A stretch of DNA of 64,000 nucleotides from Cephalotus follicularis (Eukaryota > Streptophyta > Magnoliopsida > Oxalidales > Cephalotaceae). Where the stretch lies: contig BDDD01002288.1 of assembly GCA_001972305.1 (NCBI GenBank), positions 58,901 to 122,900 on the forward strand, in the 5' to 3' direction. Under the pieces are notes generated by a model. It did not search any database, was not told where the DNA came from, and saw only the letters and a list, made by a program, of their open reading frames with translations. Shown here in pieces: positions 1 to 64,000 of this stretch. Position 1 is the first letter of the stretch. Each line of letters starts with the position of its first letter. Position numbers and translations under genes: made by a program.

Positions 1-303
1 TTGTATAGAGGAGTTGACTCTTTGTACCTTGTGTAGTACGTGAGGGCTGTTACGACCTCCGTTCCGATCGGACATTCGTTCAGCCGAGATCCCTCGCACA
101 TCATTGAGTATGGTCAGATTCAGCTGGAACCTGACTTATCGTTTACAGAGACTCCTATACAGATTGTTGACCGACAGATCAGAGTTTTGAGGAACAAGAC
201 CATCCCTTTGGTCAGTGTTCTATGGCAGTATCATGGTTCTATGGAGCGCACCTGGGAGCGCGAGGATGATATGAGAGAGACATACCCTTTCCTTTTTGAT
301 TGA
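1..303 (+). pseudogene. pol: 3' end of Ty3/gypsy (chromovirus) pol: integrase C-terminus
   Basis: Only the last hundred or so codons of a gypsy polyprotein lie in the window. The reading frame holds RDPSHIIEYG, then IVDRQIRVLRNKTIPLVSVLW and WEREDDMRETYPFLFD before TGA. This is the chromodomain-like tail of Tekay/Del chromovirus integrases, which is thought to steer integration to heterochromatin. An in-frame TAG at 34-36 breaks the frame upstream, so this copy is not functional. A purine tract and an LTR follow directly, as expected for the 3' end of an element on the plus strand. The family call is firm; the rest of the element is outside the window. Confidence 0.85.
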
Positions 304-343
304 TTGATCGTTTGACCGATGAATCTGGGGACCAGATTCTTTT

Positions 344-356
344 AAGGAGGGGAGAA
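344..356 (+). other. Polypurine tract of gypsy A
   Basis: The run AAGGAGGGGAGAA lies immediately before the TGTGACGACC start of LTR A. It fits the purine tract that primes plus-strand DNA synthesis in LTR retrotransposons. Confidence 0.85.
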
Positions 357-532
357 TGTGACGACCGAATTCCCTTTGGTACTATTCATGCATACATCGT
401 ACCGTATTGTACCGTATTGGACCGTACTGAACCGTATTGTATTGAGGTATTCTTATACCTATTGATATTGTATTGGTTATATGCATGTATAGTCGGGATT
501 TTGGGCCGAGTTTCGGAGAGTTGATCGAATTG

Positions 533-542
533 ACTATTTAAG
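533..542 (+). promoter_or_regulatory. Possible TATA box of LTR A
   Basis: CTATTTAAG sits about 180 bp into the LTR and just upstream of a CT-rich stretch typical of plant 5' leaders. If correct, the whole palindrome cluster of this LTR is downstream of the start site. Assigned by position only. Confidence 0.35.
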
Positions 543-1045
543 TCAATTTTCTCTCTTTTCTCTCATTATTCTCATTTCCTCTCCTCTCTCTATCTTCTCT
601 CTCTCTCCCTCTTGCTGGCAGCCTCCACCTTCCTCTCTTGCAGCTGGAATTGCATCTCCATCAACAAGAGCAGTGATTACAAGTTGTAGCTTACCAATTG
701 AACAAGAAAGTAGCGGTTTTTGGGCGATTTCTACCGATCGATTGAGTGGAAGCTCAACTTTTGAAGCTTCAGTGATAGGTAGGACTTCTTTACTGAATTG
801 CCTACTGTTTTATTGATTGATTGACTGAATTGCATGATTGAATTGAATGATTGAGTGATTGAATTGAGGTTTTTGGGTTTATAGCAAACCCTTGACCTAA
901 TTGTTAAATTGAATGATTGAAATTGTATTTGGAAGGTTGTAACTAGTCTTACTAACCTCAAATGATTGATTGTAAACTTTGGTTTTCAAAGAATGTCTTT
1001 TAATTGGATTTTGGTATGAGATTGGCCCATTTTCTACCAGAAAAA

Positions 1046-1397
1046 TCGACACTGCCAGGAAAGACGTCGACCCCTAGCCCAAAGGCGTCGATGTCTTTCT
1101 CATACGAGAGCAATATCCTTGATTCTGCAGCAAAGACATCGACGTCTTTCTAAAGACGTCGACGTCTTTGCATCGAGACGTCTCCCCAGGAAAGACGTCG
1201 ATGCAGAACATCGATGCGTATTCTCTCACTATTTTCATTGAAAAGCGTCGATGCCTTTCCCAGAAAGACGTCGACGTCTTTTGGCCAATTCTCTGCAATG
1301 AACAAGGAAAGACATCGACGTCTTTATAAAGACATCGACGTCTTTCCTCCATTTTCAAGAGGAGTCGACGTCTTTCATTAAAGACATCGACGCCTAA
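1046..1397. repeat. Cluster A of GTCGAC palindromes
   Basis: Roughly a dozen copies of a motif whose best form is the 18-bp perfect palindrome AAAGACGTCGACGTCTTT (1152-1169 and 1264-1281). Decayed copies include ACATCGACGTC and GCGTCGATGCC. Each full copy contains GACGTC twice around the GTCGAC core. The first pair shows the module order seen elsewhere: GTCGACCCCTA followed about 25 bp later by GTCGATGTCTTT. Confidence 0.85.
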
Positions 1398-1526
1398 TGT
1401 ACTGAAAAGAGTTTTGATTGTTTTAAAACTAGTTTTCTACTTCTTTTCACATAGCCACTTGACCGGAACCTCACTTGAGGTGTTCAAGTGTTTGAAAACA
1501 GTTTTATTGATTGTACTGACCGATTG

Positions 1527-1733
1527 ATTGCTTGGGTCATGAGTGTTGCTGCGAGTCTAAGTCGGTAAAATGGATGCACGTTCCCATCCCTCCATTAGGC
1601 ACCACCACTTATTGCTTTGCTTCGACGTTGTATTGGTACATCGTTCGATTGCTTGAGTCGTGAGTGCTGTTGCGAGCCTAAGTCGGTACGATGGACGCAC
1701 GTTCCCATTTCTCCATTAGACACCACCACTTAT
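1527..1733 (+). repeat. Tandem duplication, period about 121 bp, in LTR A
   Basis: The block from ATTGCTTGGGTCATGAG (1527) to CACCACTTATTG recurs from 1648 with a few substitutions, including the segment with CGCACGTTCCCAT. One copy of the same block is recognisable in LTR B near 5160-5200, so the duplication probably arose within the family. Confidence 0.75.
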
Positions 1734-1899
1734 TGACTTTACCCAATATTGTATTGACTGGATTGATTGATTGATTGTATTGTATGGATTCTATAGAGCG
1801 ACCTTATGATTCGTGTCGGCATGTTAGGGCGTTGACCTTGTCCACCTATTCCGTCGATCGTTTCATTTATTGTACTGTATTGACCCGCTGACGAGCGGT

Positions 1900-1992
1900 A
1901 TTGATTGTTGCTCCCTTTATGGTTGAGCTTACCGATTGTTGCTCCCTGACGGTCAAGCTTACCGATTGCTCCCTTTATGGTTGAGCTTACCG
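1900..1992 (+). repeat. Short tandem repeat, about 30-bp unit, in LTR A
   Basis: Three copies of a unit reading GCTCCCTTTATGGTTGAGC then TTACCGATTG, the middle copy with CTGACGGTCAAGC. A related set is present in LTR B near 5350-5410. Confidence 0.7.
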
Positions 1993-2769
1993 TACCGACC
2001 CAGCCATAGGCTGGAAGATCTATGAGTTCCAGACCTGATCAATCTGGAATCCGTAGATAGATCTCCCACCCTTTTTGAAGGAATACCTTCCGTGGGATTG
2101 ATCATCACTGACAGATTGACATTGTATTGACCCGGTCGCATGCTCTATAGGATATTGATTGATTGATTGATCGGGTGTTTCATACACCACCACTGAGTGT
2201 CTGCTATTGATTGATTGTTATAGATCCTATCCGTATGCTCTGTTGGTCCATTGTCATACGGATAGTCTGATCGCCAATTGTACATGTACATTTGCCATGT
2301 CATGCATTGATATTGTACACCGCACATTGTTATTGTATAAATTGCCACCGATATTGCACATTGTACGTGCATACATGCTGCATGGGGTTTCTGCTTAGAC
2401 AGTGTGGCTAACCCCATCCTTCGGGGTGGGGCTATGTTGTACCTTTGTGTGCTGCATAGGTAAGGCAGCAGGTAGCAGTGGACAGAAAGACTGAGAACCG
2501 TTGATCGCATGACTGCTTGGACACCGAGGAGTTGTTTGTGAGAGATTAGAGTGTATTGTATTGAAAGATTGTAATGTTTTGAAAAGACTTGTATTGTAAA
2601 GGAATTGTATTGTATGTATGGATCAGTGTTTTGTTTCTTCCGCAACTGATATATATATATTGCAAAGTTTTAAGTTTTCCGCATTTTATATTGCTAGTTC
2701 CAACCATTGTATTGTATATTGGACTGAGCTTAATGCCACGTGTCCGCCCTCCGGGCGCGGGGTGTTACA

Positions 2770-4170
2770 GTTACTAACAGAGGAATTTAACAGTGGAGTG
2801 ATCAGTTTCTTAGATTTTTCATTCTCGAGTGAAGAGTTTGTCTGGAATGGTAAGATAAAGTGTCCTTGCAACCGTTCCAAGTTAAGAACATTTAGAACTC
2901 GATTTAAAGTGCACTTACATTTGTTGAAGAAGGGTTTTACCCATGTTTACACGTTGTGGGATCAACATGGATAAATGATGGAACACCATCGAGGTAGACA
3001 ACTCGGGTCCGAGCAATCCTTTTAAAAATCTTGTAATTGATGCTAGGGGTTTCAAGTTTGATATTGGTGAAGATGACGAGTTGGCCGATGAACTTCTAAA
3101 TCCCAGTGCAAAGAAGTTCTATGATCTGCTTAATGATGCGGATGAACTGTTGTGGGGTGGCTATAAAAAACACACTGAGTTGTCTATGATGACGCATTTC
3201 ATGAATGTCAAGTCCAAGTATGGGATTCCTAACGAAGGGGCCGAGGAAATTCTTTAGATCTTTAAGAGCAGAATGCCCGAGGATGAGAAGTTGCTGGAGT
3301 CTTATTACAAGTTGAAACATATTATGAAGATATTGGGATTATGCTACGAAAAGATAGATGTATGTGCCAATTATTGTATGTTGTATTACAGAAATCACAA
3401 GTATGCTACAGAGTGTCCAACATGTAATCATCCTAGATTCAAACCTAACGGTCGGGGAAAGAGAAGGAAATAGGTACCCTACAAGGTTTTGCGTCATTTT
3501 TTAGTTGCACCAAGACTTTAGAGGTTGTTGCAGTAAGATAAAACAACTGCTAATATAAGGTGTCATAGTAAGAAGAGGAAGGACAACGATGGTGATGATG
3601 TTGGAATGGTATACCAGACTGACGGTGAAGCTTGGAAGCACTTTAATAGCAACGAATGAGTTTTGTCCGTTTGGGGTTAATAGTACTGTTTACTTTTGCT
3701 GGTTTGTTTTGTTTTCCCATACAATCTTCCACATTGGTTGTGTATGATGAAACCATTCATGCTATTGTCCTTGATTATACCTGGACCAAAAAGCCCATGA
3801 AAAGATATTGACGTGTTTCTGCGACCACTTGTAGACAAGTTGAAGATGTTGTGGGAAACTGGAGTTGAAACCTATAATGCATTGCACAAGAAGAACTTTT
3901 AGATAGGGCAGTTTTAATGTGGACGATTAGTGACTATCCTGACTATGGAATGTTGTCAGGCTGGAGTACTCATGGTCACCTAGCATGTCCCTATTGCATT
4001 GACGGGAATAAGGGTTTTAGATTGAAGCATAGTTAGAAATGTTCGTGGTTTAATTGTCACCATCAATTGTTGCCCACAGACCACCAATTTAGAAGAGACA
4101 ATACAAAATTCTTGAAGGGTTGGTGGGTGACCGAGGTGAGTACGGAGAGGTTATCAGGTGAAGAGGTAGA
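2770..4170 (+). pseudogene. CACTA (En/Spm) TNP2-type transposase remnant
   Basis: Translated pieces in order match a plant CACTA transposase. First comes the transposase-associated domain, with IKCPCNRSK and LLKKGFTHVYTLW (2780-2970). Next is the start of the TNP2 core, with KKFYDLLNDADE, YYKLKHIMKILGLCYEKI and CPTCNHPRFKPNG (3110-3470). Then QTDGEAWKHF (3620-3650), PHWLCMMKPF (about 3730) and the later block SDYPDYGMLSGWSTHGHLAC (3930-3990). Stops and frameshifts are frequent, for example TAG at 3256 and 3471. The cysteine pairs probably bind metal. LTRs abut both sides, so this is an island of an older DNA transposon split by retroelements. No terminal inverted repeat belonging to it is visible. 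Confidence 0.88.
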
Positions 4171-5667
4171 TGTAATGTCCTGAATTCCCCCAGCAGCTCC
4201 AGATTTGCCACACCAGCAGTGAATAGCAATTGCATGTCTCACCTCCGTTCTTCTTGAACAAGGCAGTGGCTAGTTCTTGAGTGCTTCCAACCGATTGATT
4301 GATTGGTAGCTCAACTGTTGAAACTCCAATTATAGGTAGGATTTCTCTACTTGAATTGTTTATAGCTTGATTGATTGCTTGAATTGAATGATTGAGTGAT
4401 TGTGTTGTATTGAATTGTGATACAAGGGTTTTAAATTGAATCCTTGATCTAACTGATCTAGGAAGATTGGAATTGTAAATTGAAGGTTGTAACAAGTTTT
4501 ACTAACCTTAAAGGAGTGATTTTAACCCTTGGTTTTCAAAGAATTGCTTTAAATTGGAATTTGACTTGAGATCGACTTCTTTTTCTGCTGAAAAATGGTT
4601 TTTCCCAGCACAGACGTCGATGCCTAACCCATGGGCGTCAACGCCTTGAGCTTCTGAACTGCTTTACTGAGGTTTTATCCGACATTAGCCTCAACGTGTA
4701 TCTTTGGCGTTGACGCGTACGACTTGGGATTTCTTTTTCCTAGGAAAGACGTCAACGTAAATCATATAAGCCATCTCAGTGTCGACGTTTTCTGTTTGCG
4801 CGTCAACGCCTTGATCCAAGGACGTCAACACCTAAACTCACTGGTTTAAAGAAATGTGATGTGCGTCGACGCCTTCTGCCAAAGGCGTTGACGCCTATCA
4901 GCCTATTATTGAAAGTAAATGTTAAGCGCCGACGCGTATCGCCATAGCGTTGATGCCTAATGCCCTGAATTGGAAAATTAATGTTTTAAAGCTAGTTTTC
5001 AACTTCTTTTCACATGGTCGCTTGACCGGAGCCTCACTTGAGGTATTCAAGCGTTTGAAAACAGTTTTCAATAGTTTTCAATGATTGTATTGATATATTG
5101 ATTGATTGCTTGCTTTAGCCATATGTGTCAGGAATCTAAGTTTGGAACGTTGGATGAACATTCCCATTTCTCCATTAGACATCACCACTTATTGGCATTG
5201 TACTGACATATTGATTGTATTGTATGAATCCTATAGAGCGACTTTATGACTCGCATCGGCATGTTAGGCTGTCGACTTTGTCCACCTATCTTGTTGATCG
5301 TTTCATTTATTGTATTGACCTGCTAACGAGCTGTACTGATTGATTGACGATTGATGCCCCCTGAGGGCCGTAGCTCCCCGACGGTTGAAACTCACCGATG
5401 GATGATGCTCATCGATATTGCATTGACCCAGCCATAGGCTGGAAGATCTATGAATCCCAGACCTGATCAGTCTGTGACAAGTAGATAGATCCCCCACTCT
5501 TTTGAAGGACTACCTTCCATGGGATTGATCATTGTCATTGATTGACATTGTATTGACCCGAAGTCGCATGCTCTATAGGATATGTTTGATTGATTGAGTG
5601 TTTTATACACCACCACCGAGTGTCTGCCATTGATTGATTGTTATAGATCCTATCCATATGCTCTGTT
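4171..5667 (+). repeat. Truncated LTR B, same family as LTR A
   Basis: Begins TGTAATGTCCTGAATTCCC and from about 4290 aligns with LTR A from about 715 onward, including the TTGATTGATTGA-rich stretch, the CATTCCC...CACCACTTATTG block and the GACCCAGCCATAGGCTGG block. It lacks about 300 bp near the start, where LTR A has its TATA-like and CT-rich segments. It also stops at a point matching LTR A position 2245, losing the last 525 bp and the primer site. Protease coding sequence follows without a gap, so one deletion removed the LTR end, gag and the protease start. Confidence 0.8.
4612..4965. repeat. Cluster B of GTCGAC-like palindromes
   Basis: This is at the position matching cluster A, but the copies read mostly GGCGTTGACGCC, GCGTCAACGCC or GCGTCGACGCC instead of GACGTCGACGTC. 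The first pair keeps the layout of cluster A: GTCGATGCCTAACCCA followed by GCGTCAACGCC. Many copies carry TTGAC or TCAAC in place of TCGAC, as expected from CpG decay. Confidence 0.8.
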
Positions 5668-5843
5668 ATGGGCCAGTGTCACTGGGTTCTTATTGATCCG
5701 GGTTCATCCCATTCATTCATTGCATCACATTTTGTCTACCATGTTGGTTTGAGACCCGAATGCCTTCCTTTCTTGATGGAAGTGTCTACACCTCTTGGTG
5801 AGTTAGCGATTACCGATCGAGCGTGTAGAGATTGTGTTATAGA
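5668..5843 (+). pseudogene. pol: Gypsy aspartic protease fragment
   Basis: Encodes VLIDPGSSHSFIASHF followed by LPFLMEVSTPLGE and CRDCVIDV, the retropepsin region of a gypsy polyprotein. The catalytic triad is DPG rather than the usual DSG or DTG. The 5' end is fused to LTR B at 5667/5668. The 3' end is cut at 5843, where the next element's LTR begins, and the continuation of this protease is not found after that element. Confidence 0.85.
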
Positions 5844-6607
5844 TGTAACGCCCCAAAACCCAAGGGTCAACCCCCAAGGTTTGACGCGCTACGAACAGTA
5901 CCATTCATTTACAATTTAGCGGAATAATTAAAAACTTTCAACAATATAATATTGCATGCGGAATAAATCCAATAAATACTCACTTGTGTGGATATTACCC
6001 AATGTTATACAATGCTGTTCATAAAAAGCTCTGCCACATGTCGGCAGGTCAAGAAATACAATATTCAAAAATATAAATAAGCTGGTCGTCGATCTGCAGT
6101 GGAGGAGACTCACCCGGGGCTTCAATCTTCGGCTAGCTGCGAAGCACCGCCTGTACCTGACCCATTACATTAAAATGCAATGGGTCAGCGAACACTGGTC
6201 ATGTAGGAACTACCACCCACTCATGCATGGAGATGCAGATGCAGCAAGCATATGTGATGAAAATGAGAGATGCGATATATATAACAGTATAGTTCAATCA
6301 ATGAACAGTCATTAACAGTATCATTCCATAACGATCATTATAAATCATTAACCGTCACAATAAATCCTTCCTCGGAATCCCTTACTAAGGAGGAGCGATA
6401 ACGCACTCCAGACGTTAAGGCAGAGGATCCGGGACAGGAATAATCATTACATTTTTGGCAGACCAGTTCCTCGGGTTCCTCGGCCGTAGGAAGAGCAATA
6501 TACGCGCTCTAGGCGTTAAAAGCAGAGGAGAGGAACACAACATTATACAGTATTAGTAAAAGTCATTCAGTACACTATACAATAACATTGACAGTAACAG
6601 TCAGTGT

Positions 6608-6778
6608 GGCTCATCTAGGTCGGTGATCCGTAGGCTCATCTCGGTTGGTAATCCGTCGGCTCATCTCGGTCGGTGATCCATGGGCTATCTCGGTGATCCA
6701 CCAGGCTCATCTCGAAGATAGCCTTACCGGCTCATCTCGGTCGGTGATCCCGTAGGCTCATCTCGGTCGGTGATCCGT
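6608..6778. repeat. 26-bp tandem repeat inside the LTR
   Basis: Six or seven copies of a unit reading GGCTCATCTCGGTCGGTG plus ATCCGTA, with variants such as GGCTATCTCGGTGATCC. One copy carries a 10-bp insertion, GAAGATAGCC. The missing left part of the other LTR copy removes this block there. Confidence 0.85.
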
Positions 6779-7029
6779 TACAGTACGTTAACATTACATT
6801 GACGCTACAGTACAATAACACTACACTACTATTTACTGTGGCCTGCCTTTAATACTCTATATTTCATTTATTAATATTCCTATTCTCTTATCCTCACTTT
6901 TACTGCACTTCTCCTCACTTTTCTGCACTTATCATTCTTTTATTATTATAATTCCTACACTTATCACTGCATCCATTTCACTGCACTTATCATGTTTTAT
7001 TATTAATATAATCCCTTTCTCCTATGCCC

Positions 7030-8280
7030 TTCCTCCTCGGCGCAAAGCATAATACACCTGGAACGCATGTTGCAACGCTTAGCATTCCCACGTCAAGCCC
7101 AGAATGCATGCATGGATGCGAGAGCGTGGCAGGCGAGAACGCACTGCTCAGGCGCGACATATGCATGGCATACTTCAGTGCACAACTTGGACGCATGCTT
7201 TCTCAGCTTCGGGTGCGTGGATAGTAGGACGCGTCCTCGGTACCTGCATGGCAAAGCACATGCTCGGCGCCCATGGCTTCTCGGACGCGTTCCTCAGCAC
7301 ATGCACGACCACCACTCGGCATGACGATAACACCTCGGCATAAGACGATGGCATCTCGGTCATGGCGATGGCACCTCGGCACGTGAACGTCATCTTGGCA
7401 GTATGGTAGAATGCTGCTCCGACATGGCCATCTCGGCGCCTGGCCAGCTTGGGTGTATGGTACCCTGGGCGTGTGGCTCCTCGGCATGCTCGGACGCTAT
7501 CAATGGAGAGCTCGAGTGTTTGGTAATGCATGCTGGGACATGCTCGGGCCACGTCCAGGTGGAAGAACTTGGCTCTGGCACACTTAGACGCATGCCATGG
7601 AGCTCGGGATGGAGAGCTTGGCACTCATCCCGAATGCTCGACACGTTTGGACGCCATTTCATCATGCTCGGATGCATGGCAGTGGATGCTCGGCATGTTG
7701 GTGCTACATGCTCAGACGTCATCAATGGAGTGCTCGGGCATGGCACCTCGGCACAACGCATCCTCAGCACATTGGCACCTCAACACTTCACCTCGGGCAT
7801 GGCAAGGGACAACGCATATGGCAGAGGATGACGAATGCATGTGGACAGTGACACACTACACTGGTGCGTCCACGACTGTGTGTTCTCGGATGCCTAACGG
7901 TGGCACCTTGGCACCATGAAAGCAGACACCTCGGGAGCCATGCTCGGTACCTGTGAATCCCCACACTATGGAGTTGCTCGAATGCATGCGCCATGCTCTG
8001 CATTGGCAGTGGAGCTCGGTGCCGCACCTCAGCACTAAGCCTCCTCGGCCACCTCAAGTGGAAGCTAAACACTTAGCCGATGGGAACTCAGCATCTTGGC
8101 GCCATGCCAGCTCGGCGTATGGAGGGTACGCTGGATGCACTGCTCGGCACTTGCTAGGACATGTGCCTCGTTGTGCTTAGACGCACAACACCAGTGTATG
8201 TAGAGGGACGTATGCCATGGTACACTTTATAGGCATCTCTTGAAAAGCATATCCTCGGCTGCATGTTTGCTCGGCACATG
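7030..8280. repeat. CTCGGC-rich degenerate array within the LTR
   Basis: Dozens of CTCGGC, CTCGGA and CTCGGG hexamers, often as TGCTCGG or CACCTCGGCA, are spread irregularly over about 1.2 kb. They are interspersed with GCATGC-type palindromes and ATGGCA. Local GC content is clearly above the flanks, and every hexamer carries a CpG. The second LTR copy keeps 7030-7620 (as 10318-10914) but lacks the part matching 7621-8420. I take it as noncoding sequence; its role is unknown. Confidence 0.7.
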
Positions 8281-9029
8281 CAGTGCGCACGCACATAATG
8301 AGAATGCCTTTTAAACGCACATGGATGTTAATAGCACATCCTTTACATACTTGGCTGGGCTATAGTACGCCAATTGTATGGTATGGGACACACTCCATTA
8401 TATGCACAGTATTCCTTAAATCTAAATCATTACTTGCAGAGGACCTTTTTGTAAATCTTAGTCATTCTACCTTTATAACATTCATCATAGTATTCCTAAC
8501 AATGAACAATGAAAATTAACAAATAAAGGTGCTGAGTAGGTAGTAGAACCTACCTGAAAATGGTGAGCTCTCTTTGACCACAGGTTCCTCCTTTGCCTTC
8601 CTTCCTTTGCTCAATGCAACAATTTCTCCTTGACACTTTCTCTCCCGAAATGCCAACAGTCCCTCCAACACTCACCACTTCTCTATTTATAGCTACCAGT
8701 GGAATTCTCTAGAATTCCCTGGAGCTATCTTACCATTCCTTCACTGGATTGGGCTGAGGACTGGTTAAAATCAGCCCAATTCTCCAATTCTCCCTTTATT
8801 CAATGTAGCCCAGAATTAACACTAATAGCCTAATAGTATAATAATATTTCAAGCCCAAATCTCCTTTCTTTACCTTGGACAAGATTGGCCCAAGGCTCCA
8901 TTCATTCATCAATCACATTTCGGTCCAAAATGTCAGTTATTCATTAACTCAATTTCCAATCCAATAACAGTAGCACATTTTGAGTCCAATTTCCACTCCT
9001 CAATTATTTATAAAATTCCGGGTATTACA

Positions 9030-10123
9030 ATCCTCCCCCCCCTTAGAAGAATCTCGTCCCGAGATTCTAGGGTAAAACAGGTGAGGATATATCACCCTTA
9101 GGTCATTTCTATGCTTTCGTTGTGCTCAAACACTTCCATGGCATTACCGTAACATTAGCGATATACTCGTATCATGTTAATTCATCCTTCTGGTGAGCGT
9201 CTAGAGACTAACTAAATACATATACTGTCCCTCACCAGCATATATAGAGAGTTAGCCACGCACACCGTTCAGACATACAATTTCTGTAACAGTACAGTCC
9301 TTGGCCATACGCTTGATAACAGTACATTCTTCAATCATTCGTCCCATATGCAGGGCCATTCTGCCCATAACCATACGATTCACAACAATTCTGTCACTTC
9401 CCATTACCATTTCATTAATACCATACATTAAATCCATTTACTGGTTCCAGAAAATGTGGGTCCGTTACCGATTCATTCCTAAAATTCCATTAATTTCGCC
9501 CACCGTTTTCATTATCACGCTTCCGTTTCACACCCCGATATCAAATCAGAGGCCAATAGGGAACTTCTCAGCCTTACTGATCTCCCATTGTACCTTCCAG
9601 TTTCCTTATACGGTAGTCTGCATAACTTCTCTGCCCTAGTTTCGCATCGGTAACAGCCTTTTTCTTAATTATTTAGCCCCTTTTTATAGTTTCTAGTGCC
9701 AACTTTGGTCCCAAAAGGCTCTATTTACCCACTTTGAACTAATACAATGGGGTTCCTTCAGACTGATTATCAGTCTGGGGATGAAAAACAGTCTCGAAAT
9801 ACTATCGGGTACCAAGAGTGGCTTGTAATTTTCTCAGAATCGGGATGTAACAACGAGAGTCCCTGTCAAACCTTACGTGGATCGGCACTCCGTGAAGCCT
9901 CATATTCTCAATAATGTACAAGGCTGCTATCCGTTCAAGAGGGTAGATGGTTTTGATTGCAGGGATAAGAGCACTTTTTTAGAGAAGCGATCATCAATTA
10001 TTCATGTAACTTTCGGTTAGTCGTTGTTCTTGGCAAGCCAAGACGCTTCCCATTGTACTACTCTGATTCACGGTATATACTTTACCTTCCATGGTAGGCA
10101 TCGATCTCGTAAGTTAAGGGATA
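9030..10123 (-). pseudogene. pol: Residual internal region of the minus gypsy: integrase remnant
   Basis: On the minus strand, frames from about 10030 down to 9745 give IENMRLHGVPIHV, FDRDSR, LRKLQATLGT and VFHPQTDNQSEG. These are the integrase catalytic core with its second Asp and the Glu region. Further down (9634-9590) RSYADYRIRKLE and MGDQ correspond to the integrase C-terminus before GPY/F. Several frameshifts and stops break it. gag, protease, reverse transcriptase and the primer site are missing, so this is a deletion derivative. 9030-9590 shows no further recognisable coding sequence apart from the purine tract. Confidence 0.75.
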
Positions 10124-11523
10124 CTGTGGCCTGCCTTTAATACTCTATATTTCATTTATTAATATTCCTATTCTCTTATCCTCACTTTTACTGCACTTCT
10201 CCTCACTTTTCTGCACTTATCATTCTTTTATTATTATAATTCCTACACTTATCACTGCATCCATTTCACTGCACTTATCATGTTTTATTATTAATATAAT
10301 CCCTTTCTCCTATGCCCTTCCTCCTCGGCGCAAAGCATAATACACCTGGAACGCATGTTGCAACGCTTAGCATTCGCACGTCAAGCCCAGAATGCATGCA
10401 TGGTTGCGGGAGCGTGGCAGGCGAGAACGCACTGCTCAGGCGCGACATATGCATGGCATACTTCAGTGCACAGCTTGGACGCATGCTTTCTCAGCTTCGG
10501 GTGCGTGGATAGTAGGACGCGTCCTTGGTACCTGCATGGCAAAGCACATTCTCGGCGCCCATGGCTTCTCGGACGCGTTCCTCAGCACATGCACGGCCAC
10601 CACTCGGCATGACGATAGCACCTCGGCATAAGACGATGGCACCTCGGTCATGGCGATGGCACCTCGGCACGTGAACGTCATCTTGGCAGTATGGTAGAAT
10701 GCTGCTCCGACATGGCCATCTCGGCGCCTGGCCAGCTTGGGTGTATGGTACCCTGGCGTGTGGCTCCTCGGCATGCTCGGACGCTATCAATGGAGAGCTC
10801 GAGTGTTTGGTAATGCATGCTGGGACATGCTCGGGCCACGTCCAGGTGGAAGAACTTGGCTCTGGCACACTTAGACGCATGCCATGGAGCTCAGGATGGA
10901 GAGCTTGGCACCCATGTAAATCATTACTTGCAGAGGACCTTTTTGTCAATCTTAGTCATTCTACCTTTATAACATTCATCATAGTATTCCTAACAATGAA
11001 CAATGAACATTAACAAATAAAGGTGCTGAGTAGGTAGTAGAACCTACCTGAAAATGGTGAGCTCTCTTTGACCACTGGTTCCTCCTTTGCCTTCCTTCCT
11101 TTGCTCACTGCTACAATTTCTCCTTGTCACTTTCTCTCCCGAAATGCCAACAGTCCCTCTAACACTCACCACTTCTCTATTTGTAGCTACCAGTGGAATT
11201 CTCTAGAATTCCCTGGAGCTATCTTACCATTCCCTCACTGGATTGGGCTGAGGACTGGTTAAAATCAGCCCAATTCTCCAATTCTCCCTTTATTCAATGT
11301 AGCCCAGAATTAACACTATTAGCCTAATAGTATAATAATATTTCAAGCCCAAATCTCCTTTCTTTCCCTTGGACTAGATTGGCCCAAGGCTCCATTCATT
11401 CATCTATCACATTTCGGTCCAAAATGTCAGTTATTCATTAACTCAATTTCCAATCCAATAACAGTAGCACATTTTGAGTCCAATTTCCACTCCTCAATTA
11501 TTTATAAAATTTCGGGTATTACA
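10124..11523 (-). repeat. Truncated 5' LTR of the minus gypsy
   Basis: 10124-10914 matches 6836-7620 nearly base for base. From about 10914 the match jumps to about 8420 and runs to the LTR end at 9029, so this copy has an internal deletion of about 800 bp. It also lacks the part matching 5844-6835, together with the primer site. It ends GGTATTACA at 11523. The five bases after it (TTTGA) do not match those before 5844 (ATAGA), so there is no target duplication. Confidence 0.85.
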
Positions 11524-12423
11524 TTTGAATCCTCTTCTCTCGGGATCCAAGTGCCTAACCTCTTGTGCTTCTTAAAGCCCAATCTACCTAGAGTCCCCTT
11601 GCCTAACTTATCTACACCTTGGAGTGAATGATGTAGTTCTCCACTAAAGTCTACTCCAAAATGCACGGGGATTTTTGTGATGATATTGCTATAGGGTAAG
11701 CGTGCATTCTCCCTATTGTGCATAGCGTGCATCTGGTTGATGATTAGAGTAGGTACATTTATCTTTTGACCCTTGATGATATGGAACATGGTGTAAGCCT
11801 CCATATGGCTCACTTCATCAAATCCACCGGCCTTTGGTAAAATGTGTGTGGCTACAGCTCGATGTAAAAATCTATGATGCAAACTAAGTTTTCTAGTGTA
11901 CATTCGTTGCATCACATCAACATTTTCTCCAAACAACATTCGCACACATTCTTCTTTGTTAAATGGATCGTTAATAATCCAGTTTCACTGATTCTATCCC
12001 CTAGCACCTTCACGTGGCATCTCTAAAATTGAAGTTAAGGTTGCATAAGTGAACTTAATCACCTTGTACTTAACACTAGTGCTCAAGCTTACACTAGAAC
12101 TAGAGAGGATATTAGCATAAAAATCCTTCATTAAATAGGGATAATAAGGCAAATTTATGCTAAACAAAGGAGATAAACCTAATTCCTCCAACCATCCTAC
12201 AATGGGAAACCATTCTCTATTGCAAAATGCAAAATTCAACGTCCAGAGTCATTCCTACGAGAAACTTGCGATTAAAGTAAGCTTCGGGATACCTTATCAC
12301 ATGAGGAATCTCTTCTGGCGTGGGAGGATCAATAGTTGCAGTTCCTTTCTTGTTCTTTTCTCCCAAGTGCTTTATTTTCTTTCCGGATGATTGCCCAACT
12401 TCAATGTTCTTTGATTTTGGCAT
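11524..12423 (-). pseudogene. ORF3 of the SIRE-like copia (putative plant transposon protein domain)
   Basis: Downstream of pol and in the same orientation lies a separate reading frame. It starts at ATG 12423 with MPKSKNIEVGQSSGKK and runs on with RYPEAYFNRKFLVGMTL, REWFPIVGWLEELGL, LHHRFLHRAVATHILPKAGG, SHMEAYTMFHIIKGQKINVP and LPYSNIITKI. The second half resembles the domain listed as 'putative plant transposon protein' in plant retroelements; I recall this from the family and did not search it. The order after pol recalls the extra, env-like ORF of some Sireviruses, but I see no clear signal peptide or membrane helix. There is one frameshift near 12230 and in-frame stops near 11985. The 3' end is cut at 11524 by the LTR junction. 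Confidence 0.65.
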
Positions 12424-12905
12424 GTTTAGTGATTTCAGTGATGTATATGTGTTTATCGAAGAAAAATCATTCCAAAATCGTCGGAAATTGGTTTTTGGGG
12501 GTTTAGGGTTCTAATTTTTGCGTTAAAAATGTTTGACAGATGAAGAAATCTGTCTTATAGTCCGACTAAAGCGTCGACGCTTTTTCTTAAAGCGGCGTCG
12601 CTTTGTACAATTTTAAATTTCGATCCCTAATTTTAGTGTTAAAGCGCTGATGCTTGAATTCTAGGCGTCGACGCTTTGCATGTATTGCAAAGTTCTAATT
12701 GTAAGAGCAGTGTTAAGCGTTGACACTTAGATTCCGGGTGTCGGCGCTTTGCTCTATTTTTTTTGTCGATTTTACGAATTCCTGCATGAATAAATGCAAA
12801 TGACGCATTAATGAACAAACAAGCATATCGAGCAAACATATATTAACATGCCAATCATGTTAATCATTCAATTTCACACAACCCTAATTATAATCTAAAT
12901 TTCGA
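12424..12905 (-). other. Spacer between copia pol and ORF3 with palindrome cluster C
   Basis: About 480 bp of noncoding sequence between the end of pol and the ORF3 start. It contains cluster C (12557-12760): AAAGCGTCGACGCTTT at 12568-12583, plus forms such as GCGTCGACGCCTA paired with CATCAGCGCTTT on the minus strand, and decayed copies AGCGTTGACAC and GGTGTCGGCGC. The arrangement suggests a leader or internal promoter region for ORF3; that is inference. Confidence 0.7.
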
Positions 12906-13086
12906 GAAAGTTTGTTCATCTAAGGGTTTTGTGAAGATGTCCGCGACTTGTTCTTGAGTCGGAACGAAGACTAATTCAATGTCACATTTCTCAATATGGT
13001 CGTTTATCAAATGATACCTAATATCAATATGTTTTGTTCTAGAATGATGTACGGGCTTTTTTCCTTGACAAATTGCACTTATGTTG
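12906..13086 (-). pseudogene. pol: Copia RNase H C-terminus (after the solo LTR)
   Basis: The minus strand reads ICQGKKPVHHSRTKHIDIRYH, DHIEKCDIELVFVPTQEQVAD and IFTKPLDEQTFSK, the conserved tail of copia RNase H. The preceding part, ending CDN, lies beyond 13481. The gap is exactly the 394-bp LTR inserted within one codon block. Confidence 0.9.
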
Positions 13087-13480
13087 TGATAAGCATAAAA
13101 ATGTGTGATTTTAATGATTTATTTATTATATTTTTATGCTTGGAATAGACTACTGTGGTGGTGTTTATTTGATTTTCAGATATTATTTAATTATTGCGGG
13201 ATGAGAGAAAATAAAGCTAAAACGCTACTTTTCAAGTTAAAGTGGTTTAAAGTCAAAATTATTAAATTAGTTTAATCCAAATTAATTCTCTCTTTTTAAT
13301 TTATTTATTTGCATTGCTAGCTTAGATTAAATTAATTTAATATTTGTTATTTTTGTTTAGTGACATCCTAGGTTTATTTTTATAGCATTTCCTTTCGGCT
13401 CTTCGTGGGAACGATCCCTACTTCCATTTGCTAAATTGTTAGATTAGGGTAATTTTGATTCGGCCTAACGACACCCATCA
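13087..13480 (-). mobile_element. Solo LTR, 394 bp, target duplication TGTTG
   Basis: The inserted piece begins TGATAAGCATAAAAATG and ends ACACCCATCA, so it has TG...CA ends. It is flanked by TGTTG at 13082-13086 and 13481-13485. Removing it with one duplication restores the copia RNase H frame across CDN...SAICQGK. It holds no coding sequence. The stretch TTCGTGGGAACGATCCCTAC is of a kind I associate with LTR ends of other plant elements. Orientation is uncertain. Confidence 0.82.
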
Positions 13481-14221
13481 TGTTGTCACACCTAATCGGC
13501 ACTCTCTCAAAATTAAAGCTGTAATCAAGAAGTTGTTGTTTCATCCACATTATTTGTGCGCAATAACTTCTGGCGGCAATGTACTCAGCTTCGGTAGTAG
13601 AAAGTGCTACCAAATTTTGTTTCTTGCTAAACCAAGAAATAAGCATATTGCCTAAGAAGTGACAAGCGCCACTTGTAATTTTTCTATCTACTTTGTAACC
13701 TCCGAAATCAGCATCGGAGTAGGTGTGTAAGCCAAATGATGAATTCCTAGGATACCATAGTCTTAATGAGGGTGTATAAGCTAGATACTTACAAATTCTT
13801 TTTACCGCATGCAAGTGGGATTCCTTAGGGCATGCTTGAAATCTAGCATATAAACATAACTAAACAAGATATCCGGCCTACTAGCTGTTAAATAAAGCAA
13901 CGAACCTATCATGCTTCTATAAAGTTTTTGGTCTATAGGGTTACCTTGTTCGTCCTTATCTAGCTTAGTAGTTGTGCTCATCGGGGTCTTACTTTTCTTG
14001 GAGTTTTCCAATCCAAATCTTTTGAGTAGGTCTTTGACATACTTGGATTGGTTGATGAAGATTCCTTCTTCTAGTTGTTTGACTTGAAGTCCAAGGAAAT
14101 AGTTTAGCTCTCCCATCATGCTCATCTCAAATTCGTCCTGCATGATCTTAGCAAAATTCTTGCACAACTTTTCATTAGTAGACCCAAAGATGATATCTTC
14201 AACATAAATTTGAACAATCAA
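13481..14221 (-). pseudogene. pol: SIRE-like copia reverse transcriptase C-terminus and RNase H
   Basis: From 14221 downward: the catalytic block reads IYVEDIIFGSTN where YVDD is expected. It continues with MSMMGELNYFLGLQVKQLEEG, SKYVKDLLKRFGLENSKK, MIGSLLYLTASRPDI, then RNase H with YSDADFGGYKVDRKITSG, WFSKKQNLVALSTTEAEYI and RCDN. A frameshift near 13805 separates the two parts. The first Asp of YVDD is replaced by Glu. Together with the stop at 14222-14224 this copy is not functional. Host element: minus-strand SIRE-like copia, 11524-37650. Confidence 0.9.
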
Positions 14222-14224
14222 AAT

Positions 14225-15079
14225 TTATTTATTCAAAGTTTTTGTAAAGAGAGTGATATCAATTGTTCCTCTCCTAAATCCCTTTTCAAGTAAGTAACTA
14301 CTTAGTTTTTGATACCAAGCTCTAGGAGCTTGTTTCAAGCCATATAAGGCTTTAGAAAGTTTATACACATGTTTTGGTGAATGAGGGTTTTCGAACCCGG
14401 GAGGTTGTTCCACATACACTACCTCATTTATTACACCATTTAGAAAAGAACTTTTTATATTCATTTGGTAAAGGGTGAAATCCTTAAAGGATGAATATGC
14501 TAGTAACATGCGTATGGACTATAGTCTTGCTACGAGAGCAAATGATTCATCAAAATCAATTCCCTCTTCTTTGGAATATCCCTTAGCAACTGACCTAGCT
14601 TTATTTTTAATCACTATTCCTTGGTCATCTACTTTATTTCGAAATACCCATTTAGTGCCAATTATGTTTTGGTCATTAGGTCTAGGAACTAGATTCCATA
14701 CTTTATTTCTTTCAAATTGGTCTAATTCCTCTTGCATGGCATTAATCCAATTTTCATCCTTTTCAGCTTCATCTATATTCCTAGGTTCTATTTGTGACAA
14801 AAATGCAATATAATTATGATTAATATTAGACCTGGTAGATACTCCTAATCTAGGATTACCTATTATCGCTTCATGAGGGTGTCCTCTTACCACCTTCAAA
14901 GTCTTATCGTGGAGAGCTTCTTGATAGCTTTCTTGACAGGATTCTCCAAGCGTGGACTCCTCCTTTTTATTTTCTTCTAAATTTAGCTTATCCACACCAT
15001 TTTCAACAAAATCTATACAATCAATATCAATAACTTCTTTTGGAAGTTTTGGGTTAGTTTCATCAAATACAACATGCAT
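14225..15079 (-). pseudogene. pol: SIRE-like copia linker and reverse transcriptase N-terminus
   Basis: Reads WINAMQEELDQFERNKVWNL, IIGTKWVFRNKVDD and SVAKGYSKEEGIDF, then after a stop at 14516-14518 [25 protein letters not shown] and [14 protein letters not shown]. These are successive blocks of the copia reverse transcriptase (RVT_2). The first catalytic Asp, normally in QMDVKSAFLNG, is Asn here. The N-terminal 130 residues are the poorly conserved integrase-RT linker. Confidence 0.9.
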
Positions 15080-15985
15080 TGATTCTTCAACAAGTGATGT
15101 TCTTTTATTAAAACATCTATAACGTCTACTACTAGATGAATAACCAAGAAAAATACCTTCGTCGACTTTGGAGACGAATTTACCAAGATGCTCTTTTCAA
15201 TTATTATGGATGAAACACTTGCATCCGAAGGTGTGAAAGTAACTAATGTTAGGCTTTCTCCCACTTCATAATTCATATGGAGTCTTTTCGAGAATTGGAC
15301 TTATAGATATACGATTTAGAATATAGCATGAAGTATTTATAGTTTCCGCCCAAAAATATTTTGGTAAGTTGTTTTCATTTAAAACGGTTCTACACATTTC
15401 TTGTAGAGTTCTGTTTTTCCTTTCAACAACCCCATTTTGTTGAGGTGTTCTAGGGGTGGAGAACTCATGTGTGTAACCGTTTTCATTACAAAATTTTTCA
15501 AAAAGGTTATTTTCAAATTCCTTTCCATGATCACTCCTAATTTTAACAATAGAAGTTTCCTTGTCTTTTTGAGCAATTTTACAAAAGTTTGAAAATTCTT
15601 TAAAAGCTTCATTTTTGTAGGCACGGAAAATACTCCATTTATATCCAGAATAATCATCTACTATGACCATGGCATAAGATTTACCACCTAGACTTCTAAT
15701 ATCTATTGGACCAAATAAATCTATATGCAAAAGTTGTAATGGCCTAGTTGTAGAAACAATGTCTTTGCTTTTAAATGATGCTCTAGTTTGTTTCCCATAT
15801 CGACACGCGTCACAAACTTTATCTTTTTCAAAACTAATTTTCGGAAGTCCTTTAACTAGTTCATGTTTTAGAAGCTTTGAAATAGTTGACATGCCTACAT
15901 GACCTAATCTTCTATGCGATGGCCAACCTTCTTCATTTATAGACACTAGACATTTAACATTATGCAAGTGATCTATATTTACCAC
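15080..15985 (-). pseudogene. pol: SIRE-like copia integrase
   Basis: The frame from 15985 to 15266 carries the pre-integrase zinc region (WPSHRRLGHVGMSTISKL, KVCDACRYGKQTRASF) and the catalytic core. The D,D,E residues are visible in LHIDLFGPI, IRSDHGKEFEN and NGVVERKNRTLQEM, so the triad is intact. It ends YILNRISISPILEKTPYEL. 15080-15265 is a frameshifted linker to reverse transcriptase. Integrase is the best-preserved domain of this element. Confidence 0.92.
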
Positions 15986-16039
15986 ATATACATTCCCATG
16001 TCTATATCCTACAAACTTAATTTGATTTATTGTTTATGT

Positions 16040-16343
16040 CTATCACTTTACAAGAGTCCTTTTCAAAGTTGACTCTACAATCCTTGTCTCATAATTGACT
16101 TATGCTCAACAGATTGTGTTTGAGTCCATCAACAAATAGAACATTATGAATAGAGGTTTTATTGTTACCTATGGAGCCAAAGCCTTTGATCTTTCTTTTT
16201 GCATTGTCTCCATAGTTTACATCTCCTCCTTCCTTTGATTCGAATGTGACGAAGAGGCTTTTCTCACCCGTCATATGCTTGGAGCACCCACTATCCAAGT
16301 ACCATTGCGTTTTCTTGGATAGTGCCTTCAAGCACACCCACAA
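16040..16343 (-). pseudogene. pol: SIRE-like copia protease and pre-integrase start
   Basis: Reads KKTQWYLDSGCSKHMTGEKS with the DSG catalytic triad, then ESKEGGDVNYGDNAKRKIKG, VLFVDGLKHNLLSISQL. This is the usual order in copia protease. A stop follows near 16090; the next stretch down to 15986 is frameshifted. Confidence 0.88.
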
Positions 16344-16402
16344 AAATAAATTTCAAATTTTTGTTTGTGGTACCCAACAAGTTTTGGGTCCTTTGGGGTT
16401 AG

Positions 16403-17620
16403 TTACAATGGTTCCTTTAGGACCCAACATCTCTTTATTCTAGTGAAATTTAAATCATTCACAATATTTTCTTTATAAAAACATGAAGTACATAAATGGC
16501 CATTCTTACCACAATTATTGCAAGATACAATCATTTTTCCTTTATACAAAATGTTTCTTTTATAAAAACATGATGATGAAGTATGACCAAATTTACCACA
16601 ATGGCTACATGAAATATTTATCTTTTTCTTGAATGTAGCATTTTTCTTATGATAGCATAATGAAGATACATGTCCACGTTTGCCACAAAAATTACAAGAG
16701 TTATTCATATTTTTCTTAAACATGGCATTCTTTTTATGTAAGCAAGAAAAAGATGTATGTTCAATCTTACCACAATAGTCACAAGAAATTTTTACAATTT
16801 TCTTCTTAATATGAACTTTTTCAGCCTTCTCTTTTTCTATCCTTTCTTTCCTTTCAAAGAAGTTTTGATAAAGGTTAACATTGTTCATCCCCTCATATCC
16901 TAGTCCGGTCTTATCAAAAACACATCTTTGCATACCAAGAAGATTTTCAAAATTTTCACTACTATTGGAAAACTTTGAAAAAGTCTTCTTTAAAGCATCT
17001 ATCTCTTACTTAAGGTTTCTATTTTCCTTCTCTAGAAAAGCTAATTCATTTTCCAAAAGGTCTACTTAAATTTCATTTGAGTTTTCTTCCTTAGCTAAAT
17101 TAATTGATTTTAGTTCCTCATTTTCATTTACTAAAGTCTTGACGTTTTTCTTTAAGGAAGCAATCATAGAACTATATTTGTATACAATTAAGACAAGTTC
17201 ATCGTAAGTTACCTCATCGTTTTCCTCCTATTCTTCTTCCTCCAAAGCCATCAAAGCCAATTGAGCCACTTCTTCACTCGAGCCTTCATCCGAACTAGAC
17301 TTATCGCTATCATCCCATGTGGCGATCATAGCTTCCTTCTTCTTCTTTAAAAGGTCCTTCTTTTTGAGTCGAGGGCAATCACTTTTGTAGTACCCCGATT
17401 TGTTGCACTCAAAGAAAATGGTCTCTTCTAGCTTGCTTGATTCTCCCTTTTGGTGGACCTTCTTGTTTGGCTTTCCACCAAACTTCTTCTTGCTAGCTAG
17501 GAATTTCTTGAATTTTCGTGTGATAAGGGCTAGCTCTTCATTATCATCAACATCCTCGGAATCTTCAATTATGGACGATTTGAATGTAACTATCTTCTTT
17601 TTATTTTTCTCTTTCTCCTA
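16403..17620 (-). pseudogene. gag: SIRE-like copia gag C-terminus with four tandem zinc knuckles
   Basis: After the junction at 17620 the frame continues the gag tail with KKKIVTFKSS, acidic stretches and FFECNKSGYYKSDCPRL, a degenerate knuckle lacking its first Cys and its His. Between 16933 and 16403 come four knuckles of the form C-x2-C-x4-H-x4-C: CDYCGKIEHTSFSC, CNFCGKRGHVSSLC, CSHCGKFGHTSSSC and CNNCGKNGHLCTSC, about 30 residues apart. Such knuckles bind RNA in nucleocapsid proteins. The rest is Lys/Glu-rich and partly coiled-coil-like with several stops. Confidence 0.85.
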
Positions 17621-20171
17621 TGTTAGAGTAGGGGTGTCCCTGCATGCCACGAGGTGGCTCTGCATAAATATATATGTATGTATGAGATACACTCCTTAAC
17701 TGGAGATATCTCTTTAAGCTGCGGGGCGGCTGCATGTGTGTATATTACACTCTCTATTTATACAATCTGAATTCCTTTTGTGTTTTATAGTGCATATTCA
17801 ATCAACAATGGAAACCCGCTATATGTATATCCCAAACCATCTTAAATGGATCGGGTGATCACCATGTCATCCGAGTACACATATAGTACCCCGTCGTTCG
17901 AGGGGTTGGATCTCATGCCTGAGAGGTGATGGGAATGAGATCCTTACTCCCTTCTTACAGAACGTTCCAAGTCATAGGTTCACTTTCTTAGGGCAATTGT
18001 TGAAACGTAAAGACTTGTTGTATTATACTTGCTCCTAGGTTTAGTAGAGGATGGATTATCTCGTTACCATTTGGATTTATCCTAAAGCATATTGCAGGGT
18101 TCGTGCTACAGAGCACGAGACTGAACAGACCCACCATAGGAAACCTATTTGAAAAGTCATACGTATGTCAATAGGATTCCTATAGTCTCGGTAGTGTATA
18201 GTCTATGGTGACTAGTAGACCATTCGTGGATCTACGTTGTATCGTTAGAGCTGAGCGGCTGGCATGCATTGTGTTGTAACTGCTTGGCTTTGATTTCTGC
18301 CTTCCCTAGCACTAGCCACGTGCTGGCAAAAGGGTTGTCTTTTGGCTTTGCGGGTGCTTCATTGAGATGTATGGGAGACTTCGCCGTAAGGGATCGTCAC
18401 ACCCTATTGCAGGGAGACCGGGTCTATATTATTTATGTTCGTTGAGACTCATAAAACTATGATCAGGTATAGGCATACTGGAAAAGGGGTTTCCGGGGAT
18501 GTTTTCCGAAAGTCTCGATGCGTACGTAAATTTATAGTTATCATGACTCTAACCTAGGGGTGACATTATTCCGAACCCTACGTCACGGTCAGAGCCAAGT
18601 ATGACGTAGGATACATGACACATATGCCGATGACTGGATAATGTACTGGTTTACTGGATGTCGACTTATAGACGTAGTTAATTCTACGGATTTGGGGGGT
18701 GATGGGATTCACACCGGGGCTGTTTTAATAGTCGGGGACTATTGAGATAGTCGTACCAAAACTCCTGGGATGTTCTAAGAAATTTATTATCGTACCGGAT
18801 TGAAATCGGGCTTTCGGGTCCCACCTGATTATTGGAAAAAGTGATGCATGCTACACACATGCTAGCTTGGCAAAAAATCTAGTTTTAACTAGTATATATT
18901 AATTTGGCATTAGTGGTTTATTTATTTATTTAAATTTACCACCGTATTGTCAAATTGATATATTAAGAGAAACCATAGTGGGAGTATGTTTTAACATACA
19001 TTGTGCGGGGTGCACATAATTAAAACTAAGAGATGAGCATTATGTTGTTTATAATGAAAAGAGAATAATAAAAGAAAAGGGACACATGGCTTTTAATTAA
19101 GGTTTTTTTTCTTTTCTTCTTTGGCGTCCCGAGCACGCCTTGTGCGCGCCTGGTACGCACTAATGGCGAGAGAGACGCTTTGTGTGTCTGGCGACGCGCT
19201 CCGGCCGGAGAAATCGACGCCGCTGGTGTCGGTGGCCGGGGAAAGAGGCGGCCTTGCATCCACGGTAAGCCTCTCTCTCTTCTCTCCCCGTTTTCTCTTC
19301 TCTTTCACTCTGTTTTGCCCGATGTGTTTTTGGCGTCACCCATTGTTGCGGCCTTCTTTTTCGCCGCCAGTGGTGTTGGTAGGTGGAACCATGCTTGGCT
19401 CTGCCTATTTTGGCCTTAGAATAGGTTTGACCGGCGTTGTTTGGCCGGGTTTGTGCGCACAGAGTCGACCCTGGTGACTCAGTGCACTTTACGCCGTTAC
19501 TCGGTGTTCTGCGCTGATTCATGGCGAGTCTTGCATTGGGATGTGTTAGCCATGCTCTGTAGGTGACGGTTGTGGCGGTGCAGTGTCGCAGCGATCATGT
19601 TTTTGCCGGACGGGTTGACTCACCGCCTTCTGTTCGCCACATTCCAGGCCGAGTCTCACCGAGTCTTAGCCACCAATGGCTTTGTCGGGTGTTTGTCATC
19701 CACAGATGTCATCACCGGTCAATGACCCATTGACCGAGTCGCACTGAGTCCAAACTCAGTCAGTAGCTGCCCTGTTCACTGCCGTCCGAGGCGCTTCTTT
19801 CCTTGTCTCCACCGGAAATGGGTCGAGCGGATTTTTTGTTGTCCGTTGGTGTCTTTGTTGAAGTTTTCGTGGACTGGATGGAAACTGCCAGTTGCTTCGT
19901 CAAGCGTGTAGCGGCAAAGTGATAGAGCCGCCAAGGTTGGTGTGGTTTCCTTTTAAAAGTTTCCGCTCTGTTTATATATGTGAAAAGTGGATGTATGCTT
20001 GTTTACGTTAGTTCGTTTGAATATTAAACGGAGATCCTGGGCGCATAGATTTTGGTAGTAAGATGTAATTGTGAACCTTGACTTGCAGTCTTGGTGTTTT
20101 TGAAAAATTAAAATTATACACACTTGCATCCTAGACCCAAAATCGACCGGGACCCTTCCCGGGTTCCAACA
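17621..20171 (+). repeat. 5' LTR of copia 2 (2.55 kb)
   Basis: Starts TGTTAGAGTAGGGGTGTCC and ends GGGTTCCAACA, followed by a primer site at 20174. The second copy starts at 25309 and resumes at 33555-35818. 17616-17620 (TCCTA) and 35819-35823 (TCCTC) form a near-perfect 5-bp target duplication. About 18950-19100 is AT-rich; the GC-rich stretch near 19130-19265 resembles a 5' leader with a splice donor CACGGTAAGCC at about 19260, kept in the other LTR at about 34900. Open frames around 19020-19520 exist on both strands and are not taken as genes. Confidence 0.9.
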
Positions 20172-20173
20172 AG

Positions 20174-20185
20174 TGGTATCAGAGC
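20174..20185 (+). other. Primer-binding site of copia 2
   Basis: TGGTATCAGAGC, complementary to the 3' end of plant initiator tRNA-Met, starts two bases after the LTR end. Confidence 0.95.
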
Positions 20186-22725
20186 GATCCGTTTTAATAT
20201 CAATTGGACTTTAATTTCAGTTTTTGGTGACTATTTTGGAATGATTAAAGTAGCTGAGATTCTAATTTAATTCCATTCCCATTGTTGTTTTATAAAATTA
20301 AGTTTTTCTTAAACCGAGGGAAACTGGATTTTAAATATTTTAGTGGGAGGTTTATTGGAATATCGGCAATCTTAGGATTATTTCGATTGGTCATTGGAAA
20401 TTGAAATTACTTGTGTTTATTTATTTCTATTGTGGATATAGATTTAAATGTCTTATGCATGATGGTAGGCAATGGGATTGAAGCTAGCTTTTGGTTTCTT
20501 TTGTGGATGGTTTAAATTGCTTTATTTTCGTGTACTTTATCTGGTCTGTAATATGGTTGCCTGCAAGCACCATTTTTCCATATTTGTGTAATTCTCTCAC
20601 TCCCTCCATTTGTATTCTATTCCTTATTTTTAAATGTTTTTGTAAATTTCATTTTTGTAAATAAAAGAAGAGAAGAATCGCAAAGGAGCTTTTAGAGGGA
20701 GATCAAGGAAATTGAAAGACCAAGTGAAGACCATGTATGCATGGAGCATTTTGTAATAAAGTAGTTTTGAATAGTTCACCTAGGAGACCGAGTGATCACA
20801 TACGCTCGTGTGATCGCTCATAGATTTAATTCCTAGCCAGGCCATTTTTATTTCTATGTGGATCATAGGATGCATGAGATGGATGTTTATTTTTTGCAAA
20901 CAATCCAAACACGTCAAGCATAATAAGCCGTTCCAAATGGATTGGAAGATTAAAATTGATTTAATAAACGACTTTGGTAATTTAAAATTTGATGAGACCT
21001 CCAATTCCTCCAATTTGTAAATAATAAGTCCATAAGCGGTGGGACACAAGGGTGTCTTGTCGTTGGCCTTCCACGCCTTCGTTTACTAGTATGGATATAT
21101 GGGGATATCACTGCCCAGCAGAGGTCCCCCGTATGACCATTTCTACTAAATTTCAGTGTTGGGGTAGCACTGGGAAGAAATAACTAAGTTTTGGCATTTA
21201 TAATCAACATCCTGATGAATATCAAAACTGGTTAATTTCTTTGAGGGTAGTGGGTCTGACTTATACCGGGTTCATACTATTGAACCGCCCAGCGGTGGAT
21301 TGTATGGGCCGTGAGGCCGAACTTGTATCGGATCTTGCATTTCAAGGGCGAGGCCCCAATGCAAATTGCTACTAAATGCCTACCTATTTGGTATTATGGT
21401 TACGTCTCGCCAAACGCAGAGACCATAATATTGCGAGATAGATTCCGATCCCCACTAGGAAGCCGGTACTTCCCGAATTCCACATCTGGAGGTGTGGGAT
21501 ACGATTAGAATAGTGGGAGGAGCCATAATTACTAAAGACCAATAATTAGTGTAATAACATGAAATTGAATAATCTGCTAAATTACTTTCTTGTTTCTTCT
21601 AACAGGTTATTAAATAACATATTCTATATACTCAATTGGCAGACAGCACAGTAATTTGGCATGTTTTACATTTTCTTAAGCGACATAATCCATATTTTTT
21701 GAATGGTTGCGCATTGTACTCACGAGCATGAGAGTTTTTCATGCTATGACTGAGATACCCCCACATTATAGATCAATGCGTCTGACCATCACAAGGCCGG
21801 GTAGGCTATGTGGTGGGATGATGATCATAGACCTCAATACATGGCGAGTGTTGCCTTGATGCCAAACTGGCAAACGTTGTGTATTTCTTCACAGACCTTA
21901 TGTGCCGTGTTAATACAACTTGAGGAGTTTTTTGGCACACAGTCAATGACTGATAAGGTAGTTTTGGACCAGTCTGGATCAAAACAAATGTGACACCTAT
22001 TCCTTCTTCTGGAACAACCTCGGGGAGAGGTGGATCGAGAGGATCCAGTTCCCAGGGTAAGGAGCCCAAAAGGAAGAAAGAAAAAGGAACAACTTCATAT
22101 GGTTTGGGGATACCATTCATTAGAGGATTAAATAGCTTATTAAATGAGAAATCCCGCTTCTATGTGGGAAGTTAGGATACTGGAAGAGAAATTGCGAACA
22201 ATTTCTTGCTTCCATTGCAGATGTTACCTTGGGGTTAGGTACCGTCATATTTTCATATTCCACTTAGCTTAAAATGTAAGTTCAATTTGGGTTGTGTACT
22301 CAAGTTGTGAGACTAACATTTGTTACTCTTTGCAGGATGATAAGAGGAGCTAGGCAGTTGGGAGCTGAGGATGCAATGGACTTATGACATGAAGATCGAG
22401 GATCTACTTTAATGTAGTAGGATATTTTGATTTGTATGTATAAAGCAATGTGGCTTTGGTATATAGACTAAACTCTTGTAAACATTGTAAACAACTTTTG
22501 TTCTAAACTTTGATTAGCATATCCAATATATATTTTGTAAAGCTGAGAGCTTTTTATTTATTACAAATGGATAGTGGCTATTATTTCTGGTTGTGTATCA
22601 ATCGACACTGATTAACTAGATAATGGGTTTTAAGTCTTAAATACTAATCAAACAATAGCACTAGCTATTGACCAAAGAATTAATAATAAAAGACTGAGAA
22701 ATTTGATATAAATCCTTCACAACCT
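20186..22725 (+). other. Copia 2 leader and decayed gag region
   Basis: No continuous reading frame. The piece at about 22010-22110 is rich in Gly, Ser and Lys (SGRGGSRGSSSQGKEPKRKK), as in the low-complexity part before a gag knuckle, but no knuckle cysteines are visible. 21050-21540 is noncoding with short GC-rich segments. I assign it to copia 2 because it lies between its primer site and integrase. Confidence 0.5.
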
Positions 22726-23370
22726 TTTGCATTATTGATTAGGTCATTTTAGCAAGGCTAGATAAACACATTTGGCTAAGGATGGACTTTTGGACATCCA
22801 GGACAGGGAGTCTCTTTCCAACATGTACATCGTGTTTATTGGTGTAATGACCAAATCTTCTTTTCTCCAAGACTGGAGAGAAGGTAGTGGACATATTGTA
22901 ATATATTCACACTGACATTTGTGGTATAATGTCAGACAATGCACGTGAAGGTTTTCACTACTTCATCACCTGTGATTCGTCACAATTTCCGTAAGCGTTT
23001 CGGGTGAAACACAAATCTGAATCTTTTGAAAGAGTTAAGAGATTTAGATATGAAGTAGAAATCCAAACGGGTAAACCCATTAAAGCATTACGGTCTGATT
23101 TGGGAAGCGAATACCTGTCTGTTGAATTCTTGTGTAATCTGAGAGATAACGGAATTCATTCTCAATGGATCCTTTCTGGAACACCATACTGTGATGATGT
23201 TTCCAAACGGAGGAAATTGACATTCGTGAATATGTCAAATCCATTATGTTTTTTATTCATCTTCTTATCTCCTTTTGGGATTATGTGTTGCAGTGGCAGC
23301 GTACATCCTAATCTGGATTCCTATGAAATCTGTCCCCTCCATATCTTTCAAGATATTAAATAGGAGGAAA
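22726..23370 (+). pseudogene. pol: Copia 2 integrase remnant
   Basis: Broken frames spell YRLGHISKARLDKH, then the zinc and linker region, RHKSESFERVKRF, VEIQTGKPIKALRSDLGSEY (second catalytic Asp) and further AAYILIWIPMKSVP. The order matches copia integrase. Stops and frameshifts occur every few dozen bases, and the Glu region (expected as NGVSERRNRTL) survives only as DVSKRRN. Confidence 0.8.
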
Positions 23371-25290
23371 CCCAGCCTAAACCAAGAGGGTTAATGGCTT
23401 TCCGACTTTTGTAAGAAGGCAGAAACCTTCTAAGCTGGAGGCGCGAGCGGATTGTTACCGGTTTTGTGGGATATCCTAAGAAGTGCTTAGGATTTCATTT
23501 CAACCATCCTAGCGAGCAAATGGTATTTATTTCGCGCACTGCAAAATTCCTTGAAAGGGGAATACCTGTTTACAGGAAGCAGTGGGAGTAAGGTATAACT
23601 AAGTGAGTTATTACCAGGTGAAAGCCCACAGGCGATGAGGAATTAGAGGTGGAACCCTCTAAAGACAAGATTTGGGAAAGGATCCCAACCTGAGAAGGGA
23701 TCTCAGTAAGGCACTCCTTGTGAAAGGAGATCAGGCAAGATTTCAACAGCGTCTGAGAAATATGGTTTTCTCGCAAAAGTCACTGATAAATCTAAAGTCA
23801 TCGATGATGACGAGCCTGCCAGCTACAAGGGAAATAGTGAAGAGCACTACTTTCTAGGCATGGCTGGGAGTCATGAAATCCGAAATGGACGCCATATACG
23901 TCAACCGAGTAATGAACTTGGTTAATGATCCCATAGGCAGGTTGCCCAATGGTTGCATATATATGTTCAAAAGGAAGATAGGCGTTAATGGAAAAGGTTC
24001 AAACCTTTAAATCGTAATGATTAAGTCCATTCGGATAATGCTTGTAATTGACACTCGTTATGGATATAACAAATGGCAGATGGATGTCAAGATAACCTTG
24101 AAAAAGGACTATCTTGAAGAGGACATCTTAATGTCTCAAACCAGAGAGGTTTACATCCAAGGAACATGAGCACAGAGTGTGTGTAAGCTCCTAAGGTTTG
24201 TGTATGACCTTACACAAGCATCTCATAGCTGAAACATCTGTTTTTGATTTTATCAAAAATGATACTATGCCTTATGTCTACCGGAAATAGGATATCCCAG
24301 ATATCACTTTCTTAGTATTGTACATAGATGACATTCTACACATTGGTAATGTTGTAGGTATGCTATAGTACAATAAACCAAGAACTTCTCTAAAAGGATT
24401 TGGGAGAGACTTCCTACGTTTTGATAATGAAGATACAATGGGATAGATCAAGTAGGTTGTTCGCACTTTCCCAAAGCCAGTACATCAGCAGAGTACTGAT
24501 ATAGTATGGACTTCTGAATTCCGCGTTTGGCTTATTGCCAATTAGCCAAGAAATTCATCTTTCCAAGTGGATGTTGAAAGAGACGTCAAAGGAAAGTGTT
24601 GCATGACTAGGCTACCTTATGCTTTGGCTAAAGGTTACATCATGCAATATCATACTTTGTACTAGGACTTAAATCGTACAATCCTAAGGGTCTGGCTAGT
24701 CGATTATCAGTCCAATCCCTGCGAGATGCACTGGGAATTATCAAAGAGATCTAAGAGTGACTCAGGATTTCTTCTTGACATCTGGAGAAGATAGTGAATT
24801 GAATTAGAGTTATGTTGACTCTGATTTCATTTGTCATATGAATGATCACGACATCGTATCAGGATATGTGATTGTCCTGAACGAAGGTGTTGTGTGAGTT
24901 GGAAGGGTCTACAATAGTGGGACACTGTTGACTAAACCATGAATACGAGTATGTTATAACCTATGATACCGAAAAGTTGCTGTTTGGTAGCGCAAGTTCA
25001 CTATGGAACTTTATGTAGTTCCATCTATCATTCATCCATTTGTGTAGAGTGATGACGATAGGAGGCCTTTGCACAGGCTATGGAACCCAGTCTCATTACG
25101 GCTCTAAACTTAAGCAATAGTATCATTATATTATATGATTCATGATATCGTATAAAGAGGAAACATTATCCTAGAGAGATTTGCGACGTGAGCAAATTTT
25201 GGCAGACCCACTGACCAATGCCATGAGCATTAGTAGTACTTAAGTGACAAAGGAAGTGCGATTGGCTAAGGCTAAAGGTCTTCATGTCTT
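23371..25290 (+). pseudogene. pol: Copia 2 reverse transcriptase and RNase H remnant
   Basis: Recognisable fragments are RIVTGFVGYPK (about 23450), YGYNKWQMDVK followed by EEDILMSQ (24060-24130), QSNP with MHWEL (about 24710), YVDSDF-like sequence at 24810 and ILADPLTNAM before the purine tract (25195-25225). The catalytic YVDD block appears only as LYIDDI (about 24318). No domain is intact. The purine tract AAGTGGGAGAT lies at 25298-25308. Confidence 0.75.
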
Positions 25291-25308
25291 GAGGGCCAAG
25301 TGGGAGAT

Positions 25309-25605
25309 TGTTAGAGTAGGGGTGTCCCTGCATGCCACGAGGTGGCTCTGCACAAATATATATGTACGTATGAGATGCACTCCTTAACTGGAGGTATCTC
25401 TTTAAGCCGCGGGGCGGCTACATGTGCGTATATTACACTCTCTATTTATACAATTTGAATTCCCTTTGTGTTTTATAGTGCATATTCAATCAACAATGAC
25501 AACCCACTATATGTATATCCCAAACCATCTTAAATGGATCGGGTGATCACCATGTCATCCGAGTACACATATAGTGCCCTGTCGTTCAAGGGGTTGGATC
25601 TCATG
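25309..25605 (+). repeat. 3' LTR of copia 2, first segment
   Basis: Begins TGTTAGAGTAGGGG after the purine tract. By eye about 14 of 297 positions differ from the 5' LTR, mostly transitions. It is cut at TCATG (25601-25605), the target duplication of gypsy 3, and resumes at 33555. Confidence 0.92.
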
Positions 25606-25796
25606 TGTAACGCCCGAGATTTTCCTTGTATTATAATTTCACAATGTATTTGTACTTTTGAATTGTGGAATTAATAAAGGATGGATTTTCCGAATTTGAT
25701 GATGTTTTACCGAACTCTAATGATAAAGGAATTGGAATCAAATTGTGAAGGGAATGTTAAATGTGTGTTTTGGGTAAAAACGGCACAGTTTTAGGG

Positions 25797-25905
25797 TTAA
25801 AGCGCTGACGCCTAGACTTGGAGAGTCGACGCTTAGGCCATTGAAACTCGCGTTTAAATAGTACACATAAGCGTCGACGCTTGCATGTAACTGTCGACGC
25901 TTTAC
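25797..25905. repeat. Palindrome cluster D1 (gypsy 3, 5' LTR)
   Basis: Two pairs: AGCGCTGACGCCTA with AGTCGACGCTTA, then AAGCGTCGACGCTT (25869-25882, perfect palindrome) with CTGTCGACGCTTTA. Core spacing is about 23-25 bp within each pair. The same cluster lies at 32088-32197 in the 3' LTR. Confidence 0.85.
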
Positions 25906-26671
25906 GGCGTGTTCTACACATTCTTGACAACAGATTAACGTGTCGCAAAGAGGTGTTTTTCTTGCCTTTTATCAAGTGTATTGGCAGACGTTTAAGGACG
26001 TGGCCTGCAAGCATTTTGTTGCCATACATGTCTGCAACAACAAGGCATGGGGCAGAGGGAGAATCCTTCAGTGCATGGCCTGTGAAGAAGAAGACAATGA
26101 CACCTGTTGCACCTGGTCTGCATGGAGGGGAGGAGTTAATCTGGTGAGTTTTGACAGAAGAAACAAAAACGTTTTGCATAAAATACCTACTCCTCTCACC
26201 CTCGCTTCTGTTACAAAGAACCAGAGACTTGATAGAGACTCCGTGAGTGGTAAAAGAGAGCAAGAGAACTTGGGAGAGGAGACAACCACCATTGTTGAGC
26301 AAGGAAGCTTGGATCTTGCACACCAGCTGATAGGACGAACCAGGGAGCTTCAAAGCCGTACCTGGGGACTCAAGTGACTTCATGGAATACTAAAAGAGGT
26401 GGACTTTCAGCTTCTAACTTGAGGCCAGAGGTAGGGGAAGCCATAATTGTAGTTTCATGTTCAATACTTAATGTTTGTTCAGTGATGTTATTGCATGAAA
26501 TTCATGGTTTAATGATCCGTTTTAGTCACTGAAATGATTCTATCTTGTACTGGTTGTGTCACATGATGTTGCATGACCGTTTTCTGTGTTTATTACCTGT
26601 TGGAATGCATGTATTATGCTTGAGAATGTCACTGTTTAGCCATGTCGTGAGGTAGAAGACGACCCCTGTTT

Positions 26672-26878
26672 TAAACCGTTGACGCCTAAGTAATGACCGT
26701 CGACGCTTTGTACTGTGAACTGCGTTTTATATACTGAAATGCGCTTGAACGTCGCCGTTTGAAGGAGTAGATATCGACGCCCAGACACTGAAAGCGCTGA
26801 CGCTAAGGGATTAAACGGTGACGCTTAAGACACATAAGCGTCGACACCTGAGGCTTAAACGCCGATGCCTTAGAGTCC
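26672..26878. repeat. Palindrome cluster D2 (gypsy 3, 5' LTR)
   Basis: Starts with the ordered pair CCGTTGACGCCTA and CCGTCGACGCTTTG, then about six weaker copies such as ACGTCGCCGTTT, GCGCTGACGCTA and AGCGTCGACACC. It lies about 870 bp downstream of D1. The 3' LTR copy is at 32960-33165, where some positions are closer to the perfect palindrome, for example ACGTCGACGTTT at about 33037. Confidence 0.85.
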
Positions 26879-27226
26879 TGTTTGGACGATTTCTACCGTT
26901 TTGACACCTAACGATCCCGATTTCGCTTAGGATGCATGAGAGCATCTGTATGCATCGCATATGTACTGTTTTATTGCTTGTTCTTGACTGTTTGAAATTT
27001 GTTTATGATTTCTAAGTTATTACTTTAGAAATGCATATAAAACTGCTATGTTGAGTACGAAAATGTGAAACAAATGTTATTATATTTTCGAACATACTGA
27101 GGGAGTAATTTCCCACCTACTGAACTGAAAAGTTTTAATTTTATGGTTTTTGCATGAGCTGTACTTTATGTTAATTGCCTTTACCGCTTTAATGTTACGT
27201 TTCTCTTAAACGGGGTGTGACAACAG

Positions 27227-27238
27227 TGGTATCAGAGC
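27227..27238 (+). other. Primer-binding site of gypsy 3
   Basis: TGGTATCAGAGC begins five bases after the LTR end; it complements initiator tRNA-Met. Confidence 0.95.
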
Positions 27239-27332
27239 ATATTCCAAATATGCTTAGCTAGGATGCTTTCCTTGGCAATTAATGAATCGTTTTCCTAAAG
27301 TCGTGACTGACCGTCAACCTTCTTATAGGAAA

Positions 27333-28880
27333 ATGGACCGAAGGAGAACTCGAGTTAGGGCTAGAGCTGCTGGAGCTAATGCCCCTGAGGAGGAAAATGT
27401 TTCACAAGGGATGAATATTCCCCAAGATGATAGAGATCCGATGGCTCGGATTGCAGACTATTTTCAGCAACAGATGGCCTTTAACAGGGCTAATGCGGAG
27501 GAGATGCGCCAGTACCACGCGTAAGCTCAACCGCAACATAGGGCTCCCGACCACTGCCCGGGAGAGGACGGTTTTGGGAGAGATATTGAGAAGTTCATGA
27601 GGCTGAATCCACCCAGCTTCAAGGGAGAACTTGATGCTACAATTGCTGAGAGATGGCTTCAAGACCTGGAGAATATCTTTGAGGTGATGGACTGTACTGA
27701 CACCCAGAAACTGAAGTTCGTTGTGTACCGCTTATGGGGTGAGGCCACTCATTGGTGGGAAATGGTTAAAGCAAAGTGGGAATCGCAGAGGTTGGATAGC
27801 ACTTGGGATAGATTCCTGACAGAATTCCTGGAGACTTATGTTCCACCTATTTAGCAATAACGATGAGAGACGGAGCTCTTGGAGCTGCGTCAAGGGGAGA
27901 TGACTGTGGCCGAGTACTAGGCCAGGTTTATGGAGCTAGCCAGAGATTCACCTTATCTGGTAGCTGACGAAAAAAAGAAGATTCGGAGGTTTCTGAGAGG
28001 CTTGCGACCGGACCTTCGGTCGAGGATTAGAGCAATGGAGCTGAGGACTTTTGTGGAGGTTGCTCAGAAAGCAAGACTGTTGGAGACGATATGCAGTGAG
28101 GACCGGGCTGAGAGAGCTCGTGCAAAGGAGAGTAAGCAGAGTCCTACATAGTCCCGACCGGCATCGTCAAAGTGGCAAGATGGTGGTTCTCCGATGAAGT
28201 CGTCGAAGAACAAGTCTCAACAGACAGCTTCACAGGGTACTCCTAGCCAAGGGAGTAATGCTAGATCTGGGGGATGTTTTTATTGGTGCTTGAGGTGCGG
28301 GGCACCGGGTCATTCGGTGAAGGACTGCCCAAATAGTTCTGCTACAGCGCCTACTGGGCCGGGGAGCAGTAGTGGTGCGGCTGCGGGACCGTCACAGAGG
28401 AAGGACACCGGCAAGGGCATCGTAAAAGGTAGAGTTTTTGTACTTGCTCAGACTGAGGTTCCAGAGTCGACTTCTGTTGTTGGAGGTACTCTGTATATAT
28501 ATGGTTATTCTGCTAGAGTACTGATGGATTCTGGAGCATCACATTCTTTCATATCTGCACGTTTTGCATCTTTTTTAGATGTTACCCATGACTGCATGTC
28601 ATACATACTTGATGTGAGTACACCGACTGGGACTTCCATGTATACAGACTCAGTATATAGGAGTTGTGAGATGTCTATGGCAGGCATCCCTTTGTATGCA
28701 GATTTGATAGTGCTGCCTATCCGTGACTTCGATGTGATATTGGGGATGGATTGGCTATCGGCACACCGTGCTCGTACGGATTGCTACCATAAGACTGTGG
28801 ATATTTGTCTGCCCGACGGAATGACTTTTCAGTTCAAGGGAGACAAAGGGTTCTTGACACCAATCATATCTTTCTTCAAG
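27333..28880 (+). pseudogene. gag: Gypsy 3 gag and protease
   Basis: ATG at 27333 is chosen because the homologous gypsy G gag also starts with a MD-RRGR-type sequence after AGGAAA. Gag shows WLQDLENIFEVMDCT, RLWGEATHWWE, QGEMTVAEY, MELARDSPYLVADE and RRFLRGLRPDL, then a nucleocapsid knuckle CLRCGAPGHSVKDC (28288-28329). Protease follows with VLMDSGASHSFIS (DSG at 27 kb offset 28527-28535) and LPIRDFDVILGMDWL. In-frame stops at 27522, 27852, 27858, 27864, 27918 and 28149 each differ from Gln or Arg codons by one C-to-T change. A single-base loss near 28870 shifts pol by one frame. Confidence 0.92.
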
Positions 28881-31846
28881 CATCGAGATACCTAGAGAAA
28901 GGATGCGAGGGATATCTGGCCTATGTTATTGATCGTAGGAAGGAGAAAGGCTTGAGTTTGGAGGAAATTCCAGTTGTGTGCGAATTTCCGGATGTGTTTC
29001 CTGATGATTTGGAATCCTTACCACCGAAGAGGAGTATGGAGTTCATTATTGATCTTGTTCCTAGAACTTCTCCTATTTCTAAATCACCCTATCGGATGGC
29101 TCCTGCTGAGTTGCGAGAGCTGAAGCTATAGTTACAGGACCTGATTGACAAAGGTTTTGTAAGACCCAGTGTTTCTCCATGGGGTGCACCTGTACTGTTT
29201 GTCAAAAACAAGGATGGGTCAATGAGGCTATGCATCGACTACAGAATGTTGAATAAGGCAACTACCAAGAACAAGTATCCTTTACCCCACATTGAGGAGT
29301 TGTTTGATCAGTTGCAAGGATCAAGGGTGTTTTCCAAGCTCGACGTGAGGTCAGGTTATCACCAACTGCGAGTAAGGGAAGGAGACATTGAGAAGACTGC
29401 CTTCCGAACACGGTATAGTCATTACGAGTTCCTGGTGATGCCGTTTGGTGTTACCAATGCACCGACAACTTTTATGTCATTGATGAATGACGTATTCCAA
29501 CCATACCTGGACCAGTTTGTTGTGGTGTTCATTGATGACATACTGGTGTATTCGAGGAATGAGGAGGAGCACACTCACCATCTGAGGCTAGTATTGCAAG
29601 TTCTCAGAGAACACCGGTTGTATGCCAAGTTTGGCAAGTGTGAGTTCTGGCTTGACCATGTGATCTTTCTCGGTCACATAGTATCTGGAGAAGGCTTGAC
29701 GGTGGATCCGTCAAAGACTGAAGTAGTGAGAGACTGGCCACAACCAAAGAATGTGACGGAAGTGCGTAGTTTCCTTGGTTTGGCGGGATATTACCGGAGG
29801 TTCATCCAGAACTTTTCACGGATAGCCGAGACCTTGACCAGACTGACCCAGAAGAAGACTCCTTTTATCTGGGACGAAGACTGTGAGGCTAGTTTTTGTG
29901 AACTGAAGGATCGGTTGGTTTCCGCTCCTGTTTTGGCGTTACCTGATGGTAATGAAGGCTTTGTAGTGTATAGTGATGCATCAGGTAAGGGTTTGGGCTG
30001 TGTATTGATGCAGCGAGGCAGAGTGATTGTATATGCCTCGAGGAAGCTGAAGCCGTATGAAGAGAACTACCCGACTCAAGACCTTGAGCTTGCCGCTATT
30101 GTCTTCGCCCTTCAGAAGTGGAGGCACTATCTTTATGGGGTACAATTTGAGATCTTTACAGATCATAAAAGCTTGAGGTATCTGTTTTGTCAAGATACAC
30201 TGAACATGAGACAGCGTGGATAGGTAGAATTCTTCAATGATTATGATTGCAATGTCCAGTATCACACGGGGAAAGCGAATATGGTCGCTGAAGCCTTGAG
30301 CCGCGAGGCTAGGCTTGCCAGTGCGATGGTGTTTCAATGGAAGATGTTGGAAGACTTCCAAGAATGGTCTCCGTTTAATCAGTCACCAGGGATCTTTTTA
30401 TCTGACATGCGAGTATAGTCTGTGTTACTGGACCACATCAGGGATGCACAACCACATGATCCGGAGTTGCAACGGATTCGAGAGAATCTGGTTTCGGGAT
30501 CCGATTTTCGAGTGCATGCTGATGGCATCCTGAGATATCGGGGACATGTGTGCCTTCCGAACGAACCAAGACTGAAGGATGAACTACTTCGCGGAGCTCA
30601 TAAATCCCTGTACAGTATTCATCCTGGTTGCACGATAATGTATCAAGACATGAAGAAGTGTTATTGATGGTCTGGCATGAAGCAGGAGATCGCTGAGTAT
30701 GTGGCAAGGTGTTTGACTTGCCAGATAGTTAAGGCCGAGCACCAGAGACAGGCAGGTTTGCTGCAACCTTTGCCCATTCCAGAGTGGAAGTGGGAACATG
30801 TTACGATGGATTTCGTTTCGGGTTTTCCTCTGACTTGGAACCGTCATAATGCCGTGTGGGTCATCGTGGATAAACTCGCCAAATCAGCGCACTTTCTGCC
30901 TACACACGTTACTGATTCTGTGAGCAAGCTAGCTCGTTTGTATGTGAAGGAGATAGTGAGATTACACGGTGTTCCAGTCAGTATCGTATGCAACAAAGAC
31001 GCCATCTTCACTTCCAACTTTTGGAAGAGATTTCAGACAGCTTTTGGGATGAAGCTGAACCTGAGTACTGCCTTCCACCCTCAAACCGATGGGAAGTCTG
31101 AGGGTACCATCCAGACCCTGGAGGATATGCTACGGGCCTGTGTTATTGATTTTGCTGGTACTTGGGAGGATCACATCCCTCTGATAGAGTTTTCCTACAA
31201 TGACGGCTATCACTCCAGTATCGGCATGGCACCTTTTGAGGCACTGCATGGGAGGAAGTGCCGATCTCCTGTATGTTGGGATGAGGTCGGGGAGCGACCT
31301 TTACTCGGGACTGAGTTAGTAGAGGAAACTTCAGAGAAAATCAGGATGACCAAGAAGAAGATGCTTGCTGCTCAGAGTCGGCAGAAGAGCTATACGGACA
31401 GTGTCAAGAGAAGGCCTTTAACCTTCAGTGTGGGCGATCATGTGTTCCTGAAGGTATCACCATGGAAGGGTGTGCAAAGGTTTGGGAAGAAGGGCAAATT
31501 AGCGGCACGCTACATTCGTCCTTTCGAGATTTTGGAGAGAGTCAGGGAGGTAGCTTACCAGCTTGCCTTACCTCCTGCACTGTCAAACGTGCACGACGTC
31601 TTCCATGTATCTATGCTGAGGAGATATGTCCCAGACCCGTCACATGTCCTGGACCATGATACTGTTCCGATGCGGGATGACCTATCCTGTGAGGAATTGC
31701 CTGTGCGGATTCTTGATCAGAAGACGCAGATTTTGAGGAACCGAACCATCTCCATGGTCAAGGTTAAATGGCAGTTCCACCGACCAGATGAATCAACTTG
31801 GGAGCGTGAGGAGGACATCCGAGAACGCTACCCGCACTTGTTCTAG
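28881..31846 (+). pseudogene. pol: Gypsy 3 pol: reverse transcriptase, RNase H, integrase
   Basis: One frame from 28881 to TAG at 31844-31846. Reverse transcriptase: [38 protein letters not shown] and [13 protein letters not shown], with catalytic residues present. RNase [16 protein letters not shown] and [10 protein letters not shown]. Integrase: zinc region around 30590-30730 ending RCLTCQIVKAEH, core with TMDFVSGFP, CNKDAIFTSNFW and FHPQTDGKSEGTIQTLEDM, then YIRPFEILERV where YIGPFEIL is usual. The tail resembles a chromodomain (VRILDQKTQILRNRTISMV, TWEREEDIRERYPHLF). Stops at 29129, 30221, 30416 and 30665 all fit decay of CAG or TGG. Confidence 0.94.
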
Positions 31847-31877
31847 ATTTGTTTTAATTTCGAGGAAGAAATTCGTT

Positions 31878-31891
31878 GAAGGAGGGGTGGA
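31878..31891 (+). other. Polypurine tract of gypsy 3
   Basis: GAAGGAGGGGTGGA directly precedes the TGTAACGCCC start of the 3' LTR. Confidence 0.9.
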
Positions 31892-33549
31892 TGTAACGCC
31901 CAAGATTTTCCTTGTATTGTAATTTCACGATGTATTTGTTCTTTTGAAATATGGAATTAATAAAGGATGGATTTTCCGAATTTGATGATGTTTTCCCGAA
32001 CTCTAATGATAAAGGAATTGGAATCAAATTGTGAAGGGAATGTTAAATGTGTGTTTTGGGTAAAAATGGCACAGTTTTAGGGTTAAAGCGCTGACGCCTA
32101 GACTTGGAGCATCGACGCTTAGGCCGTTAAAACGCGCGTTTAAATACAACACGTAAGCGCCTACGCTTGCATGTAACTGTCGACGCTTTATGGCGTGTTC
32201 TGCACATTCATGACAGCAGATTAACGTGTCACAGGGAGGTGTTTTTATTGCCTTTTATCAAGTGTCTTGGCAGACGTTTAAGGTCGTGACCTGCATGCAT
32301 TTTCTTTCCAGACATGTCTGCAACAACAAGGCATGGGGCAGAGGGAGAATCCTTCAGTGCATGGCCTGTGAAGAGGAAGACAATGACACCTGTTGCACCT
32401 GGTCTGCATGGAGGGGAGGAGTTAATATGGTGAGTTTTGACAGAAGAAACAAAAACGTTTGGCATAAAATACCTACTCCTCTCACCCTCCCTTCTGTTAC
32501 AAAGAACCAGAGACTTGATAGAGACTCTGTGAGTGGTAAAAGAGAGCAAGAGAACTTGGGAGAGGAGACAACCACCATTGTTGAGCAAGGAAGCTTGGAG
32601 CTTGCACACCAACTGCTAGGACGAACCAGGGAGCTTCCAAGCCATACCTGGGGACTCAAGTGACTTCATGGAATACTAAAAGAGGCGGACTTTCGGCTTC
32701 TAACTTGAGGCCAGAGGTAGGGGAAGCCATAATTGTAGTTTCATGTTCAATACTTAATGTTTGTTCAGTAATGTTCTTGAATGAAATTCATGGTTTAATG
32801 ATCCGTTTTAGTCACTAAAATGATTCTATCTTGTACTGGGTGTGTCACATGATGTTGTATGACCATTTTCTGTGTTTATTACCTGTTGGAATGCATGTAT
32901 TATGCTTGAGAATGTCACTGGTTAGACATGTCGTGAGGTAGAAGACGACCCCTGTTTTAAACCGTCGACGCCTAAGTAATGACCGTCGACGCTTTGTACT
33001 GTGAACTGCGTTTTATATACTGAAATGCGCTTGAACGTCGACGTTTGAAGGAGTAGATATCGACGACCAGACACTGTAAGCACTGACGCTAAAGGATTAA
33101 ACGGCGACGCTTAAGACACATAAGCGTTGACGCCTGAGGATTAAACACCGACGCTTTAGAGTCCTGTTTGGACGATTTCTACCGTTTTGACACCTAACGA
33201 CCCCGATTTCACTTAGGATGCATTAGAGCATTTTTATGCATCGCATATGTACTGTTTTACTGCATGTTCTTGAATGTTTGAAATTGGTTTATGATTTCTA
33301 AGTTATTACTTTAGAAATGCATATAAAACTGCTATGTTGAGTATGGAAATGTGAAACGAATGTTATTATATTTTCGAACATACTGAGGGAGTAATTTCCC
33401 ACCTACTGAACTATTTCAAAGAATATTTTCTACTGAAAATGCCTATTTTCAAATAAAAGTTTTAATTTTATGGTTTTTGCATGAGCTGTACTTTATGTTA
33501 ATTGCCTTTACCGCTTTAATGTTACGTTTCTCTTAAACGGGGTGTGACA
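31892..33549 (+). repeat. 3' LTR of gypsy 3
   Basis: 1658 bp. It matches the 5' LTR throughout, including palindrome clusters at 32088-32197 and 32960-33165. It carries about 41 bp (within 33411-33458) that the 5' LTR lacks. It ends GGTGTGACA before the TCATG duplication. Confidence 0.93.
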
Positions 33550-33554
33550 TCATG

Positions 33555-35818
33555 CCTGAGAGGTTATAAGAATGAGATCCTTACTCCCTTCTAACAGAAC
33601 ATTCCAAGTCGTAGGTTCACTTTCGTAGGGCAATTGGTGAACCGTAAAGACTTGCTATATTATGCTTGCTCCTAGGTTTAGTGGAGGATGGATTATCTCG
33701 TTACCATTTGGATTTATCCTAAAGCATAATGCGAGGTTCGTGCTACGGAGCATGAGACTGAACAGACCCACCATAGGAATCCTATTTGGAAAGTCATACC
33801 TATGTCAATAGGATTCCTATAGTTTCGGTAGTGTATAGTGTATGGTGACTAGTAGACCATTCATGGAGCTACGTTGTATCGTTAGACCTGAGCGGCTGGC
33901 ATGCATTGTGTTTTAACTGCTTGGCTTTGATTTCTGCCTTCCCCAACACTAGCCACATGCTAGCAAAAGGGTTGCCTTTGGGCTTTGTTGGACATTCATT
34001 GAGATGTATGGGCGAGTTCGCAATAAGGGATCGTCACACCCGTATGCAGGGTGACCGATTCTATATTATTTATGTTCGTTGAGACTCATAAAACCCTGAT
34101 AAGGTATAGCCATACTGGAAACGCGGTTTCCGGGGATGTTGGCCGAAAGTCTCGATGCGCACGTAAATTTATAGTTATCGCGACTTTAACCTAGGTGTGA
34201 CATTATTCCTAACCCTAGGTCGTGGTCGGAGCCAAGTATGACGTATGATACATGACACATATGCCGATGACTGGATAAAGTACTGGATTACTAGATGTCG
34301 ACTTATAGACGTAGTTAATTCTACGGATTCGGGGGGTGATGGGATTCGCACCGGGGCTGTTTTAATAGTCGGGGACTATTGAGATAGTCGTACAAGAACT
34401 CCTGGGATGTTCTGAGAAATTTATAGTCGAACCGGATTCAAACCGGGCTTTTGGGTCCCACTTGATTATTGGAAAAGGCGATGGATGCTACACACATGCT
34501 AGCTTGGCGGAAAATTTAGTTTTAACTAGTATATATTAATTTGGCATTAGTGGTTCATTTATTTATTTAAATTTATCACCGTATTGTCAAATTGATATAT
34601 TAAGAGAAACCACGGTGGGAGTACGTTTTAACATACATTGTGCGAGGTGCACATAATTAAAACTAAGAGAGAAGCATTATGTTGTTTATAATGGAAAGAG
34701 AATAATAAAAGAAAAGGGACACATGGCTTTTAATTAAGTTTTTTTTTCTTTTCTTCTTTGGCTTTCCGAGCACGCCTTGTGCACGCCTGGTACGTGCTAT
34801 GGCGAGAGAGACGCGTTGTATGTCTGGCGACGCGCTCCGGCGGGAGAAATCAACGCTGCTGGTGTCGGTGGCCGGGGAAAGAGGCGGCCTTGCATCCACG
34901 GTAAGCCTCTGTCTCTTATCTACCCATTTTCTCTTCTCTTTCTCTCTGTTTTGCCCGATGCGTTTTTCACGTCACCCATTATTGCGGCCGTCTCTTCCGC
35001 CACCAGTGGTCTTGGTAGGTGGAGCCATGCTTGGCTCTGCCTATTTTGGCCTTAGACTAGGTTTGACCAGCGTTCTTTGGCCGAGTTTCTGCGCACAGAG
35101 TTGACCCTGGCGACTTAGTGCGCCTTGTGCCATGACTCGGCTGTCTGCGCCGATTCACGGAGAGTCTTGTGTTGGGATGTGTTAGTCGTGCTCTGTAGGT
35201 GACGGTTTGTGGCGGTGCGGTGTCGCAGAGATCATGTTTTCGTCGGACGGGTTGACTCGCCACCTTCTATTCCCCACGTTCCAGGCCGAGTCTTGGACAC
35301 CAGTGGCTTTGTCGGGTGTTTGTTGTCCACATATGTTATCACTGGTCAATGACGCGTTGATCGAGTCGCACTGAGTTCAAACTCTTTGAGTCATCGCCAC
35401 TGTTCGCCACCGTCCGAGGCGCTTCTCACCTTGTCTCCACTGGAAATGGGTCAAACGGATTTTTTGGAGTCCGTTGGTGTCTTGGTTGAAGTTTCCGTGG
35501 ACTGGCTGGAAACCGGCAGTTAGGTCGGTAACCGGCAGTTGCTTCGACAAGCGTGTAGCAGCAAAGTGATGGATCCGCCAACGTTGGTATGGTTTCCTTT
35601 TAAATGTTTCCACTGTGTTTATATATATGAAAAGTGGATGTATGCTTCTTTACGTTAGTTCGTTTGAATATTAAACGGAGATCCTAGGCGCATAGATTTT
35701 GGTAGTAAGATGTAATTGTGAACCTTGACTTGCAGTCTTGGTGTTTTTGAAAAATTAAAATTATACACACTTGCATCCTAGACCCAAATTCGACTGGGAC
35801 CCTTCCCGGGTTCCAACA
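33555..35818 (+). repeat. 3' LTR of copia 2, second segment
   Basis: Continues the LTR interrupted at 25605 and matches 17913-20171, ending CGGGTTCCAACA. Differences from the 5' LTR are mainly transitions. The sequence after it (TCCTCATCATC) belongs to the SIRE-like gag. Confidence 0.92.
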
Positions 35819-36495
35819 TCCTCATCATCATCTTTCTTTTGCATCGAAAGCTCATGGGTCATTAGTGACCCTAGAAGATCCTCTAGTTGAAGGATGTTGA
35901 GTTTCTTTTCTTCTTCAATGGCGGTGACTTTCGGCATCCAAGACTTTGGGAAGCACCTAAGAATTTTTCTCACCATTTCATTGTTAGAATAAGTTTTATC
36001 CAAAGCTTGCAATGCATTAATAATATTTGTAAATCTAGAAAACGTAGATTTTTTATCTTCGTTCTCATTCACAGTGAACATTTCATAATCATGGACTAAC
36101 ATGCTAATCTTAGCTTCTTTGACTTGATTTGTCCCTTCATAGGTGACCTCAAGTCCATCCCACATTTCTTTGGCGGAAATGCAAGACGAAATCCTATTGA
36201 AGTCATTTGAGTTTGAGTTTATAGCACAAATGATAATGTGTTTAGCTTTAGCATTTATTTGAACTCTTCTTCTATCATTATCATCATAAGTATTCCTAGG
36301 TTTAGGAATAACATCCCCGTTTTCAAGTGTGACGGTAGGAAGATTTGGACCATCAACTATAAGGTCCCACAAGTTATAATCGAGGGATTGAATAAAGATA
36401 GTCATCTTAGCCTTCCAATGGCAATAGTTATTGCCATCGAAGAAAGGGGGTTTTGAGATATTTTAGCTCACTCCTATGTTCATGTTCGTTGTCAT
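35819..36495 (-). pseudogene. gag: SIRE-like copia gag N-terminal part
   Basis: On the minus strand an ATG at 36495 starts MTTNMNIG; after an in-frame TAA it continues ISKPPFFDGNNYCHWKAKM. Then follow MTIFIQSLDYNLWDLIVDGP, RRRVQINAKAKHIIICAI, KEMWDGLEVTYEGTNQVK and KSWMPKVTAIEEEKKLN, up to LSMQKKDDDE at the insertion of copia 2. This is the UBN2-type gag found in copia elements with a SIRE-like layout. Joining 35819 to 17620 keeps one frame through the acidic-lysine stretch, which supports the nested insertion. Confidence 0.9.
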
Positions 36496-36540
36496 CCAAG
36501 ATCGTTAAAGCCTCTAGCACTTAAGAATTATAAGCTTACC

Positions 36541-36552
36541 ACTCTGATACCA
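36541..36552 (-). other. Primer-binding site of the SIRE-like copia
   Basis: The minus strand reads TGGTATCAGAGT, one base from the initiator tRNA-Met complement, between gag and the LTR. Confidence 0.88.
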
Positions 36553-37650
36553 ATTAAATAAACTACAAGGGGGGGGGGGGTGAATTGTAGTTCCTAAAAT
36601 TTAATTAACTTTTTCGTAAATTCATGTCAAAACAATGAACACAAAATATATATGCAATCAAAAGCAAATAGATAAAATAATTAAAGAGAGAAAGTTAGAG
36701 AGTTGACAACATGGTTTTAGAGTGGTTCGACTTAACTCTTGCTCCACTTTTCCCAAGGATCTCCTTGAGTTTCCACTAGTTCTCCGAATAAATTTGCAAG
36801 CGCTATTCGGTGCACCTTTTCACTTGTTTGTGATTGACGGTGCACCTTTTCACTTGTTTGTGATTGACCTCAATCACCTACAATTTTTGGGTTCACTCCC
36901 CTATTACAATCAAGGTGTATAATGAAGTATTTGTGTTTGATTTTAACCTCTCAAAGGTTGGATTTTACAGGATAATATCTCTCAAATAAATAAGAATAAC
37001 AACAGGCTAAAAGCACACAAAGTTCTTCTCTTTGTTCTTCTTGTTCTCTTTATGTATATAGCTATTTTTGACTTGAATGATCCGTTTGTAGTGTCTTGGG
37101 GCTTGTTGCTTCAAAGACGGCGCATTAAAAATCTGCCAGAAATTGTCTCCAATGCGCAAAGCGTCGACAGTGTTCTTCAAAGCGTCGGCCCTTATATGAC
37201 CATTGGAAGTTTGAATTTGAATCTGTGCTCTAAGGGCTGGCGGTCTTGAATTTTGGGGTCGACGGTTGTCCTCAAAGCGCTGATGGTTTGTGTTGAGCGT
37301 CGACGCTTTGGGAAATTTTGATTGGCCCAAAAGTCCCTATTTTTAACCGCTGATGTAGCCCTCTTAAGCGCTGGCGCTTAGCCTCAAAGCACTGACGCTT
37401 TCCTCAGAGCGTCAACGGTTGGACAATTTCTTCATTGCTCATAATGCTCCAACTGTTGGCGCTTTGTTCCCAGCTTTCGACAGTTGTCCTTAAGTGCTGA
37501 CGTTTACATTTAAGGCGTCGACGCTTTAACCTGTAATTCCAGTTTTTCGGTTTGTTTTGCGACATTCTTTCTTTTCTTGAACATAAAGAAACTTTGTTAA
37601 AATACAAATATGTTATCATCAAAACTAGGATTAAGACATAAATGTCAACA
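36553..37650 (-). repeat. 5' LTR of the SIRE-like copia with palindrome cluster E
   Basis: Read on the minus strand it starts TGTTGACATTTATGTC at 37650, with GTTTTGATGATAAC soon after, as in Sirevirus LTRs. It ends near 36553 after a C run (12 G on the plus strand at about 36571-36582); the exact end is uncertain because no clear CA precedes the primer site. Cluster E (37150-37530) has many GCGTCGACGCTTT-type copies, including AAAGCGTCGACGCCTT paired with ACGTCAGCACTT, with decayed forms such as GCGCTGATGG. The matching 3' LTR is missing from the left side. Confidence 0.85.
36809..36868. repeat. 30-bp tandem duplication in the SIRE-like LTR
   Basis: Two identical adjacent copies of a 30-bp segment beginning GGTGCACCTTTTCACTTG. 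It is local and probably arose by replication slippage. Confidence 0.85.
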
Positions 37651-38458
37651 AGATCTATAGAGATAGATCTAGTAGGATGCTCGGGCTTTCTTAAAGCCAG
37701 TACATCAGCAAAGTGCTGAAACATTTCAGTATGGAGAATTCCAAACGGGGCTTATTGCCAATAGGCAACGGAATTCAACTTTCAAAGAAGATATCACCAC
37801 AGACATCTGAGGAAAGGATAGTCATGAGTCGAATGCCCTATGCTTCAGCTGTGGGATCGATCACGTATGTCGTGCTGTGTACTAGGCTTGATGTCGCACA
37901 TGCCTTGGGAATGGCAAGTCGATTTCAGTCCAATCCTGATATGAAACACTGGGAAGTAGTCAAGGGGATCCTTAAGTACCTTGGGAGGACTCAGGATGCT
38001 TTTTTGATTTACGGCAGAGATAGTGAATTGAAATTGGAGGGATACACTGACTCCAATTTCAATAGTGATCCGGATGATCACAAATCAGTGTCGGGATATG
38101 TCTATATCCTGAATGGTGGTGCTGTGAGTTGGAGAAGCTCAAAACAGGAAACTATGACAGACTCCACAACAGAAGCAAAGTATATAGCAGCCTCAGATGC
38201 TGCAAAGGAAGGTGTTTGGATGCCTAAGTTCATAGCTGAACTTGGAGTGGTTCCAACCATTAGTCGTCCTGTAGTTCTCTGCTGTGACAATAATGGGGCT
38301 GTTGCACAAACCAAGGAGCCTAGGTCTCACCAACGGTTCAAGCATATCCAGCGGCGTTATAACTTGATTCGTGAGATCATTGACAGAGGAGACATATTAT
38401 TAGAGAGCGTTGCCTCAGAGTCAAAATTTAGCAGACCCGCTTACTAAAGCTCTTAGTA
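37651..38458 (+). pseudogene. pol: Copia 3 reverse transcriptase end and RNase H
   Basis: Begins at the SIRE-like LTR junction in mid-domain (SRMLGLS-like, then YISKVLKHFSMENSKRG). A 245-residue frame gives MPYASAVGSITYVVLCTRLD, ASRFQSNPDMKHWEVVKGIL and LEGYTDSNFNSDPDDHKSVSG, then SSKQETMTDSTTEAKYIAAS, CDNNGAVAQT and RRYNLIREIIDRGDILLE. A frameshift near 38425 separates NLADPLTKAL. The lineage is the one of copia 2 by sequence and by LTR. It has fewer stops than copia 2. The 5' part of the element is not in the window. Confidence 0.9.
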
Positions 38459-38535
38459 GTAATGTATTTGAGCATCATCGAAGTGCGATGGGCTTGAACT
38501 ATAGGGCTTCGTGGCTTGAGGGCCAAGTGGGAGAT

Positions 38536-40193
38536 TGTTAGATAGAGTGTGACCCATCAAGCCAGTAGGTGGTTCGATGTACTTGTACTCTTCTCAAATA
38601 TACAGTCTTGTTCTATTCATGTTACATTGTGCAATTTGTATTTTATTATTGGCATAACTGTATATGTTTTATCACATAATCGAAGCATGAAACTGCTTAC
38701 ATATATGGTGCCCTGTCACATCAAGGCGTTGGTTGTCGAGACAAGGGTTATGAGAGCGTTTTCCTTACTCCCACTGACTAAACTCTTCCAAGTCATAGGT
38801 TCACTTATTTTGGGCATTCGTGAACTGGACAGACTTGCCGTATTGTGCTTGCTATCGCGAATGGGAGGGTGGAGTATCTCATTGCCACTTGGATTGAATC
38901 CTAAAGCTAATGCGGGGTGCGTGCTGGGAGCATGTACACTGTACTTGACCCACCATGGGAATTCTATTTGGATGGTCACATATCCCGTGTCAGTAGATTT
39001 TCTCAGCTGAGACAGTAGTGTATTGAGTCTACGAGTCTAGCAAGTTCTGAATGGACTTGTCTGATCCTTAGACCTAAGCGGCTACTGTGCATTGCATAGA
39101 AACTGTCTGACTTTGATTTCTGCCCTACCCAGTTCTTTCGCAGGATTGGAAAATAGGCAGCTTTTGGGTCTTGCAGGATTTATGTGAATGTAAGTTAGTG
39201 CGCAACAAGGAATCGTCACACCTGATGTGAGGGTGATTGCCACTATAGTATCTGTATTCATTCTTGACTTTGAAATACCTGGCCAGGTTATGGCGAGCTG
39301 GAACCTAGGGTTTCCGGAAAGGCTTGTTGATAGTCATGATAGTAAAATACGGATTTATAGATACCGAAATTTCTAGGGTTGGCACGTATCCTTACCCTAG
39401 GCCGTGATCAGAGCCAAGTATGACGAGCGATTATAGTACACGGTAAATATCGTCAGGATAAAGTATTGGATGTATTGGAAACGGGCTTAATTGTGGAAAT
39501 TAATCAAGGGATTAATTTACACACCTGGAATGTGATAGTCGCATGTTCAGGGTCTTAAAACTAGTCAAGGACCATTTATGGTAAGTTTACCTAAGAGCAA
39601 GACGTCTTAGTAACACACCATCGTTACCGATTAATTCCAGACTTTCGGATCCCGCCTCATGAGTATATGTATTAGATACATATATTGTATTGTTTTATAA
39701 CGTGTGATAGCACATGTTATTTCGTGGTGTATTAGTTATGTTATGTGACTAATTAGTTGACATAAATACTAATATGTTTTTGGTATTAATTAATAATTAG
39801 ATTATTAATTCTCTTGTTAAGTAATAAATAATAATTGGATTATTATTTATCCATCTAACTCTCTCCTCATTCGTTGCAGCATGGATACCAACGTATTGGT
39901 TGTTAGACTTCCAATATGGCAGGTGGCAACTAAATAAATAAATATAACACATATATAAAACATCCGTCTCTTATCCATTCCATATGTCATGGTGACAAAA
40001 TGGAAAAAGCGGGATTTGCATTCAAATTTAAATGATATCCTGATAACAACTTTGGCTATTGTTATCTTTCTACTATTGTGGAGAGAACTATGGGGATAAG
40101 GAGAGGGAAGTTAATAAAACATGAGAGAGAGAGAGAGAGAGAGAGAGGTGAACTAGAGGACATCTTCTACAAAGAGTGTAAGTCTGGTGTTTT
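38536..40193 (+). repeat. 3' LTR of copia 3, cut by a gypsy insertion
   Basis: Starts TGTTAGATAGAGTGTGACCC after the purine tract AAGTGGGAGAT (38525-38535). It aligns in blocks with the copia 2 LTR, for example TTCCAAGTCATAGGTTCACTT, the ACCCACCAT...GGAATTC block and GAGCCAAGTATGACG. It is truncated at 40193, where the minus gypsy LTR begins; the rest is not found. A (GA)n microsatellite lies at 40123-40147. Confidence 0.88.
40123..40147. repeat. (GA)n microsatellite
   Basis: Twelve or so GA units in the copia 3 LTR. Confidence 0.95.
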
Positions 40194-41489
40194 TGTCACA
40201 CCCCGCTTTCGATAAACACACATAAAAGTGGTAAAGACAATTAACATTAAGATTCAGCTTATGCAAATACCATAAAATTTAAACTTTTCAAACAAGATAT
40301 CAATTGCGGAAGCATTAAAACTCATAAGTTGAAAAAACATGTAACGTGCATCCCATACTGCACGTTACCAAATACATGTCTGTCATAGTTAAAAACCCAC
40401 AAAATGAAGCATGATCCAAAACACATTATCCAGTATCATCATAAGTCAATTAACCGGAAAATACAGTGCACAACACCCAAGGGAACATAACCCCTAGTAA
40501 AAACATTATTAAAACTTCTACTCCATCCATGCTGACTCCCAAGCCAACCCACTGCATCAATCTGTAAAGTAGGGGGTTAGCCTTTGTCCTCACTCGGATA
40601 AGTCATAAGAGTAATTGGGATCAACATTAAATGCATGACATGAATTGTATGCGTAGATGGTGCAGTGCAGTAAAAACACTAGTTTATATAAATATGAAAA
40701 TATATATAAGTTTGACGGTACAGTAAAATATTAGTAGGGACATATATATGAAAATGTATGTATGTAATCACAGTACAGTAGTAACCCGGCCAGGGCTACA
40801 TCAACAGGCACAGTAGTGTCCGAATAGGACTAGTAAACAGTACAGTATGTCCACAAAGGGACCACAAACAAGCAGTCAGTATGTAGAACGCCGCCAACTC
40901 CTGGCCCCACGTTGGACTCCCACTTCACTCTCGTCTCCGGACAACCAAGCAAGTCAACAGTACAGTACAGTGAGTTACCCAACCAACTCCTGGCCCCTAG
41001 GTCAACCCTGCCACTAGTCAACACTGGCAGTCCCCGCCACGCCACTAGTACGGCTCAAGCACAAACACAGTAAATTCACAAAGCATGTACAGTGAATAGT
41101 CACAGTAAAAAGTGCAGTAAACAGTACAGTAATGATCGTTAGATCAATAACAGGCAGTTCAATCCAAAACATTTTCAAAAGTCATAAACATTTGGAATAT
41201 GTATTTCCAACAGATAGAAAATACTTTAAACTGTTCAGTAGTGGAAATTACTTTCCCAGCATGTTCGAAAATATGTTATTATCCAATATATATTTTCGTA
41301 CTCAAAATAATGAATTCCGAATTCATATATGCATTCCTAATCTCATAACTTAGAAATCATAATCAATTTATAGGCAGTCAATAAATAGGCAGCAACAGTA
41401 CATATGCAATGCATACAAAAGCTCAGATGTATCCTAAGCGAAATCAGGATCACCGGGCCTCGAAATCGTAAAAACTGTCCAAACAGGAC

Positions 41490-41700
41490 CCTAAAGTGTC
41501 GACGTCTTTCCCTTGGGAGTCGACGCTTATGTCCTCTAAGCGTCGACGCTCGATCCTCGGCGTCAGCGCTTTATGTACCTTAGGCGTCGATGTCTTCTCC
41601 CATAGGCATCGACGTTTAAAATGCATCCAGTAAATAAAATGCAGTTCACAGTACAAAGCGTCGACATTTTCCAAAGCCATCGACATTTTGAAGCATCAGT
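41490..41700. repeat. Palindrome cluster F2
   Basis: On the plus strand: AGTGTCGACGTCTTT, AGTCGACGCTTA, AAGCGTCGACGCTC, GGCGTCGATGTC, AAAGCGTCGACATT and related forms. Spacing varies from 20 to 40 bp. It is the downstream cluster of this LTR. Confidence 0.8.
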
Positions 41701-42457
41701 CGTCTTCTTCCTCATGATGTGACCAAGCAGTAACATTTCCACAACAATAACATGCAATCCAACATGTATAAGGCCAAGAAAACCATCATGCAATATCATA
41801 TTACACATCCAGTACAACATGGCATAATTTCAGTGACCAAAAATAGTTCAATAGGCCACGCAATCCATGCATAAACATCACTAAACTAACACCAATATTG
41901 AACACAAAATACAAGTATGGCTTCCCCAACCTCTGGCTTCAAGTTAGAAGCTGAAAGTCCACCTCTTTTAGTATCCAATCAGTCACTTTGAGTCCTCAGG
42001 TTCAGCCTGAAGGTTCCGTGGTTCGTCCCAATAGTCGCTATCCAAGCTCCAAGCTTCCTTTGCTCAACAATGGTGGTTGGGCTTCCTCTCTCTAATTTTT
42101 CTGCTCTCCTTTGTCACTCACAGTGTCTCTAACTCTCTGGCTTTCAGTAATAGATGAGAGTGAGGTGAGATAGCTGACTTTATGCCATTTCTCGTTTTGT
42201 TTCACTTGCATTCACCCACCATTTCCTTCCTCCCTCTTTCTTGTGTAACATGGTGCAACATGTGTCAATATCTTCGTCTTCCCAGTCCATGCATGTTCAC
42301 ATGTCCCTTCCCTTCAATCCCTTTTTAGTCCTAGCAAGTTGGATGCCACATTGCATGCATAACACGTCCCTAAAGTGCCTACCAAGACGCCTGATCAGTG
42401 GCAACAACATGCCACCATGCGACACGTCTATCTGTTGTTTGTCCATATCAGGGCCAC

Positions 42458-42615
42458 GACGTAAAGCGTCGGCGTTTACATGTAGATGTCGACGCTTATA
42501 GCGTTTTGCCTAAAGAGCGTCGACATTATTAACAGGCATCGATGTGCATGTGCATGGTTCATATGTGCATCATTGCTATATAGGCGTCGACGCTTTCCAA
42601 AAGCCGTAAACGCTT
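42458..42615. repeat. Palindrome cluster F1
   Basis: Forms AAAGCGTCGGCGTTT, ATGTCGACGCTTA, GAGCGTCGACATT, GGCATCGATGTG and AGGCGTCGACGCTTT. It is the upstream cluster on the minus strand, 190-345 bp from the LTR start. Confidence 0.8.
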
Positions 42616-42849
42616 TCAACCCAAAACTGTGCCATTTGATTTAAAATGCACCCTTTTAACATTTCGTTAACATTCCTACTACAAACATCATTAGAGTTTG
42701 GAAAACATCATCAAAGTCTGGAATTCATTATTCTCATTAATTCCATGATAAGGTTACATCGGAAATCAAATTATTACAATTCATGAAATTCCCGAGCGTT
42801 ACATCCACCCCTCCTTCAAGGAATTTCATCCTCGAAATTAAAAACTGTA

Positions 42850-44260
42850 CTAGAACAAGTGCGGGTAACGCTCTCGGATATCCTCCTCACATTTCCAAGT
42901 GGCCTCATCCGGTCGGTGGAACTGCCATTGAACCTTGACCATGGAGATGGTTCGGTTCCTCAAAGGCTGCGTCTTCCTATCTAGAATCCGCACAAGCGAC
43001 TCCTCACAAGATAAGACATCTCGTACAGGAACAGCATCATAATCCAGGGCATGTGGCCGGTCCAGGATATATCTCTTCAGCATAGACACATGAAAGACGT
43101 CGTGTACGTTTGATAGTGTAGGAGGTAAGGCAAGCTGGTAGGCTACCTCCCCAACTCTCTCCAAAATCTCAAAAGGGCCAATATAGCGAAGTGCTAACTT
43201 GCCCTTCTTCCCAAACCTTTGTACGCCCTTCCATGGTGAAACTTTTAAGAGCACATGATCACCAACACTGAAGGTCAAAGGCCTCCTCTTGACACTGTCC
43301 ACATAGCTCTTGTATCGGCTTTGAGCAACAAGCAGCTTCTCTTTGATCACCTTGATCTTTTCCAAAGTCTCCTCCACCAAATCAGTCCCGAGTAAAGGTC
43401 GCTCCTCAACCTTATCCCAACAAACAGGAGATCTGCACTTCCTCCCATACAGTGCTTCAAATGGTGCCATGCCGATACTGGAATGATAGCTGTTATTATA
43501 AGCAAACTCTATCAAAGGAATGTGATCCTCCCATGTACCAGCAAAGTCGATAACACAAGCCCGGAGCATATCCTCCAAGGTCTAGATGGTACGCTCAGAC
43601 TGCCCATCTGTCTGAGGGTGAAAGGCAGTACTCAGGTTCAGCTTCGTCCCGAAAGCTATTTGAAATCTCTTCCATAAGTTGGAAGTAAAGATAGCATCTC
43701 TGTCACAAACAATACTCACGGGAACACCATGTTGTCTTACAATCTCCTTAACATACAAACGAGCCAACTTGCTCGCTGAGTCCGTGACATGAGTGGGTAG
43801 AAAATGAGCTGACTTCATGAGTCTATCCACGATAACTCACACTGCATTGTGACGATGCCTAGTTAGTGGAAATCCTGAAACAAAATCCATAATTATGTGT
43901 TCCCACTTCCACTCTGCCACTGGCAATGGCTGCAATAACCCTGTCGGCCTCTAGTGCTCAGCCTTAACTTTTTGGCAAGTCAAACACCTTGCTACATACT
44001 TGGTGATTTCTCGTTTCATGGCAGGCCACCAGAAATCCCTCTTCATGTCCTGGTACATTTTTGTGCTACCAGGGTGAATGCTGTACTGAGATTTATGAGC
44101 CCCATAAAGCAACTCGCTCTTCAACTCATTATCATTCGGAAGGCACACCCGCCCCCGAAATCTCAAAACACCATTAGCATGTATCCGACAATCAGACTCC
44201 GAATCCAGATCCTCTCGAATCTACTACAACTCAGGATCACATGACTGTGCATCTTTCATA
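42850..44260 (-). pseudogene. pol: Minus gypsy integrase with chromodomain-like tail
   Basis: In order on the minus strand: zinc region ending RCLTCQKVKAEH (about 43951), DRLMKSAHFLPTHVTD, VCDRDAIFTSNLWKRF, FHPQTDGQSERTI, EDMLRACVIDFAGTWEDHIP, RYIGPFEILERVGEVAYQLA and the tail RILDRKTQPLRNRTISMV, ATWKCEEDIRERYPHLF. Catalytic D,D,E positions are present. Stops near 43579 and 43852 (TAG for CAG, TGA for TGG) and near 43948 break it. The protein is very close to gypsy 3. Confidence 0.92.
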
Positions 44261-44295
44261 TGATCTAGTAGCGCTAGTCGTGCTTGTAACATCTT

Positions 44296-45646
44296 CTAAC
44301 ATCTTCCACAAAGACACCATCGTACACCACGTTTAGTGTATCTTGGTGACTGATTAAACGGGGACCATTCTTGGAAGTCTTCTAACATCTTCCATTGCGA
44401 CACCATCGTACTGGCAATCATAGCCTTGCGACTCAAGGCATCAGTGACCGCATTCAATTTCCCTGGATGGTACTGAACACTACAATGATAATCGTTAAAG
44501 AATTCCACCCACCTTCGTTGCCCCATGTTTAGTGTATCTTGGCAGAACATGTACCTCAAACTCTTATGATCTGTAAAGATTTCAAATTGCGCCACATAAA
44601 GATAGTGCCTCCACTTTTGAAGGGAGAAGATAATGGCTGCAAGTTCAAGGTGATGCGTCAGGTAGTTTTCTTCATACGGCTTTAGATTCCGAGAAGAATA
44701 GGCGAGCACTCTGCCTCGCTGCAGTAGTACGCAGCCCAAGCCCTTACCCGAAGCATCACTGTAGACTACAAAGCCCTAATTACCATCAGGTAATACCAAG
44801 ATAGGAGCGAAAACCAACCGATCCTTCAGCTCACAGAAACTAGCTTCACAATCTTCTTCCGAGACAAATAAGGTCTTCTTCTAGGTCAGTCTGGTCAAAG
44901 GCACAGCTATCCTCAAAAAGTTCTGGATAAACCTCCTGTAATACCCCGTCAAGCCAAGAAAATTGTGCACTTTTGTTACGTTTCTTGGTTGCGACCAGTC
45001 TCGTACAACTTCACTCTTTGACGGATCCACCGTCAATCCTTCCCCAGATACGATGTGACCGAGAAAGATCACATGATCAAGCCAGAATTCACACTTGCCA
45101 AACTTGGCGTACAATCGATGCTCTCTGAGAATCTGCAATACCAGCCTCAAATGATGAGTGTGTTCCTCCTCACTCCTCGAGCATACCAGTATGTCATCCA
45201 TGAACAGTACGGCAAACTGATCTTGGTATGGCCAAAATACGTCATTCATCAATGACATGAAAGTTGTCGGTGTATTGGTAACACCAAACGGCATGACCAA
45301 GAACTCATAGTGACCATACCGTGTCCGGAAGGCAATCTTCTCAATGTCTCCTTCCCTTACCCTCAGTTGGTGATAACCCGATCTCAAATGGATCTTGGAA
45401 AATACCCTTGACCCTTGCAACTGGCCGAACAAATCCTCGATGTGTGGGAGGGGGTATTTGTTTTTAATAGTTGCCTTGTTCAACATTCTGTAGTCGATGC
45501 AAAGCCTCATCGACCCATCTTTCTTCTTGACAAATAACACAGGCGCACCCCACGGAGAAACACTAGGTCTAACAAAACCTTTATCAATCAGGTCTTGCAA
45601 CTGTAACTTCAGCTCTCGCAACTCGGCATGAGCCATCTGATAGTAT
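44296..45646 (-). pseudogene. pol: Minus gypsy reverse transcriptase and RNase H, 5'-truncated
   Basis: Reverse transcriptase from [20 protein letters not shown], through [25 protein letters not shown] and [12 protein letters not shown] (catalytic Asp pair kept), to [15 protein letters not shown]. RNase H follows with [28 protein letters not shown] and [16 protein letters not shown]. Stops at about 44880 and 44777. The coding sequence ends at the junction 45646, so gag, protease and the 5' LTR are gone. A scrambled short duplication occurs at 44283-44411. Confidence 0.92.
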
Positions 45647-47745
45647 TGTTGATTGGCCCTAATCGAGGAGCATTACTGAGGTTCGTAACTTCTTGGGATT
45701 GGCTGCCTGCTACCGAAGGTTCATCAAAGGGTCTTCGAAGCTTGCTACACCATTGACACAGTTGACTCAGAAGAAGTCAAGTTTTGTGTGGGATGATTCT
45801 TCTGAGGAAAGTTTTCAAGAGTTGAAGAGTCAGTTGATTTTGGCTCCATTGTTGGCATTACCGGAGGGTAATGAGGGTTTTACTGTCTATACTGATGCTT
45901 TTGGGAAGGGACTGGGATTCGTTCTTATGCAACATGGTAGGGTGATTGCATACGCATCTAGGAAATTGAAGACGTACGAAGAAAATTATCCCGTACACGA
46001 TCTTTTGTTGGCAGCCATAGTGTTCGCTTTGCAGAAATGGAGGCACTACCTCTATGGTGCTCAAGAGTTTAAAGTATCTGTTTTCCCAGAAGGAGCTCAA
46101 CATGAGACAATGATGATGGGTGGAGCTCTACAATGATTATAACTGCAACATTCAATACCACGCAGGAAAGGCGAATGTACTGGCGGATGCGCTGAGTTGC
46201 AAGGCAATGATTGCTGGCACAATGGTTTCACAGTGGAAGCTATTGGAGGAAATTCAGAGATGGAATACGTTCATGGTTTCCCAGGGAGTTATTGTGGCAA
46301 ATCTTCGAGCACAACCGAAATTTCTGGAGCGTATTGTAACTGCTCTATACAATCACACTGAATTATGGAGTATTCGTGAGAACCTAGACACTGATTCAGA
46401 ATTCTCCATTCACACTGATGGTATACTGAGGTTCCGAGGAAGGATATGTGATCCCAATGACGAGAGCATCAGGGATCAGCTACTGCAGCAAGCCCACAAG
46501 TCAAAATACAGTGTTCACCCTTGAAGTTCCAAGATGTGGCATGACATGAAAAAGAACTACAGGTGGAGTGGTATGAAAAGAGAGATTGCCGAATACGTAG
46601 CAAGATGTTTGACCTGTCAGAGAGTGAAGGATGAATATCAGAAACCGGCGGGACTGCTACAATCGTTACCAGTGGTTGAGTGGAAATGGGAACATGTGAC
46701 CATGGACTTCGTGTCAAGATTGTCGAGGTCATGGAATCAGCATGAACCAGTGTGGGTTGTAGTGGACAGACTCACTAAGTCTGCTCACTTTCTTCCAATG
46801 AACATGACATATTCTATCGAGAAGTATGCTCGATTGAATATCAGGGAGATAGTGAGATTGCATGGAGTACCTGTCAGTTTTGTTTGTGACCGTGATGCCA
46901 GATTCACTTCGAGGTTCTGGAAGAAGTTCCAAGCAGTGATGGGAACAACATTGAACTTCAGCACTGCGTTTCACCCACAGATCGATGGACAGTCCTAGCG
47001 TACCATTCAGACTCTGGAAGATATGCTGTGGGCGTGTATGATTGATTTCGTAGGGAGTTTGGAGGATCATCTTGCACTGATTGAATTCTCTTACAACAAC
47101 AACTTCCACACCAGCATCGGTATGGCTCCCTATGAAGCCTTGTATGGGAGAAAGTGTAGATCGCCAATTTGCTGGGACGAGGTGGGCGAGAGACAAGTGC
47201 TGGGACCCAACTTGGTACAAGAGACCACTGATAAAGTGGAAGTGATCAAGAAGAGGTTGCTAGCTGCACAGAGTGGGCAGAAGAGTTACGCCGACATAAA
47301 GAGGAGGAAGCTAGAATTCGAGAAGGGAGCTCATGTTTTCTTGAAGATCTCGCCTTCGAAAGGGATACACCATTTTGGCCTCAAGGGGAACTGTGCTACA
47401 AGGTATATTGGACCTTATGAGATACTAGAAAGAGTGGGGGATGTCGCATATCAGATTGCACTACCGCCTAGTTTGTCGGGTGTGCATAACGTATTTCATG
47501 TTTCCATGTTACGAAAATACATGCCCGACCCATCTCACATATTGAGTTACGACCCTGGATTCATCTGTCCTAGATTGTCGTATGAAGAAAGGGCGATGAG
47601 GATCGTTGATTGAATGGAGAAGGTGCCGAGGAATAAGACTATTCCTATGGTAAAAGTATTGTGGCATTTTAACAGAGCAGAGGAAGCAACGTGGGAGCGT
47701 GAATACGAAATGATGGAGACCTTCCCTCACTTGTTCGGAATGTAA
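45647..47745 (+). pseudogene. pol: Gypsy G, first copy: partial reverse transcriptase, RNase H, integrase
   Basis: Starts mid-domain (SIVDWP, then [20 protein letters not shown]), so the 5' half is missing. RNase [19 protein letters not shown] is followed near 46062 by a deletion of about 28 bp that removes FEIFTDHK. Integrase blocks: [59 protein letters not shown] and YIGPYEILERVGDVAYQIA. The tail ends with HLFGM before TAA at 47743. Stops include 46525, 46997 and 47612. Nearly every block matches the second copy at 52800-57686, so this is a duplicate of the same element family. Confidence 0.9.
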
Positions 47746-47773
47746 AAGCTAAATTCGGGGACAAATTTTCTTT

Positions 47774-47786
47774 AAGGAGGGGGGAA
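47774..47786 (+). other. Polypurine tract of gypsy G, first copy
   Basis: AAGGAGGGGGGAA directly before the LTR start TGTGATAACCGC. The same tract recurs before the LTR at 57729. Confidence 0.9.
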
Positions 47787-47932
47787 TGTGATAACCGCAA
47801 TTGAAATTAATGTATATTGTACAACGATGATTAAAATATGCATTTTATCGAGATTATATGTTGGGTTATCATTTGAATAGAATGAAATTTGAAAATTCTT
47901 AAATGAAAAATAAGAAATAAGTTCTGGTTCTA

Positions 47933-48058
47933 ACCGTCGACGCCTAACTCCATACCGTTGGCGCTTTGAGCATAGACACGTGTACAAGACGTGCAGTTGA
48001 GGGCTGAGTTAGGACGCACAAAACGTCGACGCCTGAAAGGAACCGTCGACGCTTTGCA
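47933..48058. repeat. Palindrome cluster G1
   Basis: Two ordered pairs: CCGTCGACGCCTA (core 47936-47941) with CCGTTGGCGCTTTG, then ACGTCGACGCCTG with CCGTCGACGCTTTG. Within pairs the cores are about 21-24 bp apart. In the 3' LTR the same cluster is at 57885-58001 with more decay (GTCGATGCC, CCGCAGGCGC). Confidence 0.88.
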
Positions 48059-48352
48059 TGGTGTCAGGAATATGATATGCGTCGATTAGAATAGAGCAGT
48101 GGTGCCAAAATGGTTCCTTGCAAGCTGAGTGTCCAGCGATGTGTCAACCATGCTAGGGAGACATTACCAGCTGTTGACAATGCCAAACTAAGGACCCTTG
48201 CATTTACTATTCCACCTGCAAGTCTGTAAACCTGCAATCACAGCAGAAACTATGAGAAAGAAACAAAGAGTGAAGGCATGCATAAGGGAAAGAGAAATGT
48301 CAAAATGAAAATTAGAAAACTCACTCATGAATTAAAGACACAAATTTGAGCC

Positions 48353-48360
48353 TTTATATC
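48353..48360 (+). promoter_or_regulatory. Likely TATA box of the gypsy G LTR
   Basis: TTTATATC precedes the GTGTTAGAAAACACTGAGG segment that is shared with LTR H, where a TTATAAAC lies in the matching place (55317-55324). The start site would lie about 30 bp further on. Conserved position in both LTR types is the main support. Confidence 0.6.
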
Positions 48361-48972
48361 AGCTGATACATGAGCTGATGAGTGTTAGAAAACACTGAGG
48401 AAAAGAGAGACAATCTGGATAATTGCTAGAGGATTGAAGGAGCTTGAAGTTCAAGTTGAACTTGGAACATCACCTGGAATTGGTAAGTAATCCGAGATTC
48501 CTTGATGTTGTTATGGTTATTAGTTTTGGAAACAGACTAAGATTAGATATACATATCCACTGTTAACATGATTATGAAAGAATAAGCTTGGAATTGGAGG
48601 TTGAAATTTGGATTTAGATAGGAGATGGATATGGAACTTAGAAAATTAACAGTAAGCTTTTGATTCAATTCTTGATGTTATCATGGTTAGATAACTAGTT
48701 AAACTTACTGGATTAGTATCTAAAACCTGTAAACATGCAGTTTTGGAAGATTGAGTTGGTTAGAAGAACATTGGACTTAAGGAGGGAAATCCATTCAAAT
48801 GATTTCGGGATTGCTTTTAATGTAGGGGTTTTGACATGTTTTTGAACATATAGCATGTATAATGTGTAGTAATGGTTGAGATTTGATTGCATGTTGATTT
48901 GGACTGAGATTGAATGAAATTATGCATGCTCTATTTTGTTGTTGCTCCTCGAAATTTGTAAGAACGCCAGAA

Positions 48973-49107
48973 GTGTCGACGCTTAGGTTCGGGCAGACGA
49001 CGCTTTGTTGTGTAAATATCGCATGTTAAGGCTTAGAATGTCGACGCTTTACGCTTTGATAGTGTGTCCAGTATCGACGCTTAATCTACAACCGTGGACG
49101 CTTTAGA
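48973..49107. repeat. Palindrome cluster G2
   Basis: Forms AGTGTCGACGCTTA, AATGTCGACGCTTTA, AGTATCGACGCTTA and CCGTGGACGCTTTA. Here most copies run into CTTA or CTTTA. The 3' LTR version is at 58942-59098 and has an extra copy near 59060. Confidence 0.85.
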
Positions 49108-50262
49108 TCAGTAATTGTGGGAGTGTTTAATGAATTGATTGAATTGGCTGTGGTTATGAATATCCTTGAACTGTTATACTGTTAAGCAATCTATATATTG
49201 CTGCCATTACTGTTTATTAAAGTAATCACTACTGTTTCATATAAATTTCAAGGATTATACCAACTTAATGCTTTAAACACAAAGAAATGATTTTTAACAA
49301 ACGGATTTCAGTAAGAAAATCTTATTGTTATACAAATTGCCATTTTCCTCTCATAAGAGGTATTGTTACCGTTTAGTTCTCCAAGAGAACCACTGATCAA
49401 ATTGTTATGTTTTCTAAAAATGAAAACTACCGCTATATTGCACATTATAGATATATGTGATACTGTCATTGAATTGATTGAATTGATTGTCTATGTTATT
49501 GCCGTTAGTCGAGTTATGGTAGATGTCACTGGCTAACGGAGGTGGACCTAGGTGTCAGGAGTTGGCTAGAGCATCTACCACACTTATCTGCAATATAGAT
49601 CCTGATTGTTACCTGCCCGCTAAATGCCTACAGAATTGACATGAACTATCACCTTCAGAGTGTAGGGTGATAATTAGGTGGTGCGCAGTTGGTGCTAGGA
49701 GTTACCGACATGCAACACCCAAACCACTGTATTGATTGATTTTACCCTTGTGTGGTATTCCTAATTGTATTGTCTATGGACACTTGGCATGATTACTCAT
49801 AAATATTTGAATACTTATTTATATATGTTATTCAAATTAACTGTCATACTTCTTTACATTTATATATTCTTTCTCATGCATTATGTCTGGTTAGCCAAGT
49901 GAGGACAACGGCTAACCCCCTACAATTTCAGATTTAGTGAAGGCATTTGGAGAATTGCTGCTGAAGCTTTATTGGAGAGCTTCTATCTGTTTAAGGTTGT
50001 TATTCACTATTTTGTATTGAAACGAACGATCATATCCCGTTGTTGTTGTTTTACTTTTCCTTTATGTAGAAGGATGATTGTTGGTACTGTATAAGCACGT
50101 AGTATGGGCTGCGTGTGGATAATTTTATCTAATCCGGCTTTAAATGCTTCCGCTAATTTGTTAATGAGTTTCACATTAATACTGAACGCTGGATTAATAT
50201 TATATTAACTGATATCACCACATATGTTCTCTTTATGGTATGGAAAACGGGGTGTGACAGCA

Positions 50263-50274
50263 TGGTATCAGAGC
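50263..50274 (+). other. Primer-binding site of gypsy G, second copy
   Basis: TGGTATCAGAGC, three bases after the LTR end. Confidence 0.95.
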
Positions 50275-50367
50275 TTGTTTTTTTAAATAAGCTATCGTAT
50301 GGATAAGTTTCTTGGTAATTAAGTGAATTGTTTCCTAATGATTCTATCATTCCATATAGGAAACAAA

Positions 50368-51500
50368 ATGGACCTACGAAGAGGTAGAAGGGGAATGCGT
50401 AGAGCTGACGAAGGAATCAATGCTCCGCCGGTACATGGGAATGATCTGACAGTGAATGCAGGTGTAAATGTTCCTCCAGTGCAAGACGAGAGGAGTAATT
50501 TTTACCGCATGGCTGACCTCTTCTAGCAGCAAATGAAAACTAATGCAACTAACATGGAGCAGATACGACAGATGTACGAGGTTAATCGGGCCTATCAACC
50601 TGCTCCTGAAGCTTGTCATACTGGTGGATTTGGCAGAGATTTGGAGCGGTTCATGAGACAGAATCCTCCGATATTCAATGATGTGTTGAATGCTACTGTG
50701 GCATAATGGTGGATAAGAGGCCTGGAGAAAATATTTGCTACCTTGGAGTGCACGGATGAGCAAAAACTCAACTTTGTTGTATACCGCTTGTGGGGCGAGG
50801 CTACCTATTGGTGGGAATCTCATAGACATGACAGGAGTTGGGACAGATTTTAGTCTGAGTTCCTTGCAACTTATGTACCCCAGATAGAGAGTAACCGGAG
50901 GGAGACCGAACTGATGGAGTTATGTCAAGGGGATATGACGGTAGCTCAGTACCAGGCTAGATTTGTGGAATTGGTAAGACATACCCCCTATCTGGTGGAG
51001 GGTGAATTGCGAATGATCCGAAGGTTTCTAAAAGGCCTTCGACCTGACATCATATCTAAATTGTTATTGCTACAACTAACTTCTTTTGTAGATATTGCTG
51101 AAAGGGCGATGATTCTGGAAGCCGATGCTAATGAAAGGAGAGCGGAGCAATCTCGTACTAATCAATCGAGGCCCGCACAATCACAAGGGCAGGGAAGTAA
51201 CAATCCTTTTAAATCGTCAAAGTCTGGTAACCGGGGTCAAGGAGGTTGTCGACACAGTAATTCACAATCAAGGACTCCTAGCCGAAGTAGTCAACAGAAT
51301 TCGGGTGGATGTACATTTTGTGGTCATCAAAACCATGATGAGACTGAGTGCTAGAAAAAGATGGGGAAGTGTTTGAGGTGTGGCTCACAATAACATATGC
51401 TGTGTTGTTGTTCAATGATGAAGGATCAAGCACGCGGCCAACAGGGAAGTGCTGGTGCCAGTGGTAGTGTTGCGGCTGCTCAACCGCGGAAGGATACTGG
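50368..51500 (+). pseudogene. gag: Gypsy G gag
   Basis: ATG at 50368 (MDLRRGRRGMRRADEG) is chosen by homology to gypsy 3. It contains GLEKIFATLECTDEQKLNFV, YRLWGEATYWWE, ELCQGDMTVAQYQARFVEL and RRFLKGLRPDIISKL, then a Ser/Gln/Asn-rich stretch and two knuckle-like pieces, CTFCGHQNHDETEC and CLRCGSQ. Stops at 50524 and 50851 fit CAG decay; the one at 50704 (TAA) does not fit simple decay. Stops at 51352 and 51391 lie in the knuckle region, the second of which has lost its spacing. Confidence 0.9.
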
Positions 51501-54500
51501 AAAAGGTATTGTGAAAGGTAGGGTCTATACCTTATCTAGAGATAATGTGCCATAATCTACTACTGTTGTGGGAGGTACCATTTTTATATCTTGCATACTA
51601 GCTCATGTATTGATTGACCCTGGTGCGACACATTCATTTATTGCATCTGAATTTGCTTGCAACTTGCATGGTATTACTTCTAGATTACCTTATGTATTGG
51701 AGGTGAGTACTTCAGCTGGTACTTGTCTTCTATCTGACACTATAATGAAAAATTGCGAGATCATGGTAGCTGGGATTCAGTTATCTGCTGACTTGATAGT
51801 GTTGCCTATCCGGGATTTCGATGTAATCTTGGGGATGGACTTGTTGTATGCTCATCATGCTTGTGTTGATTGCTATAACAAGATGATGACCTTTTACCTT
51901 CAAGATGGGACTGAGTGCAAGTTTATCGAAGATAAGAATGTTTCTGCTCTGATTATTTCGTATACTCGAGCACAAAAGTATCTCAAGCAAGGATGCGAAG
52001 GCTATTTGGCACATGTGATTGATCATACGAAAGGTACGCCTAGTATTGAACAAGTTCCTGTTGTATGTGATTAGCCTGATGTATTTTCATATGATCTCAC
52101 TTCATTGACACCGGAGAGAGATGTAGAGTTAAGCATTGAACTATTCCCTAGGACTGGTCCTATATCAAAAGCTCCGTACCGAATGGCTCCTGCTGAACTG
52201 AAGGAGTTGAAGACTCAATTGTAGGATTATCTTGATAAGGGCTTCATCAGACCGAGTGTGTCACCATGGGGAGCACTGGTCCTGTTTGTGAAAAAGAAGG
52301 ATGGTTCGATGCGGCTATGCATCGATTACAGGCTGCTAAATCAGGTAAGTGTGAAGAACAAGTATCCTCTACCATATTTTGAGGAGTTGTTCAACCAATT
52401 GCAAGGCTCTATCGTATTCTCCAAACTTGACTTGAGAACAGGTTATCATCAGTTGAGGATCCGAGAAGGTGATGTGGAGAAGACACCATTTTGAACCAGA
52501 TATGGGCATTACAAATTTCTGATACAGCCTTTTGGTTTGACAAATGCTCCTGCATCCTTTATGTGTTTGATTAACAGAGTGTTCCAGCCCTATCTTGAAC
52601 AGTTTGTCGTTATATTCTTAGACAACATCCTGATTTATTCAAGGAGCATTGAAGAAAACATGCAGCATTTAAGGATTGTATTGCAGACATTACGGAAGGA
52701 ACAGTTGTTTGCCAAATTCAGCAAGTGCGAGTTTTGGCTAGATCATGTGACTTTCCTAGGTCACATTGTGTCGAGTGAAGGATTGTCGGTAGACCATTCA
52801 AAAAGAGAGAGTATTGTTGATTGGCCCCAACCGAGGAGCGTTACTAAGGTTCGTAGCTTCTTGGGATTGGCTGGCTGCTACCGAAGGTTCATCAAAGGGT
52901 TTTCGAAGCTTGCTACACCATTGACACAGTTGACTTAGAAGAAGTCAAGTTTTGTGTGGGATGATTCTTGTGAGGCAAGTTTCCAAGAGTTGAAGAGTCG
53001 ATTGATTTCGGCTCCAGTGTTGGCATTACCGGAGGGTAATGAGGGTTTTACTGTCTATACTGATGCTTTTGGGAAGGGACTGGGATGCGTTCTTATGCAA
53101 CATGGTAGGGTGATTGCATACGCATCTAGGAAAACTGAAGACGTACGAAGAAAATTGTCCCGTACACGATCTTGAGTTGGCAGCCATAGTGTTCGCTTTG
53201 CAGAAATGGAGGTACTACCTCTATGGTGCTCAATTTGAAATCTTCACTGACCATAAGAGTTTAAAGTATCTGTTTTCCCAGAAGCAGCTCAACATGAGAC
53301 AAAGACGATGGGTGGAGTTCTTTAATGATTATAACTGCAACATTCAATACCACCCAGGAAAGGCGAATGTAGGGGCGGATGTGCTGAGTTGCAAGGCAAT
53401 GATTGTTGGGGCAATGGTTTCACAGTGGAAGCTATTGGAGGAAATTCAGAGATGGAATCCGTTCATGGTTTCCCGGGGAGTTATTGTTGCAAATCTTTGA
53501 GCACAATCGGAACTTCTGGACCGTATTCTAACTGCTCAATACAGTGACACTGAGTTATGGAGTATTCGTGAGAACCTAGACACTGATTCTGAATTCTCCA
53601 TTCACACTGATGGTACACTGAGGTTCCGAGGGAGGATATGTGTTCCGGATGACGAGAGCATCAGGGATGAGATACTGTAGCAAGCCCACAAGTCAAAATA
53701 CAGTGTTCACCCTGGTAGTTCGAAGATGTGGCATGACATGAAAAAGAACTACTGGTGGACTGGTATGAAAAGAGAGATTGCCGAATACGTAGCAAGATGT
53801 TTGACCTGTCAGAGAGTGAAGGCTGAACATTAAAAACCGGTGGGACTGCTACAATCATTACCAGTGGTTGAGTGGAAATGGGAACATGTGACCTTGGACT
53901 TCGTGTCGGGATTCCCGAGGTCACGGAATCAGCATGAAGCAGTATGGGTTGTAGTGGACAGACTCACTAAGTCTGCTCACTTTCTTCCAATGAACATGAA
54001 ATATTCTATCGAGAAGTTGGTTTGATTGTATATCAGGGAGATAGTGAGATTTCATGGAGTACGGGTCAGTATTGTTTGTGACCGTGATGCCAGATTCACT
54101 TCGAGGTTCTGGAAGAAGTTCCAAGCAACGATGGGAACAACATTGAACTTCAGCATTGTGTTTAACCCACAGACCGACGGACAGTCTGAGCGTACCATTC
54201 AAACTCTGGAAGACATGTTGCGGGCTTGTATGATTGATTTCACGAGGAGTTGGGAGGATCATCTAGCACTGATTGAATTCTCTTTCAACAACAACTTTCA
54301 CACCAAAATCAGAATGGCTCCCTCTGAAGCCTTGTGTGGGAGAAAGTGCAGATCGCCTATTTGCTGGGACGGGGTGGGCGAGAGACAAGTGCTGGGACCC
54401 GACTTGGTCCAAGAGACCACTGATAAAGTGGAAGTGATCAAGAAGAGGTTGCTAGCTACACAGAGTCGGTAGAAGAGTTACGCCGACATAAAGAGGAGGA

Positions 54501-54782
54501 AGTTAGAATTCGTGAAGGGAGATCGTGTTTTCTTGAATATCTCACCTTCGAAAGGGATACACCGTTTTGGCCTCAAGGGGAAGTTGGCTCCAAGGTATAT
54601 TGGACCTTATGAGATACTGGAAAGAGTGGGGGATGTGGCATATCAGATTGCACTATCGCCTAGTTTGTCGGGTGTGCATAACGTATTTCATGTTTCCATG
54701 TTACAAAAATACGTGCCCGACCCATCTCACATATTAAGCTATAACCCTGGATTCATCAGTCCTAGATTGTCTTATGAAGAAA
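51501..54782 (+). pseudogene. pol: Gypsy G protease, reverse transcriptase, RNase H, integrase
   Basis: Protease: HVLIDPGATHSFIASEF (DPG in place of DSG) and LPIRDFDVILGMDLL. Reverse transcriptase: [27 protein letters not shown] and [13 protein letters not shown], in which the second catalytic Asp is Asn. RNase [19 protein letters not shown]; an extra A at about 53133 shifts the frame. Integrase: [57 protein letters not shown] and RYIGPYEILERVGD. Stops occur at about 52222, 52492, 52936, 53498, 53678, 54023 and 54470; most fit CAG or CGA decay. The frame is broken at 54782 by solo LTR H and resumes at 57528. Confidence 0.92.
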
Positions 54783-54927
54783 TGTAATAACCGCAATTTC
54801 AATCCGTGTATATTGTGCTCTTGATGAATAAAATATGCACTTGCTTGAATTTTAATGTCTAATTGTTACATGAATTGTGATGGTGAATTCAATTGAGGTA
54901 ATAAACTTAAACAACCAAAGTCAGGCA

Positions 54928-55060
54928 AAACAGCCGACTGTTACAGGGTAACAGTCGACTGCCTAGTTCATGGGGGAACAGCCGACTGTCACAGGAGAAC
55001 ATTCAACTATTTGATGCCAGGAATGGACAGTCGACTGCCAAGTGAATACAATTGACTGGA
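54928..55060. repeat. Palindrome cluster H1 (CAGTCGACTG type)
   Basis: AACAGCCGACTGTT, AACAGTCGACTGCCTAG (core 54954-54959), AACAGCCGACTGTC, ACATTCAACTATT, GACAGTCGACTGCCAAG and ACAATTGACTGG. The second and third copies are an ordered pair at the place of the first pair of cluster G1, and the spacer starts with the same CCTA. Confidence 0.88.
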
Positions 55061-55315
55061 ATGGTATATAACAGGTGTCTCTGCATGCCTGTGTGATAGA
55101 ACCAAGGGGAGTGCATGATGGGCAGGTGTCATGCGAGATAGCAGCTACAAGAACATGCAAAAAAGGAATGCTTTGCATGTGCTCTGCAGACCTGTAACCT
55201 GCAAACAGAAATGGGAAGAGAGAAAGGTGAGAAAGAAGGGAACATGCGAGAGAGAGAGAATGAGGATGGGAATGAAGAATTATTGACTGAAAACGGGGAT
55301 TGAAGATACATCTCC

Positions 55316-55324
55316 CTTATAAAC
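55316..55324 (+). promoter_or_regulatory. Likely TATA box of LTR H
   Basis: CTTATAAAC about 530 bp into the LTR, followed by GAGTTAGAAAACACTGAGG and a splice-donor-like ATGGTAAGT at about 55453, the same order as in the gypsy G LTR. Confidence 0.6.
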
Positions 55325-56127
55325 AGAAGCTGCCTGAATGTCTTGAGAGTTAGAAAACACTGAGGATAGAGGGAGACTTGCTGGAGGATTGTAGGAGCTG
55401 CATTTGGATATTTTGGGTGTTCAAAGAGACTTGGAAGCTTTGGATTTTTCATGGTAAGTTCCCAAATCCAAGCTTACCACTGATGTAGTGATTTGTTAAT
55501 AATGTAACTAGGAGTATGTTATAATGCCTTCTGTTAACATGATTAAGGTTAGAAATTTCTAGAATTGAAATGGAATTGGTAAATGGTTCAAGAAGAGTTG
55601 AGATTATAAGCTCTAATTTGAATTATAGTTGTTGTTAGTTGTCCAGGTATATGTATACTGATCCCTTATGTATATATACATCTTCTATCAACACGTTAAG
55701 ATCACAGAATCTGCAATTGAAATATATTTGACAAAGAGTTCAAGGAGAAATTGTAAAAGGGGTAATTTGGAGGCTTAATCAATTAGTGATGAGCTACTGT
55801 TGGAGTAGTAATTGTAACCAAAATTAGTTGACTTACTGATTACATGACTGAGCCTTTGAGCATGCATTGTATAGACCATTTCTGCTGAGATTGGGAGGCT
55901 AAGTTGGTGAAAAAGCCTTGGAAACTCAAAGAGAGAAATCAATCCAAATTGATTTCAGGATAGCGTTTAAGGTAGGGGTAATGACATATTTTGGAAGATA
56001 TATTATTCATATCATGCATGCTTAATTTTCTGCTTGATTGCATGTGTTGTTGGGTTGATTGCATGTGTTGTTGGGTTAGTATTTGGACATTAAAATGCAT
56101 AACCTGCAACTTCCTGCCACTGGGCAA

Positions 56128-56243
56128 AGCAGTCGACTGTTCTTCATGACAGTCGACTACTTAAAGGAACCAGTCGGCTGTTAAGAGCAAACAGTCGACT
56201 ACTCAACCCAACAACCGACTATTCTTGGAAACAGCCGACTGTT
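56128..56243. repeat. Palindrome cluster H2 (CAGTCGACTG type)
   Basis: AGCAGTCGACTGTTC (56130-56139 is the perfect CAGTCGACTG), GACAGTCGACTACTT, CCAGTCGGCTGTT, AACAGTCGACTACTC, AACAACCGACTATT and AACAGCCGACTGTT. About 1.2 kb after H1. Confidence 0.88.
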
Positions 56244-57527
56244 CTGGGTCAGAATTTTGATACAGGCCCTGATTGGGCCTTCAAGTGAATGTAATTAACC
56301 TGGCCTCCATATGGGATGAGTGTGATAGTCCCTCATGGCCTTATATAATTACATTCCAGAAATTAAACAATGTGTATACTCCTTGTGAGAATATACAAGA
56401 GTAACTAGAGTATACAATGACCTTATTGAACCTTGGATTATTGCTGTGCTTACTGTTTACTGTATATGCTACTGTCATAATTAGTATATACTGTCTAGGG
56501 TGTTCATTAACACTACTGTCCCTTATTTTCAAATGATTGAACCAACTAGTGCTTTAAGCACAAATATGAATTCCTTACGGTTTTCAAAATGGAAATGTAT
56601 ATTGTCAAATGATTACTGATTTTCCTCCAATGAGAGGCACTATTATTGAACTGAATATCGTTTTCCTCCTACGAGATGTATGATTAATGAATTGTTAATT
56701 GTTCTAAAGAAAACAACTTTTATATTGCATACTATTGATATATGTAATATTCTACTGAATTGATTGAATTGATTTTCTATGCTTAATGTCGTTAGTCGAG
56801 TGATGGTAGAGGTCACTGACTACGGAGGTGATCCTATGTGCCAGGAGTTGTCTAGAGTATCCACCAAACCTATCTGCCGTGCAGATCTTATGTGCTAAAC
56901 TGCCCCCCAACGCTGGCAGTAAATGTTACCTTATCTATCATCTTCGGAGAGTAGGGTGATAGATAGGTGGTGCACAGTTTGTGATAGAAGTTAGCGACAT
57001 GAATTGATTGTACCCTTGTGCGGTATTCTTGCATTTTATTGGCTATGGCAACTTGGCATGATTGCTTATATATTGGAATGCTTATTAAATATATTTTCAA
57101 TATAAAATGTCATACATGTTGCATTCATACATTCCTTAACATGCATTATCTTCCTACTTAGCCAAGTGAGGACAACGGCTAACCCCTACAATTTCAGATT
57201 AAGCAAAGACGTACGGGAGGTGCTGTTGGAGCTTTTGGAGAGTTGCTATTTCTATCTTAAGGTTGTTATTTTATGATGATGTACTGTATTTGAATTGAAT
57301 TGTTCACACTCCGTGTTATTGTTGTACTATCCTTATGAAAAAGGTAATTTGATGGATTGTATACGCACGTAGTATGGGCTGCGTGCGGATGACCTTATTT
57401 TATTTTCCGGCTTATTGAATGCTTTCGCTTATATATGAATTGTTGAATGGAATGCTGGAATATTGTTTTATTTATGATATCACCATATATGCTTGTCTTT
57501 AATAGAACTGAAAGGCGGGGTGTGACA

Positions 57528-57686
57528 AGAAAGGCCGACGAGGATCGTAGATCGAATGGGGAAGTTGCTAAGGAATAAGACTATTCCTATAGTAAAAGTA
57601 CTGTGGCATTTTCACGGAGTAGAGGAAGCTACGTGGGAGCGTGAAGACGAAATGATGGAGACCTTCCCTCACTTGTTCGGAATGTA
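57528..57686 (+). pseudogene. pol: Gypsy G pol 3' end
   Basis: Resumes after solo LTR H with RIVDRMGKLLRNKTIPIVKV and ATWEREDEMMETFPHLFGM before TAA. The 'MGKLLRNKTIP' block is the chromodomain-like tail. A purine tract leads to the LTR at 57729. Confidence 0.9.
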
Positions 57687-57728
57687 AAAGCTAAATTCGG
57701 GGATGAATTTTCTTTAAGGAGGTGGGAA

Positions 57729-60230
57729 TGTGATAACCGCAATTTAAATTAATGTATATTGTACAACGATGAATAAAATATGCATTTTATCGAGATTATA
57801 TGTTGGGTTATCATTTGAATAGAATGAAATTTGAAAATTATTAAATGAAAAATAAGAAATAAGTTCTGGTTCTAACCGTCGATGCCTAACTCCATACCGC
57901 AGGCGCTTTGAGCATAGACACGTGTATAAGACATGTAGTTGAGCGCTGAGTTAGGACGTACAAAACGTCGATGCCTAAAAAAACCTGTCGACGTTTTGCA
58001 CGGTGTCAGGAATATGATACGCGTCTATTAGAACAGAGCAGTGGCGCCAAAATGGTTCCTTGTAAGCTGAGTGTCCAGCGACGTGTCAACCATGCAAGGG
58101 AGACATTACCAGCTGTTGACAATGCCAGACTAAGGAGCCTTGCATGTGCTATTCCACCTGCAAGTCTGCAAACTTGCAATCACAGCAGAAACTGTGAGAA
58201 AGAAACAAAGAGTGAAGGTATGCATGAGGGAGAGAGAAATGTCCAAATGAAAATTAGAAAACTGATGAATTAAAGACACGAATTTGAGCCTTTATATCAG
58301 CTGATACATGGGCTGATGAGTGTTAGAAAACACTGAGGAATAGAGAGACAATCTGGACAATTGCTCGACAATTGCTAGAGGATTGAAGGAGCTTGAAGTT
58401 CAAGTTGAACTTGGAACATCACCTGGAATTGGTAAGTAATCCGAGATTCCTTGATGTTGTTACGGTTATTAGTTATGGAAACAGACTAAGATTAGATATA
58501 CATATCCACTGTTAACATGATTATGAAAGAATAAGCCTGGAATTGGAGGTTGAAATTTGGATTTAGGTAGGAGATGGATATGGAACTTAGAAAATTAACA
58601 GTAAGCTTCTGATTCAATTCTCAATGTTATCATGGTTAGATAACTAGTTAAACTTACATGATTGGTATCTAAAACCTGTAAACATGCAATTGTGTAGATT
58701 AATTCTGCAATTTTGGAAGATTGGGTTGGTGTGAAGAACTTTGGACTTAAGGAGGGAAATCAATTCAATTGATTTTGCGATTGCTTTTAAGGTAGGGGTT
58801 TTCACATGTTTTTGAACATATAACTTGTATAATGTGTAGTGATGGTTGAGATTTGATTGCATGTTGATTTGGACTGAGATTGAATGAAATTATGCATGCT
58901 CTGCTTTGTTGTTGCTCCTGGAAATTTGTAAGAACTCCAGAAGCGCCGACGCTTAGGTTCGGACAGTCGACGCTTTGGTGTGTAAATATCGCATGTTAAG
59001 GCTTAGAATGTCAATGCTTTACGCTTTGATAGTGTGTCCAGTATCGACGCTTAATCTCCAATCGTCAACGCTTAAAGCGAAACTATCGACACTTTAGATC
59101 AGTAATTGTGCGAGTGTTTAATGAATTGATTGATTTGGTGGTGGTTGTGAATACCCTTGAACTGTTATACTGTTAAGCAATCTATATATTGTTGCCATTA
59201 CTATTTATTAAAGTAATCACTACTGTTTCATATAAATTTCAAGGATTATACCAACTTAATTCTTTAAACACAAAGAAATGATTTTTAACAAACGGATTTC
59301 AGTAAGAAAATCTTATTGTTATACAAATTGCCATTTTTCTCTCATAAGAGGTATTGTTACCATTTAGTTCTCCAGGAGAACCACTGATCGAATTGTAATG
59401 TTTTTTAAAAATGAAAACTACCGCTATATTGCACATTATAGATATATGTGATACTGTCATTGAATTGATTGTATATGTTATTGCCGTTAGTCGAGTGATG
59501 GCAGATGTCACTGGCTAACGGAGGTGGACCTAGGTGCCAGGAGTTGGCTAGAGCATCCACCACACTTATCTGCAATGCAGATCCTGATTGTTACCTGGCC
59601 GCTAAATGCCGGAAAAATTGACATGATCTATCACCTTCAGAGTGTAGGGTGATAATTAGGTGGTGCGCAGTTGGTGCTAGGAGTTACCGACATGCGACAC
59701 CCAAACCACTGTATTGATTGATTTTACCCTTGTGCGGTATTCCTGAATTGTATTGTCTGCATGATTACTCATAAATATTTGAATACTTATTTATATATGT
59801 TATTCAAATTAACTGTCATACTTGTTTACATTTATATATTCTTTCTCATGCATTATGTCTGGTTAGCCAAGTGAGGACAACGGCTAACCCCCTACAATTT
59901 CAGATTAAGTGAAGGCATTTGGAGAATTGCTGCTGAAGCTTTATTGGAGAGCTTCTATCTGTTTAAGGTTGTTATTCACTATTTTGTATTGAAACGAACG
60001 ATCATATCCCATTGTTGTGTTTTACTTTTCCTTTATGTAGAAGGATGATTGTTGGTACTGTATAAGAACGTAGTATGGGCTGCGTGCGGATAATTTAATG
60101 TGATTCGGCTTTAAATGCTTCTGCTAATTTGTTAATGAGTTTCACATTAATACTGAATGCTGGATTAATATTATATTAACTGATATCACCACATATGTTG
60201 TCTTTATGGATTGGAAAACGGGGTGTGACA
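57729..60230 (+). repeat. 3' LTR of gypsy G, second copy
   Basis: TGTGATAACCGC to GGGGTGTGACA, 2.5 kb, closely matching 47787-50259. Clusters at 57885-58001 and 58942-59098. TATA-like TTTATATC at about 58291. An open frame at 57971-58273 is not conserved in the other LTR and is not taken as a gene. Confidence 0.92.
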
Positions 60231-61454
60231 AACATGAAGGAAGGAGTGGCTCCATCATGTGAGTTATAATTCTTCTCTAATGTTAAAAAATGTTTCTAAT
60301 GCATGTTAACAACTTACTTAAGCATTAATGATCCTTGGAGAAGGATTGGTTTTGTAAAGATTTTTTTTTTTGAAATCTACTTTGTATGCTAGCCAAAATT
60401 TCTATAAGGGTTTCTATACAATACTAATCCAACACCCGGAACATCCCCAGACTATGGTACGACCATCTAAAATTTTCCTAGACTATTAAATATTCCCCGA
60501 ATGATATCTAATATCCCTCCGGATCTGTAGAATTACTTCTAAATTAATTTCCATGTTAATCATTGATTTTCGGTCAATCGGCACTTGATCATGTCATCGG
60601 TTTACGTGCACATTTCCCTTGTCATCCTTGGCTCCGACCACGACCTAGGTTAAGGATGCGTGTCAACCCTAGATTTGTCGCGATGACTATAATCCAGTAA
60701 GCACATAACGACTATCGGAAGAATCCCTACTGATACCTAGTTTCCAGTCTGTAGGTACCTAGCTAGGTTTTTCTTTCAAGTATGCAATGGATACAGGTAA
60801 TATAGAGCCGATCACTCTCACAATGACTGTTACAATCCCTTATTTTTCACTCGCTCGTACTTGCATATAGATTCCACAAGGCCCTAAAGATGACCTATTT
60901 TCCAACTCGTGGCTAGAGCTGGGTAAGACGAAAATCAGAGCCAGACAGTCACTATGCAATGCCAAACAGCTGCTCAGGTCTAAGGAACAGCGTTGGTCAT
61001 GTATGGCCTGAAGGAATCACTACTGACACGAGGTTTGTGACTATCCAAATAGGATTCCTACGGTGGGTCATGTTCAATGAACATGCTCCAAGCATGCACC
61101 CTATATTAGCCCTCGAGCTCTAACTAGAATGGCAATGAGATACTCAATCCACCTCCATCAGGACGCGAGCATAATCACGGCAAGTCTACTCTGGATTCAC
61201 TAATGCCCAAGTAAGCGAACCTACGACTTGGAACATTTGTCACGGGAGTAAGCTAGTTATTCTCATAAGTCTTCCCGGCATGACATACAACCCTTTGTGT
61301 GATGGGCGCCATATGTGTAAAGAGATAATAATAAATAAATAGATTAAATAAGGGGACAACACATACAGCATGCCATAAACAATAGAATTTTGGCACATTG
61401 TAACATAAATGGAATTCATATTGTATATCGAATGTAATGTAAAATATACAACTA
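60231..61454 (-). repeat. Minus-strand copia LTR fragment
   Basis: On the minus strand it aligns in blocks with the copia 2 and copia 3 LTRs: AGTCGTAGGTTCGCTTACTT (61210-61230), the ACCCACCGTAGGAATCCTATT block (about 61040-61060) and CCTAGGTCGTGGTCGGAGCC (about 60628-60650). The ends are uncertain: gypsy G abuts on the left and a CACTA-like end on the right. 60231-60400 is weakly matched. No coding sequence. Confidence 0.75.
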
Positions 61455-61745
61455 GGCTACAAGAAAATGGGTTATTGGAAATGCCCTTTTGAAATGGACC
61501 ACGCGGCCGTTTCAAAAGGCTAGCCTTTTGAAACGGTAGCTACCTTCCGTTTCAAAAGGGTGGGCCTTTTGAAACGGTTGAGACTTAACCATTCAAAAGG
61601 ATGCACCTTTTGAAACAGAACATTTCAACCGTTTCAAAAGGTGTGCATCTCTTGAAACGGTAGACATTTGCCATTTCAAAAGGTGCACCTTTTGAAACTG
61701 TAAATGTTTTGAAACGGTAAATGTCTACCGTTTCAAAAGATGCAT
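61455..61745 (+). mobile_element. Terminal region of a CACTA-like transposon
   Basis: CTACAAGAAAATGGG at 61455 matches the common plant CACTA terminus CACTACAAGAAAA from its third base; the first two bases are GG instead of CA. It is followed by about ten copies of a 13-bp unit CCGTTTCAAAAGG in both orientations, typical of subterminal repeats bound by CACTA transposase. 61507-61536 is a perfect 30-bp palindrome made of two units around CTAG. The orientation says the element extends to the right; its other end is not in the window. Confidence 0.75.
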
Positions 61746-61782
61746 TTTATCATATGGAAATTACAATCTCGATTATTATTTC

Positions 61783-61786
<4 letters not shown>

Positions 61787-61816
<30 letters not shown>
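61787..61816. repeat. (CT)n microsatellite
   Basis: About 15 CT units right after the subterminal repeats; shorter CT-rich tracts follow to about 61955, and another at 63178-63225. Confidence 0.95.
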
Positions 61817-61820
<4 letters not shown>

Positions 61821-63307
61821 TCCAATATCCGTCTCTCTCACTTTGTTACATACTCCATCTTCGATCTCTGTCTCTCTTGCTCTCAACACCAAAGCACGGA
61901 TCCTCTCCTCCTCCTCCTCCTCTCTTCTCCTCTCTCTCTCTCACTGTCAACTAGCAGATGATCGACAGAGCAAAACCGTCACGCCACCGCGATCCCTAGT
62001 TGCCCCAAGCTGAGAACATTCTTTGAATTTCAGGTGTGTTATTTATACCGGGATTTTTTAACCTCATTTTTAAATATTTATCTTTGTGTGTCTTATTCAA
62101 ATAATTTTATAGTTAATATTTGAGTATTTTCTTTAAATTTTCGTTATATTTTCTTATGCATTTTTTTTTAAATTTATGTAAGCATGGTATATGCCTATAC
62201 ATATGCTGATCTTTTTAGTTGTGTACTTTGTGAAGAAGCTTAAATGTGCTTGATAGCCAACTTTAGTGCTGGGAATACAATATGTACTGTATTATCTTTT
62301 GAAGCAGCATTTCAACTTGGCAACCTGGTCAATTTTTGGGAAGCAATTGGCTAGCAATTCCTCAACTATGATTTACCCTGACTTCTTCTGTGTGAGATGA
62401 TTTGATTAGTCACCCGACCATGATTTGACTAAATGAATGGGGAAGGAGCCAGAGTGCTAGCTGCTATGTTCATAGGTTTGATTCTTAATAGTTAGGATAT
62501 ACAAATAATTTTTCTGACTTCTGGCATGGTGTGTGCTGGCTTGATATAATCATTATTTGATTGTGTACATACTAAGGTTGAAGTTGCTTCTTTTTTAGAA
62601 TGGTTTCTAACTTTCATTTCACCTAGAAGTTCAACATTTTAACTCTATCCCCATTAGTGTGGGTACTTAGTTATGAATGGATTTGATGGTTAATGTGCTC
62701 TCCCAAAGAGATTTTAAGACTAGAGACAATTGTGTTTGTGTGTGTGTTCAATCCTTTGGCTGGGTGCCTTTAGGTTGCACATTGTTAATCCTTCTGGAAT
62801 AACAATGACTTCTACATCTCCCTTGACTTGATTGTTGCTCTCATTGTAAGAAATATTCCCTTCACTGTTTCTTGCAAACAAAAAGCATTCTTCAGAAGTT
62901 TTCAGGTCTATCAACCAAGTTTGGGTGGTTTGAACTACTATTGCCTTTTCATAATCCCTAATTCACTATGCCTCCCCTGAATTTAATTGAATCAAATGTT
63001 TTGGAGTTTGTTGATATTCATTAGTGGGTAGCGTCAATACTAATTTGCTTAAAATATATATATCCTATAGGATTGGAAACAAAAGCTTTGCTTCTACAAT
63101 GTTTAGTTTACTTTTTGGATGTAGTTAGATGTATGTATTATTCGAAGGATTTTAATGTGACAATTGCATCATTGTACTCTCACACTCTCTCTCTCTCACT
63201 CACTCACTCTCTTTCTCACTCTCTTGTCTGCACTGCTGTTTATTGCTAATCCTGATCAACTTCCCCTTTAATGCAATTGATTAAGCACCTCTCTTCTTGA
63301 TATGCAG
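61817..63307. other. Unassigned region between CACTA end and PLAC8 fragment
   Basis: AT-rich with CT tracts. A stretch at 61960-62035 (GC-rich, ending TTTGAATTTCAGGTGTG) could be an untranslated exon. A minus-strand open frame at 62720-62914 has a protein-like composition (FARNSEGNISYNESNN, VEVIVIPEG) but I do not recognise it. No transposase motif and no N-terminal PLAC8 exon is visible. Confidence 0.5.
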
Positions 63308-63860
63308 GGTTTCATGTTCTGCCTCAACCAAATTGCTTGCATATTCTCCATAGTTGCAATGATAGTTGGAAGTGAGGAAATCCAAGAGGCTTCTCAGCTA
63401 CTGTCCTATTTGGCTGATTTGGTGTATTGCACGTGAGTGTTTTCTTCCTTTTCCTTGGCACTCTCGGGAAAGGTGGCTTCTATGCATACACTAATTATAT
63501 TACATTAATTTTGTTCTTGTGGGGTTTGTGCTTGTATGCAGGTATGTGAATAATATCAATACATGCAAATGGAATCTAGCTTTACTTATTTGGATTAATT
63601 ATGGCTTGAAGAGTATTATTTGGCAATCAATTCACTTTGTTTCATGTACAGACACAACACAAGGTTGAAATGGACAAACGAGATGGTAAGTTCGGTCCAT
63701 AACCCATGGCGGTGCCCCCAATGCAGCAGATGTCACGCTTTGAATAGAAAGTTCCTTTCTTAGTGGGATATCCACCTCAATCAACCATCATATGGATAGC
63801 CCTATGGTTATCCACCTCAGGCTCAAGGCTACCCAGCTTTGGGCTATTCTAGGTGATTAC
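63308..63860 (+). pseudogene. PLAC8-family gene fragment with three exons and stops
   Basis: Exon 63308-63432 encodes GFMFCLNQIACIFSIVAMIV and EEIQEASQLLSYLADLVYC, 41 codons plus two bases, ending at GTGAGT. Exon 63523-63541 gives VCACMQ, but the acceptor before it reads GG instead of AG. Exon from 63652 (after TGTACAG) gives TQHKVEMDKRDGKFGP, then TAA at 63700, then MAVPPMQQMSRFE and a second stop. Further on, a Tyr/Pro/Gln-rich tail (YPPQAQGYPALGYSR) is out of frame. The exon order and sequence match plant PLAC8 (cell-number-regulator-like) membrane proteins from memory; the N-terminal cysteine-rich exons are absent. The defects make it a pseudogene or a captured fragment inside the CACTA-like element. 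Confidence 0.8.
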
Positions 63861-64000
63861 ATTTTTTTTTTGCAATCGTTGTACAATCTGCACTAAATTG
63901 CGTGCTGGTATACAAGTGATAAACTTTCAAACTTTGAGTCTTGAATCAATCGAGGATGATTGGATTTTATATATAGGAAGGGTGATTGTGTCAGAGTTTC

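Follow-up and report, generated by a model that had tools for sequence, protein, structure and literature searches.

The closest described counterparts of the sequences analysed here are the palindromic repeated-motif (RM) boxes that Sireviruses carry ahead of the TATA box in their long terminal repeats, or LTRs (Bousios et al. 2010, PMC2829016). In the available portion of that paper, RM boxes are CpG-rich, come in eight or more repeats, also occur upstream of the envelope-like ORF and are termed Sirevirus-specific; a CGG-CCG core signature is present in 12 of the 13 published RM motifs, the exception being Tnd-1. The same portion names Tnt1 box I as an example of repeated U3 enhancer boxes. 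For Del chromoviruses, the available part of Cruz et al. 2014 (PMC4029996) describes variable CpG islands in a poorly conserved stretch of the LTRs; the word stem 'palindrom' is absent from the text of PMC4029996.

Here we describe clusters of a palindromic box in a 64-kb window (the whole stretch of Cephalotus follicularis DNA that was analysed). Judged against what is available of PMC2829016, the boxes of the Sirevirus-like copia in the window resemble RM boxes in several respects: they are palindromic and present in high copy number (11 in the LTR and six in a leader, the published number being at least eight); they lie in the upper half of the LTR before the TATA box, with the first box (~122 bp) nearer to the LTR start than the published 200–400 bp; and extra boxes are found upstream of the envelope-like ORF (12557–12760). 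The Vitis motif CGGTCGACCG includes the same GTCGAC core, and both sets are CpG-rich. Unlike RM boxes, however, the unit here, a 16-bp near-palindrome with the consensus AAAGCGTCGACGCTTT, lacks the CGG-CCG signature, is not restricted to Sireviruses but also occupies chromovirus-type gypsy LTRs, and forms a fixed 21-bp doublet, a spacing that the accessible sections of PMC2829016 do not give. Two of the gypsy-side features likewise bear comparison with the Del elements as far as PMC4029996 is available: some Del groups have two CpG islands per LTR, just as there are two clusters in each LTR of our elements G1, G2 and X, whereas the eudicot Del elements of that paper are without a CpG island and the eudicot studied here has CpG-rich palindromic arrays.

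The boxes are also similar to Tnt1-type boxes, which serve as regulatory sites, in being short, symmetric and repeated in the LTR. Tnt1-type enhancer boxes have each been described for a single family, with activity tested there. Literature searches on GTCGAC, or on the palindrome that contains it, in LTRs returned nothing of use, broader searches covering listings and passages of some papers showed no gypsy case of this module, and we found no account of a single box type and spacing common to the two superfamilies. A preliminary description of the window had taken the module as not known to be described; this does not hold for the copia half, given the palindromic boxes of PMC2829016. As far as the available parts of the two papers go, Sirevirus boxes and Del CpG islands are already known, and what appears to be new is a box type and spacing common to gypsy and copia.

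Results

GTCGAC occurs 47 times in the window, against 6.4 expected under a first-order Markov model, and the clusters lie where the preliminary description had placed them. Of the 47 cores, 41 lie in ten intervals, LTRs or leaders (18,069 bp in all), of gypsy elements of chromovirus type and of one Sirevirus-like copia; three fall in the LTRs of the copA copia, which have no boxes by our 16-bp model, and three in the remaining 41,111 bp. Because the window clusters served to train this model, window enrichment measured with it is partly circular. A genome sample of 20 stretches of 10 kb, a separate test though with related families in it, yielded 171 boxes, compared with seven in the reversed sequence and 5–10 in five Markov runs. 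The Markov and reversed-sequence controls led us to reject a chance origin of the clusters. Clusters are missing from six of the 20 sample stretches, among them L019, which has a chromovirus, and boxes from two of eight regions upstream of Sirevirus-like gag. Among viral contigs, three records match the exact 16-mer, and a protein scan of these contigs gave no match.

On the gypsy side, the LTR of A1 (~615–2260) has a forward-strand cluster at 1046–1397 with the alphabet AAAGACRTCGAYGTCTTT and two perfect 18-bp palindromes, at 1152 and 1264; its relative A2 (LTR ~4171–5843) has one at 4612–4965 on the same strand. The 5' LTR of G1 (25606–27222, forward) has two clusters, at 25790–25910 and 26670–26880, with 3' LTR copies near 32080–32195 and 32955–33160, respectively. 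In G2, which lies on the reverse strand (LTR ~42803–41130), cluster 1 is at 42455–42630 and cluster 2 at 41480–41700. Gypsy X, on the forward strand, has clusters at 47930–48060 and 48970–49110 in its 5' LTR (~47786–50259), the second followed by a TATA-like CTATATAT at 49191, and at 57870–58020 and 58930–59110 in its 3' LTR (~57728–60230). Between these stands the forward-strand solo LTR Y (54783–57527, target site duplication AGAAA), with clusters at 54928–55060 and 56128–56250 and a TATA-like TTATATAA after the second, at 56341. Boxes are indeed present across 54928–56243, as first described, but in another alphabet, near ACAGTCGACTGT, with no matches to the main model. The label 'chromovirus-type', used without regard to clade (Del/Tekay or other), refers to the chromodomain seen in G1 (Pfam, 25.6 bits against a cut-off of 25.1). 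G2, X, Y and the A elements have internal sequence or LTR ends in common with G1 or with one another; the gypsy groups of the preliminary description, at least three, are not independent.

The Sirevirus-like copia lies on the reverse strand. Its 5' LTR (~37650–36556, ~1,095 bp) contains eleven boxes at 37150–37530, i.e. ~122 to 495 bp in, and CTATATA follows 96 bp past the last box. Its primer-binding site, TGGTATCAGAGT, is one mismatch away from the Sirevirus TATCAGAGC and is preceded by a run of C, where Sireviruses have a C-rich signal close to the 3' end of the LTR. Six further boxes, on the reverse strand at 12557–12760, form three doublets with spacings of 21, 52, 21, 52 and 21 bp and precede the start of ORF3 at ~12423; this ORF (11502–12423, reverse strand) has frame breaks and a match to Pfam PF20167 in 11502–11984. 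The sample stretch L016 looks alike.

Distances between adjacent boxes in the window peak at 20–23 bp with a mode of 21 bp, or two helical turns, in both copia and gypsy. Distances of 20–21 bp make up 9 of 15 in copia, and distances of 19–24 bp 29 of 46 in gypsy, with differing spacers. Genome-wide, the paired spacing far exceeds its controls: 166,339 GTCGAC pairs are 20–22 bp apart and 1,643 are 24–26 bp apart, and GTCGACN{10,25}GTCGAC has 208,939 matches compared with 2,871 when the pattern is reversed. In these counts a family is often represented by many copies, so that they are not independent events. Among 100 matches listed, all from one contig, 88 are at 19–23 bp (52 at exactly 21) and 12 at 27–30 bp; steps of 27–28 bp also occur in the solo LTR Y. 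Phasing past the doublet is weak (p 0.55 in the sample with a free period; p 0.05 pooled).

The boxes fall into three alphabets, each of them found, on assignment by eye, in both gypsy and copia. The two arms of a box change in concert: pure sites number 73,186 and 197,377, and mixed ones, ~19-fold rarer than expected, 12,715. The first description had the boxes of a doublet ordered, with box 1 running into CCTA and box 2 into CTTT. Outer and inner arms do differ in the 22 doublets of the window (nominal p 0.01), but the 47 doublets of the separate 200-kb sample show no such difference (p 0.29): of 94 arms on either side, eight outer and eight inner ones have AAAG; we therefore rejected ordered tails as a general rule.

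Among 6-bp palindromes in the window and sample, ATCGAT has neighbours at 19–23 bp in 6 of 10 cases and GTCGAC in 13 of 28. We read ATCGAT as the centre of decayed A-type boxes, and it was therefore counted with the finding.

Boxes are better conserved than the spacers between them. Across seven copia LTR copies, identity is 0.81 in box columns, 0.63 in spacers inside the cluster and 0.75 outside it (rotation p 0.005), where picking the columns with the 16-bp model favours conservation; with labels taken from the window copy alone and two boxless copies included, boxes reach 0.69, compared with 0.58 in flanks and 0.63 elsewhere. Within LTR pairs, mutation is faster in the boxes, yet between families they are better conserved than their flanks; they form conserved islands within fast-changing DNA. 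In four LTR types (X, Y, G2 and Sirevirus-like), ~85–120 bp, taken directly from the sequences, separate the array end from a TATA-like box that follows it; no clear TATA-like box follows the clusters of G1, A1 and A2.

Discussion

The explanation that we favour, with moderate confidence, is that the boxes are enhancer arrays for a host factor that binds as paired dimers on one face of the DNA, and that they arose by convergence or old exchange. A putative host DNA-binding protein would act as a dimer, with one dimer per 16-bp palindrome; since the boxes of a doublet are ~21 bp apart, two dimers would sit on the same helix face and be able to touch, and touching dimers could make the array a cooperative enhancer. 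One grammar would serve the chromovirus-type gypsy elements, the Sirevirus-like copia and, probably, further copia elements of the plant, because both superfamilies, we propose, depend on the same factor family. The half-site may resemble nitrate-factor (RWP-RK) sites, but the spacing does not fit. We infer that protein binding and activation of transcription underlie the arrays, with convergence as the main route.

The original suggestion, a bound site that convergence or exchange has spread, is in part supported and remains the best fit, because the spacing is fixed, the boxes are conserved and copia–gypsy similarity disappears when they are masked. The same masked comparison finds no shared repeat beyond the boxes (best E 0.066), which speaks against one separate repeat having been inserted into each family, and on this ground we rejected a single shared recent insertion.

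Exchange proper, in which recombination or template switching moved whole arrays between gypsy and copia and all but the boxes then diverged, strikes us as unlikely, though it fares best among the alternatives. The ORF3 leader aligns with G1 cluster 1 over 121 bp (66%, E 4.6e-07), and repeated transfer would likewise give three alphabets that each occur in both superfamilies; the masked arrays, however, retain no significant similarity. Less probable still is that the palindromes are kept because transcripts form hairpins that are useful to the element or feed small-RNA silencing. Small RNAs are drawn to maize Sirevirus palindromes in the available portions of PMC5311732 and PMC10760457, and for 11 of the 12 clusters at least one strand has a better fold than its dinucleotide shuffles (z <= -2.5). 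Good folding is nevertheless expected of any palindrome array, X cluster 2 has z values of -1.7 and +1.1, and folding does not account for the optimum at 20–22 bp and the gap at 24–26 bp. Co-variation between doublet partners, p 0.006 with families mixed, does not exceed family composition when shuffled within families (p 0.47), which argues against RNA pairing of the partners; such hairpins are not supported. It is very improbable that the boxes are degenerate short tandem repeats that grew through slippage or unequal exchange, with no bound protein: the L015 array does have local duplications at offsets of ~72 and ~113 bp and the A1 boxes are nearly identical among themselves, but the 21-bp step recurs across families with differing spacers, and spacers are less conserved than boxes.

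Returning to paired dimers of a host factor, a bolder extension, possible though in our estimation doubtful, is that one factor family controls much of the plant's LTR retrotransposons through the 21-bp paired-palindrome grammar, that copia and gypsy converged on it repeatedly, and that each shift in specificity was answered by a matching symmetric box change in both superfamilies. The comparison indicates that palindromic LTR boxes are no Sirevirus speciality, and the fixed spacing together with the alphabets offers a precise probe for finding the protein. If the proposal is true, copia and gypsy would clearly exemplify regulatory convergence, or else exchange, and one factor family would be a single handle on what wakes much of a 1.6-Gb plant genome.

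Results

The window (C2288:58901-122900) contains nested LTR retrotransposons. Its plant is most likely Cephalotus follicularis: among the 120 listed of 660 protein matches to a gag fragment, each one with a legible organism comes from this species, the best at 88% identity. A Sirevirus-like copia lies on the minus strand (LTR about 37650-36556, gag 36462-35761, pol pieces 17005-14519, ORF3 about 12423-11502); a second copia, copA (17621-35818), sits inside it, and the chromodomain gypsy G1 (25606-33549, TSD TCATG) sits inside copA. The other gypsy elements are G2, X, the solo LTR Y (TSD AGAAA, inserted in X) and the LTRs A1 and A2. X (45639-60230), with another internal part on its left, resembles a tandem product in which each of two internal parts is followed by an LTR; Y has inserted where the second internal part ends. 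Two near-identical direct duplications at 6834-11523 adjoin the copia ORF3, one with 98.5% identity over 795 bp and the other with 97.5% over 610 bp.

GTCGAC, the core of the box, occurs 47 times in the window against 6.4 expected: ten LTR or leader intervals, together 18,069 bp long, hold 41 copies, the copA LTRs hold three and the other 41,111 bp hold three. It centres 7 of the window's 30 perfect palindromes of at least 12 bp. With our symmetric 16-bp model (consensus AAAGCGTCGACGCTTT), nine intervals carry 3-10 boxes per kb and Y carries none; a single hit lies outside the intervals (0.02 per kb), and simulated sequence gives 0.15 per kb. The window as a whole has a CpG observed/expected of 0.68; ten of the twelve clusters reach 1.1-1.8, and the Y pair has 0.52 and 0.86. 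The common one-base variants (ATCGAC, GTCGAT, GTTGAC, GTCAAC) are those that CpG decay of CGTCGACG would be expected to yield. A further palindrome cluster at 61482-61702 is made of TTTTGAAA words and differs from the GTCGAC boxes; perfect palindromes within it measure 30 bp (at 61507) and 24 bp (at 61674).

The boxes are also evident in a separate sample of twenty 10-kb stretches (given L numbers, such as L012 and L031), placed at regular intervals along the contigs rather than drawn randomly. Here we found 171 main-type boxes, where the reversed sequence has 7 and five Markov runs give 5-10, as well as 21 boxes of CAGTCGACTG type. GTCGAC leads all 64 six-base palindromes in over-representation (63 versus 16.8). 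Clusters of at least three boxes are present in 14 of the 20 stretches and absent from L013, L019, L020, L022, L023 and L028; L019 holds a chromovirus (RT 71%), and L022, L023 and L028 have other copia or gypsy matches. A perfect tandem array of 111 bp period, all copies identical, occupies L031:8159-9159.

Three sequence variants of the box, or alphabets, occur. With carriers assigned by eye from protein matches nearby, the PBS and similarity between LTRs, in a list that leaves out several clusters (e.g. in L014, L018, L024, L031), each alphabet occurs in both superfamilies, GACRTCGAYGTC and CAGTCGACTG on few cases. The GCGTCGACGC alphabet is carried by gypsy G1, G2, X and L026 and by Sirevirus-like elements in the window, L016 (LTR and ORF3 leader) and L029; GACRTCGAYGTC by gypsy A1, L017 (RT 80% identical to G1) and L025, by the Sirevirus-like L015 (gag 67% identical) and by a copia in L021; CAGTCGACTG by gypsy Y and L030 and by a copia in L012, whose integrase is 35% identical to the Sirevirus-like one and which perhaps belongs to a different copia lineage. 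At L021:3051-3281, which also contains a local duplication, eight boxes lie just within the copia, past the primer binding site (3573, minus strand), and arrays may therefore also occupy the 5' leader. L027:6021-6460 has GCGTCGACGC and CAGTCGACTG boxes side by side, upstream of an LTR end (7793) of chromovirus type.

Spacing was measured in seven non-redundant window intervals (5' LTRs and leader, leaving out the X 3' LTR, the G1 3' LTR and Y). Among neighbour distances of at most 100 bp, 38 of 61 fall at 19-24 bp (copia 9/15, gypsy 29/46), with a mode of 21; the Y steps are 21, 27, 21, 28, 21 and 20, 21, 21, 20, 20. Across the 1.577-Gb assembly (9,746 contigs), GTCGAC pairs 16-31 bp apart number 208,939 versus 2,871 in the backward control, those at 20-22 bp 166,339 versus 1,742 and those at 24-26 bp 1,643 versus 338, counts that take in many copies of the same families. 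Genome-wide, the paired spacing of the preliminary description far outnumbers its controls. Its ordered tails, CCTA and then CTTT, are not a general rule: AAAG is commoner on outer than inner arms in 22 window doublets (p 0.01), a difference that vanishes in 47 sample doublets (p 0.29), and the order is at most a trait of the window families. Among longer gaps, the 23 in the window favour multiples of 10.5 bp (jitter p 0.008 at that period); in the sample, with the period left free, such phasing fails (p 0.55), and on pooling it is marginal (p 0.05). We build our case on doublet spacing, not on long-range phasing.

The two arms of a box change together. Core-flanking bases are complementary in 50 of 77 clustered sites from window and sample, versus 31.2 by shuffle (p 0.0003); the effect is weak in the window alone (p 0.09) because one alphabet dominates there. 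Genome-wide, GCGTCGACGC occurs 73,186 times (control 121), CAGTCGACTG 197,377 times (control 939) and the mixed-arm form 12,715 times (6,335 + 6,380). With independent arms, twice the geometric mean of the two pure counts, or about 240,000 mixed sites, would be expected; the mixed sites are about 19-fold too rare, with the proviso that copies within one family are not independent.

Within LTR pairs the boxes mutate faster (0.875 versus 0.955). Between families they exceed their 25-bp flanks in conservation: 0.75 versus 0.63 for G1/G2 (0.75 versus 0.69 in a second comparison), 0.64 versus 0.50 for A1/A2 and 0.53 versus 0.42 for X/Y. Upstream of Sirevirus-like gag, 8 regions were examined, from 150 listed places: two hold no boxes and six hold 7-9 each, and of the 44 gaps in these six, 23 measure 20-21 bp. 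In the six plus the window copy, conservation is 0.81 in box columns, 0.63 in in-cluster spacers and 0.75 outside (rotation p 0.005).

The last box precedes a TATA-like box by 86 bp in X, 98 bp in Y, 120 bp in G2 and 96 bp in the Sirevirus-like LTR; no clear TATA-like box follows the clusters of G1, A1 and A2. As RNA the clusters fold well, 11 of 12 reaching z <= -2.5 on at least one strand, but doublet partners show no co-variation beyond family composition (p 0.47).

Discussion

The boxes are a real, very abundant variant of known palindromic LTR boxes. Bousios 2010 (PMC2829016) describes palindromic repeated boxes in Sirevirus LTRs, also upstream of the envelope-like gene, and a Vitis motif, CGGTCGACCG, that includes the GTCGAC core; the boxes are termed Sirevirus-specific there, whereas those of the window are common to copia and gypsy. 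PMC5311732 and PMC10760457 tie maize Sirevirus palindromes to small RNAs; the latter also places the maize copia palindrome in Helitrons and gives an obvious structure peak as generally absent from gypsy elements. Cruz 2014 (PMC4029996) reports variable CpG islands in Del LTRs and none in its eudicot elements. Our literature search, which most subscription papers lay outside, found no description of the module in gypsy elements.

How did two superfamilies come to share the boxes? The unmasked ORF3 leader and G1 cluster 1 align over 121 bp (66%). Once boxes are masked, no significant copia-gypsy similarity is left (best E 0.066). That masked comparison, which exposed no common repeat beyond the boxes, counts against a single recent shared insertion, the alternative raised in the preliminary description; an old exchange between copia and gypsy, with the spacers lost afterwards, may have taken place.

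The fixed two-turn spacing, the symmetric sites, the co-switching arms and the conservation of boxes amid mutable spacers point to protein dimers, which would occupy the candidate sites of a doublet side by side, adjacent to each other on the DNA. What is notable here is that copia and gypsy elements share palindromic LTR boxes under a single spacing rule.
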